Of a stretch of 64,000 nt of DNA, positions 1 to 64,000 are shown one piece after another. Both the position numbers and the translations under genes were made by a program. The notes beneath the pieces were generated by a model, which made no database searches, was not told the DNA's origin, and saw only the letters and a list, made by a program, of their open reading frames with translations. The stretch's first letter is position 1. Every line of letters begins with the position of its first letter. This DNA is from Pontibacter qinzhouensis. Lineage in GTDB: Bacteria > Bacteroidota > Bacteroidia > Cytophagales > Hymenobacteraceae. The stretch spans positions 1 through 64,000 of the forward strand of contig NZ_VRTY01000012.1 of the NCBI RefSeq assembly GCF_008017455.1, given 5' to 3'.

Positions 1-1
1 A

Positions 2-121
2 CTAACGCCAGAGCAGAATGAAAAACTACAGTTAACCCGCCAAGAGGAACAGCGTCAGAAAATGGCGTATGCGGAAGAGAAACTTTACAGAAGTGTACAA
101 GACATGGAACTGAATTTCTAA
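2..121 (+). CDS. C-terminal end of an unrecognised protein (partial)
   Basis: An open frame enters from the left edge and ends at TAA 119-121, giving 39 residues starting LTPEQNEKLQ and ending in SVQDMELNF. It is rich in Gln, Glu, Lys and Arg with no hydrophobic segment, so this end looks like a charged helix. LTPEQ-type helices occur in Spy/CpxP-like periplasmic proteins and in many others, so no function is assigned. A 200-base gap follows before the next gene. That this is a real gene end is inferred from its position, codon content and the absence of another candidate. Confidence 0.45.
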   Translation, partial: LTPEQNEKLQLTRQEEQRQKMAYAEEKLYRSVQDMELNF

Positions 122-322
122 TCCAGCGTGCCTGTTAAATAGGAATTTGGGTAGACGTTTCCCTTAAGAGATCATCTGAAGTTACCCAACTTGATCCTGA
201 TACCAGTATCACATCAGGGAGATTGAATCTACACTGCATGCGCCTGCTTGTAATACCATTTGCATTGCAGGAAGAAGATTTTACATGAAGCCAATTCTGA
301 AGTAACTAAATAAGTCATTTTT

Positions 323-3300
323 ATGAAAAAATATTTATACTCATTTATGAGAGTGGCATTGCTATGCCCTTTCCTTTTGATGCTGTCCAGCCATCTACTG
401 GCTCAAACGACTGTCACCATTGGCCCAGGAGCCGATTGGACAGATGTTATGCTTTACAGAAACAACTCGAACACTAGTATCGCCAATACGAATTACTATA
501 ACCAAGCAAGGAACCTAGCCAGCGCCTGGACTGTTAATGGGCAACAAACCTTCTGGAGAACCCTATTCAAGTTCAATCTCAGCAATATTCCCAGTGGGTC
601 TACAATTACAAGTGCAACCTTGTATCTCTATAGCGATCCCACGGCCACAGGTAACTCAGGCACGACCAACAATCAGTTAAGCGGCTCTAATGCCATTTAT
701 TTTGAGAAGGTCGTCTCTAACTGGGGAGAGACTTCCGTTACCTGGAATAATCAGCCGGGAACCACAACCAGCGGGAGAATCTGGCAAGGCCCTTCTACCT
801 CAACCACAGAAAATATACAAGTCAACGTCACATCCTTTGTGCAAGATTGGGTGAACGCTCCCTCCACAAACTACGGCATGCGGATGGCGCTGGAGAATGA
901 GGTGCATTTCAGGGGACGGTCTTACGGCAGTGAGGAACATACCAATACCACTATTCGCCCTAAACTTGTCGTTACCTATACTTCCCCTTCCGGGCTGACG
1001 TTCACGCAGGAGACAGATCAACTGTTCCAACACCTGAACAAAACCCCCATTACTACCGGCATACTCTACGACCGCGTAGTTCCCTTTACACGCCTTGACC
1101 TGTTCGGACAGCCGCTACAGCTCAACACCGCTGATAGAGAATATTTCAGGCAGGCATATTCAGAACTACGAGGGGCTACTTATGGTACCTCTTCCCTGCT
1201 GTCAACAGAAGCAGTAGATCAGAAAATCCGAGAGTCGCTAAATTCCGGCACCGTGCCAATCGGCCTGATCGCCTATAAATTCAATCAGATAGACACCATG
1301 TCTATCCAGCATAATTTGCTCTATCAGAGCAACGGCCTCTTGTACGACTCAAACCCACGCAGCCGCTCCCCTTATTGGGAGAAGAAAGCTGTTGTATTGG
1401 CTGCTTTAACAGGCTCTGTCAAAGCGGGAGTAGTGAATTTCAGAATTTCTCCGGATCTGGTGGCAAATAACCTGGGGTTAGGAATAAACTATGTGCAGAT
1501 AGATTTCGGTAATGGGGCGGTTAATTATTCGGTAGGGCAGCAGTTCAGCGTCTCGCTTACCACCGGGGGCGTACGCACGATAAGGTATACGGTCTACTTT
1601 AACAACAACACCCAGGTCACTACTTATTCTACTTTGACTGTTGCGTCTAGCAGTGCTGCAACTATGGCAGAGAATGCTCCATGTGGTGAAGCTGCTAGAC
1701 CAATTGAATCAGACATACCTTTTAGAGGGTATGACGAATCAGTGGCAATTCGTGGTGTAGGGGATCTTACTTATTACTACAAGGACTGTAATACAGAAGT
1801 TTTAAATAAACCCGTTATCATACTGGATGGGTTTGATCCAGGCGATGATAGAAAAGGTATTGATATTTATGACGAAGATCTACTGTATGATAATAGAACT
1901 AAAAATTTCGGCAGAACTTTAAGGGATGCAGGCTATGATGTAATCATCTTAAACTTTCCTGAGAATAAATACATTCCTGCCGACAAGAGAAATGCGTATG
2001 GTGGCGCTGACTTCATTGAGCGCAGCGCTATGGTGCTGGTAAAACTGATAAGGGAAATTAACAAGGACCTGACTGACAAAGGCAGCACAGAACAGCTCAT
2101 CATCATGGGGCCTAGCATGGGTGGTTTAATCTCCCGGTACGCGCTGGCCTACATGGAGCAGATGAGCTCTCAAAATCCTGGTGATGCCACCTGGAATCAT
2201 AGGACAAAGCTCTGGATCTCTTTTGATTCGCCACATTTGGGCGCCAACATTCCAATCGGTGATCAGTACTTTCTTGATTATTTTGCAACTAAAGCTGATA
2301 ATGATGGAGCAAAGGATGGTAAGAAAAAGCTTGATACTCCTGCTGCCAGGCAAATGTTAGTACATCATTATTCTACGAACAGCCAAACTCCGCAGGCACA
2401 TGCTTTCAGACAAACTTTATTGAACAATTTCGTAAGTGTGGGCAATTACCCGAGCCAGCTACGCAAAATTGCCATTGCCAACGGCAGCCAAAACGGCATT
2501 CTGAATAACAGTCCTTGCCAAAAAGCTTTCACGATGGATGTAGCCACTGGAAGGGGCGCACCAGCCCGTACATTTTTGACTATTCTCTATCGTCCTTGGG
2601 TTGCTTTCGCGTCAGTAGCTACCTCTAAAGTGCATTTTACACCTAATTATGGTGGTATTTGTGAAGTCTTTGATGGAAGATTTCTTCTTAACTCATCCAC
2701 AAAATACGCGAGTTCTAACGGGGCTTCTGTTGGTTACGATACGGCTCCTGGTGGTACTTACAATACACAGGAACAACTTAGTGTGCAAGGTACAGGTAAG
2801 GACACCTGGATTAAGATGATGCATGCAAAGTTTTATAGCGTAGTTGCCACTCATTCCTTTATTCCGACAACCAGTGCATTGGCTTATAACAAGCCCAACC
2901 ACAATTTAGCTGAAAATTTAAGTGTCAAAAATCTGGTATGTACCGGAGAAACTCCCTTTAATGCCTACTATGCACCTGCAAATAATCAGGAGCATGTGGA
3001 ACTTACTGTTGCCAATGTAAACTTCGCCATAAACGAGATACTAGGGAATCTTACTCCCCCTACAGTAGTTTACAATGCCAGTATCCAAGGCCCTGGAAAC
3101 CTTTGCACCAATAGTACCTACCAGCTAGCCAATCTCCCAACCGGGGCAACCGTAACCTGGAGCGCCGGCGGCTCCATTGCCATAACGGGTTCCAATACAG
3201 CCAATCCGGTAAATGTAACCACAGCAGGTAACGGAGCAGGAGCGTTAACAGCTTCCATAACTTCTTCCTGCGGGTCAGGTACTGTAACGAGAAATATCAT

Positions 3301-3940
3301 CACCGGTCCACTCTCTCGGCAAACTGGCAACATTGTGTTGAACAACTATAATATAGGGCAAAGCAGCTCCAACTCCTATTATGTGCCTGATAATATCTGT
3401 ACCAACTCCTACTATCAAATGAATCTATCTTACTCAGATATATACGGTAATCAGTCGGGCCCCTATAGTTCTGATATATGGTTTGAGGTAGACGAGGGTA
3501 ACGGCTATGTTGTGAGCACACTGGGCAACAACAGCTTTGAGATTTCTGTGAATAACTCTTCTTTCATCGGAACCATACAGATACCTGTCCGGATAAGGAA
3601 CCAGTGTAACGTCTTCGGCGACCCGTTGTATGTGTATGTCTATTTCCAGCCTTGCTGGGGTCCTTACTCGTATGCGGTCTCTCCAAACCCTGCCGGAGAC
3701 GAAATCGTGGTTGCCTATCATCAGGGTGAAGAAGAAACTCTGATAGATGACGAAAAGGCAAAACCCTTTGAGGTAGTGCTCTACAACGACAAAGGCAAAG
3801 CGGTAAGCCAGGCCCAAAATGTGGGCAGGGCAAACAAACTTGTTCTCAATACTCGTAATCTGCCAAACGGCATGTACATACTGCACATTACAGACGAGGA
3901 AGAAACCATTAAAAAGCAGATTCTCATTAAACATGAGTAG
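323..3940 (+). CDS. Secreted DNRLRE / lipase-like alpha-beta hydrolase with type IX secretion C-terminal domain
   Basis: This 1205-residue exported protein has a signal peptide at residues 1-27 (ending in SSHLLAQ). Residues about 29-220 match the DNRLRE/CBM96-like beta-sandwich seen in large secreted proteins (pattern FNLSNIPSGSTITSATLYLY). Residues about 480-760 look like an alpha/beta hydrolase: the nucleophile elbow GPSMGG places Ser598, with a later Asp in ISFDSPHLG and a candidate His in VVATHSF. An Ig-like or PKD-like stretch follows (about 920-1090). The last 80 residues are a type A sorting domain (SPNPAGDEIVV, LPNGMYILHI, KKQILIKHE), so export by the Por system and surface anchoring or release are expected. 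The substrate is not evident; a lipase or esterase acting on an insoluble or polymeric substrate is an inference. It stands alone, with a strong terminator behind it. Confidence 0.82.
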   Translation: MKKYLYSFMRVALLCPFLLMLSSHLLAQTTVTIGPGADWTDVMLYRNNSNTSIANTNYYNQARNLASAWTVNGQQTFWRTLFKFNLSNIPSGSTITSATLYLYSDPTATGNSGTTNNQLSGSNAIYFEKVVSNWGETSVTWNNQPGTTTSGRIWQGPSTSTTENIQVNVTSFVQDWVNAPSTNYGMRMALENEVHFRGRSYGSEEHTNTTIRPKLVVTYTSPSGLTFTQETDQLFQHLNKTPITTGILYDRVVPFTRLDLFGQPLQLNTADREYFRQAYSELRGATYGTSSLLSTEAVDQKIRESLNSGTVPIGLIAYKFNQIDTMSIQHNLLYQSNGLLYDSNPRSRSPYWEKKAVVLAALTGSVKAGVVNFRISPDLVANNLGLGINYVQIDFGNGAVNYSVGQQFSVSLTTGGVRTIRYTVYFNNNTQVTTYSTLTVASSSAATMAENAPCGEAARPIESDIPFRGYDESVAIRGVGDLTYYYKDCNTEVLNKPVIILDGFDPGDDRKGIDIYDEDLLYDNRTKNFGRTLRDAGYDVIILNFPENKYIPADKRNAYGGADFIERSAMVLVKLIREINKDLTDKGSTEQLIIMGPSMGGLISRYALAYMEQMSSQNPGDATWNHRTKLWISFDSPHLGANIPIGDQYFLDYFATKADNDGAKDGKKKLDTPAARQMLVHHYSTNSQTPQAHAFRQTLLNNFVSVGNYPSQLRKIAIANGSQNGILNNSPCQKAFTMDVATGRGAPARTFLTILYRPWVAFASVATSKVHFTPNYGGICEVFDGRFLLNSSTKYASSNGASVGYDTAPGGTYNTQEQLSVQGTGKDTWIKMMHAKFYSVVATHSFIPTTSALAYNKPNHNLAENLSVKNLVCTGETPFNAYYAPANNQEHVELTVANVNFAINEILGNLTPPTVVYNASIQGPGNLCTNSTYQLANLPTGATVTWSAGGSIAITGSNTANPVNVTTAGNGAGALTASITSSCGSGTVTRNIITGPLSRQTGNIVLNNYNIGQSSSNSYYVPDNICTNSYYQMNLSYSDIYGNQSGPYSSDIWFEVDEGNGYVVSTLGNNSFEISVNNSSFIGTIQIPVRIRNQCNVFGDPLYVYVYFQPCWGPYSYAVSPNPAGDEIVVAYHQGEEETLIDDEKAKPFEVVLYNDKGKAVSQAQNVGRANKLVLNTRNLPNGMYILHITDEEETIKKQILIKHE

Positions 3941-3968
3941 TTGCTAAGCTTCTTAATCTGGTTATGTG

Positions 3969-4010
3969 GCAGCCGGCAAAAAAGTATATCAGCTTTTTCG
4001 CCGGCTGCTT
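3969..4010. terminator. Bidirectional intrinsic terminator between converging genes
   Basis: Arms GCAGCCGGC (3969-3977) and GCCGGCTGC (4000-4008) pair perfectly. They are extended inward by AAAAAG/CTTTTT past one mismatch and followed by a short T-rich tail. It lies between the secreted hydrolase gene (+) and the gene ending at 4066 (-), so it can serve both. Confidence 0.85.
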
Positions 4011-4065
4011 TGCTTTCTGATGCCTGTTGTATTTGTGCCCTGCTTTTACACTAATGCGGATGCGC

Positions 4066-4611
4066 CTAATCCACCTCAAATACATAAGGCAGCTGGAAAC
4101 TAAGCGGCTGGTTCCGGTGGTGGATCTGCTGCAGGAAATGATCTACTTCCGGTTTATACTCCAGGTGGTAATCTTCGTGCAGGTTTTTACGGATGAGCTG
4201 CGTTGTTTTGAGCAGCAGACGGGCCGTTGCCGTGAAAAAGCTTTTGTAGTAGCCTTCAAAGTGGCTGGTGTAATACTCAAAAATAAGGCGGAGGATGTGC
4301 AGGTGCAGGTCTGCCTCTCCTTTGGGATCTTTGGTGATACGTTTAAAACGGGCAATTTCTTTCACTGCTTTCCGTAAGGCTTTGTTACGGGCTTTGCTCA
4401 TGTTGCGGCCGCTGGCATTGTGCAGCAAATCGGTTATGGTTTCGGCCGACTGGTTATACACATCCTGCAGCGTAACCTCCTCTACCAGTTCATAGGTAAG
4501 CATATCGAACAGCTCAGCATCGCGGCGCGCGGCTTTCAGAATAACAGCTTCTTTTTCTTTGTCGCTTAACTGGCGCACAGCCAGCCGTAAGGCCGAAGAG
4601 ATAGCAGGCAT
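4066..4611 (-). CDS. Conserved hypothetical cytoplasmic protein
   Basis: This 181-residue protein begins MPAISSALRLAVRQLSDKEK and ends LPYVFEVD. It is largely helical and basic in the middle (KARNKALRKAVKEIARFKR), with no signal peptide or membrane segment. The sequence resembles an uncharacterised family I associate with Hymenobacteraceae genomes, with no known role. The frame stays open to 4746, but the extra 45 codons run through a 57-bp intergenic repeat element (4695-4752) and look non-coding, so the ATG at 4611 is chosen. It converges on the preceding gene and shares its terminator. Function unknown. Confidence 0.7.
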   Translation of the reverse strand: MPAISSALRLAVRQLSDKEKEAVILKAARRDAELFDMLTYELVEEVTLQDVYNQSAETITDLLHNASGRNMSKARNKALRKAVKEIARFKRITKDPKGEADLHLHILRLIFEYYTSHFEGYYKSFFTATARLLLKTTQLIRKNLHEDYHLEYKPEVDHFLQQIHHRNQPLSFQLPYVFEVD

Positions 4612-4694
4612 AATCAGGAGTAGTTTAGGTTTACTGTTGAAGCTGATACGCTTAAAAGGGTACAGCAGGTTCCGGTAGCTGGCAAGGCTTGGCA

Positions 4695-4752
4695 ACCCTT
4701 GACTAAAAATATGCGGTTTTACCTCCGGAAGGCCATTTTCATTCAAATAATT
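4695..4752 (-). repeat. 57-bp intergenic element, copy 1
   Basis: Read on the minus strand it starts AATTATTTGAATGAAAATGG, has the hairpin CCTTC-C-GGAGG, and ends GTCAAGGGT. It lies upstream of the gene starting at 4611, pointing toward it. A longer composite repeat adjoins its AATTATT end. Confidence 0.85.
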
Positions 4753-4870
4753 GCTTGTTGTTAGTTGTTGCTTGTTAAATGGTTAAACAGGTGATTTAAA
4801 GAGGGGAAGATTTGGAAATGGAGAAGGATAAATTTTGATTGATTGAATGAGAGGATGAGTGAATAAAAAA
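4753..4870 (-). repeat. Composite intergenic phrase beside element copy 1
   Basis: From the AATTATT end of the 57-bp element outward come, in order: a TTGTTGTTAGTTGTT-like stretch with TTAAATGGTT, then GAAGATTTGGAAATGGAGAAGG, then AAATTTTGATTGATTGAATG, GAGGATGAGTGAAT and an A run. The same order recurs beside the copies at 45436-45493 and 60697-60753. Confidence 0.6.
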
Positions 4871-5216
4871 CCCTCAATTCTTAACCCATACCTTTTAACT
4901 AATGAAGGTCTGGCGTCTAAAATCTATCAGAAGAGTAAAATGAATGAATCGACAAGACCTGGCAGTATGCGCAGCTTCGGTGGGTATCTGGGCAGTCGGA
5001 CGGTCAAAATCTTTCCTTGGTTTTTTAAAAAAGTAAATTATTTGTATTAAACTTTGTGGTAATCGTATAGAGGGGCATAAAAGTCAGTTTCATGGAATTA
5101 TACCTGTTCTATATTTGTTTTGTTGAATGGTCATTATCAGTCAAATACGTGTATAGTTATTTGCAAATGTTTTAGCCGGGCTTCATAAAATTTAAAATAA
5201 ATCGTAATTTCGTGTC

Positions 5217-5498
5217 ATGAATATTGGAACAGAAATTTTGCATCAGGAAGATGTAGCCGTTTTAGAAGAAACGACTGATTTCAGAAACCTGGTTGTCTAT
5301 AATGATGATGTGAATACCTTTGATCATGTAATTGAAACGCTGATCAGGGTGTGCGGCCACGATGCCGAGCAGGCTGAGCAGTGTACGCTCCTGATTCATT
5401 ATAAAGGGAAATGCACGGTGAAAGTAGGTGCTTACGAGGAACTCGAAGGCATGTGTACTGCCCTGCACGACAAAGACCTTTCTGCTAACATTGAATAA
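5217..5498 (+). CDS. clpS: ATP-dependent Clp protease adaptor ClpS
   Basis: This 93-residue protein carries the ClpS core: the NDDVNTFDHVI motif at residues about 28-38, the helix with CGHDAEQAEQC, the HYKGKCTVKVG strand and the EELEGMCTALHDKDL C-terminal helix. ClpS binds the N-domain of ClpA/ClpC and presents N-end-rule substrates for degradation in the cytoplasm. Length and motif order are normal for the family. The ATG lies only five bases after a -7-like TAATTTCG, so the mRNA may have almost no leader. recR follows after 15 bases, so the two are probably co-transcribed. Confidence 0.93.
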   Translation: MNIGTEILHQEDVAVLEETTDFRNLVVYNDDVNTFDHVIETLIRVCGHDAEQAEQCTLLIHYKGKCTVKVGAYEELEGMCTALHDKDLSANIE

Positions 5499-5513
5499 CA
5501 GGACGGAGGTTTA

Positions 5514-6122
5514 ATGAATTTCCCGTCGAAGCTGATTGAGGGCGCAGTAGAAGAATTAGCGAAGTTGCCCGGTGTTGGTCGTAAAACAGCCTTAAGGTTA
5601 GCACTTCATTTGTTAAAAGAAGAATCGGAGGAAACGTTTCAGTTGGCAGAAGCCCTCGTTAAAATGCGGGCAGAAATAAAACATTGCCAGCAGTGCCACA
5701 ACATCTCCGATACCGACATCTGCAGTATTTGCTCAAACCCACTGCGCGACCGTAGCCTGCTCTGTGTTGTAAGCGATATCCGCGATGTTATTGCCATCGA
5801 GAATACAGCTCAGTACAAAGGGCTGTACCATGTGTTGGGTGGTGTTATTTCTCCTATAGAGGGCATCGGGCCATCAGACCTGCACATAGAATCGCTGCTG
5901 GAGCGCCTGCCTAAATCGGAGGTAAAAGAAATAGTACTCGCCATTAGCCCGACCATGGAAGGCGATACCACCGGATTTTACCTTACACGCAAACTCCGCG
6001 ATGCCAATGTCCGCATCACCACAATTGCCAGAGGAGTACCCGTTGGTGGCGAACTGGAGTACACAGATGAAATTACGCTGGGCAGAAGCATTGTGGAAAG
6101 AACGAATTACGGGAAGGTGTAA
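5514..6122 (+). CDS. recR: Recombination mediator protein RecR
   Basis: RecR is a 202-residue DNA-binding clamp that works with RecF/RecO to load RecA at gaps. Visible features in order are a helix-hairpin-helix (LPGVGRKTALRLALHLL, residues 18-34), a four-cysteine zinc finger (CQQC ... CSIC, about 58-75), a Toprim domain (LCVVSDIRDVIAIE, about 80-175), and the C-terminal GVPVGGELEYTDEITLGRS motif. The ATG is preceded by GGAGG. It lies 15 bases after clpS and is followed by a strong terminator at 6241. Confidence 0.97.
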   Translation: MNFPSKLIEGAVEELAKLPGVGRKTALRLALHLLKEESEETFQLAEALVKMRAEIKHCQQCHNISDTDICSICSNPLRDRSLLCVVSDIRDVIAIENTAQYKGLYHVLGGVISPIEGIGPSDLHIESLLERLPKSEVKEIVLAISPTMEGDTTGFYLTRKLRDANVRITTIARGVPVGGELEYTDEITLGRSIVERTNYGKV

Positions 6123-6240
6123 CCAGTGTGGGTGTGGTTTTAAAAGCAAGATGTTATACCATCAGTCAGTTATTTTTAGTAGGACACAAATTTTCTGAAG
6201 CTTTTTTTACCAGTAAAACGTTTTTTAATGCTCTGCTTGG

Positions 6241-6274
6241 AAAAAGATACCTCTTTTCGTGGTATCTTTTTTTT
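6241..6274 (+). terminator. Intrinsic terminator after recR
   Basis: Perfect 10-base arms AAAAGATACC (6242-6251) and GGTATCTTTT (6261-6270) enclose a 9-base loop and run into eight T. It ends the clpS-recR unit. Confidence 0.88.
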
Positions 6275-6363
6275 ATTTTATATTCAGTTTAACTAATATG
6301 CGTTTGTAAATTAATTCATCCCGAACCATAAGTACTTGTTTTGTGGGAATATAACATTGTTGC

Positions 6364-7638
6364 ATGTCTAAGAAGCTATCCGTAATTATTGTGAGCTACA
6401 ATGTGCAGTACTTTTTGGAGCAAGCCTTGCGGTCGGTTCAAAAAGCACTGGCAGGTATTCCTTCAGAAATTTTTGTAGTTGATAACAACTCTAGCGACAG
6501 CTCTGTAGAAATGGTTGCCTCCAGGTTCCCGGAGGTGGTGCTCCTTGCAAACCAGGATAATGTTGGTTTCTCCAAAGCAAATAACCAGGCTATTGCGCTG
6601 GCAACCGGGCAGTATATACTGCTCCTGAACCCCGACACCGTAGTAGAGGAAGATACCTTTTACAAATGCCTGGAGTTTATGGATGCCAACCCCGAAGCCG
6701 GTGGCCTAGGCGTTAAAATGATAGATGGCACCGGCACATTTTTGCCAGAGTCGAAACGGGGGCTGCCAACGCCACTGGTAGCTTTCTCTAAAATTGCAGG
6801 TATATCGCGGCTCTTCCCAAGTTCAAAGCTGTTTGGCAGGTACCATTTAGGCTTTTTGTCGCCAGATGAAGTGCATGAGGTGGAGGTGCTTTCGGGCGCT
6901 TTTATGCTGATGCGCCACCGCACGTTAGAGCAGGTAGGCTTGCTCGACGAAAGCTTTTTTATGTATGGCGAAGATGTGGACCTCTCGTACCGCATTCTGT
7001 TAGGAGGCTACAAAAATTACTATTTTCCTTATACCACCATTATTCATTACAAAGGCGAGAGTACGCACAAAGGCAGCCTGAACTATGTGCTGGTTTTTTA
7101 TAAAGCCATGGCCATTTTTTACCAGAAGCATTTTTCAGGTTCAAATGCGGTGGTTTTCTCTAAGCTCATTTTAATTGCGATTTACGTGCGGGCTGCCTTG
7201 TCGGTGCTGGCGGTGTCGGTAAAAAAACTGTTCGGGTTTAGGTTAAGTAAAAAAGACACCAGCCATAAACTGCCGGCCAGTCGTATGGTATTGGTGGCCG
7301 GTCAGGAGCAGGAATATAAGCGGGCGCATGCTATTTTGCAGCTGGCAGGTCTCACTCAATTGCAGATAAACAGAATTTGCCCCTCGCAACTACACCCAGA
7401 ACAGTTACAGAAGGCACTGGAGCACCGCAAAGCCTGCGAAATTATCTTCTGTGGCAAAGATATGGCTTTTGCTGATATCATAAGTACTATGGAGCAATTG
7501 AGAGGAACTGGAATAGCTTGTAGCATTTTGCCTCCCCAGGCCGACTTTATTGTAGGCAGCTACTCCAAAGTTGACAGAGGCTACCATTATGCGCCTGCCA
7601 CAGCACCTGTTAAAATGCCGGAGGTGGTTAGTTGTTAA
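6364..7638 (+). CDS. Family 2 glycosyltransferase (rhamnosyltransferase-like)
   Basis: This 424-residue protein starts with a GT-A nucleotide-sugar fold: LSVIIVSYNVQYFLEQAL (residues 4-21), VVDNNSSDSS (about 38-47), NVGFSKANNQAI, and the metal-binding LLNPDTVV (DXD-like) near residue 93. FFMYGEDVDLSYRI near residue 200 carries the acidic ED signature of the GT2 family. About residues 250-300 include one or two hydrophobic segments, so it may sit at the inner face of the membrane. Homologues transfer sugars such as rhamnose to lipid-linked cell-surface glycans. Acceptor and sugar cannot be read from the sequence. It is a single-gene unit with two repeat elements behind it. Confidence 0.85.
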   Translation: MSKKLSVIIVSYNVQYFLEQALRSVQKALAGIPSEIFVVDNNSSDSSVEMVASRFPEVVLLANQDNVGFSKANNQAIALATGQYILLLNPDTVVEEDTFYKCLEFMDANPEAGGLGVKMIDGTGTFLPESKRGLPTPLVAFSKIAGISRLFPSSKLFGRYHLGFLSPDEVHEVEVLSGAFMLMRHRTLEQVGLLDESFFMYGEDVDLSYRILLGGYKNYYFPYTTIIHYKGESTHKGSLNYVLVFYKAMAIFYQKHFSGSNAVVFSKLILIAIYVRAALSVLAVSVKKLFGFRLSKKDTSHKLPASRMVLVAGQEQEYKRAHAILQLAGLTQLQINRICPSQLHPEQLQKALEHRKACEIIFCGKDMAFADIISTMEQLRGTGIACSILPPQADFIVGSYSKVDRGYHYAPATAPVKMPEVVSC

Positions 7639-7682
7639 GGTGTTTGCCGGTAAGGGGTTCAAGGTCGGTTAATTTCTTTCTC

Positions 7683-7739
7683 AATTATTCAAATAAAAAA
7701 GCCCTTCCAAAGCAAAAAAGCTCCCAAACCTCCAAGGGT
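7683..7739 (+). repeat. 57-bp intergenic element, copy 2
   Basis: Starts AATTATTCAAATAAAAAAGC and ends TCCAAGGGT. The hairpin is degenerate (CCTTCCAAAGC). It lies 44 bases after the glycosyltransferase stop, in the same orientation. Confidence 0.8.
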
Positions 7740-7872
7740 ACTGCTTAACGAATTGATGTTTGGCAGTCAGCAAACCAGGAAGTTAGCATAAAAATGCTAC
7801 CAGATAATTTTGGTATTCATTATGTAACTCTCAGCAGCGCTACTTGTAGTATAGCCAAATCTTCCTGAACCA

Positions 7873-7929
7873 GATTATTCAAATAATAATAGCCTCCAGA
7901 AGAAATTTTATCAAAATATTGCCAAGGGT
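7873..7929 (+). repeat. 57-bp intergenic element, copy 3
   Basis: Starts GATTATTCAAATAATAATAG, continues CCTCCAGAAG, and ends TTGCCAAGGGT. It is a direct repeat of copy 2, about 190 bases away. Confidence 0.8.
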
Positions 7930-8251
7930 ATATCCCACAGTTTTAACGTAGGCGCACCAGCCAGGGCAGTAGTAGCTATCGAAACGTTTGTAAATAAAAC
8001 ATGAACTTCTGTTTGTTCTTAAACGGCGGCTTAAAAGAACTCAGGCGCAAGTGGTTAGGGTGCTGAAAATCTTTGCCGGGCCGCCTGTAGCTGTGCACTC
8101 AGGAAATATTTCTTATCTGCAACTTGAAACCAATGCCTCACCTGATTCAAATTTTTTCAAGTTTTTGCGTTTTTCTTTTTAAAATCCATTGCTTCTTCAC
8201 AATTTACCCGCTTAAATGAAAAGACGCCCGGCAAAAGTGGCTGCTGCCAGG

Positions 8252-8283
8252 TTGGGAAGTCTGTTTTAGAATAAGTAACTTTG
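8252..8283 (+). promoter_or_regulatory. Bacteroidota-type promoter of the aminotransferase operon
   Basis: TTG at 8252-8254, 21 bases, then TAACTTTG at 8276-8283 match the primary sigma consensus of the phylum. The position shows that the in-frame TTG at 8281 is promoter, not start codon, and supports ATG 8305. Confidence 0.75.
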
Positions 8284-8304
8284 ACCTTTATTAATTTTAA
8301 CCTT

Positions 8305-9519
8305 ATGTATCAGACAGAAGAGGTGAATATTGTACTATCAGACAGAATAAATGCGTTAGCGGAGTCACAGACAATCGCTATGGCAAAGAAAGGCCGCGAG
8401 CTATCTGCTCAGGGCTTCGATGTGATAAACCTTAGCTTTGGGGAGCCTGACTTCCAGACCCCACAGTATATTAAGGACGCTGCCAAAAAAGCTATCGACG
8501 ATGGCTTTACCTTCTACACGCCGGTACCTGGTTACCCAGAGCTGCGCCAGGCGATCGTAGACAAGTTCAAACGCGATAACAACCTCGACTATAAGCCTGA
8601 GAACATCGTTGTTTCTACCGGTGCCAAACAATCTATTGCAAACGTGGTATTGTGTTTGGTAAACCCCGGCGATGAGGTTATTATCTTCTCGCCTTACTGG
8701 GTATCTTACGAAGAAGTAGTAAAACTGGCAGAAGGTGTTTCTGTGCCGATTATGGGCACGCTCGAGAACGACTTTAAAGTAACCGCCGAGCAGCTGGAGC
8801 AGGCTATTACTTCTAACACCAAGCTTATTATGTACTCCTCGCCATGCAACCCGACCGGTTCTGTGTTCGATGCTGCTGAACTTGAGGCCATTGCCCGGGT
8901 ACTGGAGAAGCACCCGCAGGTGTATGTGATGGCCGACGAGATTTACGAGTACATCAACTTCGGAGAAAAGCATGCCAGCATGGCCAGCTTCGACTTTATA
9001 AAAGACCGCGTTATTACTGTTAACGGCTTCTCGAAAGGCTATGCCATGACAGGCTGGCGTGTTGGGTACATTGCAGCCCACAAAGACATAGCCACAGCCT
9101 GCGATAAAATTCAGAGCCAGATGACATCCGGCACCTGTTCCATTGCCCAGAAAGCTGCCTATGCCGCCCTGCAGGGTGGTAAGTCCGCAGCCGAGGAAAT
9201 GTCGGCTGTATACCTACGTCGCCGCGACCTGGTACTGAACCTGATGAAGGACATACCTGGTTTTGCTACAAACGTGCCAAGTGGTGCCTTCTATCTGTTC
9301 CCTGATGTTAGCTACTACTTCGGTAAAAGCGTAGACGGCAAAGAAATTAAAGATTCTTTTGACCTGAGCATGTACCTGCTGACCGATGCCCATGTGGCCC
9401 TGGTGAGCGGCGATGCCTTTGGTGCGCCACAATGTATCCGCTTCTCTTACGCCACTTCCGATGAGAAGCTGACAGAAGCCATGGATCGCATCAAAAATAG
9501 CCTTGCCAAACTTCAGTAA
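8305..9519 (+). CDS. Pyridoxal-phosphate aminotransferase, aspartate aminotransferase type
   Basis: This 404-residue fold-type I aminotransferase of the class I/II group probably converts aspartate and 2-oxoglutarate to oxaloacetate and glutamate in the cytoplasm. Seen in order are SFGEPDFQTP near residue 42, TGAKQSI (phosphate loop), SSPCNPTGS (Asn), MADEIYEYI (Asp), the Schiff-base Lys in GFSKGYAMTGWRVGY near residue 235, and IRFSYA with the carboxylate-binding Arg near the C-terminus. Start ATG 8305 is chosen because the promoter covers the upstream frame. Its stop overlaps the next start (TAATG), so it is translationally coupled to the kinase gene. Confidence 0.9.
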   Translation: MYQTEEVNIVLSDRINALAESQTIAMAKKGRELSAQGFDVINLSFGEPDFQTPQYIKDAAKKAIDDGFTFYTPVPGYPELRQAIVDKFKRDNNLDYKPENIVVSTGAKQSIANVVLCLVNPGDEVIIFSPYWVSYEEVVKLAEGVSVPIMGTLENDFKVTAEQLEQAITSNTKLIMYSSPCNPTGSVFDAAELEAIARVLEKHPQVYVMADEIYEYINFGEKHASMASFDFIKDRVITVNGFSKGYAMTGWRVGYIAAHKDIATACDKIQSQMTSGTCSIAQKAAYAALQGGKSAAEEMSAVYLRRRDLVLNLMKDIPGFATNVPSGAFYLFPDVSYYFGKSVDGKEIKDSFDLSMYLLTDAHVALVSGDAFGAPQCIRFSYATSDEKLTEAMDRIKNSLAKLQ

Positions 9520-10538
9520 TGAGTAAACTTACTTCTCTGGAGGCAATTTCGGAGGCATTTAACAAACTTACTGTACTAATAGTGGGCGATGTCATGATCG
9601 ACTCCTACTTGTGGGGCAAGTCTACCCGAATATCTCCTGAGGCTCCTGTGCCGATCGTGAACGTGGTAAAACGCGAGAAACGGTTAGGCGGAGCTGCTAA
9701 CGTGGCCCTTAATGTGCAAGCATTGGGGGCCACTCCTTTACTATGCGCTGTTGTAGGAGACGACCCCGATGGCGCAGATCTGTTGCGCCTGATGGAGGAG
9801 CGGCAATTGCCTACAACCGGTATTGTCCAGAGCCCTGAGCGCATAACCACCATTAAGCACCGCATTATTGCTTCCGGGCAGCAGCTGCTCCGCGTAGATG
9901 CCGAAATAGAAACAAACCTCACCGACTACGAGGAGCGTTTTCTGGAAGATCGTTACAGAAAGCTACTGGAGCAGGCCGATGTCGTTATTTTTGAGGATTA
10001 CGATAAAGGCGTGTTTTCGAAGCAGAATATCCAGTCGTTTATCCGGCTGGCACAGGAGCAGGCAATACCCACTGTCGTAGATCCTAAAAAGAAGAATTTT
10101 CTGAGCTACGTAAGCTGCACCCTGTTTAAACCTAACCTGAAAGAACTTAAAGAGGGGTTGGGCACCGACTTTGCCGATGAGAACCAGGCGGCGTTTGAGA
10201 AAGCAGTAGCTGACCTGCAGGAACGGTTGGCCACTAGCAAAGTGCTTGTTACCTTATCGGAGCGTGGTGTGTTTGTAGCCGATGGCCAGGAAAAGACCTA
10301 TATCGAGGCACATCGCAGAGCCATTTCCGATGTTTCTGGCGCAGGCGACACTGTAATCAGCATTGCTGCTTTGTGCATGGCTCTGCAAACCTCTATGCCG
10401 TTTCTGGCGGGGCTGAGTAACCTGGGCGGAGGACTTGTATGCGAGCAGGTAGGGGTGGTGCCGGTAGATAAGAACCGGTTGTTTGAAGAAGCAATGCAGG
10501 TAAGGCTATTTGAGGTGCATGAGTACAGAAACGCTTAA
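9519..10538 (+). CDS. PfkB-family kinase, heptose 7-phosphate kinase (RfaE domain I type)
   Basis: This 339-residue ribokinase-fold protein resembles the N-terminal domain of HldE/RfaE, which phosphorylates D-glycero-beta-D-manno-heptose 7-phosphate for lipopolysaccharide core synthesis. Evidence: VLIVGDVMIDSYLWGKSTRISPEAPVPI at residues about 20-47 (split here only for description), RLGGAANVALN, VVDPKKKNF, FKPNLKEL, and the catalytic-site signature DVSGAGDTV near residue 270. The C-terminal nucleotidyltransferase domain of bifunctional HldE is absent, as in species with separate genes. Start overlaps the aminotransferase stop by one base. Its last 20 bases overlap the first TrkH gene, suggesting one transcript. 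Exact sugar specificity is inferred from the family. Confidence 0.86.
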   Translation: MSKLTSLEAISEAFNKLTVLIVGDVMIDSYLWGKSTRISPEAPVPIVNVVKREKRLGGAANVALNVQALGATPLLCAVVGDDPDGADLLRLMEERQLPTTGIVQSPERITTIKHRIIASGQQLLRVDAEIETNLTDYEERFLEDRYRKLLEQADVVIFEDYDKGVFSKQNIQSFIRLAQEQAIPTVVDPKKKNFLSYVSCTLFKPNLKELKEGLGTDFADENQAAFEKAVADLQERLATSKVLVTLSERGVFVADGQEKTYIEAHRRAISDVSGAGDTVISIAALCMALQTSMPFLAGLSNLGGGLVCEQVGVVPVDKNRLFEEAMQVRLFEVHEYRNA

Positions 10539-12318
10539 CAGGTACCTATACGACAGCAAGCTGAAGGCCTATGCCCTGATGCGACGCACAACCTATATAC
10601 TTACTACGCTGGCCATTGCCCTGCTAATTTATGCACACGGCGTAGTAGAGAGTCCTGTTGAGCTTCGTGTGCTGTATTATGCCATAGATGCTATTCTGGC
10701 TATTTTTGTCTTTATTTACCTGCTTCGGATACTCTACAACTTTGAGCGTATTAAATTTTTGAGGCGTACCTGGTTCGAAGGGCTGCTGATGGCAGTTATT
10801 CTGGTGAACCAGGTAGGCACTTACCTCCTTCATTTCCCGGTTATCTTTATCTTTTTTGATCGGCTGGGCATTCCGCTATCTGTCGAGTTGTACCGGATAG
10901 CCATCTCTCTCTACATGCTGGTGCTACTCCTGATCGAACTGTTTGAGACCAGGGTGTACCATAAAACCTTACAGTTACAGCCTACCATCACCTTTATAAT
11001 GAGTTTCCTGCTACTCATTTTTACCGGAACATGCCTTTTCATGCTTCCAAAAATGAGTAATGCACCCGATGGCATGCGCCTGGTTGATGCCATTTTTATG
11101 GCCACCAGTGCCTCCTGTATTACAGGGCTGGCCGTAGTGGACCCTGGCACCTACTTTACATTTGCCGGTCAGGTGGTGCTGCTCATGCTCGTGCAGTTGG
11201 GTGGCCTGGGTATCCTGACCTTTGCTACATTTTTTGCTTCGCTTATGCGGCAGGGGCTCGGTATAAAACAGCACGTGGCCATGCATAAACTCATGGAAGG
11301 AGAAAGCCTGTTCTCTACCAAAGGCTTATTGCGCAAACTCATCCTCCTGACGCTTACCATAGAGGCAGTAGGTGCTTTTCTGATTTTTCATACCTGGGGT
11401 CCCGAGGTCGAATTTTCGAACCTGGGTACGAAGTTGTTTTACTCGGTTTTTCATGCGGTTTCTGCGTTTTGTAATGCAGGTTTTTCGCTTTACCCCGAAG
11501 GGCTTTATACGGCTCCCATTCGTAACGCCTATGTGCTGCACATGATGGTAGCCATACTTATTATGTTTGGGGGAATCGGGTTCCCGACGATGCTCGATGT
11601 ACTGTCGCCTCAGGCGATGCGCAAACGGATGGATGCCCCCTGGCAGAACTGGAAATTACTTTCCAGAATAACTATTTACACCTCGGCAGCTTTGCTGTTG
11701 TTTGGCACTATCTTCTTCTTTTTTCTGGAATATTTCAACACACTGTCTCACTTAAGTTTTGTCGAGGCGCTCATAACGTCTTTTTTTCAGTCTGTCACAA
11801 CACGATCCTCAGGTTTTAGCACCGTAGATATCTCGGCACTTTCTGGCCCAACCCTGCTTATTTTTATGATTTTAATGTTCATAGGGGCATCGCCGGGTTC
11901 AACGGGTGGCGGCATCAAAACCACAACCTTTTTGGTGGTGCTGCTCTCGGTGCTCACCACCATCCGGGGCCGCGACAACCTGGAGGTTGGTAGGCGCACC
12001 ATTCCGCACTCTGTGTCGTACAAAGCGTTTTCGGTTTTTACCTTTGCCGTACTCATCGACATGAGTTTTCTTTTTCTTCTTTCTATAACCGATGCGCAGT
12101 ACGATATTTTGCGTCTTGCCTTTGAGCAGGTATCGGCCTTTGCAACCACAGGTTTAAGTACCGGTATAACAGCAGGTCTTTCAGATCCGGGTAAAATGAT
12201 AATTGCGGTGTCTATGTTCACCGGTAGGGTAGGCACCCTGACGCTGGCACTGGCCCTTAGTACCAGGGCAAAATCTACCTCCTACAAATATCCGCCAACG
12301 CACTTGCCGGTTGGCTAG
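10519..12318 (+). CDS. TrkH/KtrB-type potassium uptake protein, copy 1
   Basis: This 599-residue integral membrane K+ transporter subunit begins MSTETLNRYLYDSKLKAY. Four pore loops carry the conserved filter glycines: CITGLAVV (about 198), FCNAGFSL (about 317), TRSSGFSTV (about 428) and FATTGLSTG (about 542). About 140 residues precede the standard TrkH core and contain roughly four hydrophobic segments, an extension beyond the usual 480-residue family length. An in-frame TTG at 10510 is ignored because the second copy starts at the same MSTET. No TrkA/KtrA regulatory partner is nearby. It overlaps the kinase gene by 20 bases and is followed 80 bases later by a close paralogue. Confidence 0.9.
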   Translation: MSTETLNRYLYDSKLKAYALMRRTTYILTTLAIALLIYAHGVVESPVELRVLYYAIDAILAIFVFIYLLRILYNFERIKFLRRTWFEGLLMAVILVNQVGTYLLHFPVIFIFFDRLGIPLSVELYRIAISLYMLVLLLIELFETRVYHKTLQLQPTITFIMSFLLLIFTGTCLFMLPKMSNAPDGMRLVDAIFMATSASCITGLAVVDPGTYFTFAGQVVLLMLVQLGGLGILTFATFFASLMRQGLGIKQHVAMHKLMEGESLFSTKGLLRKLILLTLTIEAVGAFLIFHTWGPEVEFSNLGTKLFYSVFHAVSAFCNAGFSLYPEGLYTAPIRNAYVLHMMVAILIMFGGIGFPTMLDVLSPQAMRKRMDAPWQNWKLLSRITIYTSAALLLFGTIFFFFLEYFNTLSHLSFVEALITSFFQSVTTRSSGFSTVDISALSGPTLLIFMILMFIGASPGSTGGGIKTTTFLVVLLSVLTTIRGRDNLEVGRRTIPHSVSYKAFSVFTFAVLIDMSFLFLLSITDAQYDILRLAFEQVSAFATTGLSTGITAGLSDPGKMIIAVSMFTGRVGTLTLALALSTRAKSTSYKYPPTHLPVG

Positions 12319-12398
12319 TGGCTGCAAGTGTTTGCTGTTGCACTTCAGGAGTTGTTCACATCCCGGAAAATTAATCTTACCAGATCATCTCTACTTTC

Positions 12399-14198
12399 AT
12401 GAGTACAGAAACCCTTAACAGGTATTTATACGACAGTAAGCTGAAGGCATATGCCATCATGCGGCGAACTACTTATATCCTTACCATTCTATCTATAGGG
12501 CTACTGATTTATGCGCACGGTGTTGTAAAGAGCCCTGTCAGACTTCAGATTCTGTATTATGCCATCGACTTTATTCTGGCAGTATTCGTTATTATTTACC
12601 TCCTGCGTATTCTTTACAATTTTGAGCGGGTAAGGTTTTTAAGGCGCACATGGTTTGAGGGGGTACTTATGGCGGTTATCCTGGTTAACCAAATAGGAAC
12701 TTACCTGCTCCATTTTCCTTTGGTATATATTTTTTTCGAGTGGCTAGGTATTCCGCTTTCTGTAGAACTGTACCGTATTGCTATTTCGCTTTACATGCTG
12801 GTGCTGCTCCTCATTGAGCTTTTCGAAACCAAAATTTACCTGCAGACAGTACGGTTAAAATCGAGTATTACCTTTATCCTGAGTTTTGTATTTCTGATTC
12901 TGGGTGGGGCCTGCCTGCTCATGCTGCCCAAAATGACCAATGCGCCAGCAGGTATGGGGTTTGTCGATGCACTTTTTATGTCGGCCAGCGCTTCTTGTGT
13001 TACTGGCCTTGCCGTTGTAGACCCAGGTACTTATTTCACATTTGCCGGGCAGGTCGTGCTGCTCATGCTGGTCCAGTCGGGTGGTTTGGGTATTCTGACC
13101 TTTGCCACTTTTTTTGCTTCGCTTATGCGGCAGGGGCTGGGGTTCAAACAAAACGTAGCCATGCACCAACTGCTCGAGAGCGAAACACTCTTCTCTACTA
13201 AAAGGCTGCTGCGCCAGTTAATATTTCTGACCATCACCATTGAGGCTATCGGGGCCATCATCATATTTATGACCTGGGGGCCGGCTGCCGAGTTTCCAAA
13301 CCTGGGTGCCAAAATATTCTATTCGGTTTTTCATGCGGTTTCTGCCTTTTGCAATGCCGGCTTCTCCTTGTATCCGGAAGGACTCTACTCCGAACCTGTG
13401 CGCGTTGCCTATGTAATGCACCTGGTGGTAGCCATCTTAATCTTGTTCGGAGGTATTGGTTTTCCTACTATTATGGATGTATTGTCGCCCAAGGCAATGC
13501 GCAGGCGAATGGATGCCCCCTGGCAAAACTGGAAACTCCTCTCGCGGGTAACTATTTATACGTCGGCTGCCCTTATCTTTTTCGGGACATTTTTTTTCTT
13601 CTTTTTAGAGTACTTTAACACGCTCTCGCACCTTAGTTTTGTAGAGGCGCTCATAACGTCTTTTTTTCAGTCTGTAACTACCCGTACTGCCGGTTTTAAC
13701 ACCGTCGATATTTCGGCGCTCAACGTGCCAACGCTCCTTGTTTTTCTGGTGCTGATGTTTATTGGGGCATCGCCGGGTTCAACGGGTGGCGGCATTAAAA
13801 CCACTACCTTTTTGGTAGTGCTGCTCTCGGTGCTCACCACCATCCGGGGCCGCGATAACCTGGAAGTTGGTAGGCGCACTATCCCGCACTCTGTGTCGTA
13901 CAAAGCCTTTTCTGTTTTTACCTTTGCCGTGCTGATAGATATGGGCTTTATTTTCCTGCTTTCCATAACCGATGGACAGTACGACATCCTGCGGCTTGCC
14001 TTTGAACAGGTGTCGGCTTTTGCTACTGTAGGGCTGAGTACAGGAATCACAGCTGGCCTTTCTGATCCGGGTAAAATGATTATTGTACTTTCGATGTTTA
14101 TTGGCAGGGTGGGTACGCTTACACTGGCGCTGGCACTGAGTACCAGGGCCAAATCCACTTCTTATAAATATCCTCCAACACATTTACCAGTTGGGTAA
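12399..14198 (+). CDS. TrkH/KtrB-type potassium uptake protein, copy 2
   Basis: This 599-residue paralogue of the preceding gene is identical in layout, start (MSTETLNRYLYDSKLKAY) and C-terminus (SYKYPPTHLPVG). The four filter loops read CVTGLAVV, FCNAGFSL, TRTAGFNTV and FATVGLSTG, so loops 3 and 4 differ slightly from copy 1. It has the same extra N-terminal membrane region. Nucleotide identity is clearly higher in the last third (around 13650-13900 against 11770-12020), with long exact stretches, than in the N-terminal half. This suggests tandem duplication with later gene conversion or strong local constraint. A strong terminator follows directly after the stop. Confidence 0.9.
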   Translation: MSTETLNRYLYDSKLKAYAIMRRTTYILTILSIGLLIYAHGVVKSPVRLQILYYAIDFILAVFVIIYLLRILYNFERVRFLRRTWFEGVLMAVILVNQIGTYLLHFPLVYIFFEWLGIPLSVELYRIAISLYMLVLLLIELFETKIYLQTVRLKSSITFILSFVFLILGGACLLMLPKMTNAPAGMGFVDALFMSASASCVTGLAVVDPGTYFTFAGQVVLLMLVQSGGLGILTFATFFASLMRQGLGFKQNVAMHQLLESETLFSTKRLLRQLIFLTITIEAIGAIIIFMTWGPAAEFPNLGAKIFYSVFHAVSAFCNAGFSLYPEGLYSEPVRVAYVMHLVVAILILFGGIGFPTIMDVLSPKAMRRRMDAPWQNWKLLSRVTIYTSAALIFFGTFFFFFLEYFNTLSHLSFVEALITSFFQSVTTRTAGFNTVDISALNVPTLLVFLVLMFIGASPGSTGGGIKTTTFLVVLLSVLTTIRGRDNLEVGRRTIPHSVSYKAFSVFTFAVLIDMGFIFLLSITDGQYDILRLAFEQVSAFATVGLSTGITAGLSDPGKMIIVLSMFIGRVGTLTLALALSTRAKSTSYKYPPTHLPVG

Positions 14199-14245
14199 AA
14201 ACAACCGCGCCTCAGACCTGTTGAGGTTGAGGCGCGGTTGTTTTT
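14197..14245. terminator. Strong bidirectional terminator between trkH copy 2 and hemE
   Basis: An 18-base perfect stem, 14197-14214 with 14228-14245, is built on CAACCGCGCCTCA and its complement. It is flanked by A and T runs, and an inner ACCT/AGGT stem sits in the loop. It serves the converging hemE gene as well. Confidence 0.93.
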
Positions 14246-14263
14246 ATGTGAAACTCCTTGTAA

Positions 14264-14321
14264 GGCCTTGGGTAATTAAAGGTGAAAAAACCTTCGGAAG
14301 GCCATTTCCATTAGAATAATT
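14264..14321 (-). repeat. 57-bp intergenic element, copy 4
   Basis: On the minus strand it starts AATTATTCTAATGGAAATGG, then CCTTCCGAAGGTTTTTT, and ends CCAAGGCC. It starts about 15 bases after the hemE stop in the same orientation, so it sits like a terminator of hemE. Confidence 0.85.
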
Positions 14322-14336
14322 TAAAACAGACTTATT

Positions 14337-15377
14337 TTAGCTGTTTACGATACCGCTGTATTCCTTCACCGTCTGGATAAAGCATTTCACTTTTTCCGGA
14401 TCTGTATCGGGATAAACGCCGTGGCCCAGGTTGGCGATGTGCCGCTGTGGCCCGAATTGCTTCAGCATTTTTATAGTTTCGGATTGAATGGTTTCGAAAG
14501 AGCTGTACAGCAGGCAAGGGTCCATGTTGCCTTGCAGGGTTTTGCTGTTGCCCACCTGCTCCCGCGATGTAGCTACCTCCATGTTCCAGTCAAGCCCGAT
14601 AACTTCGCAATTCAGTTTGCTAAAATCCTCTAAAGCGAAGAAGGCACCTTTGGCAAATACAGTTACAGGCACGTCATTTATAGCATTGCAGATTTCGCTG
14701 ATGTATGGCAACGAAAAAGTCCTGTATTGCGCCGGCGACAGAATCCCTGCCCAGGAGTCGAAGATCTGAATCAGGTTAGCGCCTGCCTTTACCTGCGCCT
14801 GCAGGTAAGCAATGGTGGTGTCGGTGATCATGCGCAGCAACTGGTGCGCCAGTTTGGGGTTGGTGTACAACAAGCCACGGGCATGCGAAAACGTTTTAGA
14901 ACCGCTTCCTTCTACCATATAGGCCAGAATAGTCCAGGGGGCACCGGCAAAACCGATGAGGGGAACCCGGCCGTTAAGGGCTCTTTTGGTAACGCGTATT
15001 GCTTCGAGCACATAGCCCAGGTGCTCCTCAGGGTCAGCTACCCGCAGGCGTTTCAGGTCCTGCTCCGTCCGGATGGTAGCCGGGAAGTAAGGACCACGCT
15101 TCTCCACCATCTCGTAAGTGCAGCCCATGGCTTCGGGCACCACCAGGATGTCGGAAAAAATAATGGCCGCGTCCACATCCAGAATATCAACCGGCTGAAT
15201 GGTTACTTCTGCTGCAAACTCCGGCGTTTCTACCAATTCTTTAAAGCCACTCAGGCTTTCGCGCACCGCTCTGTATTCAGGTAAAATGCGTCCGGCCTGG
15301 CGCATGAGCCAAACAGGAGTGCGTTCTACTACCTCTCCCTTAGCTGCTCTAATAAGCAAATCGTTTTTCAGTTGCAT
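14337..15377 (-). CDS. hemE: Uroporphyrinogen decarboxylase
   Basis: HemE, 346 residues, removes four acetate carboxyls from uroporphyrinogen III to give coproporphyrinogen III in cytoplasmic heme synthesis. The signature [14 protein letters not shown] lies at residues 23-36, followed by the catalytic Asp in [42 protein letters not shown] and [13 protein letters not shown]. The length is normal. On its coding strand TATCTTTG ends only four bases before the ATG, so the message may be leaderless. It stands alone and faces the trkH genes. Its product, heme, is what the exported catalase and the nearby heme-import genes also handle. Confidence 0.97.
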
Positions 15378-15381
15378 GCCG

Positions 15382-15389
15382 CAAAGATA
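15382..15389 (-). promoter_or_regulatory. Putative -7 box of hemE
   Basis: Minus-strand TATCTTTG fits TAnnTTTG exactly and ends four bases before the hemE ATG. No TTG lies 19-21 bases upstream, so only the -7 half is supported. Confidence 0.45.
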
Positions 15390-15407
15390 GGGATTTTTAG
15401 GGATTTT

Positions 15408-15437
15408 GAATGAGTGATTGAATGGATGAATGAATGG
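15408..15437 (-). repeat. TTCATTCAAAATTCC-type intergenic phrase
   Basis: Degenerate four-base repeats of GAAT/GGAT/GAGT type, read on the minus strand as CATTCATTCATCCATTCAAT. Similar phrases recur at 15715, 30220, 39647 and next to elements at 4837 and 60628. Confidence 0.6.
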
Positions 15438-15550
15438 TTTTGTTTGTAGGTTTTGATGAAAAGAAGAAGCAAATTCGATTTTGAGTGAGCGTAAAAACGA
15501 ATCGGTCTGTTTCTATAACCTGTGCAGAAGCCATTCAGATATAACTCTAC

Positions 15551-15607
15551 AACCTTGGCAATAAATGCCTGAAAAACCTTCTGAAGGCCAAATTCATTAG
15601 AATAATT
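15551..15607 (-). repeat. 57-bp intergenic element, copy 5
   Basis: Minus strand starts AATTATTCTAATGAATTTGG, hairpin CCTTCAGAAGGTTTTT, ends TTGCCAAGGTT. It lies 147 bases after the marC stop in the same orientation. Confidence 0.85.
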
Positions 15608-15714
15608 ATAGGGAACACCATACAAACATCATGATCAAAGAGCAAATTCCTGAAATCATAAATTTTGTGAACTCTTAAATTAGAGGCTATTTATAATGAA
15701 TAGCATTACTATTA

Positions 15715-15757
15715 ATTCATCCATTCATTCTCTAAATCATCCATTCATTCAAAATTA
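15715..15757 (+). repeat. TTCATTCAAAATTCC-type intergenic phrase
   Basis: Reads ATTCATCCATTCATTC, a short spacer, then ATCCATTCATTCAAAATT. It is in inverted orientation to the phrase at 15408-15437, with element copy 5 between them. Nothing else is visible in the 15378-15754 gap. Confidence 0.6.
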
Positions 15758-16369
15758 AAAAAACAGCGCCTTTAAAGCAGATACTATAAAGTTTACACCG
15801 ATAGAAAGCACAATAAAGCCCATAATACGTGAAAGAGCGGCCAACCCTGATTTGCCCATGAAACGGGTAAGCTGGTGCGAAAAACGAAGAATAATAAAAG
15901 TAACCACAGCCAGCAGCAGAATAGCAGCCAGAATCATGACCATATCTATAATGGAGAGCGACGTAGTAAAAAAGCCAATGCTCACCGCTATAGCACCCGG
16001 ACCAGATAGCATGGGCATGGCCAGTGGCGTAAACGAAATATCTTCTTTCTGCTGTCCTTCTTCCACCACATCGGGCGAAATCTTTTTCTTGTTGGCTCCC
16101 GGCGTTAGCAGATCAAAACCTGCTTTCATAATCATGAGGCCACCTGCAATGCGCAAATCGTGCATCCGGATGCCGAAAAAGTTGAGCACATATTGCCCCG
16201 TCAGGAAAAAGATAGCCAGAATACCAACCATGTAGAGGCAGGCCTTGAGCGCCTGCTGGTTACGGTGGGCCGGGGTGTCGTCCTGTGTCAGGGTTAGGAA
16301 CACGGGCATGGCGCCAAAGGGATTTACAACAGAGAACAAGGCAGAGAATGTAGCCAGTAATATTTCCAT
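15755..16369 (-). CDS. MarC-family integral membrane protein
   Basis: This 204-residue, six-helix inner-membrane protein begins MEILLATFSALFSVVNPFGA. The NPFGAMPVFL motif (residues 15-24) and the two-fold repeated architecture are typical of MarC/YchE/YhgN, whose transport substrate is not established. A longer open frame reaches 16804, but the extra part is antisense to purK and lacks coding character. The 204-residue version has the normal family length. The coding strand has TTG-N19-TATATTTA upstream. It is divergent from purK. Confidence 0.88.
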   Translation of the reverse strand: MEILLATFSALFSVVNPFGAMPVFLTLTQDDTPAHRNQQALKACLYMVGILAIFFLTGQYVLNFFGIRMHDLRIAGGLMIMKAGFDLLTPGANKKKISPDVVEEGQQKEDISFTPLAMPMLSGPGAIAVSIGFFTTSLSIIDMVMILAAILLLAVVTFIILRFSHQLTRFMGKSGLAALSRIMGFIVLSIGVNFIVSALKALFF

Positions 16370-16399
16370 AGAGGATCGGTAGCGTATAAAGTAGGGCGT

Positions 16400-16429
16400 T
16401 AAATATAGCTTTTTCAGGATGCAAAACAA
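16400..16429 (-). promoter_or_regulatory. Putative promoter of marC
   Basis: On the minus strand, TTG (16429-16427), 19 bases, then TATATTTA (16407-16400) is one base off TAnnTTTG. It lies 31 bases before the ATG. Confidence 0.45.
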
Positions 16430-16579
16430 AAGTATTGCCGCCCCGGATGCATAATACCGCAGCAGGGGGAGTAGGGTTTGCAGATTATCCTTAATTTTGA
16501 GGAAACATTGGCTGAAGCAACCCCGCAACAAGGTGCACCAGCTGCAAATTGTAAAGATCATTTTATTCAGATAAATAGT

Positions 16580-17710
16580 ATGAAAGGAGAAGTAAAGCTG
16601 GGGATTTTGGGTGGCGGACAGCTGGGCCGGATGCTCATGCAGGCCGGGCTCGATTTTAACCTCTACACGCTGGTGCTCGACCCGGATGAAAACGCGCCCT
16701 GCAAAGACATTTGCCACGAGTTCTTTGTGGGCAGTTTCCGCGATTTCGACACAGTGTATGAGTTCGGTAAAAACTGCGATATCCTCACCATCGAGATCGA
16801 GCACGTAAATGCCGATGCGCTACAGAAGCTGGAAGAGGAGGGGGTAAAAGTGTACCCCGATGCCACCACCGTTCGTACCATTCAGGACAAAGGGCTGCAG
16901 AAAGAGTTCTTCCAGAAGCATAACATCCCGACTTCTGAATTTAGACTTTTGAAAGATGCCACAGAGCTGGAGGCCAATACCGATTTTCTACCCGCTTTCC
17001 AGAAGCTGCGCCGCGAAGGCTACGACGGCAAAGGAGTAGTAAAGCTTACTGGCAGCAACGACCTGGGCAAAGGTTTTCAGGAGCCATCGGTGCTGGAGAA
17101 ACTCGTAGATTACGAGAAGGAGATTTCTGTGATCGTGGCGCGCAACCCAAAGGGCGAGGTCACTGCTTTTCCGGTGGTGGAGCTGAGCTTTCATCCGGAG
17201 CATAACCTCGTCGATTCGCTTTTTGCACCGGCCAATGTACCTTACAAGCTACAGCGCCACGCCATCGAAATTGCCAGCCGGGTAATAGAGGCCTTCGGAA
17301 TGGTAGGTATTCTGGCTGTTGAGATGTTCCTGACAAAAGACGGGCAGATACTGGTAAACGAAGTAGCACCGCGTCCGCACAACAGCGGGCACCATACCAT
17401 CAAAGCAAATTTCACCTCGCAATACGAGCAGCACCTGCGGGCCATCCTAAACCTTCCGCTGGGTGCCACCGATATTCAAAGTGCCGCCGTTATGCTGAAC
17501 CTGCTGGGCGAGCCCGGTTACGACGGCGAAGCAGCCTACGAGGGCCTGCAGGAGGCGCTGGCGGTACCAGGCGTTTACATTCACCTCTATGGCAAAAAGT
17601 ACACCCGGCCTGCCCGCAAAATGGGGCACATCACCGTGCTTGGCCAGACCATTGAAGAAGCACAGCAGCGGGCCGAGTCAGTTAAAAATGTTATCAAAGT
17701 AAAAGCATAA
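16580..17710 (+). CDS. purK: N5-carboxyaminoimidazole ribonucleotide synthase
   Basis: PurK, 376 residues, is an ATP-grasp enzyme that makes N5-CAIR from AIR, bicarbonate and ATP in purine synthesis. MKGEVKLGILGGGQLGRML sets the start at ATG 16580. The open frame extends 34 codons further upstream, but that part has no family similarity. Other landmarks are the ATP-grasp stretch REGYDGKGVVKL near residue 147, EKEISVIVARNPKGE, the metal-binding LAVEMFLTKDGQILVNEVAPRPHNSGHHT region near residues 245-275 (described in parts), and ASRVIEAF. purE begins two bases after the stop, so both are in one operon. Confidence 0.96.
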   Translation: MKGEVKLGILGGGQLGRMLMQAGLDFNLYTLVLDPDENAPCKDICHEFFVGSFRDFDTVYEFGKNCDILTIEIEHVNADALQKLEEEGVKVYPDATTVRTIQDKGLQKEFFQKHNIPTSEFRLLKDATELEANTDFLPAFQKLRREGYDGKGVVKLTGSNDLGKGFQEPSVLEKLVDYEKEISVIVARNPKGEVTAFPVVELSFHPEHNLVDSLFAPANVPYKLQRHAIEIASRVIEAFGMVGILAVEMFLTKDGQILVNEVAPRPHNSGHHTIKANFTSQYEQHLRAILNLPLGATDIQSAAVMLNLLGEPGYDGEAAYEGLQEALAVPGVYIHLYGKKYTRPARKMGHITVLGQTIEEAQQRAESVKNVIKVKA

Positions 17711-17712
17711 AC

Positions 17713-18240
17713 ATGTCTGAAGAAACAAAACAAACGCAACCGCTGGTAGGCATTATCATGGGCAGCCAGTCTGACCTGAACGTAATGGACGCAGCGGCAG
17801 AATTTCTGGAGAACCTGGGCATACCTTTCGAACTGACCATTGTATCGGCGCACCGCACGCCGCACCGCATGGTCGAGTATGCTGAGTTGGCGCGTAAAAA
17901 AGGGCTGAAAGTAATTATAGCCGGAGCAGGTGGAGCAGCCCATTTGCCAGGCATGGTGGCTTCGTTAACAACCTTACCCGTTATTGGCGTACCCGTAAAA
18001 TCGAGTAACTCCATCGATGGCTGGGATTCGGTGCTGTCTATTCTGCAGATGCCCGGAGGTGTACCAGTGGCTACTGTAGCCTTAAATGGCGCCTTAAACG
18101 CAGGCATTCTGGCAGCCCAGATTCTGGGAACAAGCAACGCAGCCATTGCCGATAAGCTGGAGAAATACAAAACCGGCCTCAAAGATAAAGTCATGCGCTC
18201 TGTTGATGAACTCAGAAGAGGCGACCGCGATATAGATTAA
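17713..18240 (+). CDS. purE: N5-carboxyaminoimidazole ribonucleotide mutase
   Basis: PurE, 175 residues, moves the carboxylate of N5-CAIR to carbon 4 to give CAIR, using the product of the upstream gene. It carries GIIMGSQSDLNVM (residues 13-25), the catalytic SAHRTPHRM (about 45-53), AGAGGAAHLPGMVAS (about 75-89) and GWDSVLSILQMPGGVPVATV. It is class I by length and motifs. It lies two bases from purK and is closed by a strong terminator. Confidence 0.97.
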   Translation: MSEETKQTQPLVGIIMGSQSDLNVMDAAAEFLENLGIPFELTIVSAHRTPHRMVEYAELARKKGLKVIIAGAGGAAHLPGMVASLTTLPVIGVPVKSSNSIDGWDSVLSILQMPGGVPVATVALNGALNAGILAAQILGTSNAAIADKLEKYKTGLKDKVMRSVDELRRGDRDID

Positions 18241-18268
18241 GGCTGCTCATAAGTGAGCTGTAGCACCA

Positions 18269-18312
18269 CAAAACGGCTTTCCCTGTAATAAGGGAAAGCC
18301 GTTTTGCTTTTA
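18269..18312 (+). terminator. Intrinsic terminator after purKE
   Basis: A 16-base perfect stem, CAAAACGGCTTTCCCT (18269-18284) with its complement at 18291-18306, has a 6-base loop and then CTTTT. Confidence 0.93.
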
Positions 18313-18447
18313 AAGCAGAAGGCGGTGCAGCAGTAGAACCAAGCAAAATCATTGCTTTGATTTCTTAACATAAGCTTAACCTCTCTGACTTAACAAGGTG
18401 TTTGCAGCAGCGTAGTTTCTATTTTCGGTTTTAGCACCTTCACCAAC

Positions 18448-19890
18448 ATGCGCACTGTATACCCCCTGAAAACTACACATGCCCCTCTCGACCAACTGGC
18501 TGTTTTCTCTTTTTTATGGGGAATGGCCAACCTGTTTCACCTGCTTTCCTTCCCGTATGTGGTTAGCCTGGATGATCCATTTAGTTGGGTGGTAGGCATT
18601 TTTGCATTTTTTGTGGTGCTGTGGCCCCGGTCTTTGGCGCTCCTGTTCCTGATGCTCTGCTTCAGCCTTACCAGAACATTTCGTTGGATGCCCGACACGC
18701 CCAATCATATTCTGTTTGAGTTTGTGCTTAACACGGCTTTGCTGCTGTGCATTTGTTATGCGTGCCTTTCCTTCTTCAACAAAAACAGGAAGATGCCGGA
18801 CCTGCGCAACCTGGCGCTAAGAGAGCAGGTGTTTACTGCCTTTGCTGCACCTGCCCGGGTTAGCCTGCTGTTGTTGTATTTCTACGCCGTGCTCCACAAA
18901 CTGAACTATGATTATTTAAATACCGACATCAGTTGCAGCTCTGTTCTGCTGACCTCTTTCGGAGATCGCCTGCCTTTTCTGCCTACAAACCAACCAGCAC
19001 AACTAGGAGCCATTTACGGGACCTTGGTAGTAGAAGCAGCCATTCCGCTGATGTTCTGCTTTAGGCGCACCCGTGCTGCCGGCATCTTTTTAGGCTTAGG
19101 CTTCCACTATTTTCTTTCTTTGCACCCACACGACGGACTCTATAGCTTTTCGTCGCTACTGTTTTCGCTCTTCTTCCTGTTTACACCACCTGCTTTTACC
19201 ACCGAGCTGAATAAGTTGCTGCTGTCTTCCTCCGGAAAAGTAAGACAGCCTCTCCGGCTGCTGCTGAAAGCGCTGGTTCTTTTGGTTGCAGCAGCCATAC
19301 TGGTACGGTGGGCAGGCGCCATAAATTTTGCAGGCTTCTTAATCTGGTTGGTATTCGGAGCTTTTGTGATTATGATTTACACCGTGCAGGCTGTTGCACA
19401 ACCTGCTACAGAAACCATGTTTGCTGCTTACTTTTCCATCAGACCTGCTGCACTATGGGTATTCCCGGCACTGGTGCTATTTAATGGCTTAAACCCTTAC
19501 CTTGGTTTTAAAACCCAAACCAGCTTTTCGATGTTCAGCAACCTGCGTACAGAAGGTGGTTACAGTAACCACCTGTTTATTCCGGGTTCTTTGCAGTTCA
19601 CCAACCTGCAGCACGATTTAGTTGATGTTGTGGAAAGTGATTTAGAGGAGCTGCAGCGGTATAAGCAGGAAGATCAGTATTTAACTTACTTTGAACTACG
19701 CCGCTTGGTAAGCTCTCACCTGAACAAAGATTTTTATGTAAACTTCCTGAGAAATGGTCAGCTGCAAGGGCTCCGGGTGGAAAATGGTATCGCCGATCAG
19801 CCGGACCTGGCGCTTCCGCACGCTTACCTGACCTCCAAATTTGTCCGTTTCAGACCAATAGACAAAGGAGCCTGCCTCTGCAAACACTAG
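18448..19890 (+). CDS. HTTM-like multi-pass membrane protein
   Basis: This 480-residue protein has about ten hydrophobic segments from residue 14 to 355 and a soluble C-terminal domain of some 110 residues. FYAVLHKLNYDYLNTDISCS (about 150-169) and GLGFHYFLSLHPHDGLYSFS (about 212-231), followed by NPYLGFKTQTSFSMFSNL, resemble the HTTM (vitamin K-dependent carboxylase-like) family, which is a membrane fold of mostly unknown role in bacteria. Assignment rests on pattern, not on a search. The C-terminal part contains YVNFLRNGQLQGLRVENG. It is a single-gene unit with an element copy starting 12 bases after the stop. Confidence 0.65.
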   Translation: MRTVYPLKTTHAPLDQLAVFSFLWGMANLFHLLSFPYVVSLDDPFSWVVGIFAFFVVLWPRSLALLFLMLCFSLTRTFRWMPDTPNHILFEFVLNTALLLCICYACLSFFNKNRKMPDLRNLALREQVFTAFAAPARVSLLLLYFYAVLHKLNYDYLNTDISCSSVLLTSFGDRLPFLPTNQPAQLGAIYGTLVVEAAIPLMFCFRRTRAAGIFLGLGFHYFLSLHPHDGLYSFSSLLFSLFFLFTPPAFTTELNKLLLSSSGKVRQPLRLLLKALVLLVAAAILVRWAGAINFAGFLIWLVFGAFVIMIYTVQAVAQPATETMFAAYFSIRPAALWVFPALVLFNGLNPYLGFKTQTSFSMFSNLRTEGGYSNHLFIPGSLQFTNLQHDLVDVVESDLEELQRYKQEDQYLTYFELRRLVSSHLNKDFYVNFLRNGQLQGLRVENGIADQPDLALPHAYLTSKFVRFRPIDKGACLCKH

Positions 19891-19901
19891 TGCTGGCAGC
19901 A

Positions 19902-19958
19902 AATTATTTAAATGAAAATGGCCTTCAGAAGCTTCTCAGGTCATTTTTAGCCAAGGGT
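19902..19958 (+). repeat. 57-bp intergenic element, copy 6
   Basis: Starts AATTATTTAAATGAAAATGG, hairpin CCTTCAGAAGC, ends TAGCCAAGGGT. It lies 12 bases after the HTTM-like gene in the same orientation. Confidence 0.87.
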
Positions 19959-19998
19959 TGATCTAAGTTAGTTCGTTTTTATAGACCTGAACTACTGC

Positions 19999-20271
19999 TT
20001 AAATATCGCATTTAAAGTATTCCGTATCGTAACCGGGGGCTGGTGTGTCGCCGACCCGCACCAGCTTGCTGAGTGGTATGGTTTCGCCGGTGGCAAGTTC
20101 CAGGTAATCTACTCCCGCTGTAGTTGTAAGTTGTTTCAGAAGCGCCCTTACGTTCATAAATTCGCCAATTTCACTGTGGTACTGCACCCGCACATACACC
20201 TTCTGCCGCACAAGCTCTTCTAATGCTGTTCTGAATTGCTGTACCTCTGCTGTTTTATCTGTTGTACTCAT
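19999..20271 (-). CDS. Small conserved hypothetical protein
   Basis: This 90-residue soluble protein begins MSTTDKTAEVQQFRTALEEL and ends APGYDTEYFKCDI. VYVRVQYHSEIGEFMNVRALLKQL and LELATGETIPLSKLVRVGD suggest a small beta-rich fold of the Sm/SH3-like kind that binds via exposed strands. This is only an impression. The frame is open to 20358, but MSTT is the more credible start. Its stop is 40 bases from element copy 6. No function is proposed. Confidence 0.6.
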   Translation of the reverse strand: MSTTDKTAEVQQFRTALEELVRQKVYVRVQYHSEIGEFMNVRALLKQLTTTAGVDYLELATGETIPLSKLVRVGDTPAPGYDTEYFKCDI

Positions 20272-20618
20272 AAAGTTAGAGTTGATTTTTGATAGTATAC
20301 GGTGGTACAGTAAAAGCTGTGCTATCACATTTTTACTTTGGCGAACCCCGGTCCCCAACCAGTATCTCTAAATAAGTATAGGCAATTATTATATGTCAGG
20401 TAAACCCTTGGCAGCAATTTGATGAAAATCCTTCAGAAGGCTATTTTCATTAGAATAATTTGGAATACGAAAGCTGAAATAGTTTTGGACTTAGGAGATA
20501 GAACTAATTTGCATGTACTTAGTTCACAGTCAGCTTTAGTTCTAAATATAACTTAAGACCTATAAATTAAGAAATGCCCCTATAGCCCCTCATTCATAAT
20601 TTCTGATTTGGGAAAAGT
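20272..20618. other. Gap upstream of the small gene, downstream of sbcC
   Basis: Holds element copy 7 (20404-20460). The remainder is AT-rich with no recognisable gene. Confidence 0.5.
20404..20460 (-). repeat. 57-bp intergenic element, copy 7
   Basis: Minus strand starts AATTATTCTAATGAAAATAG, then CCTTCTGAAGGATTTTCATC, ends TGCCAAGGGT. Here ATGAAAAT and ATTTTCAT extend the hairpin on both sides. It lies about 160 bases after the sbcC stop in the same orientation. Confidence 0.9.
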
Positions 20619-23600
20619 CTAAACCACCTCCACCTTACTTACACCACCAGCCAGTTTTTTAACGCGAATCTGCGTGCTGATCCGCTCTTTCAGCGCCTCT
20701 ACGTGCGAGATGATTCCGATCATTTTACCGCCTGCCTGCAGGTTCTCCAGGGTCGAAATAGCAGCATCCAGCGTTTCAGCATCTAAAGTGCCGAAGCCTT
20801 CATCAATAAACAAGGAATTGATCTGGGTGCGGCGGCCGGCAAGGTCAGAGAGCCCCAGGGCCAGCGCCAGGCTCACCAGAAAGCTCTCGCCGCCCGAAAG
20901 CGTGTTCATCGGTCGCACCGCCTCCGCCTGGTAGGTGTCCACAATCAGCAGCTCCAGGTCTTCGGCAGTAGATTTCTGGATGCGGTAGCGGTCGTTGAGT
21001 TTTTGCAGGTGCCGGTTGGCCAGCTCCACCAGCCTTGCCAGCGTGAGCCCCTGCGCAAAGCGGCTGAACTTGTTGCCATCTGCAGAGCCGATCAGCTGCG
21101 ACAGTTGCTCCCAACGGTTACACACCTGCTGCTGTGTCTGGAGTTGTTCGGCCAGGTCGCGGTTTTTCTCGCGCTGCTGTGCGTCCTGCTCCAGCAGTTG
21201 CTGGTGGCGTGCGCGTTGTTCTATCAGGTTGCGCTGCGCTGTGGTTTTCTGCAGGTGCAGTTCCTGCAGTTCTTCTGCTGTTTTATCAGTCAGGTTTTGT
21301 TGCCGGGTTGCTGCCAGTTCGTGCTGCACATCTGTGAGGCTTTTTCGCAGCTCGGTCAGGTGCTTTTCGGTCTGGGCTTTGAGGTTGGCCAGGCGCAGGG
21401 CTTCGTCTTTGTCGAGGAGCATCTGGCTCAGGGCCTCAATGGTTTCGATACCCTGCTGTTGCAGTACCCGCAGCAGCCCGTCGCGCAGATTATCCAAAGC
21501 TGATTTGCTCTGCTGTTGCGACTGCTGGATTTCCTGCTGCCGCTGGCGGTTTTCGTGCAGTTCATGTTTCGTTTGGAGGTGTCTGGTGCGGGCTTTTTCA
21601 GCCTGGTTCCTGCTGACAATCAGTTGCTGCTGTGCCTTTTGCCGTTCCTTTTGCGGGTCTTTTTCACTGAAAAGCTGGGTACGCTCTTCCTTAAGTTTAG
21701 TCAGGTTAATATGTGTCTGCTTCAGGTGCTCCTGCCGTTCTTTTAAGTCCTGCTGCTTCTCCTCCTGCCGGGTTTTCATGTTTTTTACGTTCTCCTGCAA
21801 CTGCTGGAACGGGTCGCGCAGGTCTTCGTAAGCCTTGTGCTTCTGCTGGTACTCTACCACCTGTGCCTCAAAAGTTCGTAGCTGCTCGGCCAGCCTGTTG
21901 TTTTCAGATGAAGCGCCATAGGCTGCAGCAAAAGAGGCAGCCATTTCCAGCTGGTCCTGCTGCTCTTCGAGCTGTTCCTGCAGCTGTGCCTGCGCCTTCT
22001 GGAGCTGCGCCTGGTGCATTTTTTCAGATTGCTCCAGCCGGCTTTGTTGTCCCTGCGTCCGAAGCTGTTCTTCCCGAATCTGCTGCAGGCGCTGGTTCAG
22101 CTGCTCTGCCGTGCGGCTAAGGCTGCGGCCCATACTTAAGGTATGGTTCAGCTTCTCAAAGTCTTTTCGTTGCTGCTCCAGGCTGTTTGCCAGCAGGTCG
22201 GGTGCGGTAATGGCAATTGCAAGGCCTTCGGATTGCTGTTGATATGCCTGCTGCAGCCGCTTTATTTCCGTATCAGTTTCAGTTTTTTGTTGAAGCGCTG
22301 CCTCTTGCTGGTGCTGCAGGGTGTGCAGTTGCAGCTGAAGGTTGTTCAGGCTGGCTTCCAGTTCTTTTACCAGGAGCTGTTGCTTGTCGCGCCGCTGCAC
22401 TTCTTCGGTAAGCGTGGTCTCATAGGCTCCTTCTACAAACGGATGATGCGCGGAACCACACAGCGGGCATGGCTCGTTTGGCTGCAGTGCATGGCGGGCC
22501 TGCTCCAGCTCCTGGATGCGCTGCTGCTGGGTTACCAGTTGCTGCAGGTCCTGCAGGCGTTCTGTCGCGTCGGCATATTTTTGCCGGGTTACTTCAAGTT
22601 GTGTTTTCTGACTAATACTGTTTTTTTGCTGCTGCTCCAGCTGCAGTTCAAGTTGCTCCTGCTTTTGCTGCACTGCAGTATGCAGCCGCGAAAGCTCCAG
22701 CAGGCGTTCGTAGCGGTTCAGGAGTTGTTGTTGCGCTTGTGGCAGTGCCTCCAGTTCTTCCAGCTTTTGCCCGTTTAACTTCTCCTGCAACTGCACCGAT
22801 ACCTGCTGCTTTTCTTCTGTGAGCTGCGCATAAGCTGCCTGCTGCTCTTCCTGCTTTTTGCTTAGCGCCTCTAGTTGCTGCGTATCCTGCTGCAGTTGCT
22901 GTTGCAATGCCTGCTGTTCCTGCTCCAATTTTTTCCTGCTTTGGCTTACCTCTGCCAGGCTTTTCACCATGAGGCGGAACTCGGGGAGGTGCTGCTGCAG
23001 GTCCTGCAGGCGTTGGTTCTGCTGCAGCCAGGTTTTGTAGCTGATGGCTTTTTGCGTCAGCTCCTGCAGTTCGCTCTGTTTCTGTTGGAGCAGGCTTTGT
23101 TCCTGTTTCAGCGAAGCATCCAACTGCTCATAAATTTTCTTGTTTTCCTGGAACTGGTCCCGGATGGTTTGTAGCTGGTGGTCGAGTTGGGCTACTTTCT
23201 GCAGGAGCGGCTCGAGCTCCTGCAACGCAGTTTCCTGTTGCTGCTGCTGTTTACCGGCCTCCTCAGCCACCCTTCCCGATAGCTCCAGCTCCGTCTCCAG
23301 CACGGGTAGCTGTTTTACCAGTGTTTCGAGCTGGGTCTGTTCCTTCACCAGTTGGCCGTTGGCCAGCTCAATACGGGTTAGCTGCCCTTCGTATTGCCGT
23401 GCGTGTTCGTGCTGCTCCAGCCTCCGGAAATCGGGTTGGAGCTGTGCCAGTTTAACTTCCTGTGTATGTAGTGCCTGCTTGTGCTGTTGCTCTTTTGCCT
23501 GCAGTTTCTGTACCTGCCCGAGCCATTGCGACTGCTCCTGCAGCATGGTGGCTTCCTGTCGTAACTGTTCCTCCTGCTCCTGTAGTTCGGCAATGGATGT

Positions 23601-24260
23601 TTGTAAGGCAACCAGCTGTTCCTCCGGCAGCAGTTTAGTGTCCTGCAGGCGGCGTTCCATTTCTTCTTTCAGGCTGCGTTCGGTTTTGGCTTTTTCAAAA
23701 GCGAAGCGGGATATGTCGGAGTAAATGCCTGTTTCGGTTATTTTTTCGAGCAGGCTGCTGCGTTCGTTGGGGTTCGCCTTTAGAAATCGTGCGAAGTCGC
23801 CCTGCGAGAGCATGACGGAGCGCAGAAACTGGTTATAGTCGAGGCCGCAAAGTTCGGCTACTTTGTCGGGTACCTGGCTTGGCTTCAGGTCGAAGTTCTT
23901 TTCGTCGGCCAAATCGCAGAGCTCCATGTGCACTGCCTGCATGTTGCCATCTGCTTTGCCCCGGCTCCGCCTGATGTGCCATTTGGAGCGGTAGCACCTG
24001 CCGTTGGCCTCAAACTCCACCTCGGCAGAACTTTCGGCGGTGTGGCGTGTCATGAGCTCCAGCGGTTTGTCGTTGCTGTGGCGGTGCACCAGCCCATAAA
24101 GCCCCACGGTAATAGCATCCAGAATGGTAGTTTTACCTGCGCCCGTTGGCCCGGTTATCGCAAACAAACCTGCTTCTGCCAATGGAGCCTGGTCGAAACG
24201 GATCTCGTGCTGCCCTTTAAGCGAGTTCAGGTTCTGGAAACGGACGGCAAGGATTTTCAT
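20619..24260 (-). CDS. sbcC: Exonuclease subunit SbcC (Rad50-like ATPase)
   Basis: SbcC, 1213 residues, is the ATPase arm of the SbcCD nuclease that cleaves hairpins and processes DNA ends. Walker A is at residues about 36-44 (GPTGAGKTT), the ABC signature LSGGESFLVSLAL near residue 1120, and Walker B LFIDEGFGTLD near 1150. The long middle is a coiled coil very rich in Gln and Glu, interrupted near residue 598 by the zinc hook CPLCGSAHHP. It is somewhat longer than E. coli SbcC (1048). The gene follows sbcD (24488-25714) after 227 bases that contain a degenerate repeat element, so co-transcription is likely but not certain. Confidence 0.95.
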   Translation of the reverse strand: MKILAVRFQNLNSLKGQHEIRFDQAPLAEAGLFAITGPTGAGKTTILDAITVGLYGLVHRHSNDKPLELMTRHTAESSAEVEFEANGRCYRSKWHIRRSRGKADGNMQAVHMELCDLADEKNFDLKPSQVPDKVAELCGLDYNQFLRSVMLSQGDFARFLKANPNERSSLLEKITETGIYSDISRFAFEKAKTERSLKEEMERRLQDTKLLPEEQLVALQTSIAELQEQEEQLRQEATMLQEQSQWLGQVQKLQAKEQQHKQALHTQEVKLAQLQPDFRRLEQHEHARQYEGQLTRIELANGQLVKEQTQLETLVKQLPVLETELELSGRVAEEAGKQQQQQETALQELEPLLQKVAQLDHQLQTIRDQFQENKKIYEQLDASLKQEQSLLQQKQSELQELTQKAISYKTWLQQNQRLQDLQQHLPEFRLMVKSLAEVSQSRKKLEQEQQALQQQLQQDTQQLEALSKKQEEQQAAYAQLTEEKQQVSVQLQEKLNGQKLEELEALPQAQQQLLNRYERLLELSRLHTAVQQKQEQLELQLEQQQKNSISQKTQLEVTRQKYADATERLQDLQQLVTQQQRIQELEQARHALQPNEPCPLCGSAHHPFVEGAYETTLTEEVQRRDKQQLLVKELEASLNNLQLQLHTLQHQQEAALQQKTETDTEIKRLQQAYQQQSEGLAIAITAPDLLANSLEQQRKDFEKLNHTLSMGRSLSRTAEQLNQRLQQIREEQLRTQGQQSRLEQSEKMHQAQLQKAQAQLQEQLEEQQDQLEMAASFAAAYGASSENNRLAEQLRTFEAQVVEYQQKHKAYEDLRDPFQQLQENVKNMKTRQEEKQQDLKERQEHLKQTHINLTKLKEERTQLFSEKDPQKERQKAQQQLIVSRNQAEKARTRHLQTKHELHENRQRQQEIQQSQQQSKSALDNLRDGLLRVLQQQGIETIEALSQMLLDKDEALRLANLKAQTEKHLTELRKSLTDVQHELAATRQQNLTDKTAEELQELHLQKTTAQRNLIEQRARHQQLLEQDAQQREKNRDLAEQLQTQQQVCNRWEQLSQLIGSADGNKFSRFAQGLTLARLVELANRHLQKLNDRYRIQKSTAEDLELLIVDTYQAEAVRPMNTLSGGESFLVSLALALGLSDLAGRRTQINSLFIDEGFGTLDAETLDAAISTLENLQAGGKMIGIISHVEALKERISTQIRVKKLAGGVSKVEVV

Positions 24261-24277
24261 GGGTTGCTTTTTTTAGA

Positions 24278-24294
24278 GACACAAGTATCAGGAC
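24278..24294 (-). repeat. 17-base exact repeat of the segment at 45631-45647
   Basis: On the minus strand it reads GTCCTGATACTTGTGTC, identical to 45631-45647 upstream of thiL. Related phrases (CCTGCGTC, ACTGGACATAAG) occur near 52170 and 60585. Confidence 0.6.
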
Positions 24295-24374
24295 AGAAGA
24301 CTTTGTCAAATTAAAAATTAGGAATCAGGAATGAATATGGCGCGAGCATCCTCGCTCGTGACTTCTATTCCAAG

Positions 24375-24432
24375 GCCCCTGGCCACATTTAAGCACAAAT
24401 TTGGTTGGAGGGGCAATTTCATTAGAATAATT
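24375..24432 (-). repeat. 57-bp intergenic element, copy 8 (degenerate)
   Basis: Minus strand starts AATTATTCTAATGAAATTGC and ends GGCCAGGGGC. The hairpin has decayed (CCCTCCAACC) but length and ends are kept. It lies 55 bases after the sbcD stop in the same orientation. Confidence 0.65.
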
Positions 24433-24487
24433 CAGATGTCAGAAGTTGCTGCTCTAACTATCCAACTCACCAGCTTTCTATCTAAGA

Positions 24488-25714
24488 TCAGCTCTCTTTT
24501 CCCTGCCCCATCAGCTCCAGCAGCTCAGAGAAGGTGGCCAGGAGTTCCTGATGGTCGCCATCCGGGTACACGCTTTCGCAACGTTTCAGAAATACATCTT
24601 TTTCCCGAAGCGTGTGTAGGTCGGCCTCCTGCTCTACCTGTTGTTCCAGCGTCTGTCGCTGTAACTGTATGACAGGCGGGCGGTGGATGAGCATTTCGAT
24701 CTCCGGCTTTAGCTTCAGGACCTCCTCCAGTTGCTGGTTCAGGTCGGGGAGGGGCGTTTCGAGTTCTACCTGCACTTCGGCCCAGGCAATGAGGGAATAG
24801 CCGCTGTTATCGTACACGGCCAGTTGCTGTTTCACTTTATCGAGTGCGCCTTTAATCCGGATCAGTTTGCGGCTGTAAGGCACCTCCAGCTCCCGCAGGC
24901 CTGCTAGTTTGCCATCCTCAAAATCGAGGATGTAGACCAGTTTTTTGTCTGTTACTTCACTAAAGCTAAGCGGAATAGGGGAGCCGGAATAGCGGATGTG
25001 GTGCGTTTTATTTACTTGCTGCGGCCGGTGCAGGTGCCCGAGCGCCACGTAATCGAACTCTGCGGGAAACTGGTCAGCGCCGATTTGCCCCAGGTTGCCA
25101 ACATGAATTTCTTTTTCACTGTCAGAAGCGGTACCTCCGGCTGCAAACAAATGTCCCATCGCCACCACTGGTACCTGCTGTGCTTTGTAGGGTTGCAGAT
25201 GCGGCACAAAAGCCTGGTAATGTGCCGCAATGCCTTGCTTAATGCGTTGCTCCCGTTCCTCGTAGGTCTCTCCGGCCACCGACAACCGTACATCGCGGTC
25301 GCGCAGAAAAGGTACGGCACACACCACGAGTTGCAGCCTTCCCTGCGCATCGTGCAGCTCAATCAGCTCATCCAGTAGGTTATCGGTGGCACCGCCTACT
25401 ACTTTAATGTGCAGGCAGTCGAGCAGCTCTTTGGGCGCGTTTAGGGTGGAGACGGAGTCGTGATTACCGCCTGTAATAATAATGTGGCGGCAGCAGGTGG
25501 AACAGACCCTGGTCAGGAAGCTGTAATATTGTTTAAGCGCTGTATTAGACGGAGCACCCGTGTCGAACACATCGCCGGACATGAGCAGCACCTCTACCTG
25601 CTCCTGCTCGATGGTCTGCAGCAGCCAGTCGAGGAAGCATTGGTGTTCTTCTGTGCGTTCGAGGTTAACGAGTCGCTGGCCCAGATGCCAGTCGGAGGTG
25701 TGTAGTATGCGCAT
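24488..25714 (-). CDS. sbcD: Exonuclease subunit SbcD (Mre11-like nuclease)
   Basis: SbcD, 408 residues, is the metallophosphoesterase subunit that cuts DNA in the SbcCD complex. Phosphoesterase motifs are in order: HTSDWHLGQRL (residues 5-15), SGDVFDTG (about 48-55), GGNHDS (about 83-88), and GHLHRPQ (about 215-221). The capping region and the C-terminal SbcC-binding part follow. ATG 25714 gives MRILHTSDWHLG, the normal N-terminus. An upstream ATG adding 11 residues is less likely. The coding strand has TTG-N21-TATCTTGG upstream. sbcC lies downstream. Confidence 0.95.
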   Translation of the reverse strand: MRILHTSDWHLGQRLVNLERTEEHQCFLDWLLQTIEQEQVEVLLMSGDVFDTGAPSNTALKQYYSFLTRVCSTCCRHIIITGGNHDSVSTLNAPKELLDCLHIKVVGGATDNLLDELIELHDAQGRLQLVVCAVPFLRDRDVRLSVAGETYEEREQRIKQGIAAHYQAFVPHLQPYKAQQVPVVAMGHLFAAGGTASDSEKEIHVGNLGQIGADQFPAEFDYVALGHLHRPQQVNKTHHIRYSGSPIPLSFSEVTDKKLVYILDFEDGKLAGLRELEVPYSRKLIRIKGALDKVKQQLAVYDNSGYSLIAWAEVQVELETPLPDLNQQLEEVLKLKPEIEMLIHRPPVIQLQRQTLEQQVEQEADLHTLREKDVFLKRCESVYPDGDHQELLATFSELLELMGQGKES

Positions 25715-25743
25715 GTTCCCGGGTTCCTTTCTCCAATACTGCT

Positions 25744-25775
25744 CCAAGATACATCAGGATGCAGGAACATGGCAA
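25744..25775 (-). promoter_or_regulatory. Putative promoter of sbcD
   Basis: On the minus strand, TTG (25775-25773), 21 bases, then TATCTTGG (25751-25744) is one base off TAnnTTTG. It ends 29 bases before the sbcD ATG. Confidence 0.55.
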
Positions 25776-25872
25776 GCTTGCGCCTGAAAAAACTGGTAAG
25801 CTGGCTCTATGCTGCAGTAGCCAATCCTCAGGCGGCTTTAATCTGCCAGCCACAAGAAAGACTGGCAAATCA

Positions 25873-25929
25873 AATTATTCTAATGAAAACGGCCTTCCAA
25901 AGCTTTTTAGTGAAATTAAGGCTTAGGGT
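25873..25929 (+). repeat. 57-bp intergenic element, copy 9
   Basis: Starts AATTATTCTAATGAAAACGG, then CCTTCCAAAGCTTTTT, and ends GCTTAGGGT. Its right end overlaps the last 14 bases of the rhodanese gene on the other strand and supplies that gene's last three codons and stop. Confidence 0.85.
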
Positions 25930-26317
25930 GCTTCACTGGAAGGCCAGCTTCTTTAAGCTCTTTAAAGCCTCCGATATTATAGATGTGTTTAAAACCAGCT
26001 TCTTCCATAAGTTTGGCCGCTTTGCCGCTCCGGTTGCCGGAGGCACAGTAGAGGTAATAGGTTTTGTTCTTGTCCCAGTGTTGCATCTGCTGCTCAAACT
26101 CCTTGCTCAGGAAGTCGGCGTTTTGGGCGCCTTGAAGGTGTCCTTCTTCAAACTCAGCAGAAGTCCGCACATCAACCAGCACAGTATTTTTCTTTTTCGC
26201 ATGTTGTTCTTTATAAGCAGTAGCTGTTAACGAAGTGTTGGCCTGCGCCCTTTCCTGCTGATGCGGGGCAGCACAGGAAGTTAAGTATATCAAGACGATT
26301 GCAAATATCCATTTCAT
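25916..26317 (-). CDS. Rhodanese-domain lipoprotein
   Basis: This 133-residue exported protein has the lipobox YLTSC (Cys15) after a hydrophobic leader. The rhodanese-like domain spans about residues 35-128, with VLVDVRTSAEFEEGHLQGA and the active-site loop YCASGNRSGKA carrying the catalytic Cys. Such single-domain rhodaneses transfer sulfur or act in thiol redox reactions, here in the periplasm. The last codons and the stop fall inside element copy 9. It is the third gene of a same-strand series catalase, ankyrin protein, rhodanese, which suggests a role in oxidative or thiol stress (inference). Confidence 0.88.
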   Translation of the reverse strand: MKWIFAIVLIYLTSCAAPHQQERAQANTSLTATAYKEQHAKKKNTVLVDVRTSAEFEEGHLQGAQNADFLSKEFEQQMQHWDKNKTYYLYCASGNRSGKAAKLMEEAGFKHIYNIGGFKELKEAGLPVKHPKP

Positions 26318-26435
26318 AAAAGCAAGTTAACACATTGCATCGTGCTACTAAACGTTTTTATTTAGTTTTAGATTGTGTGTCGGGTATTTGCGTTAAAAAG
26401 TCTTCGGCCACTTTACCTCCTGTGGCACGCAACGG

Positions 26436-26954
26436 CTACTGCAGCAGAATTACCGCTTCCTGGTTTCCCTGCTGTTTTGCCAGATCCAGTGCGGTAAAGT
26501 TGCGCTCGTCTTTCACGGTTTTATCAGCTCCATTTTCGAGTAGAATTTTTACGAGTTCGTTACGGCCAAACATGGTCGCGAACATGAGCGCAGTGCCTCC
26601 GTTACCGTTTTGCAGGTTTGCCTCAGCCCCATGTTCCAGGAGTAATTTTGCCAGTTCGGAGTATCCTTTAAAGGCTGCACCCATCAGGGCTGTGTTACCG
26701 GTGGCATCCTGGTGGTTAACTTGGGCTCCAGCCTGTAACAGTTGTTCTGCAGCAGCAGTGTGCCCGCCGTAAACGGCTATAATAAATGGCGTAAAACCTT
26801 TCTGGTCTTGTGCGTTTACATCGGCTTTGTTGTGCAGCAGTGTCCGGATGGTAGCAGTATCGCCTGCTCTGGCAGCTGAAATTAAGTCTGTTGCTTGTGC
26901 AACAAGTGCAAGCGGGAAAAACAAGAAGAGGATCGGAAGAAAAAATAATTTCAT
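26436..26954 (-). CDS. Exported ankyrin-repeat protein (AnkB-like)
   Basis: This 172-residue protein has a signal peptide at 1-20 (LFLFFPLALVAQA), then about four ankyrin repeats: AARAGDTATIRTLLHNKADV, KGFTPFIIAVYGGHTAAAEQLLQAGA, GNTALMGAAFKGYSELAKLLLEHGAE, and GGTALMFATMFGRNELVKILLENGAD (quoted in parts, each about 33 residues apart), plus a terminal half repeat. Ankyrin stacks bind other proteins. In Pseudomonas aeruginosa a periplasmic AnkB is encoded beside catalase KatB and is needed for its full activity. Here too the gene lies directly downstream of an exported catalase, so the same partnership is inferred. Confidence 0.85.
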   Translation of the reverse strand: MKLFFLPILFLFFPLALVAQATDLISAARAGDTATIRTLLHNKADVNAQDQKGFTPFIIAVYGGHTAAAEQLLQAGAQVNHQDATGNTALMGAAFKGYSELAKLLLEHGAEANLQNGNGGTALMFATMFGRNELVKILLENGADKTVKDERNFTALDLAKQQGNQEAVILLQ

Positions 26955-27005
26955 GGTTGGTTTGTTATGTTAATTAGAAATGTAGGTTAATAGCTGATGA
27001 AGCTC

Positions 27006-27112
27006 CTAGTGCTCTTTCAAATTAAAAATTAGAAATTAAAAATTAGAAATGAGGTAGAGAAAGCACGTTTGCTGGGCTTTTAATTCTAAAAACTAAATTG
27101 GAAGAGCACTAG
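27006..27112. repeat. MITE-like unit with inverted ends and A-rich 16-bp repeats
   Basis: CTAGTGCTCTT at 27006-27016 and its exact complement at 27102-27112 bound a 107-base unit. Inside the left arm lie two copies of the A-rich phrase AATTAAAAATTAGAA, matched imperfectly by TTCTAAAAACTAAATT on the right. The same phrase occurs at 32490-32522 and 46734-46920. Confidence 0.55.
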
Positions 27113-27117
27113 GCTAT

Positions 27118-27258
27118 CTAAAAAAGGGTGTTTAACGAATCCAGTAGCAGTTGCCGGGAGGGGCCTTCGGCAGATCTCAGGGCTCCGGCTGGCCTTCTGA
27201 TGAGGCGGTCCAGCGCAGCTTTGGCCATTGTCTTGCCTGTTTCCGGCTGCAGGTGCAT
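27118..27258 (-). pseudogene. Possible 3' remnant of an unrecognised gene
   Basis: A 46-codon open frame begins MHLQPETGKTMAKAALDRL and ends LLLDSLNTLF. It is GC-richer than its surroundings and has gene-like codon choice, while the frame upstream of it is AT-rich and looks non-coding. It may be a leftover gene end, a tiny real gene, or chance. Confidence 0.2.
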
Positions 27259-27510
27259 GTTATGTTTACTTAGCCGTTTGATGCGATAATGATACTGCTC
27301 GTAACATAAATAGTAAAGGAGTAATTGTAAGAATGATAGAATGTTGTTTTTAAGTCGAAAAAGTGATGGCAGAAAAGGTTTTAGGTAAAGTGGCGTGGGT
27401 TCTCTGCATGAATGAGCATCGGGGAGAAGAGGAGAGTTTTTATACTCTTCTTCTATAACCCAGCCTGGCTTACTTTCGAACCCTTCTGCCATCACTCCTT
27501 CAACATGCTG

Positions 27511-29037
27511 TTACCTGGCAGAGGCTACAATAGAAGTTACCTCTTTCTGGTTCAGCTTCAGGGTTTTGATCAGGCGGTTACCGAAGTCGGCATCGGCCTG
27601 GTAAAAATAGCTTACCATTTTATTCAGAACTTCCTTGTTCGCTACCTGCCCCAGGTCACCGGCCAGGTTGCTGACCAGGTGCTTTTTGTCTGATTCTGCC
27701 AATGAACGGTACAACTCGCCTGCCTGTGCAAAATTGTTCGTTTTGGAGATGGCGCGTTGCATGGTTTCGGCATTGATGGTGCGGGTTGAATATTCGTACT
27801 GCGCGTTATCTGTAACTGCTTGTGTTACGCTTGGCTGGTAGTTAACATTCGATTTGGTGCCCCTGTTGCTTAAAACGCCATTCTGGTTGTAGCTGTTTAC
27901 TTCTACTTTAGGAGCGTTTACAGGTAGCCGTTGAAAGTTGCCGCCAAGTCGGTAACGCTGCGTATCGAAGTAAGAGAACACACGGCCCTGCAGCAACCTG
28001 TCTTCAGATGGTTCAATGCCTGGTACCAGTGTGCCGGGGGAAAAAGCCGCCTGCTCTACCTCCTCAAAGAAGTTGTCAGGCATACGGTTCAGCACCATTT
28101 TACCTATTTTCAGGCTGGGCGCCACCGCTTCGGGCCAGATTTTGGTTGGGTCTAGTGGGTTAAAGTCGAACTTGTCGAGGTCTTCGGGTTTAATCATCTG
28201 CACAGAAAGCTCCCAGGCCGGAAAGTTGCCTTTGTTTATTTCATCGTATAAGTCGGCAGTAGCGTGCTGGTGATTTTTGGCCTGTATGGCAGAGGCTTCG
28301 GCAGCGGTCAGGCTCTTTACGCCTTGTTGTGAGGTCCACTTATATTTTACATACACTACCTCTCCCTGCGCATTTACCCATTTAAAGGCGTGCACTCCAA
28401 AACCGTCCATCTGGCGGTAGTTAGCAGGAGTGCCAAGGTTTGTGTACAGGTAAGTGAACATGTTGGTTGCCTCCGGAATGTGCGAGAAAAAGTCGAACAC
28501 ACGGTTCTGGTCCTGGGCATTGTACACTGGCGATGGCTTAAATGCATGTACCATATCCGGGAACTTAATAGCATCGCGGATAAAGAATACGGGCAGGTTG
28601 TTGCCTACTAAATCGTAGTTACCCTGGTCGGTGTAGAACTTAATGGCAAAGCCACGCGGGTCGCGCAGTGTTTCAGGGGAGCCTTGCTGGTGCACTACCG
28701 TAGAAAAGCGTACGAAAAGAGGTGTTTTCTTGCCTTTGGCACGAAACAATGACGCTTTGGTGTAGGACGAAAAGTCACCGTAGCTCTCGAACTCACCATA
28801 AGCACCGGCGCCACGGGCATGCACTACTCGCTCCGGTATCCGCTCCCGGTCAAATGCGGCCAGTTTTTCGATGAGATGTACATCTTCTAAAAGAACAGGA
28901 CCATTTTCTCCGGCAGTCTTGGAGTTTTGATTGTTGCCAACTGGGGCACCTGTGTTGGTCGTAAGTGGCTTTTGTTGAGCAAAGGCTACTTGTGCACTAA
29001 CGAGTGCTGTCAGGAGTAAAAGTTTATACTTTAACAT
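27511..29037 (-). CDS. Exported monofunctional heme catalase
   Basis: This 508-residue catalase decomposes hydrogen peroxide using heme b. A signal peptide (residues 1-20, ending SAQVAFAQ) predicts periplasmic location, unlike most catalases but like Pseudomonas KatB. Catalytic His lies in ERVVHARGAGAYG (about residue 74), Asn in LVGNNLPVFFIRDAIKF (about 145), and the proximal heme Tyr in VFSYFDTQRYRLGGNF (about 355). Length fits small-subunit clade catalases. A 7-1-7 palindrome at 29086-29100 sits 49 bases upstream. A LuxR-type regulator diverges from it, and an exported ankyrin protein gene and rhodanese gene follow on the same strand. A heme import locus lies 1.4 kb away. Confidence 0.95.
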   Translation of the reverse strand: MLKYKLLLLTALVSAQVAFAQQKPLTTNTGAPVGNNQNSKTAGENGPVLLEDVHLIEKLAAFDRERIPERVVHARGAGAYGEFESYGDFSSYTKASLFRAKGKKTPLFVRFSTVVHQQGSPETLRDPRGFAIKFYTDQGNYDLVGNNLPVFFIRDAIKFPDMVHAFKPSPVYNAQDQNRVFDFFSHIPEATNMFTYLYTNLGTPANYRQMDGFGVHAFKWVNAQGEVVYVKYKWTSQQGVKSLTAAEASAIQAKNHQHATADLYDEINKGNFPAWELSVQMIKPEDLDKFDFNPLDPTKIWPEAVAPSLKIGKMVLNRMPDNFFEEVEQAAFSPGTLVPGIEPSEDRLLQGRVFSYFDTQRYRLGGNFQRLPVNAPKVEVNSYNQNGVLSNRGTKSNVNYQPSVTQAVTDNAQYEYSTRTINAETMQRAISKTNNFAQAGELYRSLAESDKKHLVSNLAGDLGQVANKEVLNKMVSYFYQADADFGNRLIKTLKLNQKEVTSIVASAR

Positions 29038-29085
29038 GTGTATAGTGTTTGATTAATATTGCAAAGCTGCCATAGTTGAGGTTAT

Positions 29086-29100
29086 ATATCAAATTGATAT
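29086..29100. promoter_or_regulatory. 7-1-7 palindrome upstream of catalase
   Basis: ATATCAA-A-TTGATAT is a perfect 7-1-7 inverted repeat between the divergent catalase and response-regulator genes. The geometry matches Fur/PerR-family boxes, though the letters differ from the Bacillus PerR box. It could be the operator that makes catalase peroxide- or metal-responsive. No regulator of that family is in the window. Confidence 0.4.
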
Positions 29101-29284
29101 TTATGATAACATTATAGTTTTTTGTTATAAAACAAGCTTGATAAATGGCAGGTGTTGAAAGTGAGAGAGGTACGGTTAAGATAAGTGCAGTAGAACGGGA
29201 GGATATAATTGGTTCAGAAGGAAAATATATTCGAAGTACTTAATGCGGATAAACCGTTTTTATTTAGAAATATTCTAAATAATA

Positions 29285-29315
29285 TTGCGACTTTTCCTAT
29301 TCTTCTCTACATTTA
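29285..29315 (+). promoter_or_regulatory. Putative promoter of the LuxR-type regulator
   Basis: TTG at 29285-29287, 20 bases, TACATTTA at 29308-29315 (one change from TAnnTTTG). It lies 28 bases before the ATG. Confidence 0.5.
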
Positions 29316-29343
29316 GCTTTCTGTTATAACACTAAACCAGCGC

Positions 29344-29988
29344 ATGTATCCAATTTCTATTCTTGTTTCTGAAGCTAACCTATTGGTTCGTAAGGGCCTG
29401 CAGGTGCTGCTGACGGAGCACGAGGAGTTGGAGGTAGTTGGCAAGGCCGAAAGCCTTCAGGAGCTTCAGCTGCTAGTCGAGAAGCTACAACCCCGGGTCG
29501 TGACTATTGATTGTGGGCAGGCAGATATTTTTTCGGCTTCTGTCGTTCAGGCTTTCCGGGAAGAATACCCGCAAACCAATTGGTTAGTCATTACCGCTGA
29601 AAAAGATAAAGATTGCATTCTGGATGCGCTCAGGTGTGGCGTTTGCAGTTATATTCTGAAAGATTGCGGGGCGCAGGAAATAGTGAACGCTGTTTTTGCC
29701 ACGGCACGCGGCGATAAGTATATGTGCAGCAATGTACTGGAGGTGCTTTTTTCTGAGCCGAAGCCGCTAAAGGCTGAGGCCGAAGCAGAAGCTTTAACTG
29801 CCAGAGAGACTGAAATAATTCAGCTTATTGCAGCCGGTAACTCTACCATGCAAATTGCCGATATGCTTCATCTCAGTTACCATACTATAAACTCCCACCG
29901 TAAGAATATTCTGCGTAAGCTTCAGATTAAATCTCCTGCCGAACTCATCTTAAAAGCGCTCGATTTAAAAATAATAAAAATGAAGTAA
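29344..29988 (+). CDS. NarL/FixJ-type response regulator with LuxR helix-turn-helix
   Basis: This 214-residue regulator has a receiver domain (residues 5-120) and a LuxR DNA-binding domain (about 148-205: LTARETEIIQLIAAGNSTMQIADMLHLS, HTINSHRKNILRKLQI). The phospho-acceptor is probably Asp56 (VVTIDCG), and Thr in VITAEKD and Lys in SYILKDCG are kept. However, the usual acidic pair near residue 9 reads Ser-Glu instead of Asp-Asp, so metal binding and phosphorylation may be altered. No histidine kinase is adjacent. It is divergent from the catalase gene, which it may control (inference). Confidence 0.85.
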   Translation: MYPISILVSEANLLVRKGLQVLLTEHEELEVVGKAESLQELQLLVEKLQPRVVTIDCGQADIFSASVVQAFREEYPQTNWLVITAEKDKDCILDALRCGVCSYILKDCGAQEIVNAVFATARGDKYMCSNVLEVLFSEPKPLKAEAEAEALTARETEIIQLIAAGNSTMQIADMLHLSYHTINSHRKNILRKLQIKSPAELILKALDLKIIKMK

Positions 29989-30041
29989 CACCATACGCTG
30001 GTGCAGCAATAGCTACAGTATTATTTAGAAAGTTTTGAAGC

Positions 30042-30098
30042 AATTATTCTAATCAAATTGGCCTTCCGAAGGTGTTTTATCAAATTATCGCCAAGGGT
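30042..30098 (+). repeat. 57-bp intergenic element, copy 10
   Basis: Starts AATTATTCTAATCAAATTGG, hairpin CCTTCCGAAGGTGTTTT, ends TCGCCAAGGGT. It lies 53 bases after the regulator gene in the same orientation. Confidence 0.9.
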
Positions 30099-30219
30099 AT
30101 GGCAGGCCTTTTTCAGTGGTGTGTATGTAAATATAAATTACCACTGCCAAGAGCTGAAAGCTCACAAGAGAAAGTTGTAAGAAGTAGACTTTTATTTAGC
30201 TATATCTGAAAACTATTCG

Positions 30220-30250
30220 CTCATCCACTCTATCTTTCATTCAAAATTCC
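30220..30250 (+). repeat. TTCATTCAAAATTCC-type intergenic phrase
   Basis: Reads CTCATCCACTCTATC then TTTCATTCAAAATTCC. Compare 39647-39671 and 15715-15757. Confidence 0.55.
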
Positions 30251-30354
30251 GACTTCCCGAAGGCTTTTTTAGAGACACCAGACTTTTCCTCTTCTCACTA
30301 CAACTAGCTATTCCGCTCGCTACTTCTGGTATAAAAATAGGCTACTACTGGCGA

Positions 30355-30386
30355 TTGACAGGGGCCTGTTTTATGGCCTACCTTTG
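30355..30386 (+). promoter_or_regulatory. Bacteroidota-type promoter of the heme import operon
   Basis: TTG at 30355-30357, exactly 21 bases, then TACCTTTG at 30379-30386, a full match to the phylum consensus. It lies 30 bases before the hmuT ATG. Confidence 0.78.
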
Positions 30387-30416
30387 CTTGCATCAACACA
30401 GAAATAAGCAACAGGA

Positions 30417-31406
30417 ATGAAGACTACCACTCTCGCGACTATAAAGAAAATAACCCAAAGGAAACATAACTTATCACTGCTCACAATGCTGCCATTTGTT
30501 TTATTTTGGATGAGTTGCACCAAGGGAACTAGCGAACAGGCAACGGCAGAAAATACGGTTGTTTTTCAGGAACCGGCAGGAACATCATCGGTGAAAATAG
30601 TGACTGTGGGTGGTACCATTACCGAGACTGTTTGCGCACTTGGCCTCTGCGACAACATTGTAGCCACCGACCTGACAAGCTCGTATCCGGAGCACATGAG
30701 GCAGTTGCCTTCGTTGGGTTACCGCAACAGCATAAAAGCAGAAGGAATAATTTCTACGGGAGCTGAGCTGGTTTTGGTTGAGGCTGGTTACCTCGATAAA
30801 GTGGTGGAAGAGCAGCTTGCCGCAGCTAACATAAAAACTTACCTGTTCGAAAACAAATGGAGCAAGGCAGGCTCGGCAGAACTGATTACCGCATTAGGCA
30901 AACTGCTGCAGCAGGAAGGCAAAGCCACGGAACTTGTGCAGGAACTGGAGCAGGATTTCGCAGAAGTGAACACGCTGCTGCAGCGAGCCAAAACAAAACC
31001 CAAGGTGCTTTTTGTGTATGCACGTGGTCAGGGTACATTAAATATTGGGGGGCGCAAAACCTTTGCCGATGCCATGCTGCAACTGGCAGGCGCACAACTG
31101 GCTGTGCCGGAAATAGAAGATTACAAACCACTTACTGCCGAGGCCATGATTGCCGCTAACCCCGATTACCTGCTGTTTTTCGACACTGGGCTTCAAAGCC
31201 TTGGTGGTGCAGGTGGTGTAGCTGCCATACCCGGAATAAAAGAAACAGCAGCTGGTAAAAAGAACCAGGTTATTTCCATGGATGGACTCTATCTGTCGGG
31301 GTTTGGGCCACGGCTCGGGAAGGCGGTGAAAGAGCTGGCTTGGCAGCTGCATCCGGAGCTGCATACTCCCGATAACCTGCACCAAAATGCTCTAACCCAT
31401 AATTAA
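30417..31406 (+). CDS. hmuT: Heme ABC transporter substrate-binding lipoprotein
   Basis: This 329-residue periplasmic binding protein of the TroA/BtuF-like class III fold carries a lipobox FWMSC after a long leader (about Cys34). Landmarks are KIVTVGGTITETVCALGLCDNIVATDLTSSYP (residues 60-91, described in parts), SLGYRNSIKAEGIISTGAELVLVE, KPKVLFVYARGQGTLNIGG, and PDYLLFFDTGLQSLGGAGGV. These match HmuT hemin-binding proteins. It binds heme delivered across the outer membrane and passes it to HmuU. The hmuU GTG follows the stop without a gap. A strong promoter precedes it. Confidence 0.9.
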   Translation: MKTTTLATIKKITQRKHNLSLLTMLPFVLFWMSCTKGTSEQATAENTVVFQEPAGTSSVKIVTVGGTITETVCALGLCDNIVATDLTSSYPEHMRQLPSLGYRNSIKAEGIISTGAELVLVEAGYLDKVVEEQLAAANIKTYLFENKWSKAGSAELITALGKLLQQEGKATELVQELEQDFAEVNTLLQRAKTKPKVLFVYARGQGTLNIGGRKTFADAMLQLAGAQLAVPEIEDYKPLTAEAMIAANPDYLLFFDTGLQSLGGAGGVAAIPGIKETAAGKKNQVISMDGLYLSGFGPRLGKAVKELAWQLHPELHTPDNLHQNALTHN

Positions 31407-32474
31407 GTGCTGGTGCTGCTGGTGAAAACTTTGTCGGGCACGCATAGGTTGGTGTTACTCGGCCTTTTGCTGGTGCTGTTGGCTGTAGTGGTGCTGTCGT
31501 TGCAGGTGGGGGCCGTTAAAATAACTGCCGGCGAGGCGCTGGCCATACTGGTGCACAAAATGGGAGGTGCCGCTACTGGCTTCAGCAGCCAGCAGGAAGC
31601 AGTGCTGCTAAGCATCCGGCTGCCGCGGCTGGTGCTAGGCATGCTGGTGGGAGCAGCGCTGGGTGTGGCAGGAGCATCGTTGCAGGGCCTGTTCCGGAAC
31701 CCGCTCGTGGAGCCAGGTCTGATCGGTGTTTCCAGCGGTGCTGCCCTGTTTGCTGTTGCAGCCATTGTTTTTGGTGCTGCCTTGCCGGATCTGGGTTCTG
31801 TTTTAGCCGGGCCGGTTATGTTGCCGGTAGCAGCTTTTGCAGGAGGCCTGCTCACTACCTTACTTACCTACAAGCTGGGGCAGCGGGAGGGGAAGGTTGA
31901 AATCACGATCCTGATTCTGGCCGGAATAGCCATTAACGCGCTGGCTGGCGCTCTGATCGGACTTTGCATTTATTACGCCGATGATGCCGCCCTCCGCACC
32001 TTTACGTTCTGGAACATGGGCGACCTGGGCGGGGCTAGCTGGAACCGTTTACAGATTGCAGTACCCATGATGCTGGTGCCCACTTTTTTCCTCACCTTTT
32101 TAGGAAAGCAACTCAATGCGCTGGCGCTGGGAGAGTCGGAGGCCTACCACCTGGGCGTAAAAGTGGAGCAGGTGAAGTACACGATTATTCTGCTGAGCTC
32201 CATGGCAGTGGGGGCAGCAGTGTCGCTTACCGGTATAATCGGGTTTGTGGGGCTGGTGGTGCCGCATATCCTCCGGATGGCCTTTGGCCCTGATCACCAA
32301 CTCGTGCTGCCGGCGGCCGTGCTGACAGGAGCTATTGTTTTGGTGCTGGGCGATTTGTTTGCACGCACAGTCGTGGCTCCCTCCGAGTTGCCAATCGGGA
32401 TTGTAACTGCCTTGCTCGGCGGTCCCTTTTTTATCTGGATTCTAATGAATGCCAAAAGGAAACGAACACTATAA
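31407..32474 (+). CDS. hmuU: Heme ABC transporter permease (FecCD family)
   Basis: This 355-residue inner-membrane permease has about ten helices. Family motifs include IRLPRLVLGMLVGAALGVAGASLQGLFRNPL (residues 70-100, in parts), PGLIGVSSGAALFA, FWNMGDLGGASWN, and GFVGLVVPHILRM. It forms the heme channel with HmuV. The start codon is GTG immediately after the hmuT TAA, and translation is probably coupled. A 250-base gap with element copy 11 separates it from hmuV, so the operon is either interrupted or read through this element. Confidence 0.92.
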   Translation: MLVLLVKTLSGTHRLVLLGLLLVLLAVVVLSLQVGAVKITAGEALAILVHKMGGAATGFSSQQEAVLLSIRLPRLVLGMLVGAALGVAGASLQGLFRNPLVEPGLIGVSSGAALFAVAAIVFGAALPDLGSVLAGPVMLPVAAFAGGLLTTLLTYKLGQREGKVEITILILAGIAINALAGALIGLCIYYADDAALRTFTFWNMGDLGGASWNRLQIAVPMMLVPTFFLTFLGKQLNALALGESEAYHLGVKVEQVKYTIILLSSMAVGAAVSLTGIIGFVGLVVPHILRMAFGPDHQLVLPAAVLTGAIVLVLGDLFARTVVAPSELPIGIVTALLGGPFFIWILMNAKRKRTL

Positions 32475-32724
32475 GGCTGCGCTGACTTCAAAATTAAAAA
32501 TTAGAAATTCAAAATTAGAAATGTCGTAGAATATGGTGCTTTGTATATTTTATGCCTGAATTATTCTAATGAAAATAGCCTTCCAAAGCTTCATGCACAA
32601 AGATGTTTCAAGGGTTTCAGAGTTAAAAATGATTTACAGAACTGTCATTTGGAAATCTTCAAATTTTCAAATTTCCAAATTAAAAAAATAGCACTTACCA
32701 ACTTAATCTGGCAAAGCCAAATAT
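32475..32724. repeat. Gap inside the heme operon: A-rich 16-bp phrases and element copy 11
   Basis: 32490-32522 holds two copies of an AAAATTAGAA-ending 16-base phrase, as at 46734. 32559-32615 is a 57-bp element. 32650-32680 is an imperfect palindrome GGAAATCTTCAAATTTTCAA followed by ATTTCC. No gene is visible. Confidence 0.55.
32559..32615 (+). repeat. 57-bp intergenic element, copy 11
   Basis: Starts AATTATTCTAATGAAAATAG, then CCTTCCAAAGCTT, ends TTTCAAGGGT. It lies 84 bases after hmuU in the same orientation. Confidence 0.88.
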
Positions 32725-33552
32725 ATGTACACAGCCCAACATATCAGTCTGAAAAGAGGCAACCGGCAGGTGTTGCAGCAGGTGAGCCTGGCAGTAAAGC
32801 CGGGGGTGTTTACGGCAGTGCTAGGACCCAACGGAGCCGGGAAATCGACTTTGCTCAAAATTTTCTCAAACGAGCTGAGCCAGTACGCCGGGGAGGTGAA
32901 GTTAAACGGGAAACCGCTGCCACAATACAAGGCGCAGGAGCTGGCGCTGGTGCGGGCAGTGCTTCCGCAGAGTATCCATATTAACTTCCCGTACACGGCC
33001 CGCGAAATTGTGCAGCTGGGGCGTTTGCCATACCACGAGCCTCGGCAACAGACAGAGGCAGTGGCCGAAGAAATAATGGAAGCACTCGGGTTGCAACTGC
33101 TCGCTGATCGGAAGTATGTAACGCTTTCGGGTGGGGAGCAGCAACGGGTGCAGCTGGCACGGGTTATGGCCCAGATAAAAAACAAAACTTTGTCGCCGCG
33201 CTACCTGCTCCTCGATGAGCCTACTTCCAGCCTCGACCTGGCGCAGCAACACAGCATGCTGCAAGTGGCAAAGAACCTGTGCAGGCAAAATGTAGGCGTA
33301 CTGGCCATTCTGCACGATCTGAACCTGGCGGCACTCTATGCCGATGAACTACTTTTACTGAAAGACGGTAAACCCATAGCACAAGGCGCTGTTGCCGAGG
33401 TAATGCAGGAGGGCTTACTGGAAAAAACATTCTCGCACCCGGTGCAGGTGGTGTGTAATGGCTGCTGTGGCCGCCCCTTTGTAATGGCTATGCCACAGCA
33501 GCAACCGAAAAATGAACTAATATACGCTTTAAAATTCAGCAATCATGGATAA
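32725..33552 (+). CDS. hmuV: Heme ABC transporter ATP-binding protein
   Basis: This 275-residue ABC ATPase has Walker A LGPNGAGKSTLLK (residues 34-46), a Q-loop near LPQSIHINFPYTAREIV, the signature LSGGEQQRVQLARVMA (about 135-150), Walker B RYLLLDEPTSSLDL (about 160-173), and the switch His in ILHDLNLAA. It powers heme import through HmuU. The C-terminus ends CNGCCGRPFVMAMPQQQ, as in other HmuV-like proteins. It overlaps the hmuS start by eight bases. Confidence 0.95.
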   Translation: MYTAQHISLKRGNRQVLQQVSLAVKPGVFTAVLGPNGAGKSTLLKIFSNELSQYAGEVKLNGKPLPQYKAQELALVRAVLPQSIHINFPYTAREIVQLGRLPYHEPRQQTEAVAEEIMEALGLQLLADRKYVTLSGGEQQRVQLARVMAQIKNKTLSPRYLLLDEPTSSLDLAQQHSMLQVAKNLCRQNVGVLAILHDLNLAALYADELLLLKDGKPIAQGAVAEVMQEGLLEKTFSHPVQVVCNGCCGRPFVMAMPQQQPKNELIYALKFSNHG

Positions 33553-34636
33553 TACGATAACAGAAGTAAAAGCTACAGCTGTAGCCAACACACTGGCAAA
33601 AGCCTGGGCGGGGCTACAACAGGCAAAGCCAGGCATCCGGATACGGGAAGGGGCACGGGAACTAGGTACCAGCGAAGCGGCACTGGTTGCCACACTGGTG
33701 GGTACCAGTGCCATACGCTTAAACAACAACTGGCACGAGTTGGTAAAGCGGTTGCCGGAGCTGGGCTATGTTATGTCGCTTACCCGAAACGATAGTTGCA
33801 TACTGGAACATAAAGGTGTGTTTGAGCAGATAAGCACCAGCGGAAGCGGCAATGGAGGCGTGGGCACAGTTATTGGCCCCATAGAAACGCGTATGTTCTT
33901 CTTTAACTGGCATGTGGCCTTTCTGGTAGAGCAGGAGAAGAGCGGCCGGAATTTAACCAGCATACAGGTTTTCGACAAAGCCGGTGAAGCCATAACAAAA
34001 ATTTACCTGCAGGAAGGTAAAAGTAACTATGGTGTGCTGGCTGGCATCGTAGATGATTTCAGTTCGGAAGACCAGAGCCAGGAGCAGTATACCGAAGCTT
34101 ACCCGGCTAAAACTTATGCCACCGATGTTGATGTGCAGGCGCTGCTCTACGATTGGTCTGAGCTGGAAGATACCCACGATTTCCATAGCATGTTGCAAAA
34201 GCATCAGGTGCAGCGGCACCAGGCCCTGAAACTGGCGCACGGACCTTTTACGTATCCTGTAGACCTGGCCTGTTCAAAATTCCTTCTGGAAGCAGCAGCT
34301 GCCGCAAAACTGCCTATTATGGTGTTTGTTGGCAACCGTGGCAACATCCAGATTCACCAGGATAAAGTGAGAACCATTCGGGTGCTGGAGCGTGGGCATG
34401 CCGGATCAGAGACCTGGGTTAACGTACTTGACCCGCAGTTTAACATGCACCTTCGCCAGGATACCATTGCCTCGGCCTGGGTGGTGCTGAAACCAACCCG
34501 CGACGGACTGGTGACATCGGTGGAGCTGTACGATCATGATCAGGAGCTGGTGGTGACTTACTTTGGCCTCCGCAAACCAGGCCAGCCGGAGCAGGAAGCC
34601 TGGCGAGAGCTGGTGAAGCAGTTGCCAAAACGGTAA
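33545..34636 (+). CDS. hmuS: Hemin-degrading / heme-trafficking factor HmuS (HemS family)
   Basis: This 363-residue cytoplasmic protein of the HemS/HmuS/ChuX-like fold has two similar halves. The first half has PGIRIREGARELGTSEAALVAT (residues 30-51) and GPIETRMFFFNWHVAFLVEQ. The second has GNRGNIQIHQDKVRTI and LDPQFNMHLRQDTIASAWVV with the candidate heme-ligand His. Family members bind imported heme and either release its iron or pass it on. It overlaps hmuV by eight bases, so it is made together with the transporter. Confidence 0.93.
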   Translation: MDNTITEVKATAVANTLAKAWAGLQQAKPGIRIREGARELGTSEAALVATLVGTSAIRLNNNWHELVKRLPELGYVMSLTRNDSCILEHKGVFEQISTSGSGNGGVGTVIGPIETRMFFFNWHVAFLVEQEKSGRNLTSIQVFDKAGEAITKIYLQEGKSNYGVLAGIVDDFSSEDQSQEQYTEAYPAKTYATDVDVQALLYDWSELEDTHDFHSMLQKHQVQRHQALKLAHGPFTYPVDLACSKFLLEAAAAAKLPIMVFVGNRGNIQIHQDKVRTIRVLERGHAGSETWVNVLDPQFNMHLRQDTIASAWVVLKPTRDGLVTSVELYDHDQELVVTYFGLRKPGQPEQEAWRELVKQLPKR

Positions 34637-34680
34637 CATGTTCACAGGTAATTAGAAAGACCTTAGTTTATTTAAGTTAG

Positions 34681-34737
34681 ACCCTTGGCAAGATTCGGAT
34701 GAAAAACCTTCTGGAGGCTGTTTTCATTTGAATAATT
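34681..34737 (-). repeat. 57-bp intergenic element, copy 12
   Basis: Minus strand starts AATTATTCAAATGAAAACAG, then CCTCCAGAAGGTTTTTCATC, ends TTGCCAAGGGT. ATGAAAA and TTTTCAT extend the stem. It is antisense to hmuS. Confidence 0.9.
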
Positions 34738-35028
34738 TAGAAACTAACGATGAAATGTGCCTTTTCAATCCGACAAACCTCCTTTGAATGCTTTTAATAA
34801 TTCCTTAACCGGCGCTTTTGGCTCTAGTAGTACTTAGTTTATTAGTTGCAAGGTTTAATATATAACAGCTGGTGTGTTTTCGTTGCAGATAGTTTATTAG
34901 TTTTTGCTTTACTGATAAGGCCGGAGGGGCAGGTGAAAGGTGAAATTTGCCTGCTCCAATGGTTCTGCTTCGGTACCTGCACACAAATTTTGTAGCACTG
35001 CCCGAACCTCTTCTAGCATCGAACGAAA

Positions 35029-35085
35029 GATTATTCAAATGAAAATGGCCTTCGGAAGAAATTTTAATTGAATTCTGCCAAGGGT
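35029..35085 (+). repeat. 57-bp intergenic element, copy 13
   Basis: Starts GATTATTCAAATGAAAATGG, then CCTTCGGAAG, ends TCTGCCAAGGGT. It is inverted relative to copy 12, about 290 bases away. Confidence 0.9.
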
Positions 35086-35213
35086 AATACCGTCTTATTC
35101 ATCCGGCAGTTAAGCTGACCAAATTGCCTGCTGCTGCTTTTACTTCAAATAATTCGTTAACTCCATTTGGTGATTTAACACAAGACGTATCAGTTTTTCT
35201 TATTCTGCCCTGT

Positions 35214-35245
35214 TGCCGTAGCACTTCCAACTAGTAGCTGCGGCA
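35214..35245 (+). other. Hairpin in the leader region of the TonB receptor gene
   Basis: TGCCGTAGC (35214-35222) can pair with GCTGCGGCA (35237-35245), nine pairs including one G-U, around a 14-base loop. It ends 67 bases before the ATG. It may be a control element or chance. No known riboswitch motif is present. Confidence 0.3.
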
Positions 35246-35312
35246 GGAGCAGCCCTGTATGCTGTTGCCTTTTCTGAATTGCTATAGCCATGTTGTTAGT
35301 TCCTTATTTTTT

Positions 35313-37574
35313 ATGAGAACCTCTACTATTCTGTTTTTCTGTTTTCTGTTTTGCTTGCCAGGTGTGTATGCGCAGCAGCCGTCTGGCACTGTTCAAGGGA
35401 AAGTGCTGACTGCTGGTGGCAAACCCGTGGCATACGCTTCTGTTGCTTTGGCAGGAACTTCTTTTGGCACCATAACGCAGGAAGATGGCACCTTTCAGTT
35501 TACAGCTCCTGCAGGCACTTACACCATTTCAGCGCAGGCGATAGGTTCCGGAAATGTAGCTCTTCAGGTAGCCATTGTGCCGCATCAGACACTCGAATTA
35601 CCACCCATCAAGCTAAACCAGCAGGCTGTTGAGCTGCCCGATGTGGTGGTTACAGGGCAGTTTGAGCCGCAGTCGGCGCGTAAGTCGGTGTACCAGGTGC
35701 GTACTATCGGCAGTGAGCAGATAAGGATGCGGGGTGCAACCGATGTGCAGGGGGTGCTGAACAACCAGCTTGGCATCCGGTTCGACCAGGATCTGGCGTT
35801 GGGCAGCTCCAACCTGAGCTTGCAGGGTATTTCTGGGCAGAATGTAAAGGTGCTGCTCGATGGTGCTCCCATGATTGGCCGTGGAGGAACCTCCAACGAA
35901 ATCAATATTAATCAGTTAGACATTAACAGCATTGAGCGCATCGAGATTGTGGAAGGACCGATGTCGGTGGTGTACGGTGCTGATGCCTTGGCTGGTGTCA
36001 TCAATATCATCACCAAAAAACCAGGAACCGAGAAACTTGCCTTGTCGGCCCGGTTGCACGAGGAAACAATTGCCAAGGAATACGGCACCGAAAGTGGCAT
36101 CCATAACCAAAATCTTCGGGCCAGCTGGCAACATAAAGGTTGGCAGCTGGTGGGAGGAATTTCGCACAATAATTTTACGGGTCTTAAGGGCGGTAAAGTT
36201 GGGCGAGGGTTAGCCTGGCCGTGGCACCCGAAAGAGCAGTGGCTCGGAGATGTGCTGGTTGGTTACCAGAGCAGCCACCTGAAAACCTGGTACCGCCTGA
36301 ACCTGCTCGACGAGGAAATTAATAACCTGGGCACTTTTGTAAACGGCAGAACCACGGATAAAAATTACCTGAGCAAGCGCTACATGCACCAGGCGCAGGC
36401 AGACTGGCAGCTAAACGAAAAGCTGAGTGCCACAGCAGTAGCCTCCTACACCAATTTCAGTCGCAGAACCCAGGGCGTGGAGGTAGAAGAAGCCACGGGC
36501 AAAGAAACACTTTCGCTGGCGGCAGGTGCCCAGGATATGACCACCTTCAGCGGCACAACATTTCGCAGCACGGTACAATATGCTTTATCGTCTGCTATAG
36601 CGCTACAACCCGGAGTAGACCTGAACCTGGAGAAAGGCAGCGGCGACAGAATAGCAGGAGAACCAGCCATTAATGATTACGCTCTTTTTGTATCGGCGGA
36701 GTTTAGTCCATCCTCTACCATACATATCAGGCCGGGGCTACGGGTGGTTCATAATTCAGTGTATCAGGCACCACCTGTTCTTCCATCTGTAAATGCAAAA
36801 GTAAGCCTTACTCCTAAGCTGGATCTTCGGGTGGCGTATGGCCGTGGTTTCAGGGCACCATCGCTGCGGGAGCTTTACTTTAACTTCCATGATGCCAGCC
36901 ACAACATTGTCGGGAACACCGATCTGCAGGCGGAGCTGTCGCATAGCGTGAATGGATCGCTGGCCTGGAAGGTGCTGGAGGGGAGCAGGGTGCAGCTAGC
37001 CTCTACCATTGGCACTTTTTACAACCACCTCGATAACCAGATTACGACCGGGCAGGATGCACGTACCCCCGGCAATTACACTTACCTAAATGTAGAGAGG
37101 CATAAAACAACCGGGGCTAATGTAACCAATACGCTTCGGGTGGAGGCTTTTGAGGCAACGGCAGGTGCCTCTTATATCGGGCGCTACAACCGGTTTTATG
37201 AGGAGCAGGAGGGGCTGGCGCATTTTACCTGGTCGCCGGAAGTTATCCTGAATGCCACCTATTCCTTTCGCAGCCTTGGTGCCAGCTTCGGGGTTTTTTA
37301 TAAGTACACAGGCGTAATGCCAACCTATGTGCTGGGCACTGAATCTGTTTACCTGGCCGAAATAGCAGGTTTTAGCTGGGCTGATGTTACTGCCACTAAA
37401 TCATTAACAAAATTTCTGACGCTGAATGTCGGGGTGAAAAACCTGTTCGATGTGCAGCAGATTACCAGTTCGCAGCTTATTACGGGAGGTGCGCATAGCA
37501 CAGGAGGCAACCGCCCGGTAGGCTATGGGCGCTCCTTTTTCCTGGGCCTGAACTTTCAGTTAAGCAAACTGTAG
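35313..37574 (+). CDS. hmuR: TonB-dependent heme receptor (HmuR-like)
   Basis: This 753-residue outer-membrane receptor has a signal peptide at 1-21 (LFCLPGVYAQ), a carboxypeptidase-like regulatory domain (about 25-105), a plug domain (about 120-235, with GQNVKVLLDGAPMIGRGG and ERIEIVEGPMSVVYGADALAGVINII, in parts) and a beta-barrel to the end (FFLGLNFQLSKL). VAYGRGFRAPSLRELYF contains the FRAP box common in heme receptors, followed by a His-containing stretch FHDASHN. The substrate assignment rests mainly on neighbours hmuTUVS and the HmuY gene. An upstream in-frame TTG/ATG at 35259 is rejected because MRTSTILFFCF gives a clean signal peptide. Confidence 0.88.
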   Translation: MRTSTILFFCFLFCLPGVYAQQPSGTVQGKVLTAGGKPVAYASVALAGTSFGTITQEDGTFQFTAPAGTYTISAQAIGSGNVALQVAIVPHQTLELPPIKLNQQAVELPDVVVTGQFEPQSARKSVYQVRTIGSEQIRMRGATDVQGVLNNQLGIRFDQDLALGSSNLSLQGISGQNVKVLLDGAPMIGRGGTSNEININQLDINSIERIEIVEGPMSVVYGADALAGVINIITKKPGTEKLALSARLHEETIAKEYGTESGIHNQNLRASWQHKGWQLVGGISHNNFTGLKGGKVGRGLAWPWHPKEQWLGDVLVGYQSSHLKTWYRLNLLDEEINNLGTFVNGRTTDKNYLSKRYMHQAQADWQLNEKLSATAVASYTNFSRRTQGVEVEEATGKETLSLAAGAQDMTTFSGTTFRSTVQYALSSAIALQPGVDLNLEKGSGDRIAGEPAINDYALFVSAEFSPSSTIHIRPGLRVVHNSVYQAPPVLPSVNAKVSLTPKLDLRVAYGRGFRAPSLRELYFNFHDASHNIVGNTDLQAELSHSVNGSLAWKVLEGSRVQLASTIGTFYNHLDNQITTGQDARTPGNYTYLNVERHKTTGANVTNTLRVEAFEATAGASYIGRYNRFYEEQEGLAHFTWSPEVILNATYSFRSLGASFGVFYKYTGVMPTYVLGTESVYLAEIAGFSWADVTATKSLTKFLTLNVGVKNLFDVQQITSSQLITGGAHSTGGNRPVGYGRSFFLGLNFQLSKL

Positions 37575-37617
37575 CCTGAAGCCACACCAGCTTTTATGCC
37601 CCTTTTTAATTGCCTAA

Positions 37618-37674
37618 ACCCTTGGCTACAAAACACTTATTTTCCTTCTGAAGACCATTTTTATTTAAATAATT
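37618..37674 (-). repeat. 57-bp intergenic element, copy 14
   Basis: Minus strand starts AATTATTTAAATAAAAATGG, then TCTTCAGAAGG, ends TAGCCAAGGGT. It lies between the receptor and HmuY genes, antisense to both, 31 bases before the HmuY ATG. Confidence 0.87.
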
Positions 37675-37705
37675 TACTTCAACTAATCTTAAAAACCTTA
37701 CTTAC

Positions 37706-39073
37706 ATGCAACGTTTATATTATTCATTTTTGATGCTGTTTGTCCTGCATTCGCTCGTGTCCTGCCAAGACGATGATCCTCCTTTACCAGATAACATGGT
37801 GCAGTTCGAGGCCGAAACGATTGGCTTTGAGGCGCAGGCTACCGAAATCGACGTAAAAGTAAGATTCACACGGGCAACTGATGCGGCGGTTCCGGTTACG
37901 GTAACTTTGCAAAGCACCAGCCTCACCTACGGCACTCATTTTACAACAGAGCCGGCAGCCACAAATGGCGCTATAGACCTGACCGTGCCATCAGGCAGCA
38001 GCGAAGCGTCCATTAAGGTGAAGAAGGTGGCGGGCTTGCTGCTCGATGGGGATGAGGAAATCAGCTTTACGATGGCAGCAGCCAGTGTGGGAATAGTAGT
38101 AGGCAGTGCGGCTTCGCTTACCCTGAGCTTCTCCGAAATTCTTTCGCAAAATGCCGCTATGGCTATAAACGGGGGAGGAGCTGCATATCTGAACAAGGTT
38201 TTTATAGACTTAAGCGCCAACAGGCAGGTAGCCGTTGCCCGCATCGCCTGGGACCTTGGTTTTTTTGCCGGAGACGATTTCAGGGTGATCCTCAACAACG
38301 AAACCGGAGCACTGGCCATTGCTTTAGATAAAACAGATCTGAACCAGGTTACTGCCCAGGATACAGTAGCACTTGTCTCTAAACTCAGCCTGGATACCTT
38401 CTCACCAGAAGCCATGAATTTCATAGATGATGTGGAAGGTGATCTGACCAAAACTGCCATTGCTTCCGTTTCTGCCACCGATTCGGAAAACAAGGTGTAC
38501 ATCGTTAACCGTGGTACAAAAGGCGCTGCTGCCAGAGGCTGGCAAAAGATTCGGGTGCTGCGCAGCGGTAACGGCTACAAACTCCAATATGCCGATATTA
38601 AGGCCACCACCTTTAAGGAGCTGACGGTTGCAAAAGACAGCAACTACAATTTCCAGTATGTGTCGTTTACGAATGGTGCGGTAACGGTGGAGCCAGCCAA
38701 AGATCGCTGGGACATCGCCTGGACTGCCTACACCTACAAATCGGGTGCTATACCTTATTATTTTCAGGACATGGTGCTGCTCAACAACCTGGGTGGTGCC
38801 GCAGTAGCCAAAGTGCCGGCGAGTGAGGTTAGTTACGATGCCTTTGGCGAAAGTCACCTTTCCGGTCTCGATTTTAAAACGAACCGCATGGCCATTGGCT
38901 CAGACTGGCGCTTTACTACAGGAGAGGGAGCGCCCAATGTTTACATCGATAGGTTTTATGTGGTGAAAGATGCGGACGGTAACATCTACAAACTCAAATT
39001 TACGGCCATGACCCAAAGTGGCGAACGTGGCAAGCCACAAATTCAGTATGCTCTGGTAAAAAAAGGAGCTTAG
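37706..39073 (+). CDS. HmuY-family heme-binding lipoprotein with extra N-terminal domain
   Basis: This 455-residue exported lipoprotein has lipobox LVSC (Cys20) followed by a QDDD tail, typical of surface-exposed Bacteroidota lipoproteins. Residues about 28-150 form an extra beta-rich (Calx-beta-like) domain; about 155-455 match the HmuY fold (KVFIDLSANRQVAVARIAWDLGFF, SYNFQYVSF-like strands, RWDIAWTAYTYKSGAIPYYFQD, and GSDWRF ... VYIDRFYVVKDADGNIYKLKF). Porphyromonas HmuY is about 215 residues, so this one is twice as long. Only two His remain in the mature protein (THFTTE and GESHLSG), so heme ligands may be Met or Tyr. It follows the receptor gene, its expected partner. Confidence 0.85.
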   Translation: MQRLYYSFLMLFVLHSLVSCQDDDPPLPDNMVQFEAETIGFEAQATEIDVKVRFTRATDAAVPVTVTLQSTSLTYGTHFTTEPAATNGAIDLTVPSGSSEASIKVKKVAGLLLDGDEEISFTMAAASVGIVVGSAASLTLSFSEILSQNAAMAINGGGAAYLNKVFIDLSANRQVAVARIAWDLGFFAGDDFRVILNNETGALAIALDKTDLNQVTAQDTVALVSKLSLDTFSPEAMNFIDDVEGDLTKTAIASVSATDSENKVYIVNRGTKGAAARGWQKIRVLRSGNGYKLQYADIKATTFKELTVAKDSNYNFQYVSFTNGAVTVEPAKDRWDIAWTAYTYKSGAIPYYFQDMVLLNNLGGAAVAKVPASEVSYDAFGESHLSGLDFKTNRMAIGSDWRFTTGEGAPNVYIDRFYVVKDADGNIYKLKFTAMTQSGERGKPQIQYALVKKGA

Positions 39074-39197
39074 GTTATTTGGCTTCAATCGGGTTGGTTT
39101 GGCAGGTCCGCCTGGTTGTTGTCGTACTTTAACACAGATCTACTAAAATCTGCCGCTATTTACCATTGCTATTTTTAAGTAAAACTCGGTCAGGAGT

Positions 39198-39265
39198 AAT
39201 TATTGTAATGAAAACAGCCTTCCAGAAGCTTTTTTAGCATTTGGAAGGCTGTTTTGTTCAAGGGT
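39198..39265 (+). repeat. 57-bp intergenic element, copy 15 (extended to 68 bp, terminator-like)
   Basis: It starts AATTATTGTAATGAAAACAG and ends TCAAGGGT. Eleven extra bases create a 14-base perfect stem: AAAACAGCCTTCCA (39211-39224) with its complement at 39242-39255, ending in a T run. It lies between the converging HmuY and ABM genes and should terminate both. Confidence 0.9.
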
Positions 39266-39285
39266 AATTTATTTCTGGATGCGAG

Positions 39286-39579
39286 TTAATCTACTATCAA
39301 ATGCCGGTGCGACCAGGCTTGTGGTTTGGCAGCAAATAATGCCTTCGTCTCTTTCCAGACAGATTGGAACAGCTCAGACTGGCGGTAGGCGTTCAGGTGT
39401 TCTTCTGAGTCCCAGAGGCTATAGGTGCTGAACACATTCGGCTGGTGCAGGTCCTGCAGCAACTCCACATGCCGGCACCCTGCAAAGCTCTGAATCTTAT
39501 CTCGCGAGTTTCTGAAAATAGCCAGAAAAGCCTCCGTTTCCTCCTCCCGAAAAGTCATGCGCACGATCCGTATCAGCAT
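39286..39579 (-). CDS. Antibiotic biosynthesis monooxygenase (ABM) family protein
   Basis: This 97-residue ferredoxin-like dimeric alpha/beta-barrel protein contains MLIRIVRMTFREEETEAFLAIF, AGCRHVELLQDLHQPNVFSTYSLWDSEEHLNAYRQ (residues 36-70, in parts) and the C-terminal HRHLIVD. The family includes quinol monooxygenases and heme-degrading IsdG. The Trp in SLWDSEEHL is common to both, so substrate cannot be decided. Its place beside the heme locus makes heme handling possible but unproved. It converges on the HmuY gene. Confidence 0.82.
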   Translation of the reverse strand: MLIRIVRMTFREEETEAFLAIFRNSRDKIQSFAGCRHVELLQDLHQPNVFSTYSLWDSEEHLNAYRQSELFQSVWKETKALFAAKPQAWSHRHLIVD

Positions 39580-39646
39580 TTTTTTAATTTTGAGTTTTGA
39601 ATTCTTTCAAGTTTTTGGTTTAGGTACTGAACAGAGGGCAAAAAAA

Positions 39647-39671
39647 CATTCACTCATTCACTCAAAATTCC
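39647..39671 (+). repeat. TTCATTCAAAATTCC-type intergenic phrase
   Basis: Reads CATTCACTCATTCACTCAAA then ATTCC, three bases before the stop codon of the next minus-strand gene. Confidence 0.5.
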
Positions 39672-39674
39672 AAA

Positions 39675-40451
39675 TTAACCTCCCGGGTAAAACCGGACGT
39701 CTATTTGCGAGTCGAAGCCGAGACGTAACTGCTCGGAAGCGTTACCTTTATTGATGCCAATACAGAGTTGGTCCAGGCTGTTGTAGATGCAGCAGGTGTC
39801 GCCTTCATCGGCCTGGTTGTAGTTAGCTAGAATTTTGGCAATGGTTTCGCGCCCGAAATGAATGGTGTAGGTGCGGCCATGCGATATGGTGTCGATGCTC
39901 TCACGGGTAATATTGGTAACCAGATTGCCGTACTGGTCCACGTGTATAACATGGCCTGTAATGGAGTGGTCGTTTAATCGGAGCTGCCGGTTGAGCAGGT
40001 GCCTGAAATCGGCGGTAGTTTCGCCAAGCACCTCTATGTCGCCGCCTTTGGCCAGAAATACTGCCGCTGGAGCGAGCAGTTCTTTTGCCGGAAAAGAGAA
40101 TACCTGTCCGTGTGTAGCTATTTCCACCACTTTGTCGGGCTTGTCGTCGGTCAGGAGCGAGAGCAGGCCATTGTCGGCCATCAGGAAATAATGCCCTTTG
40201 TAAAAGGCCGCATGGTAGCGCACTTTTTTGCTGCCGTGCGTGTCTACGCCCACCAGATGTACCGTTCCCAGCGGGAATTCATGATAGACCGACCCCAGCA
40301 CGTACTCCGCCTGCGGAATGTTGTAGGGCTCCACGGCATGCGAAATATCCACGATCTGCGCTTGGGCATCGTGGGTCAGAATTCTGGCTTTTACAGCAGC
40401 CACATAATGGTCGGCATATCCAAAATCGGAGGTGAACGTAATTACAGCCAT
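39675..40451 (-). CDS. SAM hydroxide adenosyltransferase (DUF62 / chlorinase-fluorinase fold)
   Basis: This 258-residue enzyme of the SAM-dependent chlorinase/fluorinase fold most likely hydrolyses S-adenosylmethionine to adenosine and methionine, as characterised for non-halogenating DUF62 proteins. ITFTSDFGYADHYVAAVKA (residues 4-22), IVDISHAVEPYNI, MADNGLLSLL and HVDQYGNLVTNI are the conserved blocks. The start is ATG 40451. The frame extends 15 codons upstream, but MAVITFTSDFG is the usual N-terminus. It is divergent from phoH. Confidence 0.9.
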   Translation of the reverse strand: MAVITFTSDFGYADHYVAAVKARILTHDAQAQIVDISHAVEPYNIPQAEYVLGSVYHEFPLGTVHLVGVDTHGSKKVRYHAAFYKGHYFLMADNGLLSLLTDDKPDKVVEIATHGQVFSFPAKELLAPAAVFLAKGGDIEVLGETTADFRHLLNRQLRLNDHSITGHVIHVDQYGNLVTNITRESIDTISHGRTYTIHFGRETIAKILANYNQADEGDTCCIYNSLDQLCIGINKGNASEQLRLGFDSQIDVRFYPGG

Positions 40452-40550
40452 AGTACGAACTATAATTTGTGGAGAATTGTATTCTATATGTGACAAATTT
40501 ATTTAAATTAAGCAAAAAATTACCATCGAACTATATTTAAGAGGAAGCAT

Positions 40551-41588
40551 TTGGTAGAGAAAGTTATAACGCTGGAGAACATCTCCCTTGTAGACTTCCT
40601 GGGGACAGGGAATCAGAACATAAAACAGCTTGCCGCTGCCTTTCCAAGCAGCAAGATTATATCGCGAGGAAACGAAATCAAGATCCAGGGTCAAACTCCC
40701 GAAATCATTAAAATTCACGACATCCTTTCTTCCCTGATCGATCATTACCATAAGTTTGGTAAGCTTACGCAGAACAGCGTGAACAGATACCTTTCTTCTG
40801 ATCCTTTATTAGATGATGAAGAAGTTATTACCGCTCCAGACGTTATTGTGTATGGCGTAAAAGGTGGCATGATCAAGGCTAAAACGCCTAACCAGCAGAA
40901 GCTGGTAGATGCCGTGGCAAAAAATGACCTGGTGTTCGCTCTAGGTCCTGCCGGTACAGGTAAAACCTATATTTCGGTGGCCATGGCGGTGCGCGCCCTT
41001 AAGAATAAGGAAGTTAAGAAAATTATAATTTCGAGGCCGGTGGTAGAGGCTGGCGAAAGCCTTGGCTTTTTGCCCGGCGACATGAAGGACAAAGTAGACC
41101 CTTACCTGCGCCCGATCTACGATGCCCTCGAAGACATGATTCCGATTGAGAAGCTGAAGTATTACCAGGAAAACAAAATTATAGAAATTGCTCCCCTGGC
41201 GTATATGCGCGGCCGAACGCTGAATAATGCCTTTGTGCTGCTCGATGAGGCGCAGAACACTACGCCTGCCCAGATCAAGATGTTCCTGACACGTATGGGG
41301 CCAACTGCGAAAGTGCTGGTAAACGGCGACCGCTCCCAGATCGACTTGCCGCGCAACCAGCGATCCGGTTTAATGGAAGCCCTGCATATTCTAAAGGACA
41401 TTAAGGGTATTGGCTTTGTAGAAATGACCGCAGAAGATGTGGTGCGCCACAGGCTGGTACGGGATATCGTAAATGCGTATACCAAACTCGATGAAGAACG
41501 CCGTGCCGCCAGAGACGAAAATGAAGCTACCGATGGAGACCGCGGAAACGGGCGCCGAAAAACATTTGAGGTGGTGTCTAAGAACTAA
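40551..41588 (+). CDS. PhoH-family ATPase, TTG start
   Basis: This 345-residue cytoplasmic PhoH-like protein binds and hydrolyses ATP and is often linked to RNA metabolism with YbeY. Walker A is GPAGTGKTY (residues 133-141), and Walker B is AFVLLDEAQNTTPAQIKMFLTRMG (about 228-251, in parts), followed by GDRSQIDLP. The N-terminal 100 residues (EKVITLENISLVDFLG ... NEIKIQGQTPEI) are the usual KH-like part. The only start that keeps this part is TTG at 40551, preceded by GAGGAA. The first in-frame ATG would remove about 100 residues. It is divergent from the SAM hydrolase gene. Confidence 0.93.
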   Translation: MVEKVITLENISLVDFLGTGNQNIKQLAAAFPSSKIISRGNEIKIQGQTPEIIKIHDILSSLIDHYHKFGKLTQNSVNRYLSSDPLLDDEEVITAPDVIVYGVKGGMIKAKTPNQQKLVDAVAKNDLVFALGPAGTGKTYISVAMAVRALKNKEVKKIIISRPVVEAGESLGFLPGDMKDKVDPYLRPIYDALEDMIPIEKLKYYQENKIIEIAPLAYMRGRTLNNAFVLLDEAQNTTPAQIKMFLTRMGPTAKVLVNGDRSQIDLPRNQRSGLMEALHILKDIKGIGFVEMTAEDVVRHRLVRDIVNAYTKLDEERRAARDENEATDGDRGNGRRKTFEVVSKN

Positions 41589-41635
41589 CCTTTGTTTAAT
41601 TTAGGGTTTCCTTGAACAGTGCAAATATAAGTTAC

Positions 41636-41668
41636 AGCAAGAGCTCCTTTAATAGGGAGCTTTTTCTG
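41636..41668 (+). terminator. Intrinsic terminator after phoH
   Basis: AGAGCTCC and GGGAGCTTTTTCT form a 7-8 bp stem around TTTAATA, followed by T5. It ends phoH. Confidence 0.82.
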
Positions 41669-41674
41669 TTCATG

Positions 41675-41731
41675 ACCCTTGAGACTTAAATTGTACTTTC
41701 CCTTTTGGAGGCCCATTTCATGTAAATAATT
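41675..41731 (-). repeat. 57-bp intergenic element, copy 16
   Basis: Minus strand starts AATTATTTACATGAAATGGG, then CCTCCAAAAGGG, ends GTCTCAAGGGT. It lies between the phoH terminator and the Rpn gene, antisense to both. Confidence 0.8.
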
Positions 41732-41758
41732 TGTGAAAGCATAAATTCGTAAAAGCTG

Positions 41759-41766
41759 TAACTTTG
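41759..41766 (+). promoter_or_regulatory. Putative -7 box of the Rpn-family gene
   Basis: TAACTTTG fits TAnnTTTG exactly and ends 16 bases before the ATG. The nearest TTG (41731-41733) is 25 bases upstream, longer than usual. Confidence 0.45.
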
Positions 41767-41782
41767 TGTAAAGTGTAAGATC

Positions 41783-42679
41783 ATGGATAGATTTGAAGAA
41801 AAGTACGTCAATCCGTTTACCGACTACGGCTTTAAGCGCATTTTCGGCGAGGAGCCAAACAAAGAACTGCTGCTCGATTTTCTGAATGTATTGCTGAAAG
41901 AAGAACAGGGGGAGATTGTAGAACTGACCTACCTGAAGAACGAAAATTTAGGCACCAGCGAACTGGATAGAAAAGCCATCTTCGATTTGTATTGCGAAAA
42001 TGAGCGGGGCGAGAAGTTTATAGTAGAGCTTCAGAAAACAAAGCAAAACTTCTTCAAAGACCGGACGCTGTACTACGCCACCTTCGCGATACGCGAGCAG
42101 GCAAAGCGAGCAGGGTGGAATTATGAGCTGAAAGCTGTGTACACCATTGCCATACTCGACTTTGTTTTCGAGGAAGATAAGAACGAACCACATAAATTCC
42201 GCTACGACATCAAGCTGTCGGATATAGAAACAAAAAAGGTGTTTTATAATAAACTCACCTTCATTTACCTCGAAATGCCCAAGTTCAACAAAACCCTGGA
42301 AGAGCTTGAAACGCGGTTCGATAAATGGCTTTTTGTTATAAAAAACCTGCACAGGTTAGAGCGTATACCGGATAAACTGCGGGAACGGATCTTTGAAAAG
42401 CTTTTTGAGTCGGCCGAGATAGCCAAGTTTACGCCTCACCAGGTTCGGTTGTATGAAGACAGTTTAAAATATTACCGGGACTTAAAAAATTCCTTAGATA
42501 CAGCCAAGGAAGAAGGTCGGGAAGAGGGTAGGGAAGAAGGTAGACAGGAAGGTTGGGAGCAAGGTAGAAAACAGCGGGCTCTGGAGATTGCCAGAAAAGC
42601 AATCGCAAAAGGGTTTGCTGTTGAAGATATTATTGACCTAACAGGCTTATCGAAAGATGACATTGAAAAGCTGATGTAA
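41783..42679 (+). CDS. Rpn-family recombination-promoting nuclease (PD-(D/E)XK transposase-like)
   Basis: This 298-residue protein matches the TIGR01784/PDDEXK_2 family: NPFTDYGFKRIFGEEPNKELLLDFLN (residues 11-36, in parts), then the nuclease core RKAIFDLYCENERGEKFIVELQ near 68-90 with Asp, Glu and the Q of the motif. The C-terminal part has a charged run EEGREEGREEGRQEG encoded by near-tandem nucleotide repeats, then AIAKGFAVEDIIDLTGLSKDDIEKL. E. coli Rpn proteins are nucleases that promote RecA-independent transfer of DNA segments. It stands alone behind element copy 16. Confidence 0.88.
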   Translation: MDRFEEKYVNPFTDYGFKRIFGEEPNKELLLDFLNVLLKEEQGEIVELTYLKNENLGTSELDRKAIFDLYCENERGEKFIVELQKTKQNFFKDRTLYYATFAIREQAKRAGWNYELKAVYTIAILDFVFEEDKNEPHKFRYDIKLSDIETKKVFYNKLTFIYLEMPKFNKTLEELETRFDKWLFVIKNLHRLERIPDKLRERIFEKLFESAEIAKFTPHQVRLYEDSLKYYRDLKNSLDTAKEEGREEGREEGRQEGWEQGRKQRALEIARKAIAKGFAVEDIIDLTGLSKDDIEKLM

Positions 42680-42755
42680 GATTGGCAGTAACCTGTTCAC
42701 TATATAATATCGTAATACTTTAAAATATACAAAATAATAAGTATACAACAATAGC

Positions 42756-43220
42756 ATGCAACAAGAAAGCGCGGTAGAGGCCACTGATGAGATTACTACC
42801 GTCATCAGGATAGGGAATGACACAGACAGGCAACTGGCCATGCAGGTAAGGCGACAGGTGTTTGTGCAGGAGCAGGGAGTGCCTGCCGACGCGGAGTACG
42901 ACTCCTATGAAAGTAGCGCTACCCACTACCTGGCCACTTACGCTGGTGCTCCGGTTGGTGCTGCCCGCTGGCGCGTGACCGAACATGGCGTTAAATTGGA
43001 GCGGTTTGCCGTATTGAAAGACTTTCGGAGCCAAGGCGTTGGTGAGAAGCTGCTAAAGGTAATACTGGAGGATGTACAGGCCCAACACCCGGAAAAGAAA
43101 ATCTACCTGCATGCGCAATTACCAGCTTTCCGTTTCTACAGCCGCCATGGCTTTGAGCCGGAAGGCGAGCAATTCAGAGAGTGCGACATCGAACACTATA
43201 AAATGTATTTTAGAGGCTGA
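42756..43220 (+). CDS. GNAT-family N-acetyltransferase (ElaA-like)
   Basis: This 154-residue acetyltransferase has QLAMQVRRQVFVQEQGVPAD (residues 25-44), the acetyl-CoA-binding motif RFAVLKDFRSQGVGEKLL (about 84-101, V-x-x-x-x-R-x-x-G-V-G) and YSRHGFEPEGEQF. The acceptor is unknown. Its TGA overlaps the comEC ATG (TGATG), so the two genes are translationally coupled. Confidence 0.9.
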   Translation: MQQESAVEATDEITTVIRIGNDTDRQLAMQVRRQVFVQEQGVPADAEYDSYESSATHYLATYAGAPVGAARWRVTEHGVKLERFAVLKDFRSQGVGEKLLKVILEDVQAQHPEKKIYLHAQLPAFRFYSRHGFEPEGEQFRECDIEHYKMYFRG

Positions 43221-45418
43221 TGCGGCTGCCCTGGGCACCATACCCGTTTTTGCGCATCACGCTATGCTTCATAGCAGGCATCCTGATTTATATTTTTACA
43301 GGCAAGGAGTTCAGGCATAGCCAGGAGATCCTTGCTTTTTTTATTTTAGCCTTTGTGCTAACTTGTCTTGTGAGCAAACACCTGAAAACAGCACACGCAA
43401 CGGCTGTAACTGGCACACTAGGGTTGCTCTGCTTTGTAGCAGGTGGTATCTGGCTAACACACTGGCATACAGAATCGCACCGGCAGGATCACCTGTTGCA
43501 GCTGCCAGGCCAGCCTACGGCTTATGTGGGTGTGGTAGATGATTTTGTAGCGCAGAAAACCGGTTATCAGAGTACAGTGCTCAGGCTGGAACAGGTGCAG
43601 GCAGATGGCGTTTGGCGGCAGGTGACAGGCAAAGTGCAGCTATCGGTGCCACATGATTCGGAGAAAAAATATGAGGTGCGTTATGGCGACAGGCTGTTAA
43701 TACGGGGTGCTCCACAGGCTGTGCCACCGCCCACAAACCCCAACCAGTTCGATTACAAACAATACCTCGCCAACAAAAACATTTACCACCGGCACTCTCT
43801 ACGGCCACAGCAGTACCAGTTACTTGGCACCGATCCACCCAACCCGATTAAATATTACAGCATTATACTGCGCCGGAAACTGGATGCGATTCTGCAGGAG
43901 TCAATAGAGGAGCGGCGGGAATATGGCATCTCAACGGCACTTGTGCTGGGTGTGAAAGATGATATGGATAACGCCATCCGCTCTGCTTATTCCAGCACCG
44001 GTACTATGCATGTGCTGGCGGTTTCGGGGTTGCATGTAGGTATGATTTACCTGCCATTGTCGTTACTGTTCAAAAAGTTTCGTCGGAATAAAAGTCAGCG
44101 CGTTTTTGGGGCTGTAGTTATAATTGGCTTCTTAATGCTGTATGCCTTTCTTACAGGCCTTTCGCCATCGGTGCAGCGAGCGGTGCTTATGTTCTCGCTC
44201 GTGACGGTAGCACAGGCTATACGGCGTAAAACGAACAGTTATAACACGCTGGCTATCGCTGCTTTTATACTTCTGTTTCTCGATCCATATTACCTGTTTG
44301 ATGTAGGTTTTCAGCTATCGTTTCTGGCGGTGCTGGGTATTGTGTACTTGCAGCCCAAGCTAAACAGAGTACTTGATTTTTCTTGCTTTGAAGCACATCA
44401 CCGGCCATTTAACTTCAAAGAAATAAAAAAGGCACCCTTGTTGGTAGCGAAAAGTATGGTCTTGAGCTTGCCAGAAACCATATGGGTTTCATTTACCTTG
44501 TCGGTGGCGGCACAACTGGCTACTTCTCCGCTAGGTATATTTTATTTCTACCAGTTTCCGGTTTATTTCTGGTTTGCAAACCTGCTTGTTGTGCCGCTGG
44601 CTATGCTGGTGCTATATATGGGAGTGGGAGCTTTGTTTTTTTCGTGTGTGCCGCTACTGGGCTGGGCTTTGTTCCGGCTGCATTTCGGGCTGATCTGGTG
44701 CATGAATGAGTTTAACCTATGGGTAGAGCAACTGCCGCATGCCGTTGTTCAGGGCATCGACATAAATGCGCTGCAAACCTGGCTGCTCTATGGCATTATG
44801 TTGCTTTTGTTGCTTTTCATGGCCTACAGGCGGCTTAGTTACCTTGCTGTAGCTGTTTTGGTTACGGCTATGCTGGCATTTCAGCAGATACAGAAAAGCG
44901 GGCAACAATTTCGGCAACAGCGGTTTGCTGTATACAACCTGCGTGGCAACACGGCCTTTGCGCTTGTAAATGGCAAGAAGGCGGCAGTCGTGAGCAATGC
45001 TGCGCTACATCCTGCTGCACCAGACTATACTTTTAATGTGCAGCCGCACCTGTGGCAACAAGGGGTAATGAAGCCCGATTTCACTCAAATAAATTCTTCA
45101 GTTCCTCCGGCAGGAGCAGCCTACGCTATGCTACCCGACAGTAACATCGTTTACCAGTGGCAGGATTTGCGCCTGCTTGTGCTTACAAAGCCGCTGAAGG
45201 TGCAGCCGCCGGAACTGCTGAACCCCGATTTTGTGCTTATCACTAAAAATGCCCGCCTCGTGCCGGAGGACCTGCAGCCACTTCAGTTCCGGAAACTTAT
45301 TCTCGACGCTTCGAACAGCCCCTGGTACCTGGAGCGACTGAAACCTCAGCTGCTTGCCCTCCATATTCCTTTTCATGATGTAAGTGTGGATGGGGCTTTT
45401 GTGGCGGAGCTGGAGTAG
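43220..45418 (+). CDS. comEC: ComEC/Rec2 DNA uptake channel protein
   Basis: This 732-residue inner-membrane protein has an N-terminal OB-like DUF4131 domain (about 25-200, with PNQFDYKQYLANKNIYH) and a competence channel domain (about 215-500: HVLAVSGLHVGMIYLP, AFLTGLSPSVQRAVLMF, DVGFQLSFLAVLGIVYL). ComEC moves single-stranded DNA into the cytoplasm during natural transformation. The C-terminal 200 residues look like a remnant of the metallo-beta-lactamase domain, but the HxHxDH metal motif is missing, so nuclease activity is unlikely here. Its start overlaps the GNAT stop by one base. Confidence 0.92.
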   Translation: MRLPWAPYPFLRITLCFIAGILIYIFTGKEFRHSQEILAFFILAFVLTCLVSKHLKTAHATAVTGTLGLLCFVAGGIWLTHWHTESHRQDHLLQLPGQPTAYVGVVDDFVAQKTGYQSTVLRLEQVQADGVWRQVTGKVQLSVPHDSEKKYEVRYGDRLLIRGAPQAVPPPTNPNQFDYKQYLANKNIYHRHSLRPQQYQLLGTDPPNPIKYYSIILRRKLDAILQESIEERREYGISTALVLGVKDDMDNAIRSAYSSTGTMHVLAVSGLHVGMIYLPLSLLFKKFRRNKSQRVFGAVVIIGFLMLYAFLTGLSPSVQRAVLMFSLVTVAQAIRRKTNSYNTLAIAAFILLFLDPYYLFDVGFQLSFLAVLGIVYLQPKLNRVLDFSCFEAHHRPFNFKEIKKAPLLVAKSMVLSLPETIWVSFTLSVAAQLATSPLGIFYFYQFPVYFWFANLLVVPLAMLVLYMGVGALFFSCVPLLGWALFRLHFGLIWCMNEFNLWVEQLPHAVVQGIDINALQTWLLYGIMLLLLLFMAYRRLSYLAVAVLVTAMLAFQQIQKSGQQFRQQRFAVYNLRGNTAFALVNGKKAAVVSNAALHPAAPDYTFNVQPHLWQQGVMKPDFTQINSSVPPAGAAYAMLPDSNIVYQWQDLRLLVLTKPLKVQPPELLNPDFVLITKNARLVPEDLQPLQFRKLILDASNSPWYLERLKPQLLALHIPFHDVSVDGAFVAELE

Positions 45419-45435
45419 CCTTGCCATTAAGTTTG

Positions 45436-45493
45436 ACCCTAAGGCCTGAAGAACAATAAATGCCTCCGGAAGGCTCTTTTCATTAGAATAATT
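45436..45493 (-). repeat. 57-bp intergenic element, copy 17
   Basis: Minus strand starts AATTATTCTAATGAAAAGAG, then CCTTCCGGAGG, ends GCCTTAGGGT. It lies 18 bases after comEC, antisense to it. The composite phrase follows on its AATTATT side. Confidence 0.85.
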
Positions 45494-45600
45494 TGGTTGC
45501 TGGTTACTGATTGTTAAATGGTTGATTTGTTGATGTGAAGATTTGGAAATTTGAAGATGGAGAAGGCGAAATTTTGTTTGAATGAATAAAAAATCCTTAA
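45494..45600 (-). repeat. Composite intergenic phrase beside element copy 17
   Basis: The order is GGTTGCTGGTTACTGATTG, TTAAATGGTTGATTTG, GAAGATTTGGAAATTTGAAG, AAATTTTGTTTGAATGAAT, A run. This is the same succession as at 4753-4870 and, inverted, 60605-60696. Confidence 0.6.
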
Positions 45601-45640
45601 CTCTTCACTTGTAACTCATAAAAGTCCTGCGTCCTGATAC

Positions 45641-45672
45641 TTGTGTCCGTTTACTTAAATGCCTTACCTTTG
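45641..45672 (+). promoter_or_regulatory. Bacteroidota-type promoter of thiL
   Basis: TTG at 45641-45643, exactly 21 bases, then TACCTTTG at 45665-45672. It lies 23 bases before the ATG. The TTG is inside a 17-base phrase repeated at 24278-24294. Confidence 0.75.
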
Positions 45673-45695
45673 CACCTGTACAAGCAGCATATACC

Positions 45696-46721
45696 ATGAG
45701 CAACATGACTCCCTTAAGTGAACTCGGCGAATTTGGTTTAATTAAACTGATAAAAGATAAGATAACGCTCCAGCAGAATTCCACCATAAAAGGCATCGGA
45801 GACGATGCTGCTGTGCTGGAGCCAACCGAAAAGCAGCTGGTCGTGTCGAGCGATATGCTGTTAGAAGGAGTGCACTTCGACCTGACGTTTTGCCCGCTCA
45901 AGCACCTGGGCTATAAAGCTGTGGCCGTTAACGTATCGGATATTGCAGCTATGAACGCCAAACCTACCCAGATTACAGTGAACATTGCACTGGGTGCCAA
46001 GTTTACGGTCGAGGCAGTGGAGGAACTATATGAAGGCATCAGGCTGGCATGCGAGAATTACAAAGTTGATCTGGTGGGTGGCGATACGACCTCCTCGAGA
46101 ACCGGCCTGGTTATCAGCGTAACGGCTATTGGCGAAGTAGCGAAGGGTGAGGCAGTTCTGCGGAGCGGTGCCAAAGAAAACGACCTGATTTGCGTAACCG
46201 GCGATTTGGGAGCCGCTTATCTTGGTCTTCAGATTCTGGAACGTGAAAAGCAGGCGTTTCTGGCAGACCCGGACATGCAGCCGGAGCTGGAGGATAAGCA
46301 GTACATTGTTGGTCGGCAGTTGAGGCCCGAAGCGCGTATGGATGTGGTTTATGACCTGAAAGAGCGCGGCATCAAACCTACTGCTATGATCGATGTGTCG
46401 GATGGACTGGCTTCAGAGCTTTTTCATATTTGTGCACAATCGGGTGTGGGTGCCACTATTTATAAAGATAACCTGCCTATTGATGAGCAGGCGCTCGAAG
46501 CGGCTATGGAGTTTAACCTCGACCCGATTACCTGCATCTTAAACGGTGGCGAAGATTACGAGCTCCTTTTTACAGTGCCGCTTGCTGATTACGACAAAGT
46601 GAAAAACCACCCGGACATCACCATCATAGGGAAAATAACGAACAAAAGCGAAGGCATAAACCTGGCCAATAAGCACGGGCAGTCGTTCCCGCTACAGGCG
46701 CAGGGCTGGAAACACTTTTAA
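45696..46721 (+). CDS. thiL: Thiamine-monophosphate kinase
   Basis: ThiL, 341 residues, phosphorylates thiamine monophosphate to the active diphosphate, using ATP in the cytoplasm. The blocks in order are KGIGDDAAVLE (residues 32-42), SSDMLLEGVHFDL, VNVSDIAAMNAKP (about 80-92), DLVGGDTTSS (about 127-136), IDVSDGLASEL (about 230-240) and LNGGEDYELLF (about 285-295). Length and motifs are complete. It stands alone with its own promoter. An inverted-repeat structure follows. Confidence 0.96.
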   Translation: MSNMTPLSELGEFGLIKLIKDKITLQQNSTIKGIGDDAAVLEPTEKQLVVSSDMLLEGVHFDLTFCPLKHLGYKAVAVNVSDIAAMNAKPTQITVNIALGAKFTVEAVEELYEGIRLACENYKVDLVGGDTTSSRTGLVISVTAIGEVAKGEAVLRSGAKENDLICVTGDLGAAYLGLQILEREKQAFLADPDMQPELEDKQYIVGRQLRPEARMDVVYDLKERGIKPTAMIDVSDGLASELFHICAQSGVGATIYKDNLPIDEQALEAAMEFNLDPITCILNGGEDYELLFTVPLADYDKVKNHPDITIIGKITNKSEGINLANKHGQSFPLQAQGWKHF

Positions 46722-46733
46722 GGCCGTACGGCC

Positions 46734-46920
46734 AAATTCAAAATTAGAAATTCAAAATTAGAAATTTAACTTAAAGGATCTAACAGCCCTCTTAGGAGCC
46801 TCTCTTCCTTTGAGCGATTCTTCAGGATGTTATAAAAGCGCTGCCAAGCATCCTGCTTTTGAGAATAGCAGGAAATAAACAATACTATAATTTCTAATTT
46901 TGAATTTCTAATTTTGAATT
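46734..46920. repeat. 187-bp unit with 32-bp perfect inverted ends made of 16-bp direct repeats
   Basis: The left arm 46734-46767 holds two copies of AAATTCAAAATTAGAA. The right arm 46889-46920 is its exact complement over 32 bases. The 120-base interior has a further imperfect stem (TTCAGGATG near 46827 with CATCCTGCTTTTGAGAA near 46848). It lies between the converging thiL and ppnP genes. Confidence 0.7.
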
Positions 46921-46931
46921 AAATTAAAGCC

Positions 46932-47213
46932 TTACCGGTACTGGCAAAGGTAGGCGGTTGGTGCTGTTGCCACTACTTTAAAAGAAGCGTTGGCTGCTAC
47001 TTCAAATTTCTGGCCTGCGCCGAACACCTGCCACTCCTGCTCACCAGGCAGCAAGGCTTTTAATTCGCCTTCAAGAACGTGCATAATTTCGTGCTCTGAT
47101 GTGCCGAACTCGTATTCGCCTTCGTTTATAACACCTACTGTAGATCTTCCGGCAGCTGTCTGGTAACCAAGCGATTTTACAGCACCATCGAAATACTCAT
47201 TTACATTGATCAT
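46932..47213 (-). CDS. ppnP: Pyrimidine/purine nucleoside phosphorylase PpnP
   Basis: This 93-residue single-domain cupin of the DUF1255 family matches PpnP, which phosphorolyses a broad set of nucleosides. STVGVINEGEYEFGTSEHEIMHVLEGEL spans residues 24-51 (in parts), then QKFEVAANASFKV and a C-terminal AYLCQYR. Full family length. It converges on thiL and is followed on the same strand, upstream, by the oxidoreductase gene. Confidence 0.95.
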   Translation of the reverse strand: MINVNEYFDGAVKSLGYQTAAGRSTVGVINEGEYEFGTSEHEIMHVLEGELKALLPGEQEWQVFGAGQKFEVAANASFKVVATAPTAYLCQYR

Positions 47214-47287
47214 AAAAGTCTGTGGGTTAGTTTGCAGCGCGAAGTAAACTGTTTTTGGCTATAAATTCTAAACAACTTTTAGAGCCT

Positions 47288-48388
47288 CTATAATTTAACC
47301 CGTTGCCTGGTGCGGGCCGATTGGTAAATAGCTTCCACAATACGAATGTCGCGCATGCCCTCCTCGCCTGGAACCAGCATGGGTTTGTTTTGCATAATCG
47401 AGAGGGCATCGTTGTCCATCTGGTTTGCCTGCTGCCACGGCACTTGGTACGAGTGGTTCAGCTCGCCAAGGGGGCTGCTGCCCCGTATGCCGGCGTAGCT
47501 CTGGAAAGGATCCAGCTTTATATCGCCTTTCTGGCAGGTAATGTTCAGATAATTTATGCTTTCGCCAAAGCTGGTTTTAATGTTGGCCATTACGCCACCC
47601 GGAAACTCCAGTACGGCAGAAGTGGTTTCATCTAAGCCATCTTTATAAATATGGGGCCGGGTAGTAGAGGTTTCGGCCGAAACTACGGCAAGCGGTTCCA
47701 TGTTGGTTCCGAGCCGGGCTCCCTGAATAGAGTATACACCCATGTCGTAAAGTGCGCCTCCGCCCATTTCCTTTTTCTGTTTCCAGTGGTCGGAGCGGCT
47801 GTCGCGGTAACCGGCACCACAAATAACCTGCTTCACGTTGCCCAGCAGCTTTTGTTTTACAATGCGCTGAAACTCCTGCGTGTTTGGTTCGTGTTGCATA
47901 CGGTAGCCAATGGCCAGTGATCGTTTGTTCTGGCTGCAGGCATCGATCATGGCTTTGCATTCCTGGGCCGTCATAGCCATTGGTTTTTCGCACCAGGCAT
48001 GTTTGCCGGCGTTGGCTGCACGCACTACAAATTCTTTGTGCATAGATGGCGGCAACACTACATACACGACATCAATGTCGGGGTTGTTGGCAATCTGATC
48101 GAAGTTGTCGTAGTTGTAGATATTCTTGTCGGGGATCTTGTATTTCTGTTTCCAGGTTTCTGCTTTGGCAGGAGTGCCCGTTACAATGCCTGCCAGGTAA
48201 CAATGTTTGGTCTGCTGCAGGGCAGGCGCCAGCAAATCGGTGCTGTAATGGCCCAGGCCTACCAGTGCCACCCCCAGCCGGTTTTTTTGCTGGCGTGTGG
48301 CAGCCAGTAGCGTATGGGGCGAAAAAAGGACGGCGGCACTTCCCAGTGCCAGGCTTTTTAAGATTGTTCTGCGCGAAAAATGGTTCAT
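47288..48388 (-). CDS. Tat-exported Gfo/Idh/MocA-family oxidoreductase
   Basis: This 366-residue NAD(P)-dependent oxidoreductase resembles glucose-fructose oxidoreductase. The N-terminus MNHFSRRTILKSLALGSAAV carries a twin-arginine signal (SRRTILK). The Rossmann part has VALVGLGHYSTDLLAPAL, then DVVYVVLPPSMHKEFVVRAA, the AWCEKPMAMTAQEC motif with the catalytic Lys (EKP), and GGGALYDMGVYSIQGAR. The enzyme folds with cofactor and is then exported. Its sugar substrate is unknown. ATG 48388 is chosen because the Tat signal starts there, not at 48406. It is divergent from the gene at 48558. Confidence 0.92.
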   Translation of the reverse strand: MNHFSRRTILKSLALGSAAVLFSPHTLLAATRQQKNRLGVALVGLGHYSTDLLAPALQQTKHCYLAGIVTGTPAKAETWKQKYKIPDKNIYNYDNFDQIANNPDIDVVYVVLPPSMHKEFVVRAANAGKHAWCEKPMAMTAQECKAMIDACSQNKRSLAIGYRMQHEPNTQEFQRIVKQKLLGNVKQVICGAGYRDSRSDHWKQKKEMGGGALYDMGVYSIQGARLGTNMEPLAVVSAETSTTRPHIYKDGLDETTSAVLEFPGGVMANIKTSFGESINYLNITCQKGDIKLDPFQSYAGIRGSSPLGELNHSYQVPWQQANQMDNDALSIMQNKPMLVPGEEGMRDIRIVEAIYQSARTRQRVKL

Positions 48389-48557
48389 GAAATTTAACTT
48401 TATCAAACGTGTGACAGATGACCTGCTCGTTATACTCCTGTTTGTCTTTTACTGTTTTATAACACCACCCACTATTGTTGTCGGAATCTTTTTAAATATT
48501 ATGCTTATATTGAAATTAATGGCGTACCTTCACAGCACCTTAACCCGCCCCGCCAAC

Positions 48558-48968
48558 ATGCTACTCCATATAAATAATGTTATCCAGATGCGCTACAGCG
48601 CGTCTGCCGATGTGCTGACCGTGAAGTGGCCGGATGTAAGAGGTGTTGCTGTACCTGAACTAAGGTATGCTTTCGAAATGATGGGAGATGTGCTGCGCCA
48701 TTACGACATCAAAAAACTACTGATCGACTCCAGCTCTAATGCAACAGAAATTGTTCCGACAGCTTACCTGCAGCTCATGGAAGAATTGCTTGGCACTTTT
48801 ACTGCCACACGCCTGCAAAAAGTGGCAAGGTTGAGTGCAAGCAACTCAGCCAAAGAAGCGATACTTACTTTCTACACCAGCCTGGTAGCCGGTAAAAAGC
48901 TGAAGGGTATTTTGTTCTCCAATTTTTACGTAAAAAAGGAAGCGATAACCTGGCTTACCAATAACTAA
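48558..48968 (+). CDS. Hypothetical STAS/SpoIIAA-like protein
   Basis: This 136-residue protein starts MLLHINNVIQMRYSASADVL and ends TWLTNN. DVLTVKWPDVRGVAVPELR and the strand DIKKLLIDSSSNATEIVPTAYLQL look like the beta-alpha units of a STAS-type fold, which often serves in regulatory protein contacts. The frame is open to 48297, with a hydrophobic segment (LLVILLFVFYCFITPPTIVVG) that would make a membrane-anchored form. That part overlaps the divergent oxidoreductase gene, so the shorter start is preferred. Function unknown. Confidence 0.6.
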   Translation: MLLHINNVIQMRYSASADVLTVKWPDVRGVAVPELRYAFEMMGDVLRHYDIKKLLIDSSSNATEIVPTAYLQLMEELLGTFTATRLQKVARLSASNSAKEAILTFYTSLVAGKKLKGILFSNFYVKKEAITWLTNN

Positions 48969-49130
48969 CAGAATTGGTTTTTTAGCAGCTTCAAATTTAA
49001 AAATCGGGTTTAAAAGTTTCGACCAGGCAATGCTACAGATCATACTTATGCTGAAGTTGACCTTGATTGTGGTAGTGCTCAGGTAGAAAAAAAGACTGGG
49101 CTAAGAAGATTCTTATGGCTACCAAATCTG

Positions 49131-49187
49131 AATTATTCTAATAAAAAGTGCCTTCCGAAGATTTCTTGGCTATATGATGCCAAGGGT
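49131..49187 (+). repeat. 57-bp intergenic element, copy 18
   Basis: Starts AATTATTCTAATAAAAAGTG, then CCTTCCGAAGATTTCTTGG, ends ATGCCAAGGGT. It lies 162 bases after the STAS-like gene, in the same orientation, between converging genes. Confidence 0.9.
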
Positions 49188-49232
49188 CTACATACACCTT
49201 TACCTTTTTTAAGCACTTTTAAACCTACAGCA

Positions 49233-49604
49233 TTAGCCCTGCACCGGCAATTTTACCTGGCCAAGCGCCTCAATCAGTTTTTCGGCAAGCGCTTGCCCGT
49301 GTTTACTTCTTATAGTGTCTTCCTGAATAACAAAAGCAGGGGCAGCGGGGTCTGGATCTATCGCATATTCTCCGCCATCACCTTTTATTGCTGCAGTTAA
49401 ATCGAGGCCCGGTTGCTGGAGCAGTACCCGTGCCCGCTGGTCCAGAGCTGTCCAGATAAGTTTTTCTGCCTCGGTTTTTCCAGCAAGTTTTCCTGCGCCT
49501 GCTGTTGATTCTTCCATTGCTGCAGCAATTGCTGTAGGGTTTAGGTCGTTTACCTCACAAATTTGCTGAAACACTGCCGAAGCCATTTTTTCCTGATCCA
49601 TCAT
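49233..49604 (-). CDS. Small hypothetical protein
   Basis: This 123-residue soluble, acidic protein begins MMDQEKMASAVFQQICEVND and ends ALGQVKLPVQG. The N-terminal half is helical and Ala-rich (PTAIAAAMEESTAGAGKLAG). A Shine-Dalgarno-like AAGAAGAAA stretch precedes the ATG. It is not recognised. Converges with the STAS-like gene. Confidence 0.6.
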   Translation of the reverse strand: MMDQEKMASAVFQQICEVNDLNPTAIAAAMEESTAGAGKLAGKTEAEKLIWTALDQRARVLLQQPGLDLTAAIKGDGGEYAIDPDPAAPAFVIQEDTIRSKHGQALAEKLIEALGQVKLPVQG

Positions 49605-49910
49605 TTTTTCTTCTTGCTTTAATTCTCCATACGAAGACCTGCGCAGAAAGTGAATAAAACCGCCTTTTTTACTTCTGAGAGGTTATTTTGAAAGTTGTAA
49701 CTCTTCTAAAATAAAGAAAAATAAATTTTAGCAGAACACTTATAAAGCATCTGGTCTTAACGAGATAAATAAGATTATTTATATGTAAATATTGTTTAAA
49801 TGCTATGTTGGGGAGCTTCGTCTTGTACATAAAAATGATTGTGGCACACCAATTGCAAATGCTCTCCAATATATAGCAAATAAGTTGTTTTTAACTTTAT
49901 GTAAACTGTT
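49605..49910. other. AT-rich gap before the glycine-zipper gene
   Basis: No repeat element or gene is seen. TTAACTTTATG at 49891-49901 is a possible -7 region 10 bases before the next start. Confidence 0.4.
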
Positions 49911-50486
49911 ATGAAAAAGGTAACCTCAATAGTAAGTATGATGCTGATGGTAGCCATCGCATGTACAGGGTCTGTGCACGCTCAGGATAAAAAGAAATGG
50001 AGCCCGCAGGCAAAGGGCACGGTTATAGGCGCCGGTACCGGAGCTGCGGCAGGTGCTATTATACATAAGCGCAACAGGGTAGTGGGTGGTGTAGTAGGAG
50101 GTGTGGTTGGTGGTGGTACCGGCTATGCCATTGGCAAACACATCGACAATAAAAACAAAGAGAAGGAAGCTGAGGCAGCCAGAATAGCCGCCGCAAACAA
50201 AGCCGCCGCCGACAGAGCCGCTGCCGAACGGGCCATGGCCAGAAGAACGGAAACCAGCCGGGCTGCAGCAAATCAAAAACCAGCATCGCCGGCACGAACA
50301 GTAACTACAGGGCATGCTTATGCGCCTAATCAGGGCGAGTTCGAAATGGCAAACTTTACCTCGGTGTATGATGCCAAAGGAAACGTAGTCCCTAACATGA
50401 TGAGTACGGCCTATTTGCCAAATAACCACTACGGCGACCATACAAAACCCTACGCTACCTCCGAACTCAGAAGAAAGAGCTGGTAA
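49911..50486 (+). CDS. Exported YMGG-like glycine-zipper protein
   Basis: This 191-residue protein has a signal peptide at 1-24 (ACTGSVHAQ). A glycine-zipper spans residues about 35-80 (GTVIGAGTGAAAGAIIHKR, VVGGVVGGVVGGGTGYAIG), of the YMGG kind that packs into membranes. A long Ala/Arg/Glu helix follows (KEKEAEAARIAAANKAAADR), then a polar tail with Asn and Tyr. It is probably an envelope protein of the periplasm or outer membrane. No enzymatic role is visible. A terminator follows. Confidence 0.8.
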   Translation: MKKVTSIVSMMLMVAIACTGSVHAQDKKKWSPQAKGTVIGAGTGAAAGAIIHKRNRVVGGVVGGVVGGGTGYAIGKHIDNKNKEKEAEAARIAAANKAAADRAAAERAMARRTETSRAAANQKPASPARTVTTGHAYAPNQGEFEMANFTSVYDAKGNVVPNMMSTAYLPNNHYGDHTKPYATSELRRKSW

Positions 50487-50508
50487 CGAAATAGTTTTAC
50501 TCTTAACA

Positions 50509-50545
50509 GTGCCCAGGCGCTACAGCGTTCGGGCACCTCCTTTTA
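50509..50545 (+). terminator. Terminator after the glycine-zipper gene
   Basis: GTGCCC (50509-50514) and GGGCAC (50531-50536), with an inner CGCT/AGCG stem, are followed by CTCCTTTT. Confidence 0.65.
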
Positions 50546-50605
50546 AATTGTAGCTGGCTACAGGCGCTATGGCGCGGTAGCAGTACTCAACTAAATATCA
50601 ACGTC

Positions 50606-51064
50606 ATGAAATCATTTATCTTTAGTATCGTCATAACTGTTATGCTGGCTTCGTGTGCGGGCAATAACGAGGGGGTAAACGTGCAGGCCCTGAACCAGGA
50701 GTTTATCAGCGCCTGGAACAATAAAGATGTAGCCGGTCTAGAAGCCATGCTGGCAGAAGATGTTCATTTTCTGCAAGGCGAAGTACACTACCGGGGCAAA
50801 GCAGAAGTAGCCAAAAACTGGGTACGCGAAACCACCGGCACTATCAGCGACCTCAAGACAAACGTCGTTAGCTCTGCATCAGATAGCCAAATGGCTTACG
50901 AAGGCGGTACTTATTCTGTTGATGTACTGCCTGCAGGCCCAGATCAGCCCTACGGTATCGGAGAAGGTAATTTTATGCTGCTCTGGAAAAAAGGAACCGA
51001 TGGCGCATGGAAGTTAAGTTACGCTCAACTAGAAGGGCTACCTGTGCAGGTGAAGAATAGGTAA
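50606..51064 (+). CDS. Lipoprotein with SnoaL/NTF2-like (DUF4440) domain
   Basis: This 152-residue exported protein has lipobox MLASC (Cys17). The remainder is one NTF2-like cone fold: NQEFISAWNNKDVAGLEAMLAEDVHFLQG (residues 29-57, in parts), RGKAEVAKNWV, then strands ending WKLSYAQLEGLPV. The family includes isomerases and binding proteins; this one's ligand is unknown. It is closed by a strong terminator. Confidence 0.85.
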   Translation: MKSFIFSIVITVMLASCAGNNEGVNVQALNQEFISAWNNKDVAGLEAMLAEDVHFLQGEVHYRGKAEVAKNWVRETTGTISDLKTNVVSSASDSQMAYEGGTYSVDVLPAGPDQPYGIGEGNFMLLWKKGTDGAWKLSYAQLEGLPVQVKNR

Positions 51065-51090
51065 GTGCTACCAGTTAAGCAAATTTATAG

Positions 51091-51122
51091 AAAAAGGCCA
51101 GCAACAAGCTGGCCTTTTTCTA
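51091..51122 (+). terminator. Intrinsic terminator after the NTF2-like lipoprotein
   Basis: AAAAAGGCCAGC (51091-51102) and GCTGGCCTTTTT (51108-51119) form a perfect 12-base stem with a 5-base loop. It also serves the converging gene. Confidence 0.93.
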
Positions 51123-51154
51123 TTGTGGAAAGTTCTATGTAACGCGTGTAGTGG

Positions 51155-51967
51155 TTAATGCGGCAGCCGTTGCCAGGTTTCGTTTATCTTGTTGCCGGTG
51201 CTGCTCAGGCCACTGTGGTGCCAGTCGCCGTTTTTGAGTTCAAAATCGAAGCTGAGTTGCTGACCAACCCTGCTGCCGTCGCGCGAGAAGAATTCGATTT
51301 GCTCGGTGTATTTGCCGTTGCCGGTGGTGTAGGTGCCGCCGCCTGTGCCGAAGAAGCCGGCCGTTTCGGAGTTAAAGGCAATCCACTGGAACCTGTTGCC
51401 TGCCAGTATTTTAATGGTTTTGCGAGGTCCGGGTTTAATGGTGCTCATTTTCCCTTCTTCATCTACACGACCGCTGATGCGCCAGGAGCCGGTAAGTGGT
51501 GTCTTGCTTTTATCAGCGGGTAATTTCTCCCAGGTTTCGGGTTTGCCGGAGGCTGGCTTTTGCTGCAGCGAGTTTTTCTGAAGGGTAAAGGTGCTGGTGA
51601 CGGAGCTGCCCACGGTAGTAGAATCGAGGGTATTAAACTCGTAGGTTTCGGTGAGCTGGCCATTGCTGATGCTATAGGTGCCGCCATAGGTGCCCACAAA
51701 CTTTTTCTGCTCTTTATCGAAAACAGCAACCGAGAAAAAACCATCGGCCACGAGTTTTATAACTGTTGCACCCGCCTCCGGACCTGTGGCCGAGCTGGTG
51801 CTTCGTTTCCAGGCGCCTTCCAGAGCCTGAACCTGTGGGCTCGATTGCGCTACCGCTGGCGATGAAGCGGCAGAACCAACATCTTTTTTGGGTACAGTAA
51901 AGCCCATCAGCAGCACCAGGCTAAGGCACAGAGCTTTTTTGAAGGGAGATAGCAGGTGAGTTTTCAT
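51155..51967 (-). CDS. Exported protein with two lipocalin-like repeats
   Basis: This 270-residue protein has a signal peptide (residues 1-24, LSLVLLMGFTVP). Two tandem copies of one domain follow: the first has LEGAWKR then KFVGTYGGTYSISNGQLTE, the second has LTGSWRI then GFFGTGGGTYTTGNGKYTE. Each repeat then has EFNTLDSTTVG or FFSRDGSRVG and ends WEKLP or WQRLP. Such small beta-barrels usually bind hydrophobic ligands, but the ligand is not known. Internal duplication is direct from the sequence. Confidence 0.8.
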   Translation of the reverse strand: MKTHLLSPFKKALCLSLVLLMGFTVPKKDVGSAASSPAVAQSSPQVQALEGAWKRSTSSATGPEAGATVIKLVADGFFSVAVFDKEQKKFVGTYGGTYSISNGQLTETYEFNTLDSTTVGSSVTSTFTLQKNSLQQKPASGKPETWEKLPADKSKTPLTGSWRISGRVDEEGKMSTIKPGPRKTIKILAGNRFQWIAFNSETAGFFGTGGGTYTTGNGKYTEQIEFFSRDGSRVGQQLSFDFELKNGDWHHSGLSSTGNKINETWQRLPH

Positions 51968-52515
51968 GGCAGATGATTTATTTGTTTTAGATGTTTAACG
52001 ATTTCTATACTAAAAAAGAAGAAGGCAAGGAATAAACTGTAAAACGAAACTAACATGCCTAAGTTAAACTATTCCGCCAATTAAAAGTAAGTTACAACGA
52101 AAGTGCTGCACCAAGTTATAGTCCTTGACTCAACTTTCCAGAACTTGGAATAGCACTGCTATCTGTTACTGGACATAAGACGCAGGACGCAAGAAGTTAA
52201 CTTTAACCTTCGAATCTGAAAGTTACAGGTAAGTGCAAGTTTCTGAATAATTAAAAATTGCAAAGAAATGACTAGAGTCTTCATACTTGCATCTTTTTTT
52301 GCCTGATTAAAGTTCGTGACGAATTATTTGAATGAAAATGGCCTTCCGAAGGTTTTTTGGCTACATTTCGGTAAGGTCTGCATATAGCTATGTGCCTTTG
52401 CGTACACCTTTGTTTTATGAGTGCCGGGCAGAATTTAGCAGCCAACGTTTGTTATTTCTGCTAAGTGGTGCTAATATTAACTGTTGATATCGCTTTACCT
52501 GAATTAAACTGTACT
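51968..52515. other. Gap upstream of the beta-propeller lipoprotein gene
   Basis: Contains element copy 19 and, near 52170-52200, the phrase ACTGGACATAAGACGCAGGA related to that upstream of thiL. No gene is visible. Confidence 0.5.
52322..52378 (+). repeat. 57-bp intergenic element, copy 19
   Basis: Starts AATTATTTGAATGAAAATGG, then CCTTCCGAAGGTTTTTTGG, ends GTAAGGTC. It does not follow a plus-strand gene; the next plus-strand gene starts 138 bases later. Confidence 0.85.
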
Positions 52516-53388
52516 ATGAAAAAAATATGGATACTCGCGGCAGCCTCTGCTGTACTTTTCTCTTGTTCCAACCAGCCTGAGAACCAGGAAACTGCAGAAA
52601 CAGAAGTAGCCGCAATTAAAGAACCTTCTCTTACGAAGGTGTGGGAAACCGACACCATCATGACAACAGCCGAGTCTACGCTCTACGACCGTGCGGCTAA
52701 TATTATCTACGTCAGCAACATCAGCGGTAATTCGGCCGAAAAAAACGGGAAAGGGTTTATTGCCACCATGAAACCAGACGGTTCTGTAGCGGAACTTAAC
52801 TGGCTTACGGGCCTCAACGCGCCCAAAGGAATGGCCATGCTAAACGGCAGGTTGTATGTTACAGACATCGATGTGCTGGTTGAAATAGATGTGGCCTCCC
52901 GCAAAGTGCTGAACCGTTACCCAGTGCAGGATGCTGTGTTCCTGAACGATGCCGCAACCGATGGCCGTATTATTTACTTCTCTGACTCCAGAACCGGTAA
53001 AATTCACTCACTCGAAAACGGCACTGTGGTTACTGTTGCCGAGGGCCTCGAAAATATTAACGGCCTGGCCTTTAACGAAGCGGGCCAACTGTTCCTGCTC
53101 GATGGCAAAGGCTTGCACCGTTACATTATGGCCGATAAAAACACCGAACCTGTAAACGAAGCGGTAACAGGTGGCGATGGCCTGGTGATCCTGAACGACT
53201 CTACCTTTATTGCCAGCCGCTGGGATGGCGAAATCTACTTTATCAGTAACGGGCAGGAGCACCTGATGCTCGACACCAAAGCCGCAGGAGCCAACACCGC
53301 CGACATAGACTTTATTGCAGAAGAAAACCTGGTGCTGGTACCTACTTTTAAAGATAACAGGGTAGTAGCCTATAAACTCAATTACTAG
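52516..53388 (+). CDS. SMP-30/YncE-like beta-propeller lipoprotein
   Basis: This 290-residue exported protein has lipobox VLFSC (Cys17). The rest repeats a four-strand blade pattern (TLYDRAANIIYVSNISG, GMAMLNGRLYVTDID, LNDAATDGRIIYFSDSR, GLAFNEAGQLFLLDG, DIDFIAEENLVLVPTFKDNR), as in SMP-30/gluconolactonase-like propellers that act on or bind sugars and lactones. The open frame extends to 52465, but ATG 52516 gives the clean lipoprotein signal. Confidence 0.85.
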   Translation: MKKIWILAAASAVLFSCSNQPENQETAETEVAAIKEPSLTKVWETDTIMTTAESTLYDRAANIIYVSNISGNSAEKNGKGFIATMKPDGSVAELNWLTGLNAPKGMAMLNGRLYVTDIDVLVEIDVASRKVLNRYPVQDAVFLNDAATDGRIIYFSDSRTGKIHSLENGTVVTVAEGLENINGLAFNEAGQLFLLDGKGLHRYIMADKNTEPVNEAVTGGDGLVILNDSTFIASRWDGEIYFISNGQEHLMLDTKAAGANTADIDFIAEENLVLVPTFKDNRVVAYKLNY

Positions 53389-53486
53389 CAGAAGCGTGAA
53401 ATTTGAGCAGTAGCGGCGATTCATAATCACGCCGCTACTCTTGTACTTATTGCCTGCTCCAGCTTGTTTTTCTGGCTACATGCTTT

Positions 53487-53543
53487 AATTATTTGAATGG
53501 AAAAGGCCTTCAGAAGGTTTTTTAAGATTTTTTTGCCAAGGGT
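53487..53543 (+). repeat. 57-bp intergenic element, copy 20
   Basis: Starts AATTATTTGAATGGAAAAGG, then CCTTCAGAAGGTTTTTT, ends TTGCCAAGGGT. It lies 98 bases after the propeller gene, in the same orientation. Confidence 0.9.
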
Positions 53544-53553
53544 AATCCGGTAA

Positions 53554-53976
53554 CTACACACCTTGCTGTAGCCGTTTGGTGATCTGGAGCACCTCGTTCC
53601 ACTTTCCTGTTTCGGCATATGCTTTCAGAACCTGGTTGCGTTTGGTGAGCAGGCGCGTCATATAGTGCTCCAGAAAAAGTTTATTGGCCAGCGTACCCAG
53701 CAAGCCAAGCGGCGACGTGTAATCGAAAATATCGGTGATGCGTGTTTCTGCGCCTGCTTTCTCGAACAGGTGCTGGTGCCTGAAACTTTTAAATGCGTCA
53801 CTTACCATTTCATCTGCAAAATAATAAGGCCGGTTATAGGCTGTTAGGGTGGGAAAACGAGATGGGGTATGGTGGGTAGTAAGGTATTTACCTTTGATGT
53901 AAAGCAGCCACTGTAGTATGCTGTAAGGCTGGATGACGTTAAAAAGGGAGCTGCCAGTTCTCTGGCAACTCCCTTT
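53554..53976 (-). pseudogene. 5'-truncated SRPBCC (START-like) family gene
   Basis: The C-terminal half of a SRPBCC ligand-binding protein is intact: NRPYYFADEMVSDAFKSFRH, then DIFDYTSPLGLLGTLANKLF and a helix ending RNQVLKAYAETG. The frame is open up to a stop at 53977-53979, but the first 57 codons hold no ATG, GTG or TTG start and do not look like the normal N-terminal half (about 70 residues). The only start is an internal ATG at 53808, giving 84 residues. A terminator hairpin sits exactly where the N-terminal part should begin. It looks like a remnant. Confidence 0.6.
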
Positions 53977-53980
53977 TTAA
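53941..53980. terminator. Bidirectional terminator at the broken end of the SRPBCC remnant
   Basis: AAAAAGGGAG, then TGCCAG, pair with CTGGCA, then CTCCCTTTTT, with one mismatch and a 4-base loop. A and T runs flank the stem. Confidence 0.88.
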
Positions 53981-54024
53981 TTTTTTACTCCGGATGAAGG
54001 ATGATCATCTGAATTTAAAGCACA

Positions 54025-54273
54025 TTATCTTTTTTTGAGATCGTCCCGATCCCTTTCCTTCTCCGAGTTAACAGTTCTGGTTCTGGTGGTTGTATCGTAT
54101 TCAACAACGGTTTCTTCTACTTCGTACTCCGTCACGATGGTGTCACGGGCAACTACGCGCCTGCTGTCATCATCGTCCATAACGGTAGCACTATCTCCAC
54201 TGCCTTGCCTTTCGCAAGAAAACAGAAAAACAGCTGTAAGTGTAAACACACCTGGTAATAGTATATTTTTCAT
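54025..54273 (-). CDS. Small acidic lipoprotein
   Basis: This 82-residue exported protein begins MKNILLPGVFTLTAVFLFSC with a lipobox (FLFSC, Cys20). The mature part is highly charged (DDDDSRR, VTEYEVEETVVEYDTTT, KERDRDDLKKR) and low in complexity. The open frame reaches 54444, but the longer start has no signal. Function unknown. A small envelope protein of this type is common in the phylum. Confidence 0.7.
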   Translation of the reverse strand: MKNILLPGVFTLTAVFLFSCERQGSGDSATVMDDDDSRRVVARDTIVTEYEVEETVVEYDTTTRTRTVNSEKERDRDDLKKR

Positions 54274-54449
54274 TTCTGTATCGGTTAATGTGACAATACG
54301 TGGCCTTTGAACAGGACTTTTCCTGTGGCTGGGCCACAACTTCTTATAGTACGAATTAAAATGCCGAAATGATTTTTTTGCCTGAATATGCGGCTTGCAG
54401 CAGTTGTTGTAATGTAAGAAAGTGCCTTGTGTGGCAGGAGGCAAATCCT

Positions 54450-54516
54450 AAAAGGCGGAAGCCCATTTTCAGAAGTTGGTCAATATCCGTCTTCTGAAAA
54501 TGGGCTTCCGCCTTTT
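54450..54516. terminator. Terminator with a 26-base perfect stem
   Basis: The arm 54450-54475 (AAAAGGCGGAAGCCCATTTT then CAGAAG) is exactly complementary to 54491-54516, with a 15-base loop. It lies 17 bases after the stop of the gene at 54534 and ends in T4, so it should terminate that gene. Confidence 0.9.
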
Positions 54517-54533
54517 AAACTGGTATGGTGATA

Positions 54534-54812
54534 TTAAGCGAGTGCTTTCTCAATAGAAGGTACCAGCATTTTATGTGCAACAGATTCCATTAGGTTCGCT
54601 TCTTTTGAATACGGATGAACGCCATCCATAAACGTGTAGGTAATTCGTTCGAATTGCATCTCGTTGCCGGTAATTTTACTCATTGCCATATGGCGTATAT
54701 CGGTGCATTGGCCTACGTGTACTACTTTACCATCAAGATACAGGGCATACACATAGGTGCCAGCCTTTTGGGTTGTTTCGTTCAGTTTGTTTTCTTTGCT
54801 AGAGATTATCAT
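54534..54812 (-). CDS. Small GIY-YIG-like protein, catalytically degenerate
   Basis: This 92-residue protein resembles the GIY-YIG fold: TYVYALYLDGKVVHVGQCTDIR (residues 18-39, in parts) matches the GIY...YIG strand pair and following Arg, and KEANLMESVAHKML matches the later Glu helix. The usual GIY and YIG read YAL and HVG, so nuclease activity is doubtful. The family assignment is by pattern only. It is a single-gene unit ended by the 26-base stem. Confidence 0.5.
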   Translation of the reverse strand: MIISSKENKLNETTQKAGTYVYALYLDGKVVHVGQCTDIRHMAMSKITGNEMQFERITYTFMDGVHPYSKEANLMESVAHKMLVPSIEKALA

Positions 54813-55227
54813 GATCTTTTAGGATTATGTAGTAGACTTGATATTCATGTTTATTGACAATGGATAATTATAATTAGTTCAGGAAATAAAGAAAATATTT
54901 TTAGTTTAAAAGTTGTAACATTAAGAAAATGTGAAACTTATAAGCGTTAGTTATTCTTGCTTATGGTTTATTGCATTTGAGCTAATTCTTTATAAATGTA
55001 CTAAATAAATATTTATTAGCCTTCCATAATGTTAATATTTGAGTATAAATACTTAAAAATAGGTGATGTTGCAGTTAAAGATAGCTTGAATAATGTGTAT
55101 TTTTTACTTTCGTTTACTTTTGTTTTATATTTTTGCCGAAGATATTGGTTATTAAACGGAATACGATGTAGAGCTTTAGAGGCAAAGCGCAAGTATTATT
55201 TTTAGCTTGCTTTTATAGCACAGCAGC

Positions 55228-55284
55228 AATTATTCTAATGAAATCAGGCTTCCGAAGGTTTTTTAGAAAACTTCTTCCAAGGTC
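55228..55284 (+). repeat. 57-bp intergenic element, copy 21
   Basis: Starts AATTATTCTAATGAAATCAG, then GCTTCCGAAGGTTTTTT, ends TTCCAAGGTC. No plus-strand gene lies upstream. Confidence 0.87.
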
Positions 55285-55667
55285 TTTACACAACAGTATA
55301 AACTGTTAATGCCGCTGTTCAAATGGTTGAGACAGAACATTTGTTTATAAACTTCCAAAGCTCTTAGGAAATACTCAAAATTTTTTTGGTTGGCTACAGC
55401 AGGATTTGGAGAAGGATTACAAATACTGTACAATTTTGCTGAAATTCACAAGTGATATAATGCTTATATAAAATAGAACTATATCGAGGTTCGGAAAGCC
55501 GTCTGTTTAGCTAAGTCTCTTATAATGCTCACCTCAGGTAGCTGTTGTTTAACCAGGCAAGTAAAAGTGTTTTCTCTTTCTTGAGCCAAAATGAACTGCA
55601 CCTACAGTCCTGGCACATTGAGTAGCAGACTCTGCCTAGGTTCAACTAAACACAAATGAAGGTGTTT

Positions 55668-55724
55668 ACCCTTGGATAAAAACTAACGAAAAACTCTTGG
55701 AAGGCACTTTTTATTCTAATAATT
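55668..55724 (-). repeat. 57-bp intergenic element, copy 22
   Basis: Minus strand starts AATTATTAGAATAAAAAGTG, then CCTTCCAAGAGTTTTT, ends TATCCAAGGGT. It faces copy 21 in inverted orientation. Confidence 0.87.
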
Positions 55725-56029
55725 ACAGACAGACGTTTCCTTTTTTTCAGAAGCATCCTCTAAAATAGACTTGAAAGTTCGCACCGGTTATGAACAGCAA
55801 GAACATTCTTCTGAGTGGTGCAGAGGCGCTAATTTCGTTTTCTGGTGCTGATCTCTGGAACAGATAATTTTTTCATTCTCTTAATCCTGTTTAAATTAGC
55901 TTTCTTTGTAGGTTGAAGTAATTGCATAAAGATAAGATAGGTGGAGCTTGGAAAACGTATACAGCTTTTTTTTATAGGCAAGAAACAGTTTCTTTTTGGT
56001 GCAACTAGTATAATAGGCAGGCTTAGAAT

Positions 56030-59000
56030 ATGATGCATGATCAAAATCAGGACAGTGCTTTGGCAGTATTGCTTTTCGAAAAGTTGCAATATGGTATCCT
56101 CGTAACAGATGGCCAGGGTACCATTGTGTCGGTAAACGATGCGTTTGCAGCCTATGTGGCCTTGCCTGCACCAGCCTACTCTTATGCGGGTAAGCCCATC
56201 AGCTCACTCGGGGAATATGCTTTTTTAGCGCAGCCTGCTGTTGCTCCCGGTAAAAGTGCCGGACCTGTTACCACACGCATCACCGTTGATGGAACAGATT
56301 TTCGTTGCCAGGTCGTTGCCGGTATAGAGGTGGCAGGAGCTGGTGCTACAGGAATAGCCTGCATTTTAAGCGCGGAAGATGCTTTAGATACAGTTCCTCA
56401 GAAACCTGATCCAAAGCAGCAGCAAACGTTTACAGATCATAATCCTAATCCTGTTTTTAGTGTAAGTTACGAGGGGGAGCTGCTCTACCGCAATGCAGCC
56501 GCCCACAAGTTATTGCAGCAATTATCGGCCAAACGCCAGGCTGCACTGGGCAAGCTGCTGCTCCGCAAAATACGAAAGGCAGATAAAGACCTGTATACCG
56601 GCGAATGTGTGGTGTATCTGGGGCAGTCTTATTATAATTTCTCTGTGGTGCACGATCAGCACCACGAATTTGTAAGGCTCTACCTGATCGATATTTCAAC
56701 GAAAAGACAGGCGCAACAGGCCCTGAAAGAAAGTCAGCGGCTGGTGCACAATATTATGCGTACGGTGCCGGGTATTATTTTTATTTATGAACCTGCTACT
56801 GGCAAAACCCTCTACACCAACAGTTATGTGGAGCAGGTGCTGGGCTATAACAGCGTAGATGTTGCCATTATGGGCGAAACATTCCTGTTTTCTATTATTT
56901 GCGAAGACCAGGTAGAACAGGTGCGCGCCAGGCTGCAGCGGATAGCCCATTCACCCTCCGACGATGTAGACGAATTAGAATACAAAGTAAAGGACAAAGC
57001 AGGCAATGTGCGGTGGCTCGCCTGCCGCGAGTCTGTTTTTGAACGCAATGCTGCAGGTCAGGTAACCCAGGTTATCGGGTCAGCCATCGATATAACCGAA
57101 CAGAAACGCCATACCCAGCTGCTTGCCAAGCAAAAAGCTTTTTACGAGTCTATCCTGGATACTATTTCATCTGAAATCGTGGTATTCGACCATGAACTCC
57201 GCTATAAATATGTCAATCCTTCGGCCATCAAAGAAAAAGAAGTCAGGGATTGGATGTTAGGCAAGAACAACACAGAATTTGCAGCTTTCCGGAATTTGCC
57301 CGAAGAGCGATTTTTACACAGGTCTAAACATTTAAAAGAAGCACTGGAGAAAAAGGCACCGGTGCAGATGAGCGAAACCATTACAGATGAGGCTGGTGCT
57401 GCAACACACGTTATCCGGGAAATAAACCCGTTAATAGATGAGAAAGGCCGTGTGAAACTACTGGTTACATCGGGGCAGGATGTAACTGCGCTGCATAATG
57501 CACAGCAGGAGGCCCTTACCAGCGAGGCCTACAACAAAGCCATTTTACGCGCCATACCCGACCTTGTATTTATTGTAGACAAAGACGGTACCTTTAAAGC
57601 TGCCAACAACTCTGCCTACATCCCGATGGGTATGACCGAGGCGGAGCTGGTTGGCAAAAATTTGCGCAGCCTCCTGCCACAACAGCTCGCAGATCAGTTT
57701 CAGGAGCATTTCGACCAGGTTCTTCGTACCGGGCAGATAGCTACCCTGAAACACAACCATGACAGCGCCAAAGGCACCATTTTCTGCGAAACCAGAGTGC
57801 TGAAATATGACGACGATACCCTCCTGATGATGGTGCGCAACATAACCGAGCAGCACGAAAATGAGCTATTGCTGAAAGAGAAAGATGAGCTGCTCCGGCA
57901 GATTATGGATAACAGCTTTAACCTGATTTATGTAAAAGACGCCGCAGGAATTTACTCTTATGTAAACAATACGTTTGCTGCGTATGTTGGCAGACCTGCA
58001 GAAGAAATAATAGACAAAACGGCTTCCGGTGTTCTACGGCAGGCAGCCCAAAATGCTGCTGTTCAGGAAACAGATGCCAAAGTTCTGCGAACCATGTGCC
58101 AGCATACCATAGAGGAACCTTTCACTATCTATAACGGTCAGGAAGCCTGGCTCCGCATTGTTAAAAAGCCTCTCGTTGCCCGCTCCGGTGAAGTGCAGAT
58201 ACTTAGCATAGCCACCGACATTACAGAAGAGAAACAAGCCAAATTACAGCTGCAGAAAAGCGAGGAACTTTACCGGCTGCTCTCCGAGAACTCAAAAGAT
58301 GTAATTTGCCTGCACGACACCGACGGCACCATTACTTTTATCTCAAAATCGGTAGAAGACCTGTTTGGGTATACACAAAGCGAAATGATCGGGATGTCGC
58401 CATTTGCTTTGCTGCACCCCGATGATGCCGTCCAAGTTAATTCCGATACTTTACGCGAGGTGCTGGCTCAGAAAAACAACACCATGGTAGACCTGCGCCT
58501 CCGCCGAAAAGAAGGAGAATATATCTGGGTGGAGGTTGCCATAAAACCTATTGTGAACAAAGAAGGTGAAACGTACAAAATACAAACCTCCTTCCGCGAT
58601 ATTTCTGACAGAAAAAAAGCCAGCGAAGCCCTAAAAAGCAGTGAGAAGAAGTACCGGGAGCTGATAAAACACAGCCAGGCCTATATCCTGACGCACGACA
58701 TGGAAGGGAATATACTGTCGGTGAACCCGTACCTGTTGCATCAGCTTGGTTTAGCCGAAGCCGATGTGCTGGGCAAAGGTTTTCAGCTATTCTTTTCTTA
58801 TACAAGTGCTCAGAGTTACCAGGAGTATCTGCAGCAGTTCGATAAAGTGTCGGCAGCCGAAGGGTTGTTTACCATAACCGACCGGGAAGGGGAGCGGCGG
58901 TACCTGTATTGCCAAAGCTACAAAGTGCAGGAACAGGGAGATGCTCCTTACCTGATCGCTATTGCGCAGGACATTACAGAGCGCATTCTGATAGAGGAGG

Positions 59001-60562
59001 AACTGAAGCGGGCTAAAGATGTTGCCGAAGAATCGGCGCGTGCCAAAGAGAACTTTCTGGCCAACATGAGCCATGAAATCCGGACACCGATGAACGGCAT
59101 TATGGGTATGGCAGGTTTGCTCGGTAAAACAGAATTAACCCCGGCTCAGAAAAACTACCTCAACATCATTCGGCACTCATCCGATAACCTGCTGGTCGTG
59201 ATAAACGATATTCTGGACTTTTCGAAGCTGGAGGCTGGTAAAATTACAATAGAACACATTCCGTTCAACCTAAGCGATACTGTTACGCAGGCTTACGAAA
59301 CCCTTAAATACAAGGCAGAAGAAAAGGAGGTCAGCTACAGGTTAAAACCATTTCCGCCCGAACTGGCCACGCTCATGGGCGACCCGTACCGCCTGAACCA
59401 GATTCTGCTGAACCTGCTCAACAATGCCATCAAGTTTACGGAGCAGGGCTTCGTGGAACTTTCGGTAAGGCTGGTGCACCAAAACGAGGAGTTGCAGGAG
59501 CTGGAGTTTATGGTGCAGGACACCGGCATAGGTATTCCGGAAGATAAGCGCGAGAGTATTTTCGAAGGGTTTACGCAGGCTTACAGTAGTACAACGCGCA
59601 AATATGGAGGCACCGGCCTCGGCCTCAACATCAGTAAAGCACTTGTCGAGATGCAGAAGGGCCATATCTGGGTCGAGAGCCAGAAAGACAAAGGCAGTAG
59701 TTTTAAATTCACGATTCCATACAAAAAAAGTAAGTCTCAAATTAATCCTGAACCTGCGGCCGAGCTTAACTTTAGCGAGCTCCAGCACCTGCACGTGCTC
59801 CTTGCCGAAGACAACGAAGTAAACGTGTTTCTGGCCCGATCGATAATGGAAGAATGGGGTGCCACTGTAGATGTAGCCCTAAACGGAGTAAAGGCAGTTG
59901 AAATGGCTAAGGAACACTATTACGATGTTATTTTAATGGATATCCAGATGCCGGAGCTTAATGGCCTGGATGCCACACAGCTAATACGCTTGCTGCCAGA
60001 TCAGAAAAAGGCCAACGTTCCGATTATTGCCCTCACTGCCAATGTCATTAAAGGCGATGCTGAAAAGTACATCGATGCCGGTATGAATGATTATGTCTCC
60101 AAACCATTTCAGGAAGAGGAGTTGTTCCTGAAAATTAAGGCGGCACTACCCGCTGATGCACCTAAAACGATGGCAGAAGAAGAAAGAGCTGTATACCAGG
60201 TGCAGGTGCAGGAAGAGGAGCCAGACCAGCCGCTATACGACCTGTCGTTGCTCGAAAAAATGACCCGTGGCAACCAGAACATGATCAGGAGAACGAAGCA
60301 GATTTTTGTAGACACAGTACCTAAAACCGTAACGGAACTGGAACTGAAATACAAAGCTGCAGACTGGCCTGGTGTAAGTGCCACCGCTCATAAACTTAAA
60401 CCGACCTACGACCTGCTCGGAATCGAAAAATTGCACAAGGTAATCCGCGAAATAGAACTTAACGCCAAGCAACAAGCAAACCTCCCGGAAATAGGAGCGC
60501 AGGTACAACTGGTGGTGCAGGTATCTGACCAGGTAGTGCAGCAGTTGCAGAAAGAGCTGTAG
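56030..60562 (+). CDS. Hybrid sensor histidine kinase with eight PAS domains, receiver and Hpt
   Basis: This 1510-residue cytoplasmic signalling protein has no membrane segment. About eight PAS/PAC units cover residues 10-985 (for example YGILVTDGQGTIVSVNDAF, YVKDAAGIYSYVNNTFAAYV, VICLHDTDGTITFISKSVEDL). Then come HisKA with phospho-His1015 (ANMSHEIRTPMNGIMG), the ATPase domain (NLLNNAIKFTEQG, DTGIGIPEDK, YGGTGLGLNISK), a receiver with Asp1304 (VILMDIQMPELNG, Lys in YVSKPF) and an Hpt domain with His1454 (ATAHKLKPTY). This gives a complete internal His-Asp-His relay that needs an external response regulator, none of which is adjacent. The ligand(s) are unknown. Confidence 0.93.
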   Translation: MMHDQNQDSALAVLLFEKLQYGILVTDGQGTIVSVNDAFAAYVALPAPAYSYAGKPISSLGEYAFLAQPAVAPGKSAGPVTTRITVDGTDFRCQVVAGIEVAGAGATGIACILSAEDALDTVPQKPDPKQQQTFTDHNPNPVFSVSYEGELLYRNAAAHKLLQQLSAKRQAALGKLLLRKIRKADKDLYTGECVVYLGQSYYNFSVVHDQHHEFVRLYLIDISTKRQAQQALKESQRLVHNIMRTVPGIIFIYEPATGKTLYTNSYVEQVLGYNSVDVAIMGETFLFSIICEDQVEQVRARLQRIAHSPSDDVDELEYKVKDKAGNVRWLACRESVFERNAAGQVTQVIGSAIDITEQKRHTQLLAKQKAFYESILDTISSEIVVFDHELRYKYVNPSAIKEKEVRDWMLGKNNTEFAAFRNLPEERFLHRSKHLKEALEKKAPVQMSETITDEAGAATHVIREINPLIDEKGRVKLLVTSGQDVTALHNAQQEALTSEAYNKAILRAIPDLVFIVDKDGTFKAANNSAYIPMGMTEAELVGKNLRSLLPQQLADQFQEHFDQVLRTGQIATLKHNHDSAKGTIFCETRVLKYDDDTLLMMVRNITEQHENELLLKEKDELLRQIMDNSFNLIYVKDAAGIYSYVNNTFAAYVGRPAEEIIDKTASGVLRQAAQNAAVQETDAKVLRTMCQHTIEEPFTIYNGQEAWLRIVKKPLVARSGEVQILSIATDITEEKQAKLQLQKSEELYRLLSENSKDVICLHDTDGTITFISKSVEDLFGYTQSEMIGMSPFALLHPDDAVQVNSDTLREVLAQKNNTMVDLRLRRKEGEYIWVEVAIKPIVNKEGETYKIQTSFRDISDRKKASEALKSSEKKYRELIKHSQAYILTHDMEGNILSVNPYLLHQLGLAEADVLGKGFQLFFSYTSAQSYQEYLQQFDKVSAAEGLFTITDREGERRYLYCQSYKVQEQGDAPYLIAIAQDITERILIEEELKRAKDVAEESARAKENFLANMSHEIRTPMNGIMGMAGLLGKTELTPAQKNYLNIIRHSSDNLLVVINDILDFSKLEAGKITIEHIPFNLSDTVTQAYETLKYKAEEKEVSYRLKPFPPELATLMGDPYRLNQILLNLLNNAIKFTEQGFVELSVRLVHQNEELQELEFMVQDTGIGIPEDKRESIFEGFTQAYSSTTRKYGGTGLGLNISKALVEMQKGHIWVESQKDKGSSFKFTIPYKKSKSQINPEPAAELNFSELQHLHVLLAEDNEVNVFLARSIMEEWGATVDVALNGVKAVEMAKEHYYDVILMDIQMPELNGLDATQLIRLLPDQKKANVPIIALTANVIKGDAEKYIDAGMNDYVSKPFQEEELFLKIKAALPADAPKTMAEEERAVYQVQVQEEEPDQPLYDLSLLEKMTRGNQNMIRRTKQIFVDTVPKTVTELELKYKAADWPGVSATAHKLKPTYDLLGIEKLHKVIREIELNAKQQANLPEIGAQVQLVVQVSDQVVQQLQKEL

Positions 60563-60604
60563 GTTAAAAAAGATGTTTGATACTGGATATAAGGCCTTTT
60601 GTTA

Positions 60605-60696
60605 GTTAAAAGTTGATTTTTATTCTTTCATCCTCTCATTCAAAATTTCTTCCAATCAACCATCTAACAAACAACAATCAGCAATGAACAACCAGC
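60605..60696 (+). repeat. Composite intergenic phrase beside element copy 23
   Basis: It reads TTCATCCTCTCATTCAAAAT, TTCTTCCAATCAACCATC, then AACAAACAACAATCAGC and AACAACCAGC up to the AATTATT of the element. This is the inverse of the successions at 4753 and 45494. Confidence 0.6.
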
Positions 60697-60753
60697 AATT
60701 ATTCAAATGAAAATGGCCTTCCAAAGGTTTTAAGGCTATTTTGAGTCAAGGGT
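60697..60753 (+). repeat. 57-bp intergenic element, copy 23
   Basis: Starts AATTATTCAAATGAAAATGG, then CCTTCCAAAGGTTTT, ends AGTCAAGGGT. It lies 134 bases after the hybrid kinase, in the same orientation. Confidence 0.9.
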
Positions 60754-60832
60754 AGTGAGTAGCTAACGGGCTCAACTACAGCTCCTGTAACAGAAAAAAA
60801 ATTGGTGAGGTGAACTTAGTGCGGGGGCTGCT

Positions 60833-60840
60833 TATCTTTG
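60833..60840 (+). promoter_or_regulatory. Putative -7 box of the SNF2 helicase gene
   Basis: TATCTTTG fits TAnnTTTG exactly and ends 28 bases before the ATG. The nearest TTG is 28 bases upstream, so the -33 half is not supported. Confidence 0.45.
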
Positions 60841-60868
60841 TGGCCAGGGAAATGTAAACAGGAACAGC

Positions 60869-63800
60869 ATGTTTGAAAAGCAACCGGAATTAGAGCAGAC
60901 GAAGAACCTCAGAGATCATCCTTTTGAGTTTGCGTTCCCATGTTTTTCCTTCGCCAGCCTTACCAGTAGCTTTATCCTGCAGCACAGCCTGGTTCCAATT
61001 TCCACGGATGCTTTGGAGGTAGCCGATATTCAACCGCAGTTCCTGGAGATAAACTTTGGCTCGTTTGTAAGGCCGGCAAGCACTATATACTTTCCGCGGG
61101 TAGAGGTGAGCCACATTGGGCAAACGCTTGTGCTCTCGTGCGGCTGCCGCACTCCTAAAAAGAAATTATGTGAACACCAGGCGCAGGTGCTGTTGCTGCT
61201 GATGACCTGCCCCGAAATTCGCGCTTTCTTCGACGAAGACTTGCGCAACCAGAAATTCAGGCAAACCGCCATTGCTTACGGTCTCGAAAATGAAAAGAAC
61301 CTGCACGACTTCTTTGACTTGGAGTACGCTGCAAAAGAACTTAGCGTAAAGCCCAGGCTAAAGGAGCTGTTGCCTGCCGAAAAATTAAACCAGGCTTACC
61401 TGAAAGAGCGCCTGCTGCCCCAGCAAAGCAGCCAGCTGCCCGCAGCCATGAAAAAGGAACGGTTGCAGCAGGTAGTGATCCTGAGCCAGCATAAATTCTA
61501 CAGCCATTTGTGCCTGGAGCTTTTTGAGGCCCAAACCACGCTAGATGGTAAGCTGAAAAATCCGTTGGTGGCAGTAGATGCCCTGGACCTGCTCTGGGAA
61601 ACAGATAAAAGCGAGGAGTTGAAGTTCTTCACCGGCATCTCCAAGTTCCATAAAAACTACAATACCGGCAGACCAGCCTCCGACCTGGTTGCCTTAAAAG
61701 CCATTTTGCAGAACCCTTTGCAGCTGCCGTTCTACTGCCACAACCCGGCAGTTTCGGCCAACATTACAGCTGCTTCTGTTGTGCCGGCCAGCGTAAGCCT
61801 GCTGCCCATAAACCTGCGGCTGGCGGTAAAAGTAACCGGTCAGTTTTATGAGGTAACAGGGCAACTGGAGGTAAACGACTATAGTTACGACCTCGAAAAG
61901 CTACAACTCCAGTACACCTATTTTGTGCAGTTGCAGGGCATGCTGTACCTTATCGATAACCTCGATTTTCTGCGGATAATGGAGTTTTTTAAGCAGCACA
62001 ACAACAAGTTGCTGCTGCACCGGTCTAAGTTCGAGGAGTTCAGGAAAAAGATATTGGCAGAGCTGGAGAATAGGGTCCACATATCGTATGCCTACCTGAA
62101 GCCAGCCACACCCACACAGCTGGAGCAACAGGGCTTTAACCAGGAGTTGGAAAAAATAATTTACCTCTCCGACTCCGAAAATTTTGTGCTGCTAACGCCG
62201 GTGGTGCGCTACGGGCAGGTAGAGATTCCGGTTCTTTCTAAAAAACAGATTTACGCCACCGATGCCCTTGGCAACGCTTTTCTGGTGGAGCGCGATGTAG
62301 AGGTAGAGCTGAAGCTGACAGCAGCGCTGCTCCTGCAACACCCTGATTTTAAGTCCCAGCTGCACCGCGACCACTTTTCGCTGCACAAAAAAGAGTTTCT
62401 GGAAGAGGCCTGGTTTTTAGAAGCTTTTGAAGCCTGGCGAAACCAGAACATTACGATTCTTGGCTTTAACCAGATAACCAAGAACAAGCTAAATCCCAAC
62501 AAACCCAAGATCTCTATTATCGTGACCAGCGGTGTAGACTGGTTCGATACCTCGATAGATGTGCGTTACGGAAAGCAGCAGGTAACAATAAAGCACTTGT
62601 ACAAGGCCATCCGGAACAGGAGCAAATATGTGCAGTTAGGCGATGGTACCCTGGGTATTTTGCCGGAAGAGTGGCTGCAGAAACTGGCTGGTTATTTTAA
62701 GGCAGGCGAGGTGGTAGAGGAGCAACTCCGTACCCCAAAAATTAACTTTTCAGGCATAGCCGCCTTGTATGAGCAGGAGCTCCTGACAAATGAGGTAAAG
62801 GAAGAGCTGGCCCTGTACCGCGCCAAATTTACCAACTTCGAAACCATAAAAGAGGTGGCGGTGCCCCCGGAGCTGCAGGCTACGCTACGGGAGTATCAGA
62901 AACAAGGCCTTAACTGGCTTAATTTTCTGGATGAAATGAATTTTGGCGGTTGCCTGGCCGATGATATGGGGCTCGGGAAAACATTACAGATTATCTCATT
63001 TATTTTGTCGCAGCGCCAGAAACGGCAGCACAACACTAACCTGGTGGTCGTACCGACTTCGCTTATCTTTAACTGGCAGGCCGAGGTCGAAAAGTTTGCA
63101 CCCACGCTCCGGCTCCTGACAGTTTACGGGGCAGGCCGAACAACAAATACCGACGAATTTGACCAGTACGAGATCATCCTTACTTCGTATGGCACCTTAC
63201 TCTCCGATATCAGGTTTTTAAAGCACTACCGGTTCAATTACATTTTCCTGGATGAGTCGCAGAACATCAAAAACCCCGATTCGCAGCGGTTTAAGGCAGC
63301 GCGGCTACTGCAATCGCGGAACAAAGTAGTGCTAACCGGCACGCCTGTCGAGAACAACACCTTCGATGTGTACGGTCAGTTTGCCTTTGCCTGCCCCGGC
63401 TTGCTGGGTACAAAGCAGCATTTTAAGGAGCATTATTCCTCTCCCATAGATAAATTTAAAGATGGCAAGCGGGCACTTGAACTGCAGAAAAAAATTGCTC
63501 CGTTTATGTTGCGGCGCACCAAACAGCAGGTAGCTTCAGAACTTCCCGAGAAAACCGAAATGGTAATTTATTGCGAGATGGGGGAGGAGCAGCGGCGCAT
63601 TTACGATGCCTGCGAAAGAGACGTGCGCGATTTTCTGCTGAACCTGCAGGAAGAAAACCTGCCTAAAACCAGCATGCAACTGCTGCAGGGGCTCACCAAG
63701 CTCCGGCAAATCTGCAATTCGCCTGCTCTGCTACCCGGCGAGTTAGATTATGGCCAGGCTTCTTCTAAACTAGACACGCTGCTGGAGCAGCTGGAAACAA

Positions 63801-64000
63801 AGGCCAGCGATCACAAAATTGTGGTGTTCTCGCAGTTTGTGGGTATGCTGAACTTAATTGCCAAAGCCTTAGAAGCCAAGGGAATGGCTTATGAATACCT
63901 GAGCGGCAAAACACGTAACAGAGCAGCTGTGGTGGAGTCGTTTCAGGGTAACAGTGCGGTGCGGGTGTTCCTGATAAGCCTGAAAGCCGGCGGCACGGGC
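60869..64000 (+). CDS. SWIM zinc finger / SNF2-family helicase, partial at window end
   Basis: The first 1044 residues are present, and the frame is still open at the right edge. Near residues 90-105 there is a SWIM zinc finger (SCGCRTPKKKLCEHQ, pattern CxC...CxH). A long middle part of the bacterial SNF2 family follows. The helicase core starts about residue 670 with YQKQGLNWLNFLDE, motif I DDMGLGKTLQ (near 702), motif II FLDESQNIKNP, motif III VLTGTPVEN, and RRTKQQVASELPEKTE. The start of the second RecA lobe (ISLKAGGTG) is at the edge. Such ATP-driven DNA translocases remodel protein-DNA complexes; the target here is unknown. Confidence 0.92.
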   Translation, partial: MFEKQPELEQTKNLRDHPFEFAFPCFSFASLTSSFILQHSLVPISTDALEVADIQPQFLEINFGSFVRPASTIYFPRVEVSHIGQTLVLSCGCRTPKKKLCEHQAQVLLLLMTCPEIRAFFDEDLRNQKFRQTAIAYGLENEKNLHDFFDLEYAAKELSVKPRLKELLPAEKLNQAYLKERLLPQQSSQLPAAMKKERLQQVVILSQHKFYSHLCLELFEAQTTLDGKLKNPLVAVDALDLLWETDKSEELKFFTGISKFHKNYNTGRPASDLVALKAILQNPLQLPFYCHNPAVSANITAASVVPASVSLLPINLRLAVKVTGQFYEVTGQLEVNDYSYDLEKLQLQYTYFVQLQGMLYLIDNLDFLRIMEFFKQHNNKLLLHRSKFEEFRKKILAELENRVHISYAYLKPATPTQLEQQGFNQELEKIIYLSDSENFVLLTPVVRYGQVEIPVLSKKQIYATDALGNAFLVERDVEVELKLTAALLLQHPDFKSQLHRDHFSLHKKEFLEEAWFLEAFEAWRNQNITILGFNQITKNKLNPNKPKISIIVTSGVDWFDTSIDVRYGKQQVTIKHLYKAIRNRSKYVQLGDGTLGILPEEWLQKLAGYFKAGEVVEEQLRTPKINFSGIAALYEQELLTNEVKEELALYRAKFTNFETIKEVAVPPELQATLREYQKQGLNWLNFLDEMNFGGCLADDMGLGKTLQIISFILSQRQKRQHNTNLVVVPTSLIFNWQAEVEKFAPTLRLLTVYGAGRTTNTDEFDQYEIILTSYGTLLSDIRFLKHYRFNYIFLDESQNIKNPDSQRFKAARLLQSRNKVVLTGTPVENNTFDVYGQFAFACPGLLGTKQHFKEHYSSPIDKFKDGKRALELQKKIAPFMLRRTKQQVASELPEKTEMVIYCEMGEEQRRIYDACERDVRDFLLNLQEENLPKTSMQLLQGLTKLRQICNSPALLPGELDYGQASSKLDTLLEQLETKASDHKIVVFSQFVGMLNLIAKALEAKGMAYEYLSGKTRNRAAVVESFQGNSAVRVFLISLKAGGTG

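Follow-up and report, generated by a model that had tools for sequence, protein, structure and literature searches.

The window, a 64-kb stretch of the Pontibacter qinzhouensis genome, carries 23 copies of a short element between positions 4695 and 60753 (Table 1). The count given in the earlier note was confirmed by a mismatch scan with the 31-base left end, which returned 27 rows: the 23 rows with at most eight mismatches are the element copies, and the remaining four (11-12 mismatches) are shifted or chance matches. The 20-base left end, with at most three mismatches, occurs 18 times in the window and not once in 100 shuffles. Copies lie in both orientations, again as noted earlier. They measure 57 bp, give or take one or two, with a single 68-bp variant at 39198, and the right end is blurred in some of them. 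The statement that all copies occupy gaps holds for 21 of the 23, which are clear of genes called with a simple codon-usage script rather than a standard annotator, but there are two contacts in the window and a few frame overlaps genome-wide. The copy at 25873 has 14 bases in common with the 3' end of a called 88-aa gene; at 4695 the contact with a called gene is a single base.

Table 1. Element copies in the window; sister copies are those at the corresponding places of Pontibacter beigongshangensis.
Copy	Position	Strand	Observations
1	4695..4752	-	58 bp; mismatch scan
2	7683..7739	+	First of same-direction pair, 190 bp apart
3	7873..7929	+	Second of same-direction pair with copy 2
4	14265..14321	-	Just past gene 14337-15377 (presumably hemE); sister copy in same gap, same orientation
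5	15551..15607	-	Diverged sister copy by matrix (20 bits), same gap and orientation; none found by model
6	19902..19958	+	Sister interval without copy
7	20404..20460	-	Sister copy in same gap, same orientation
8	24377..24432	-	Rare variants and left flank common to sister ortholog
9	25873..25929	+	Overlaps 3' end of small called gene; sister copy in same gap, same orientation
10	30042..30098	+	Adjoins heme-uptake genes
11	32559..32615	+	Mismatch scan
12	34681..34737	-	Mismatch scan
13	35029..35085	+	Mismatch scan
14	37618..37674	-	Mismatch scan
15	39198..39265	+	68-bp variant with long hairpin, z -5.87
16	41675..41731	-	Sister copy (28 bits) in same interval, same orientation
17	45436..45493	-	Sister copy in same gap, same orientation
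18	49131..49187	+	Sister copy in same interval, opposite orientation
19	52322..52376	+	Sister copy (23 bits) in same gap, same orientation
20	53487..53543	+	Sister copy in same gap, same orientation
21	55228..55282	+	Single sister copy in interval, same orientation
22	55668..55724	-	Second in interval of copy 21; without sister counterpart
23	60697..60753	+	Sister copy in same gap and orientation, right half different

The element is not limited to the window. A matrix of the left core found 177 copies in 534 kb of the same genome, on long contigs already known to hold copies. Extrapolation from the stretches examined gives about 2,000 copies per genome, the genome search itself having scored 150 candidates. 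The 177 copies score 24-52 bits; there are no matches at 12-24 bits and three at 8-12, and a reversed-matrix control gave 0-1 at 8 bits. The sister species, P. beigongshangensis, is the only other bulk carrier in the surveys run, and in both species the element occurs about once per 3,000 bases. The hemE tree includes 30 of the 50 genus genomes. Many stretches of the sister genome were chosen because top matches lay there; those taken by synteny (contigs C55, C11 and C5) carry one copy per 2.8-2.9 kb, nearly the same as the chosen ones. Its score distribution has a low tail, with five copies at 8-20 bits and seven at 20-24 among 192. Decayed copies are absent from P. qinzhouensis and few in its sister. 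No copy was found in 358 kb from seven other Pontibacter genomes, and the expected spread over Hymenobacteraceae was not borne out, the surveys returning only the two species. One 20-base exact pattern had no match in viral contigs, nor had one 121-base query in plasmids. The earlier note knew of no described family with this sequence. We likewise found no Rfam match in the window at gathering score, the sub-threshold match by E-value search being mir-30 over the copy at 39198 (26.1 bits, gathering 50.2). A word-based search of open-licence papers, which does not prove absence from print, returned nothing on the element.

A shared left core and a species-specific right part

The seemingly fixed 57-bp unit consists of two parts. 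The left core, AATTATTCNAATGAAAATGGCCYYCCRRAGG (columns 1-31), is common to both species, and the right part is species-specific. In P. qinzhouensis the right part contains A/T runs followed by GYCAAGGGT at a fixed place (columns 49-57). In P. beigongshangensis it has CTG triplets at fixed columns in about half of the copies, often in the same gaps. The description of conserved ends around a variable middle fits a dense and real family in P. qinzhouensis. In the sister species, conservation extends only over the left part, to about column 36, and the fixed length is therefore a property of P. qinzhouensis. There, the motif CAAGGGT (at least six of seven letters) starts at column 51 in 111 of the 177 copies and at column 52 in 33, which gives a length of 57 or 58 bp for 144; it is placed elsewhere in six and was not found in 27.

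Columns 33-36 and 42-46 of the P. qinzhouensis copies have an excess of AA and TT. TpA is short at all seven steps tested (for example, 7 seen versus 27.8 expected at columns 43-44), and ApT is likewise short in the A/T runs (13 versus 36.6 at the same step), which makes these stretches single-letter runs, not classic A-tracts of any order. Helical phasing, which wrapping of the DNA would predict, is not significant over the whole element (p 0.46) and is not claimed; the best period over columns 28-57 is 8.5 bp (p 0.015). Summed over columns, the core holds about 45 bits of information and the whole model 56. Copies in P. qinzhouensis behave approximately as independent draws from the motif, with four very similar pairs (at least 88% identity) versus 0.4 expected; in P. 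beigongshangensis very similar pairs number 218 versus 116 expected.

Several observations bear on the level at which this sequence is constrained. Frame 1 of the core can be read as an open frame (NYSNENGLPK, with TCN/TTR at columns 7-9), and stops in it are somewhat fewer than in column shuffles (24 versus 33 expected, sd 4.7). The peptide reading was nevertheless dropped because columns 3, 6 and 12, which are silent in this frame, do not vary, being T in 99-100% of copies. A structured RNA was rejected on the basis of the consensus fold, the pair tables and 17 single folds. The window consensus folds with only -0.41 kcal/mol and four pairs, two of them with one double change, and compensating pairs at the putative stems are no more frequent in the pair tables than expected. 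Of the 23 copies, 17 were folded, and 14 of these differ from their own shuffles by no more than 1.7 sd; those at 19902 (-2.05) and 52322 (-1.88) fold somewhat better, and that at 39198 much better. A short palindrome is present in both species, with its center shifted. Invariant silent positions, stems without covariation, ordinary folds in most copies and an orientation nearly independent of transcription together show that the constraint acts on the DNA itself, independently of strand and of any RNA or protein product.

Placement and persistence of copies

In P. qinzhouensis, 173 of the 177 copies are intergenic, versus about 44 expected by length; the other four overlap reading frames by more than 15 bases, and some coding-region matches to the element look real. 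Convergent gaps are enriched (45 copies versus 29.8 expected) and divergent gaps depleted (23 versus 42.6), although 18 of 63 divergent gaps do contain copies. Within tandem gaps, the half nearer the stop codon holds 72% of copies. Copies there point the same way as the genes in 45 cases and the opposite way in 58; the corresponding numbers in P. beigongshangensis are 35 and 61 (p 0.01). The sites favor convergent gaps and the neighborhood of stop codons, and their orientation is at most weakly tied to the direction of transcription. In P. qinzhouensis, 14 of 18 same-direction pairs lie 160-220 bp apart, versus 1 of 14 opposite pairs. The spacing is less sharp in P. beigongshangensis (12 of 25 versus 4 of 16).

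Comparison of orthologous gaps, suggested in the earlier note, reveals that copies are kept at the same places in both species. We considered 101 intervals bounded by neighboring shared genes, some with unshared genes inside; each measures 50 bp or more in either species and up to 3 kb. Counting copies of at least 8 bits, 42 intervals have a copy in both species, 48 in neither and 11 in one only (Fisher p 2e-16, interval length ignored). In single-copy intervals, orientation agrees in 24 of 28 cases (p 2e-4), a result free of the interval-length problem. A first synteny pass with the model, which missed diverged copies such as the sister partner of copy 5, had given 18 intervals with copies in both species, 21 in neither and four in each species only. 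Across 24 ortholog pairs of the same orientation, core identity is 73%, versus 25-36% in the flanks. Orthologous cores are no more alike than non-orthologous ones (0.726 versus 0.718; p 0.23 for the 12 variable columns of the core), as was also the case in an earlier comparison of nine pairs. Between the two species, both the neutral columns and the flanks have come close to saturation, and divergence in most gaps is too great for a precise insertion to be read at empty sites. In one gap (window 16370-16579), the species without the element keeps an aligned, degraded-looking stretch, but its matrix score is -13, which leaves decay no more than a suggestion. Given the shared placement, the nearly saturated flanks and the few decayed copies, the element has the look of a long-established dispersed family maintained by purifying selection, not of a repeat that is still actively jumping.

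A candidate DNA recognition site and its alternatives

We hold it about equally balanced between belief and doubt that the element is a DNA-level recognition site of about 57 bp, most likely for a candidate clade protein, with some 2,000 sites per genome. Among the three readings offered earlier, a putative protein-binding site fits best, and constraint on the DNA itself is what a family of such sites would show. The protein would make base-specific contacts in the left core and, in P. qinzhouensis, also in GYCAAGGGT. In the middle, what is kept is a run of A or of T and not particular letters, a pattern suggestive of selection on DNA shape. The sites probably go back to an ancient mobile or copied sequence that multiplied on the branch of P. 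qinzhouensis and P. beigongshangensis, and purifying selection appears, on indirect evidence, to have since kept most survivors in place. Their most likely use would be architectural or boundary-related (nucleoid, supercoiling or gene-end insulation). The right-half preference of the protein may have diverged between the species, and the sites along with it. Several facts count against a binding site. The one protein family searched for, a transposase family, yielded no binding protein. The shortage of ApT in the A/T runs and the lack of significant phasing over the whole element are unfavorable. The 45 bits of the core, or 56 of the whole, far exceed what is needed to specify a site among 12 million positions, an excess explained only by the presumed copying origin. 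That right halves changed in parallel at many loci sits uneasily with selection acting on each site separately, and the low-score tail, the tandem orientation bias and the excess of similar pairs in P. beigongshangensis are also unfavorable, as is the slight excess of such pairs in P. qinzhouensis.

A more tentative proposal, which we consider rather doubtful, is that the right halves of about 2,000 sites were rewritten in parallel in one of the sister species, with position, orientation and left core kept. This would imply either a trans-acting factor that drags its sites or templated rewriting. In the first case, a chromosome-organizing factor would pull thousands of its own sites along as its specificity changes; in the second, a templated mechanism would rewrite the DNA adjoining a recognized core.

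We regard it as unlikely that the element is a still-replicating, REP- or MITE-like non-autonomous mobile element whose new copies replace old ones and whose right halves differ through turnover. The extragenic location near gene 3' ends, with the bias to stop codons and convergent gaps, is indeed REP-like; the sporadic two-species distribution, the spacing of same-direction pairs, the different right halves at shared places and the excess of similar pairs in P. beigongshangensis also speak for it. Both carriers encode RAYT-like Y1_Tnp proteins (five matches in P. qinzhouensis and six in P. beigongshangensis), but such matches are present in 43 of 50 genus genomes without excess in carriers, which disfavors RAYT as the driver. 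Most copies at shared places have remained intact, whereas an active mobile repeat would leave the opposite picture, and recent relatedness within P. qinzhouensis is near nil. Target-site duplications show no excess at k = 2-10 among the 145 of 177 copies with a clean right end, and terminal inverted repeats are absent (4 of 12 end bases match on the typed consensus). The flanks of 148 P. qinzhouensis and 132 P. beigongshangensis copies contain no conserved tetranucleotide that could serve as a GTAG/CGTC foot, and neither folds nor pair tables revealed a REP-type stem-loop with compensating changes. From the suggestion of a REP-like mobile element, the likely origin and the location survive, but the covarying stem-loop, the foot and the target duplication do not, and there is little sign of recent copying in this genome.

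Similarly unlikely in our view is a direction-independent, sequence-specific transcription boundary, in which a protein roadblock stops or insulates transcripts at gene ends. It would account for the bias to stop codons and convergent gaps and for the long terminator-like hairpin in a few variants (39198 in the window and contig C166:55837 of P. qinzhouensis). However, copies also occupy divergent gaps, and in 9 of 19 shared intervals of the divergent kind both species have kept one. Terminator-like sites exceed shuffles in two window stretches (42 and 39 versus 23.6 and 26.7 expected), yet only one of the 14 window copies scanned there, out of 23, coincides with such a site. The tandem-gap orientations do not show the hairpin and T-tract aligned with the upstream gene that an intrinsic terminator would have. 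The idea of a transcript 3'-end element thus keeps its stop-proximal bias, but the tie to orientation is weak, most tested copies are unstructured and divergent gaps are occupied.

A putative DNA uptake signal like those of Pasteurellaceae or Neisseriaceae, maintained through uptake bias and recombination and split into species dialects, is improbable. The thousands of copies with a species-specific dialect would fit, as would the two A/T runs that come after the core at a distance of about one turn from each other, a layout that would resemble the Haemophilus uptake signal. The window also contains a ComEC-like gene, a different short motif, absent from both carriers, is over-represented in some other Pontibacter, and the aligned segment of thiE coding DNA follows the core without an indel. 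By contrast with known signals, only 4 of 177 copies lie in coding DNA, and P. qinzhouensis lacks a series of partial matches; in addition, the motif is very long and its positions are stable. A non-coding RNA or coded peptide is hardly credible, being already contradicted despite the open frame by the invariant silent positions, the stops that do occur, the lack of covariation and of an Rfam match at gathering score, and the absence of a fixed relation to transcription.

It is common to regard dispersed repeats in bacteria as selfish relics. For this element, data on position, sequence and neutral sites tell origin and present function apart: the copies are ancient, have stayed where they were, are for the most part undecayed and show constraint on the DNA itself. 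A clade-specific chromosomal site system thereby becomes testable in a named and sequenced strain, P. beigongshangensis T6-1, and the difference in right halves between the species offers a natural experiment on specificity change of thousands of sites.

Comparison with known systems

REP/REPIN sequences with RAYT (PMC3733652, PMC8266576) are described as short, mostly extragenic, numerous, biased to 3' ends, found in both orientations and lineage-specific, with GTAG and CGTC families and a stem-loop of 5-13 bp. Measured against these descriptions, the element shares all of the former properties, including the gene-3'-end bias. Unlike them, it is two-part, without a covarying 5-13 bp stem-loop or a GTAG/CGTC foot, is kept at shared places with neutral positions saturated, and has no apparent tie to RAYT presence. 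MITEs, ERIC, Correia, RUP and STAR are dispersed, intergenic, clade-limited and present in many copies, as is the element, which, however, lacks terminal inverted repeats and target duplication and is mostly undecayed at shared places. With intrinsic terminators it shares, in P. qinzhouensis, a short palindrome, CCTTC-N-GAAGG, followed by T's; unlike in terminators, an A run may replace the T run, the stems do not covary, the element is not oriented with the genes, and it has a sequence-specific 20-bp left arm. The DUS/USS of Neisseriaceae and Pasteurellaceae are about 10-30 bp long, number about 2,000 copies, form dialects, have little transcription polarity and carry A/T runs by the core; they are frequent in coding DNA and have many one-off variants. 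The element differs in being 31-57 bp long, rare in coding DNA, free of partial matches in P. qinzhouensis and conserved in placement, and resembles them in its approximately 2,000 copies, species dialects, little polarity and A/T runs beside the core.

Copy number, anatomy and carriers

The earlier note described 23 copies of an intergenic element of about 57 bp in the window; this family is borne out and extends genome-wide. The aligned consensus of the 23 copies is AATTATTCnAATGAAAATGGCCTTCCGAAGGTTTTTnnnnnAnTTnTTGCCAAGGGT. In the 6.22-Mb genome of Pontibacter qinzhouensis (G000), a 28-base element pattern finds 157 matches at no more than three mismatches and its reversal none. A sequence-only model of the element gives 158 matches at E ≤1 in 462 kb, of which the last few are weak and some are weak second-strand calls on the same site. 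Copies were counted with a 31-column matrix of the left core (columns 1–31), built from P. qinzhouensis and its sister species Pontibacter beigongshangensis T6-1 (G026). At a cut-off of >20 bits, it finds 177 copies in 534 kb of the former and 187 in 509 kb of the latter, with zero to one match at 8 bits in reversed-matrix controls. The density in P. qinzhouensis is one copy per 3.0 kb and, by extrapolation, its genome would hold about 2,000 copies.

In the model alignment of 150 P. qinzhouensis matches, a single letter reaches at least 91% at columns 1–7, 10–12, 14–16, 21–23, 25, 28–30, 51 and 53–57, and columns 9, 32, 37–42 and 46–48 are nearly free. The strongest dependencies link neighbouring or nearly neighbouring columns, long-range ones being weaker. 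Columns 33–36 and 42–46 consist of either A runs or T runs, with an excess of AA and TT; TpA is short there, as is ApT, less sharply. Of 177 P. qinzhouensis copies, 144 have the right-end mark CAAGGGT beginning at column 51 or 52; of 186 P. beigongshangensis copies, one has it, at column 52. CTGCTG lies within columns 32–61 in 90 of 186 copies of the latter versus one of 177 of the former. In P. beigongshangensis, CTGCTG is rare upstream (3/186) or on the opposite strand (2/186), and the core tends towards GGCC(C/T)TCCGGAGG: 69% of copies have C at column 23 and 86% have G at column 28.

With the matrix cut-off lowered to 8 bits, there is still no element in the 358 kb scanned from seven other Pontibacter genomes. 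In a search of 59 genomes, comprising P. qinzhouensis and relatives, bulk carriage is confined to the two species, the best E-value elsewhere being 0.003. Eight of 390 genomes of the order pass E 0.001; more than one match occurs only in the two carriers, and the remaining six have a single match each (E 3e-4 to 1e-3). An exact pattern of 24 fixed bases, run against 84,980 species genomes, matches only P. beigongshangensis T6-1 (43 stretches), in a survey that possibly left out own-genome records; this pattern would not pick up a diverged form carried by some other species. In a tree of the hemE region (30 genomes), the carriers group with support 100/100 on a stem branch of 0.16, exceeding both tips (0.11, 0.10). 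As far as these searches show, the element is a new family.

Placement and history

Copies overlapping called genes by >15 bases number four of 177 in P. qinzhouensis, against 133 expected by length; in P. beigongshangensis, five of 187 lie in genes. Convergent gaps hold 45 P. qinzhouensis copies (29.8 expected), tandem gaps 103 (98.6) and divergent gaps 23 (42.6); the P. beigongshangensis counts are 49, 96 and 29. Of the copies in tandem gaps, 72% lie in the stop-proximal half in P. qinzhouensis and 66% in P. beigongshangensis; same and opposite orientations there number 45 and 58 in the former, 35 and 61 in the latter (p 0.01). Among neighbours <450 bp apart, spacing of 160–220 bp is found in 14 of 18 same-direction pairs and one of 14 opposite pairs in P. 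qinzhouensis, and in 12 of 25 and four of 16 in P. beigongshangensis.

A second dispersed repeat, approximately CAGACACTCGCAGGAGCTGCGCACACTGCGAGGTCT with an imperfect palindrome, occupies the spacer of seven of the 16 P. qinzhouensis pairs listed; at no more than eight mismatches it has 15 copies in 534 kb of P. qinzhouensis, four in P. beigongshangensis, one in outgroups and none in the reversed control. Strand-asymmetric quasi-repeats such as AACAATCAGCAACTAACAATCAACAACC lie upstream of a number of copies (e.g. window 60640–60696), and some P. beigongshangensis copies are followed by TAGATACTAGATGC or GACACAAGACGCAGGAC tracts.

The stretches read share 145 reciprocal best hits (median identity 87.5%), and neighbouring shared genes bound 125 intervals, some containing unshared genes. 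Of the 101 intervals of at least 50 bp in both species, 42 are occupied in both and 48 are empty in both; four hold a copy in P. qinzhouensis only and seven in P. beigongshangensis only; orientation agrees in 24 of the 28 shared intervals with one copy each. At these 24 sites, ungapped comparison gives an identity of 0.73 for the core, 0.34 for columns 32–57 and 0.25–0.36 for the flanks, versus 0.72, 0.30 and about 0.26 for non-ortholog copies; neutral sequence is thus nearly saturated but the core is not. Window copy 24377–24432 and its partner still have rare variants and the left flank in common. Copies scoring 12–24 bits are absent from the P. qinzhouensis stretches read, and P. beigongshangensis has a small low-scoring tail, which includes the partner of window copy 5 at 20 bits. 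P. qinzhouensis copies are near independent draws (four pairs at ≥88% identity versus 0.4 expected), and those of P. beigongshangensis are more related (218 versus 116). We read this as an old spread, for which the length of the motif argues, followed by purifying selection on surviving copies.

Right halves are species-specific even at positions kept in both genomes. At the 24 one-to-one same-orientation sites, CAAGGGT (at least six of seven letters) is kept in 15 P. qinzhouensis versus no P. beigongshangensis copies, and strict CTGCTG in 12 P. beigongshangensis copies versus one P. qinzhouensis copy. This lone copy suggests that both types may have been present together in the ancestor. A loose P. 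qinzhouensis-like right-end pattern is matched by nine P. beigongshangensis copies, several probably by chance.

Element-like sequence in genes and neighbouring loci

Coordinates of the gene-associated features and example spacers (L and C, stretches or contigs)
Feature	P. qinzhouensis	P. beigongshangensis	Basis
Core match in thiE-like coding DNA	L213:2137-2167	L085:16334-16364	matrix
Element copy antisense in called frame of exosortase-domain gene	L065:15519-15573	C11 ~35031	
Heme-uptake genes (periplasmic binding protein, FecCD, ABC, HemS, TonB receptor, HmuY)	window 30417-39579		
PD-(D/E)XK nuclease family transposase gene adjoining element copy	window 41783-42679		
ComEC-like competence protein gene	window 43496-45418		
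Example spacers with second repeat	C1:22443, C1:109499, C166:26980		

The thiE-like coding DNA (thiamine-phosphate synthase, TMP-TENI domain) of both carriers matches the core in frame (DYLNEIPLPY) at 26–27 bits, the P. beigongshangensis match being counted among its 187 copies. Eight other orthologs in the genus, aligned to this segment without indel, score −25 to −80 and show no likeness to the core. Extrapolation from the background score tail makes a chance match unlikely, below 5% by a wide margin for the stretches read; thiE may itself be a site or a source, or the resemblance may be coincidental. The P. qinzhouensis exosortase-gene copy falls just past the exosortase domain, which was searched in that protein only; the P. 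beigongshangensis relative also contains a copy, and a single called frame may here span two genes. The ComEC-like ortholog of P. beigongshangensis has an element-like coding stretch at 24 bits (7 bits in P. qinzhouensis).

Six copies lie in or adjoin the heme-uptake genes, a stretch missing from P. beigongshangensis at the corresponding place; among 50 genus genomes, a close receptor relative was found in just one further genome (G002, 67%). The interval matching the transposase gene is about 900 bp shorter in P. beigongshangensis, without a called gene there.

In stretches L136–L140 and L148–L150 of three further Pontibacter genomes (G067, G005, G010), GGTATAG occurs at 138–147 per 100 kb versus 5–10 reversed; of 228 occurrences in 160 kb, 78% are preceded by A and 66 are intergenic. 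AGTATA reaches 240 per 100 kb versus 17.5 reversed in G023 (L144–L145) and 122.5 versus 40 in G002. No comparably strong GGTATAG enrichment is seen in the two carriers or in genomes G024 and G034. These motifs look like an uptake-type signal with dialects.

Nature of the constraint

Silent positions of the core's open frame are invariant among the 150 P. qinzhouensis matches, and putative stems show no covariation. Seventeen copies were folded: 14 look ordinary, those at 19902 and 52322 are somewhat stable, and the variant at 39198 is very stable. Terminator scans of two window stretches coincide with one of 14 copies. Taken together, these results would most simply place the constraint on double-stranded DNA. 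Of the readings in the earlier note, protein binding is the one we favour, at about even odds, as the simplest for the element: a putative site spanning about 57 bp, in which letters would be contacted at either end and DNA shape would matter in between. A transcription terminator is not supported as it stands, given the single coincidence in the scans and the mostly ordinary folds. Nor is a REP element, given the stable placement and the stems without covariation. Stability and two-part species dialects set this family apart.
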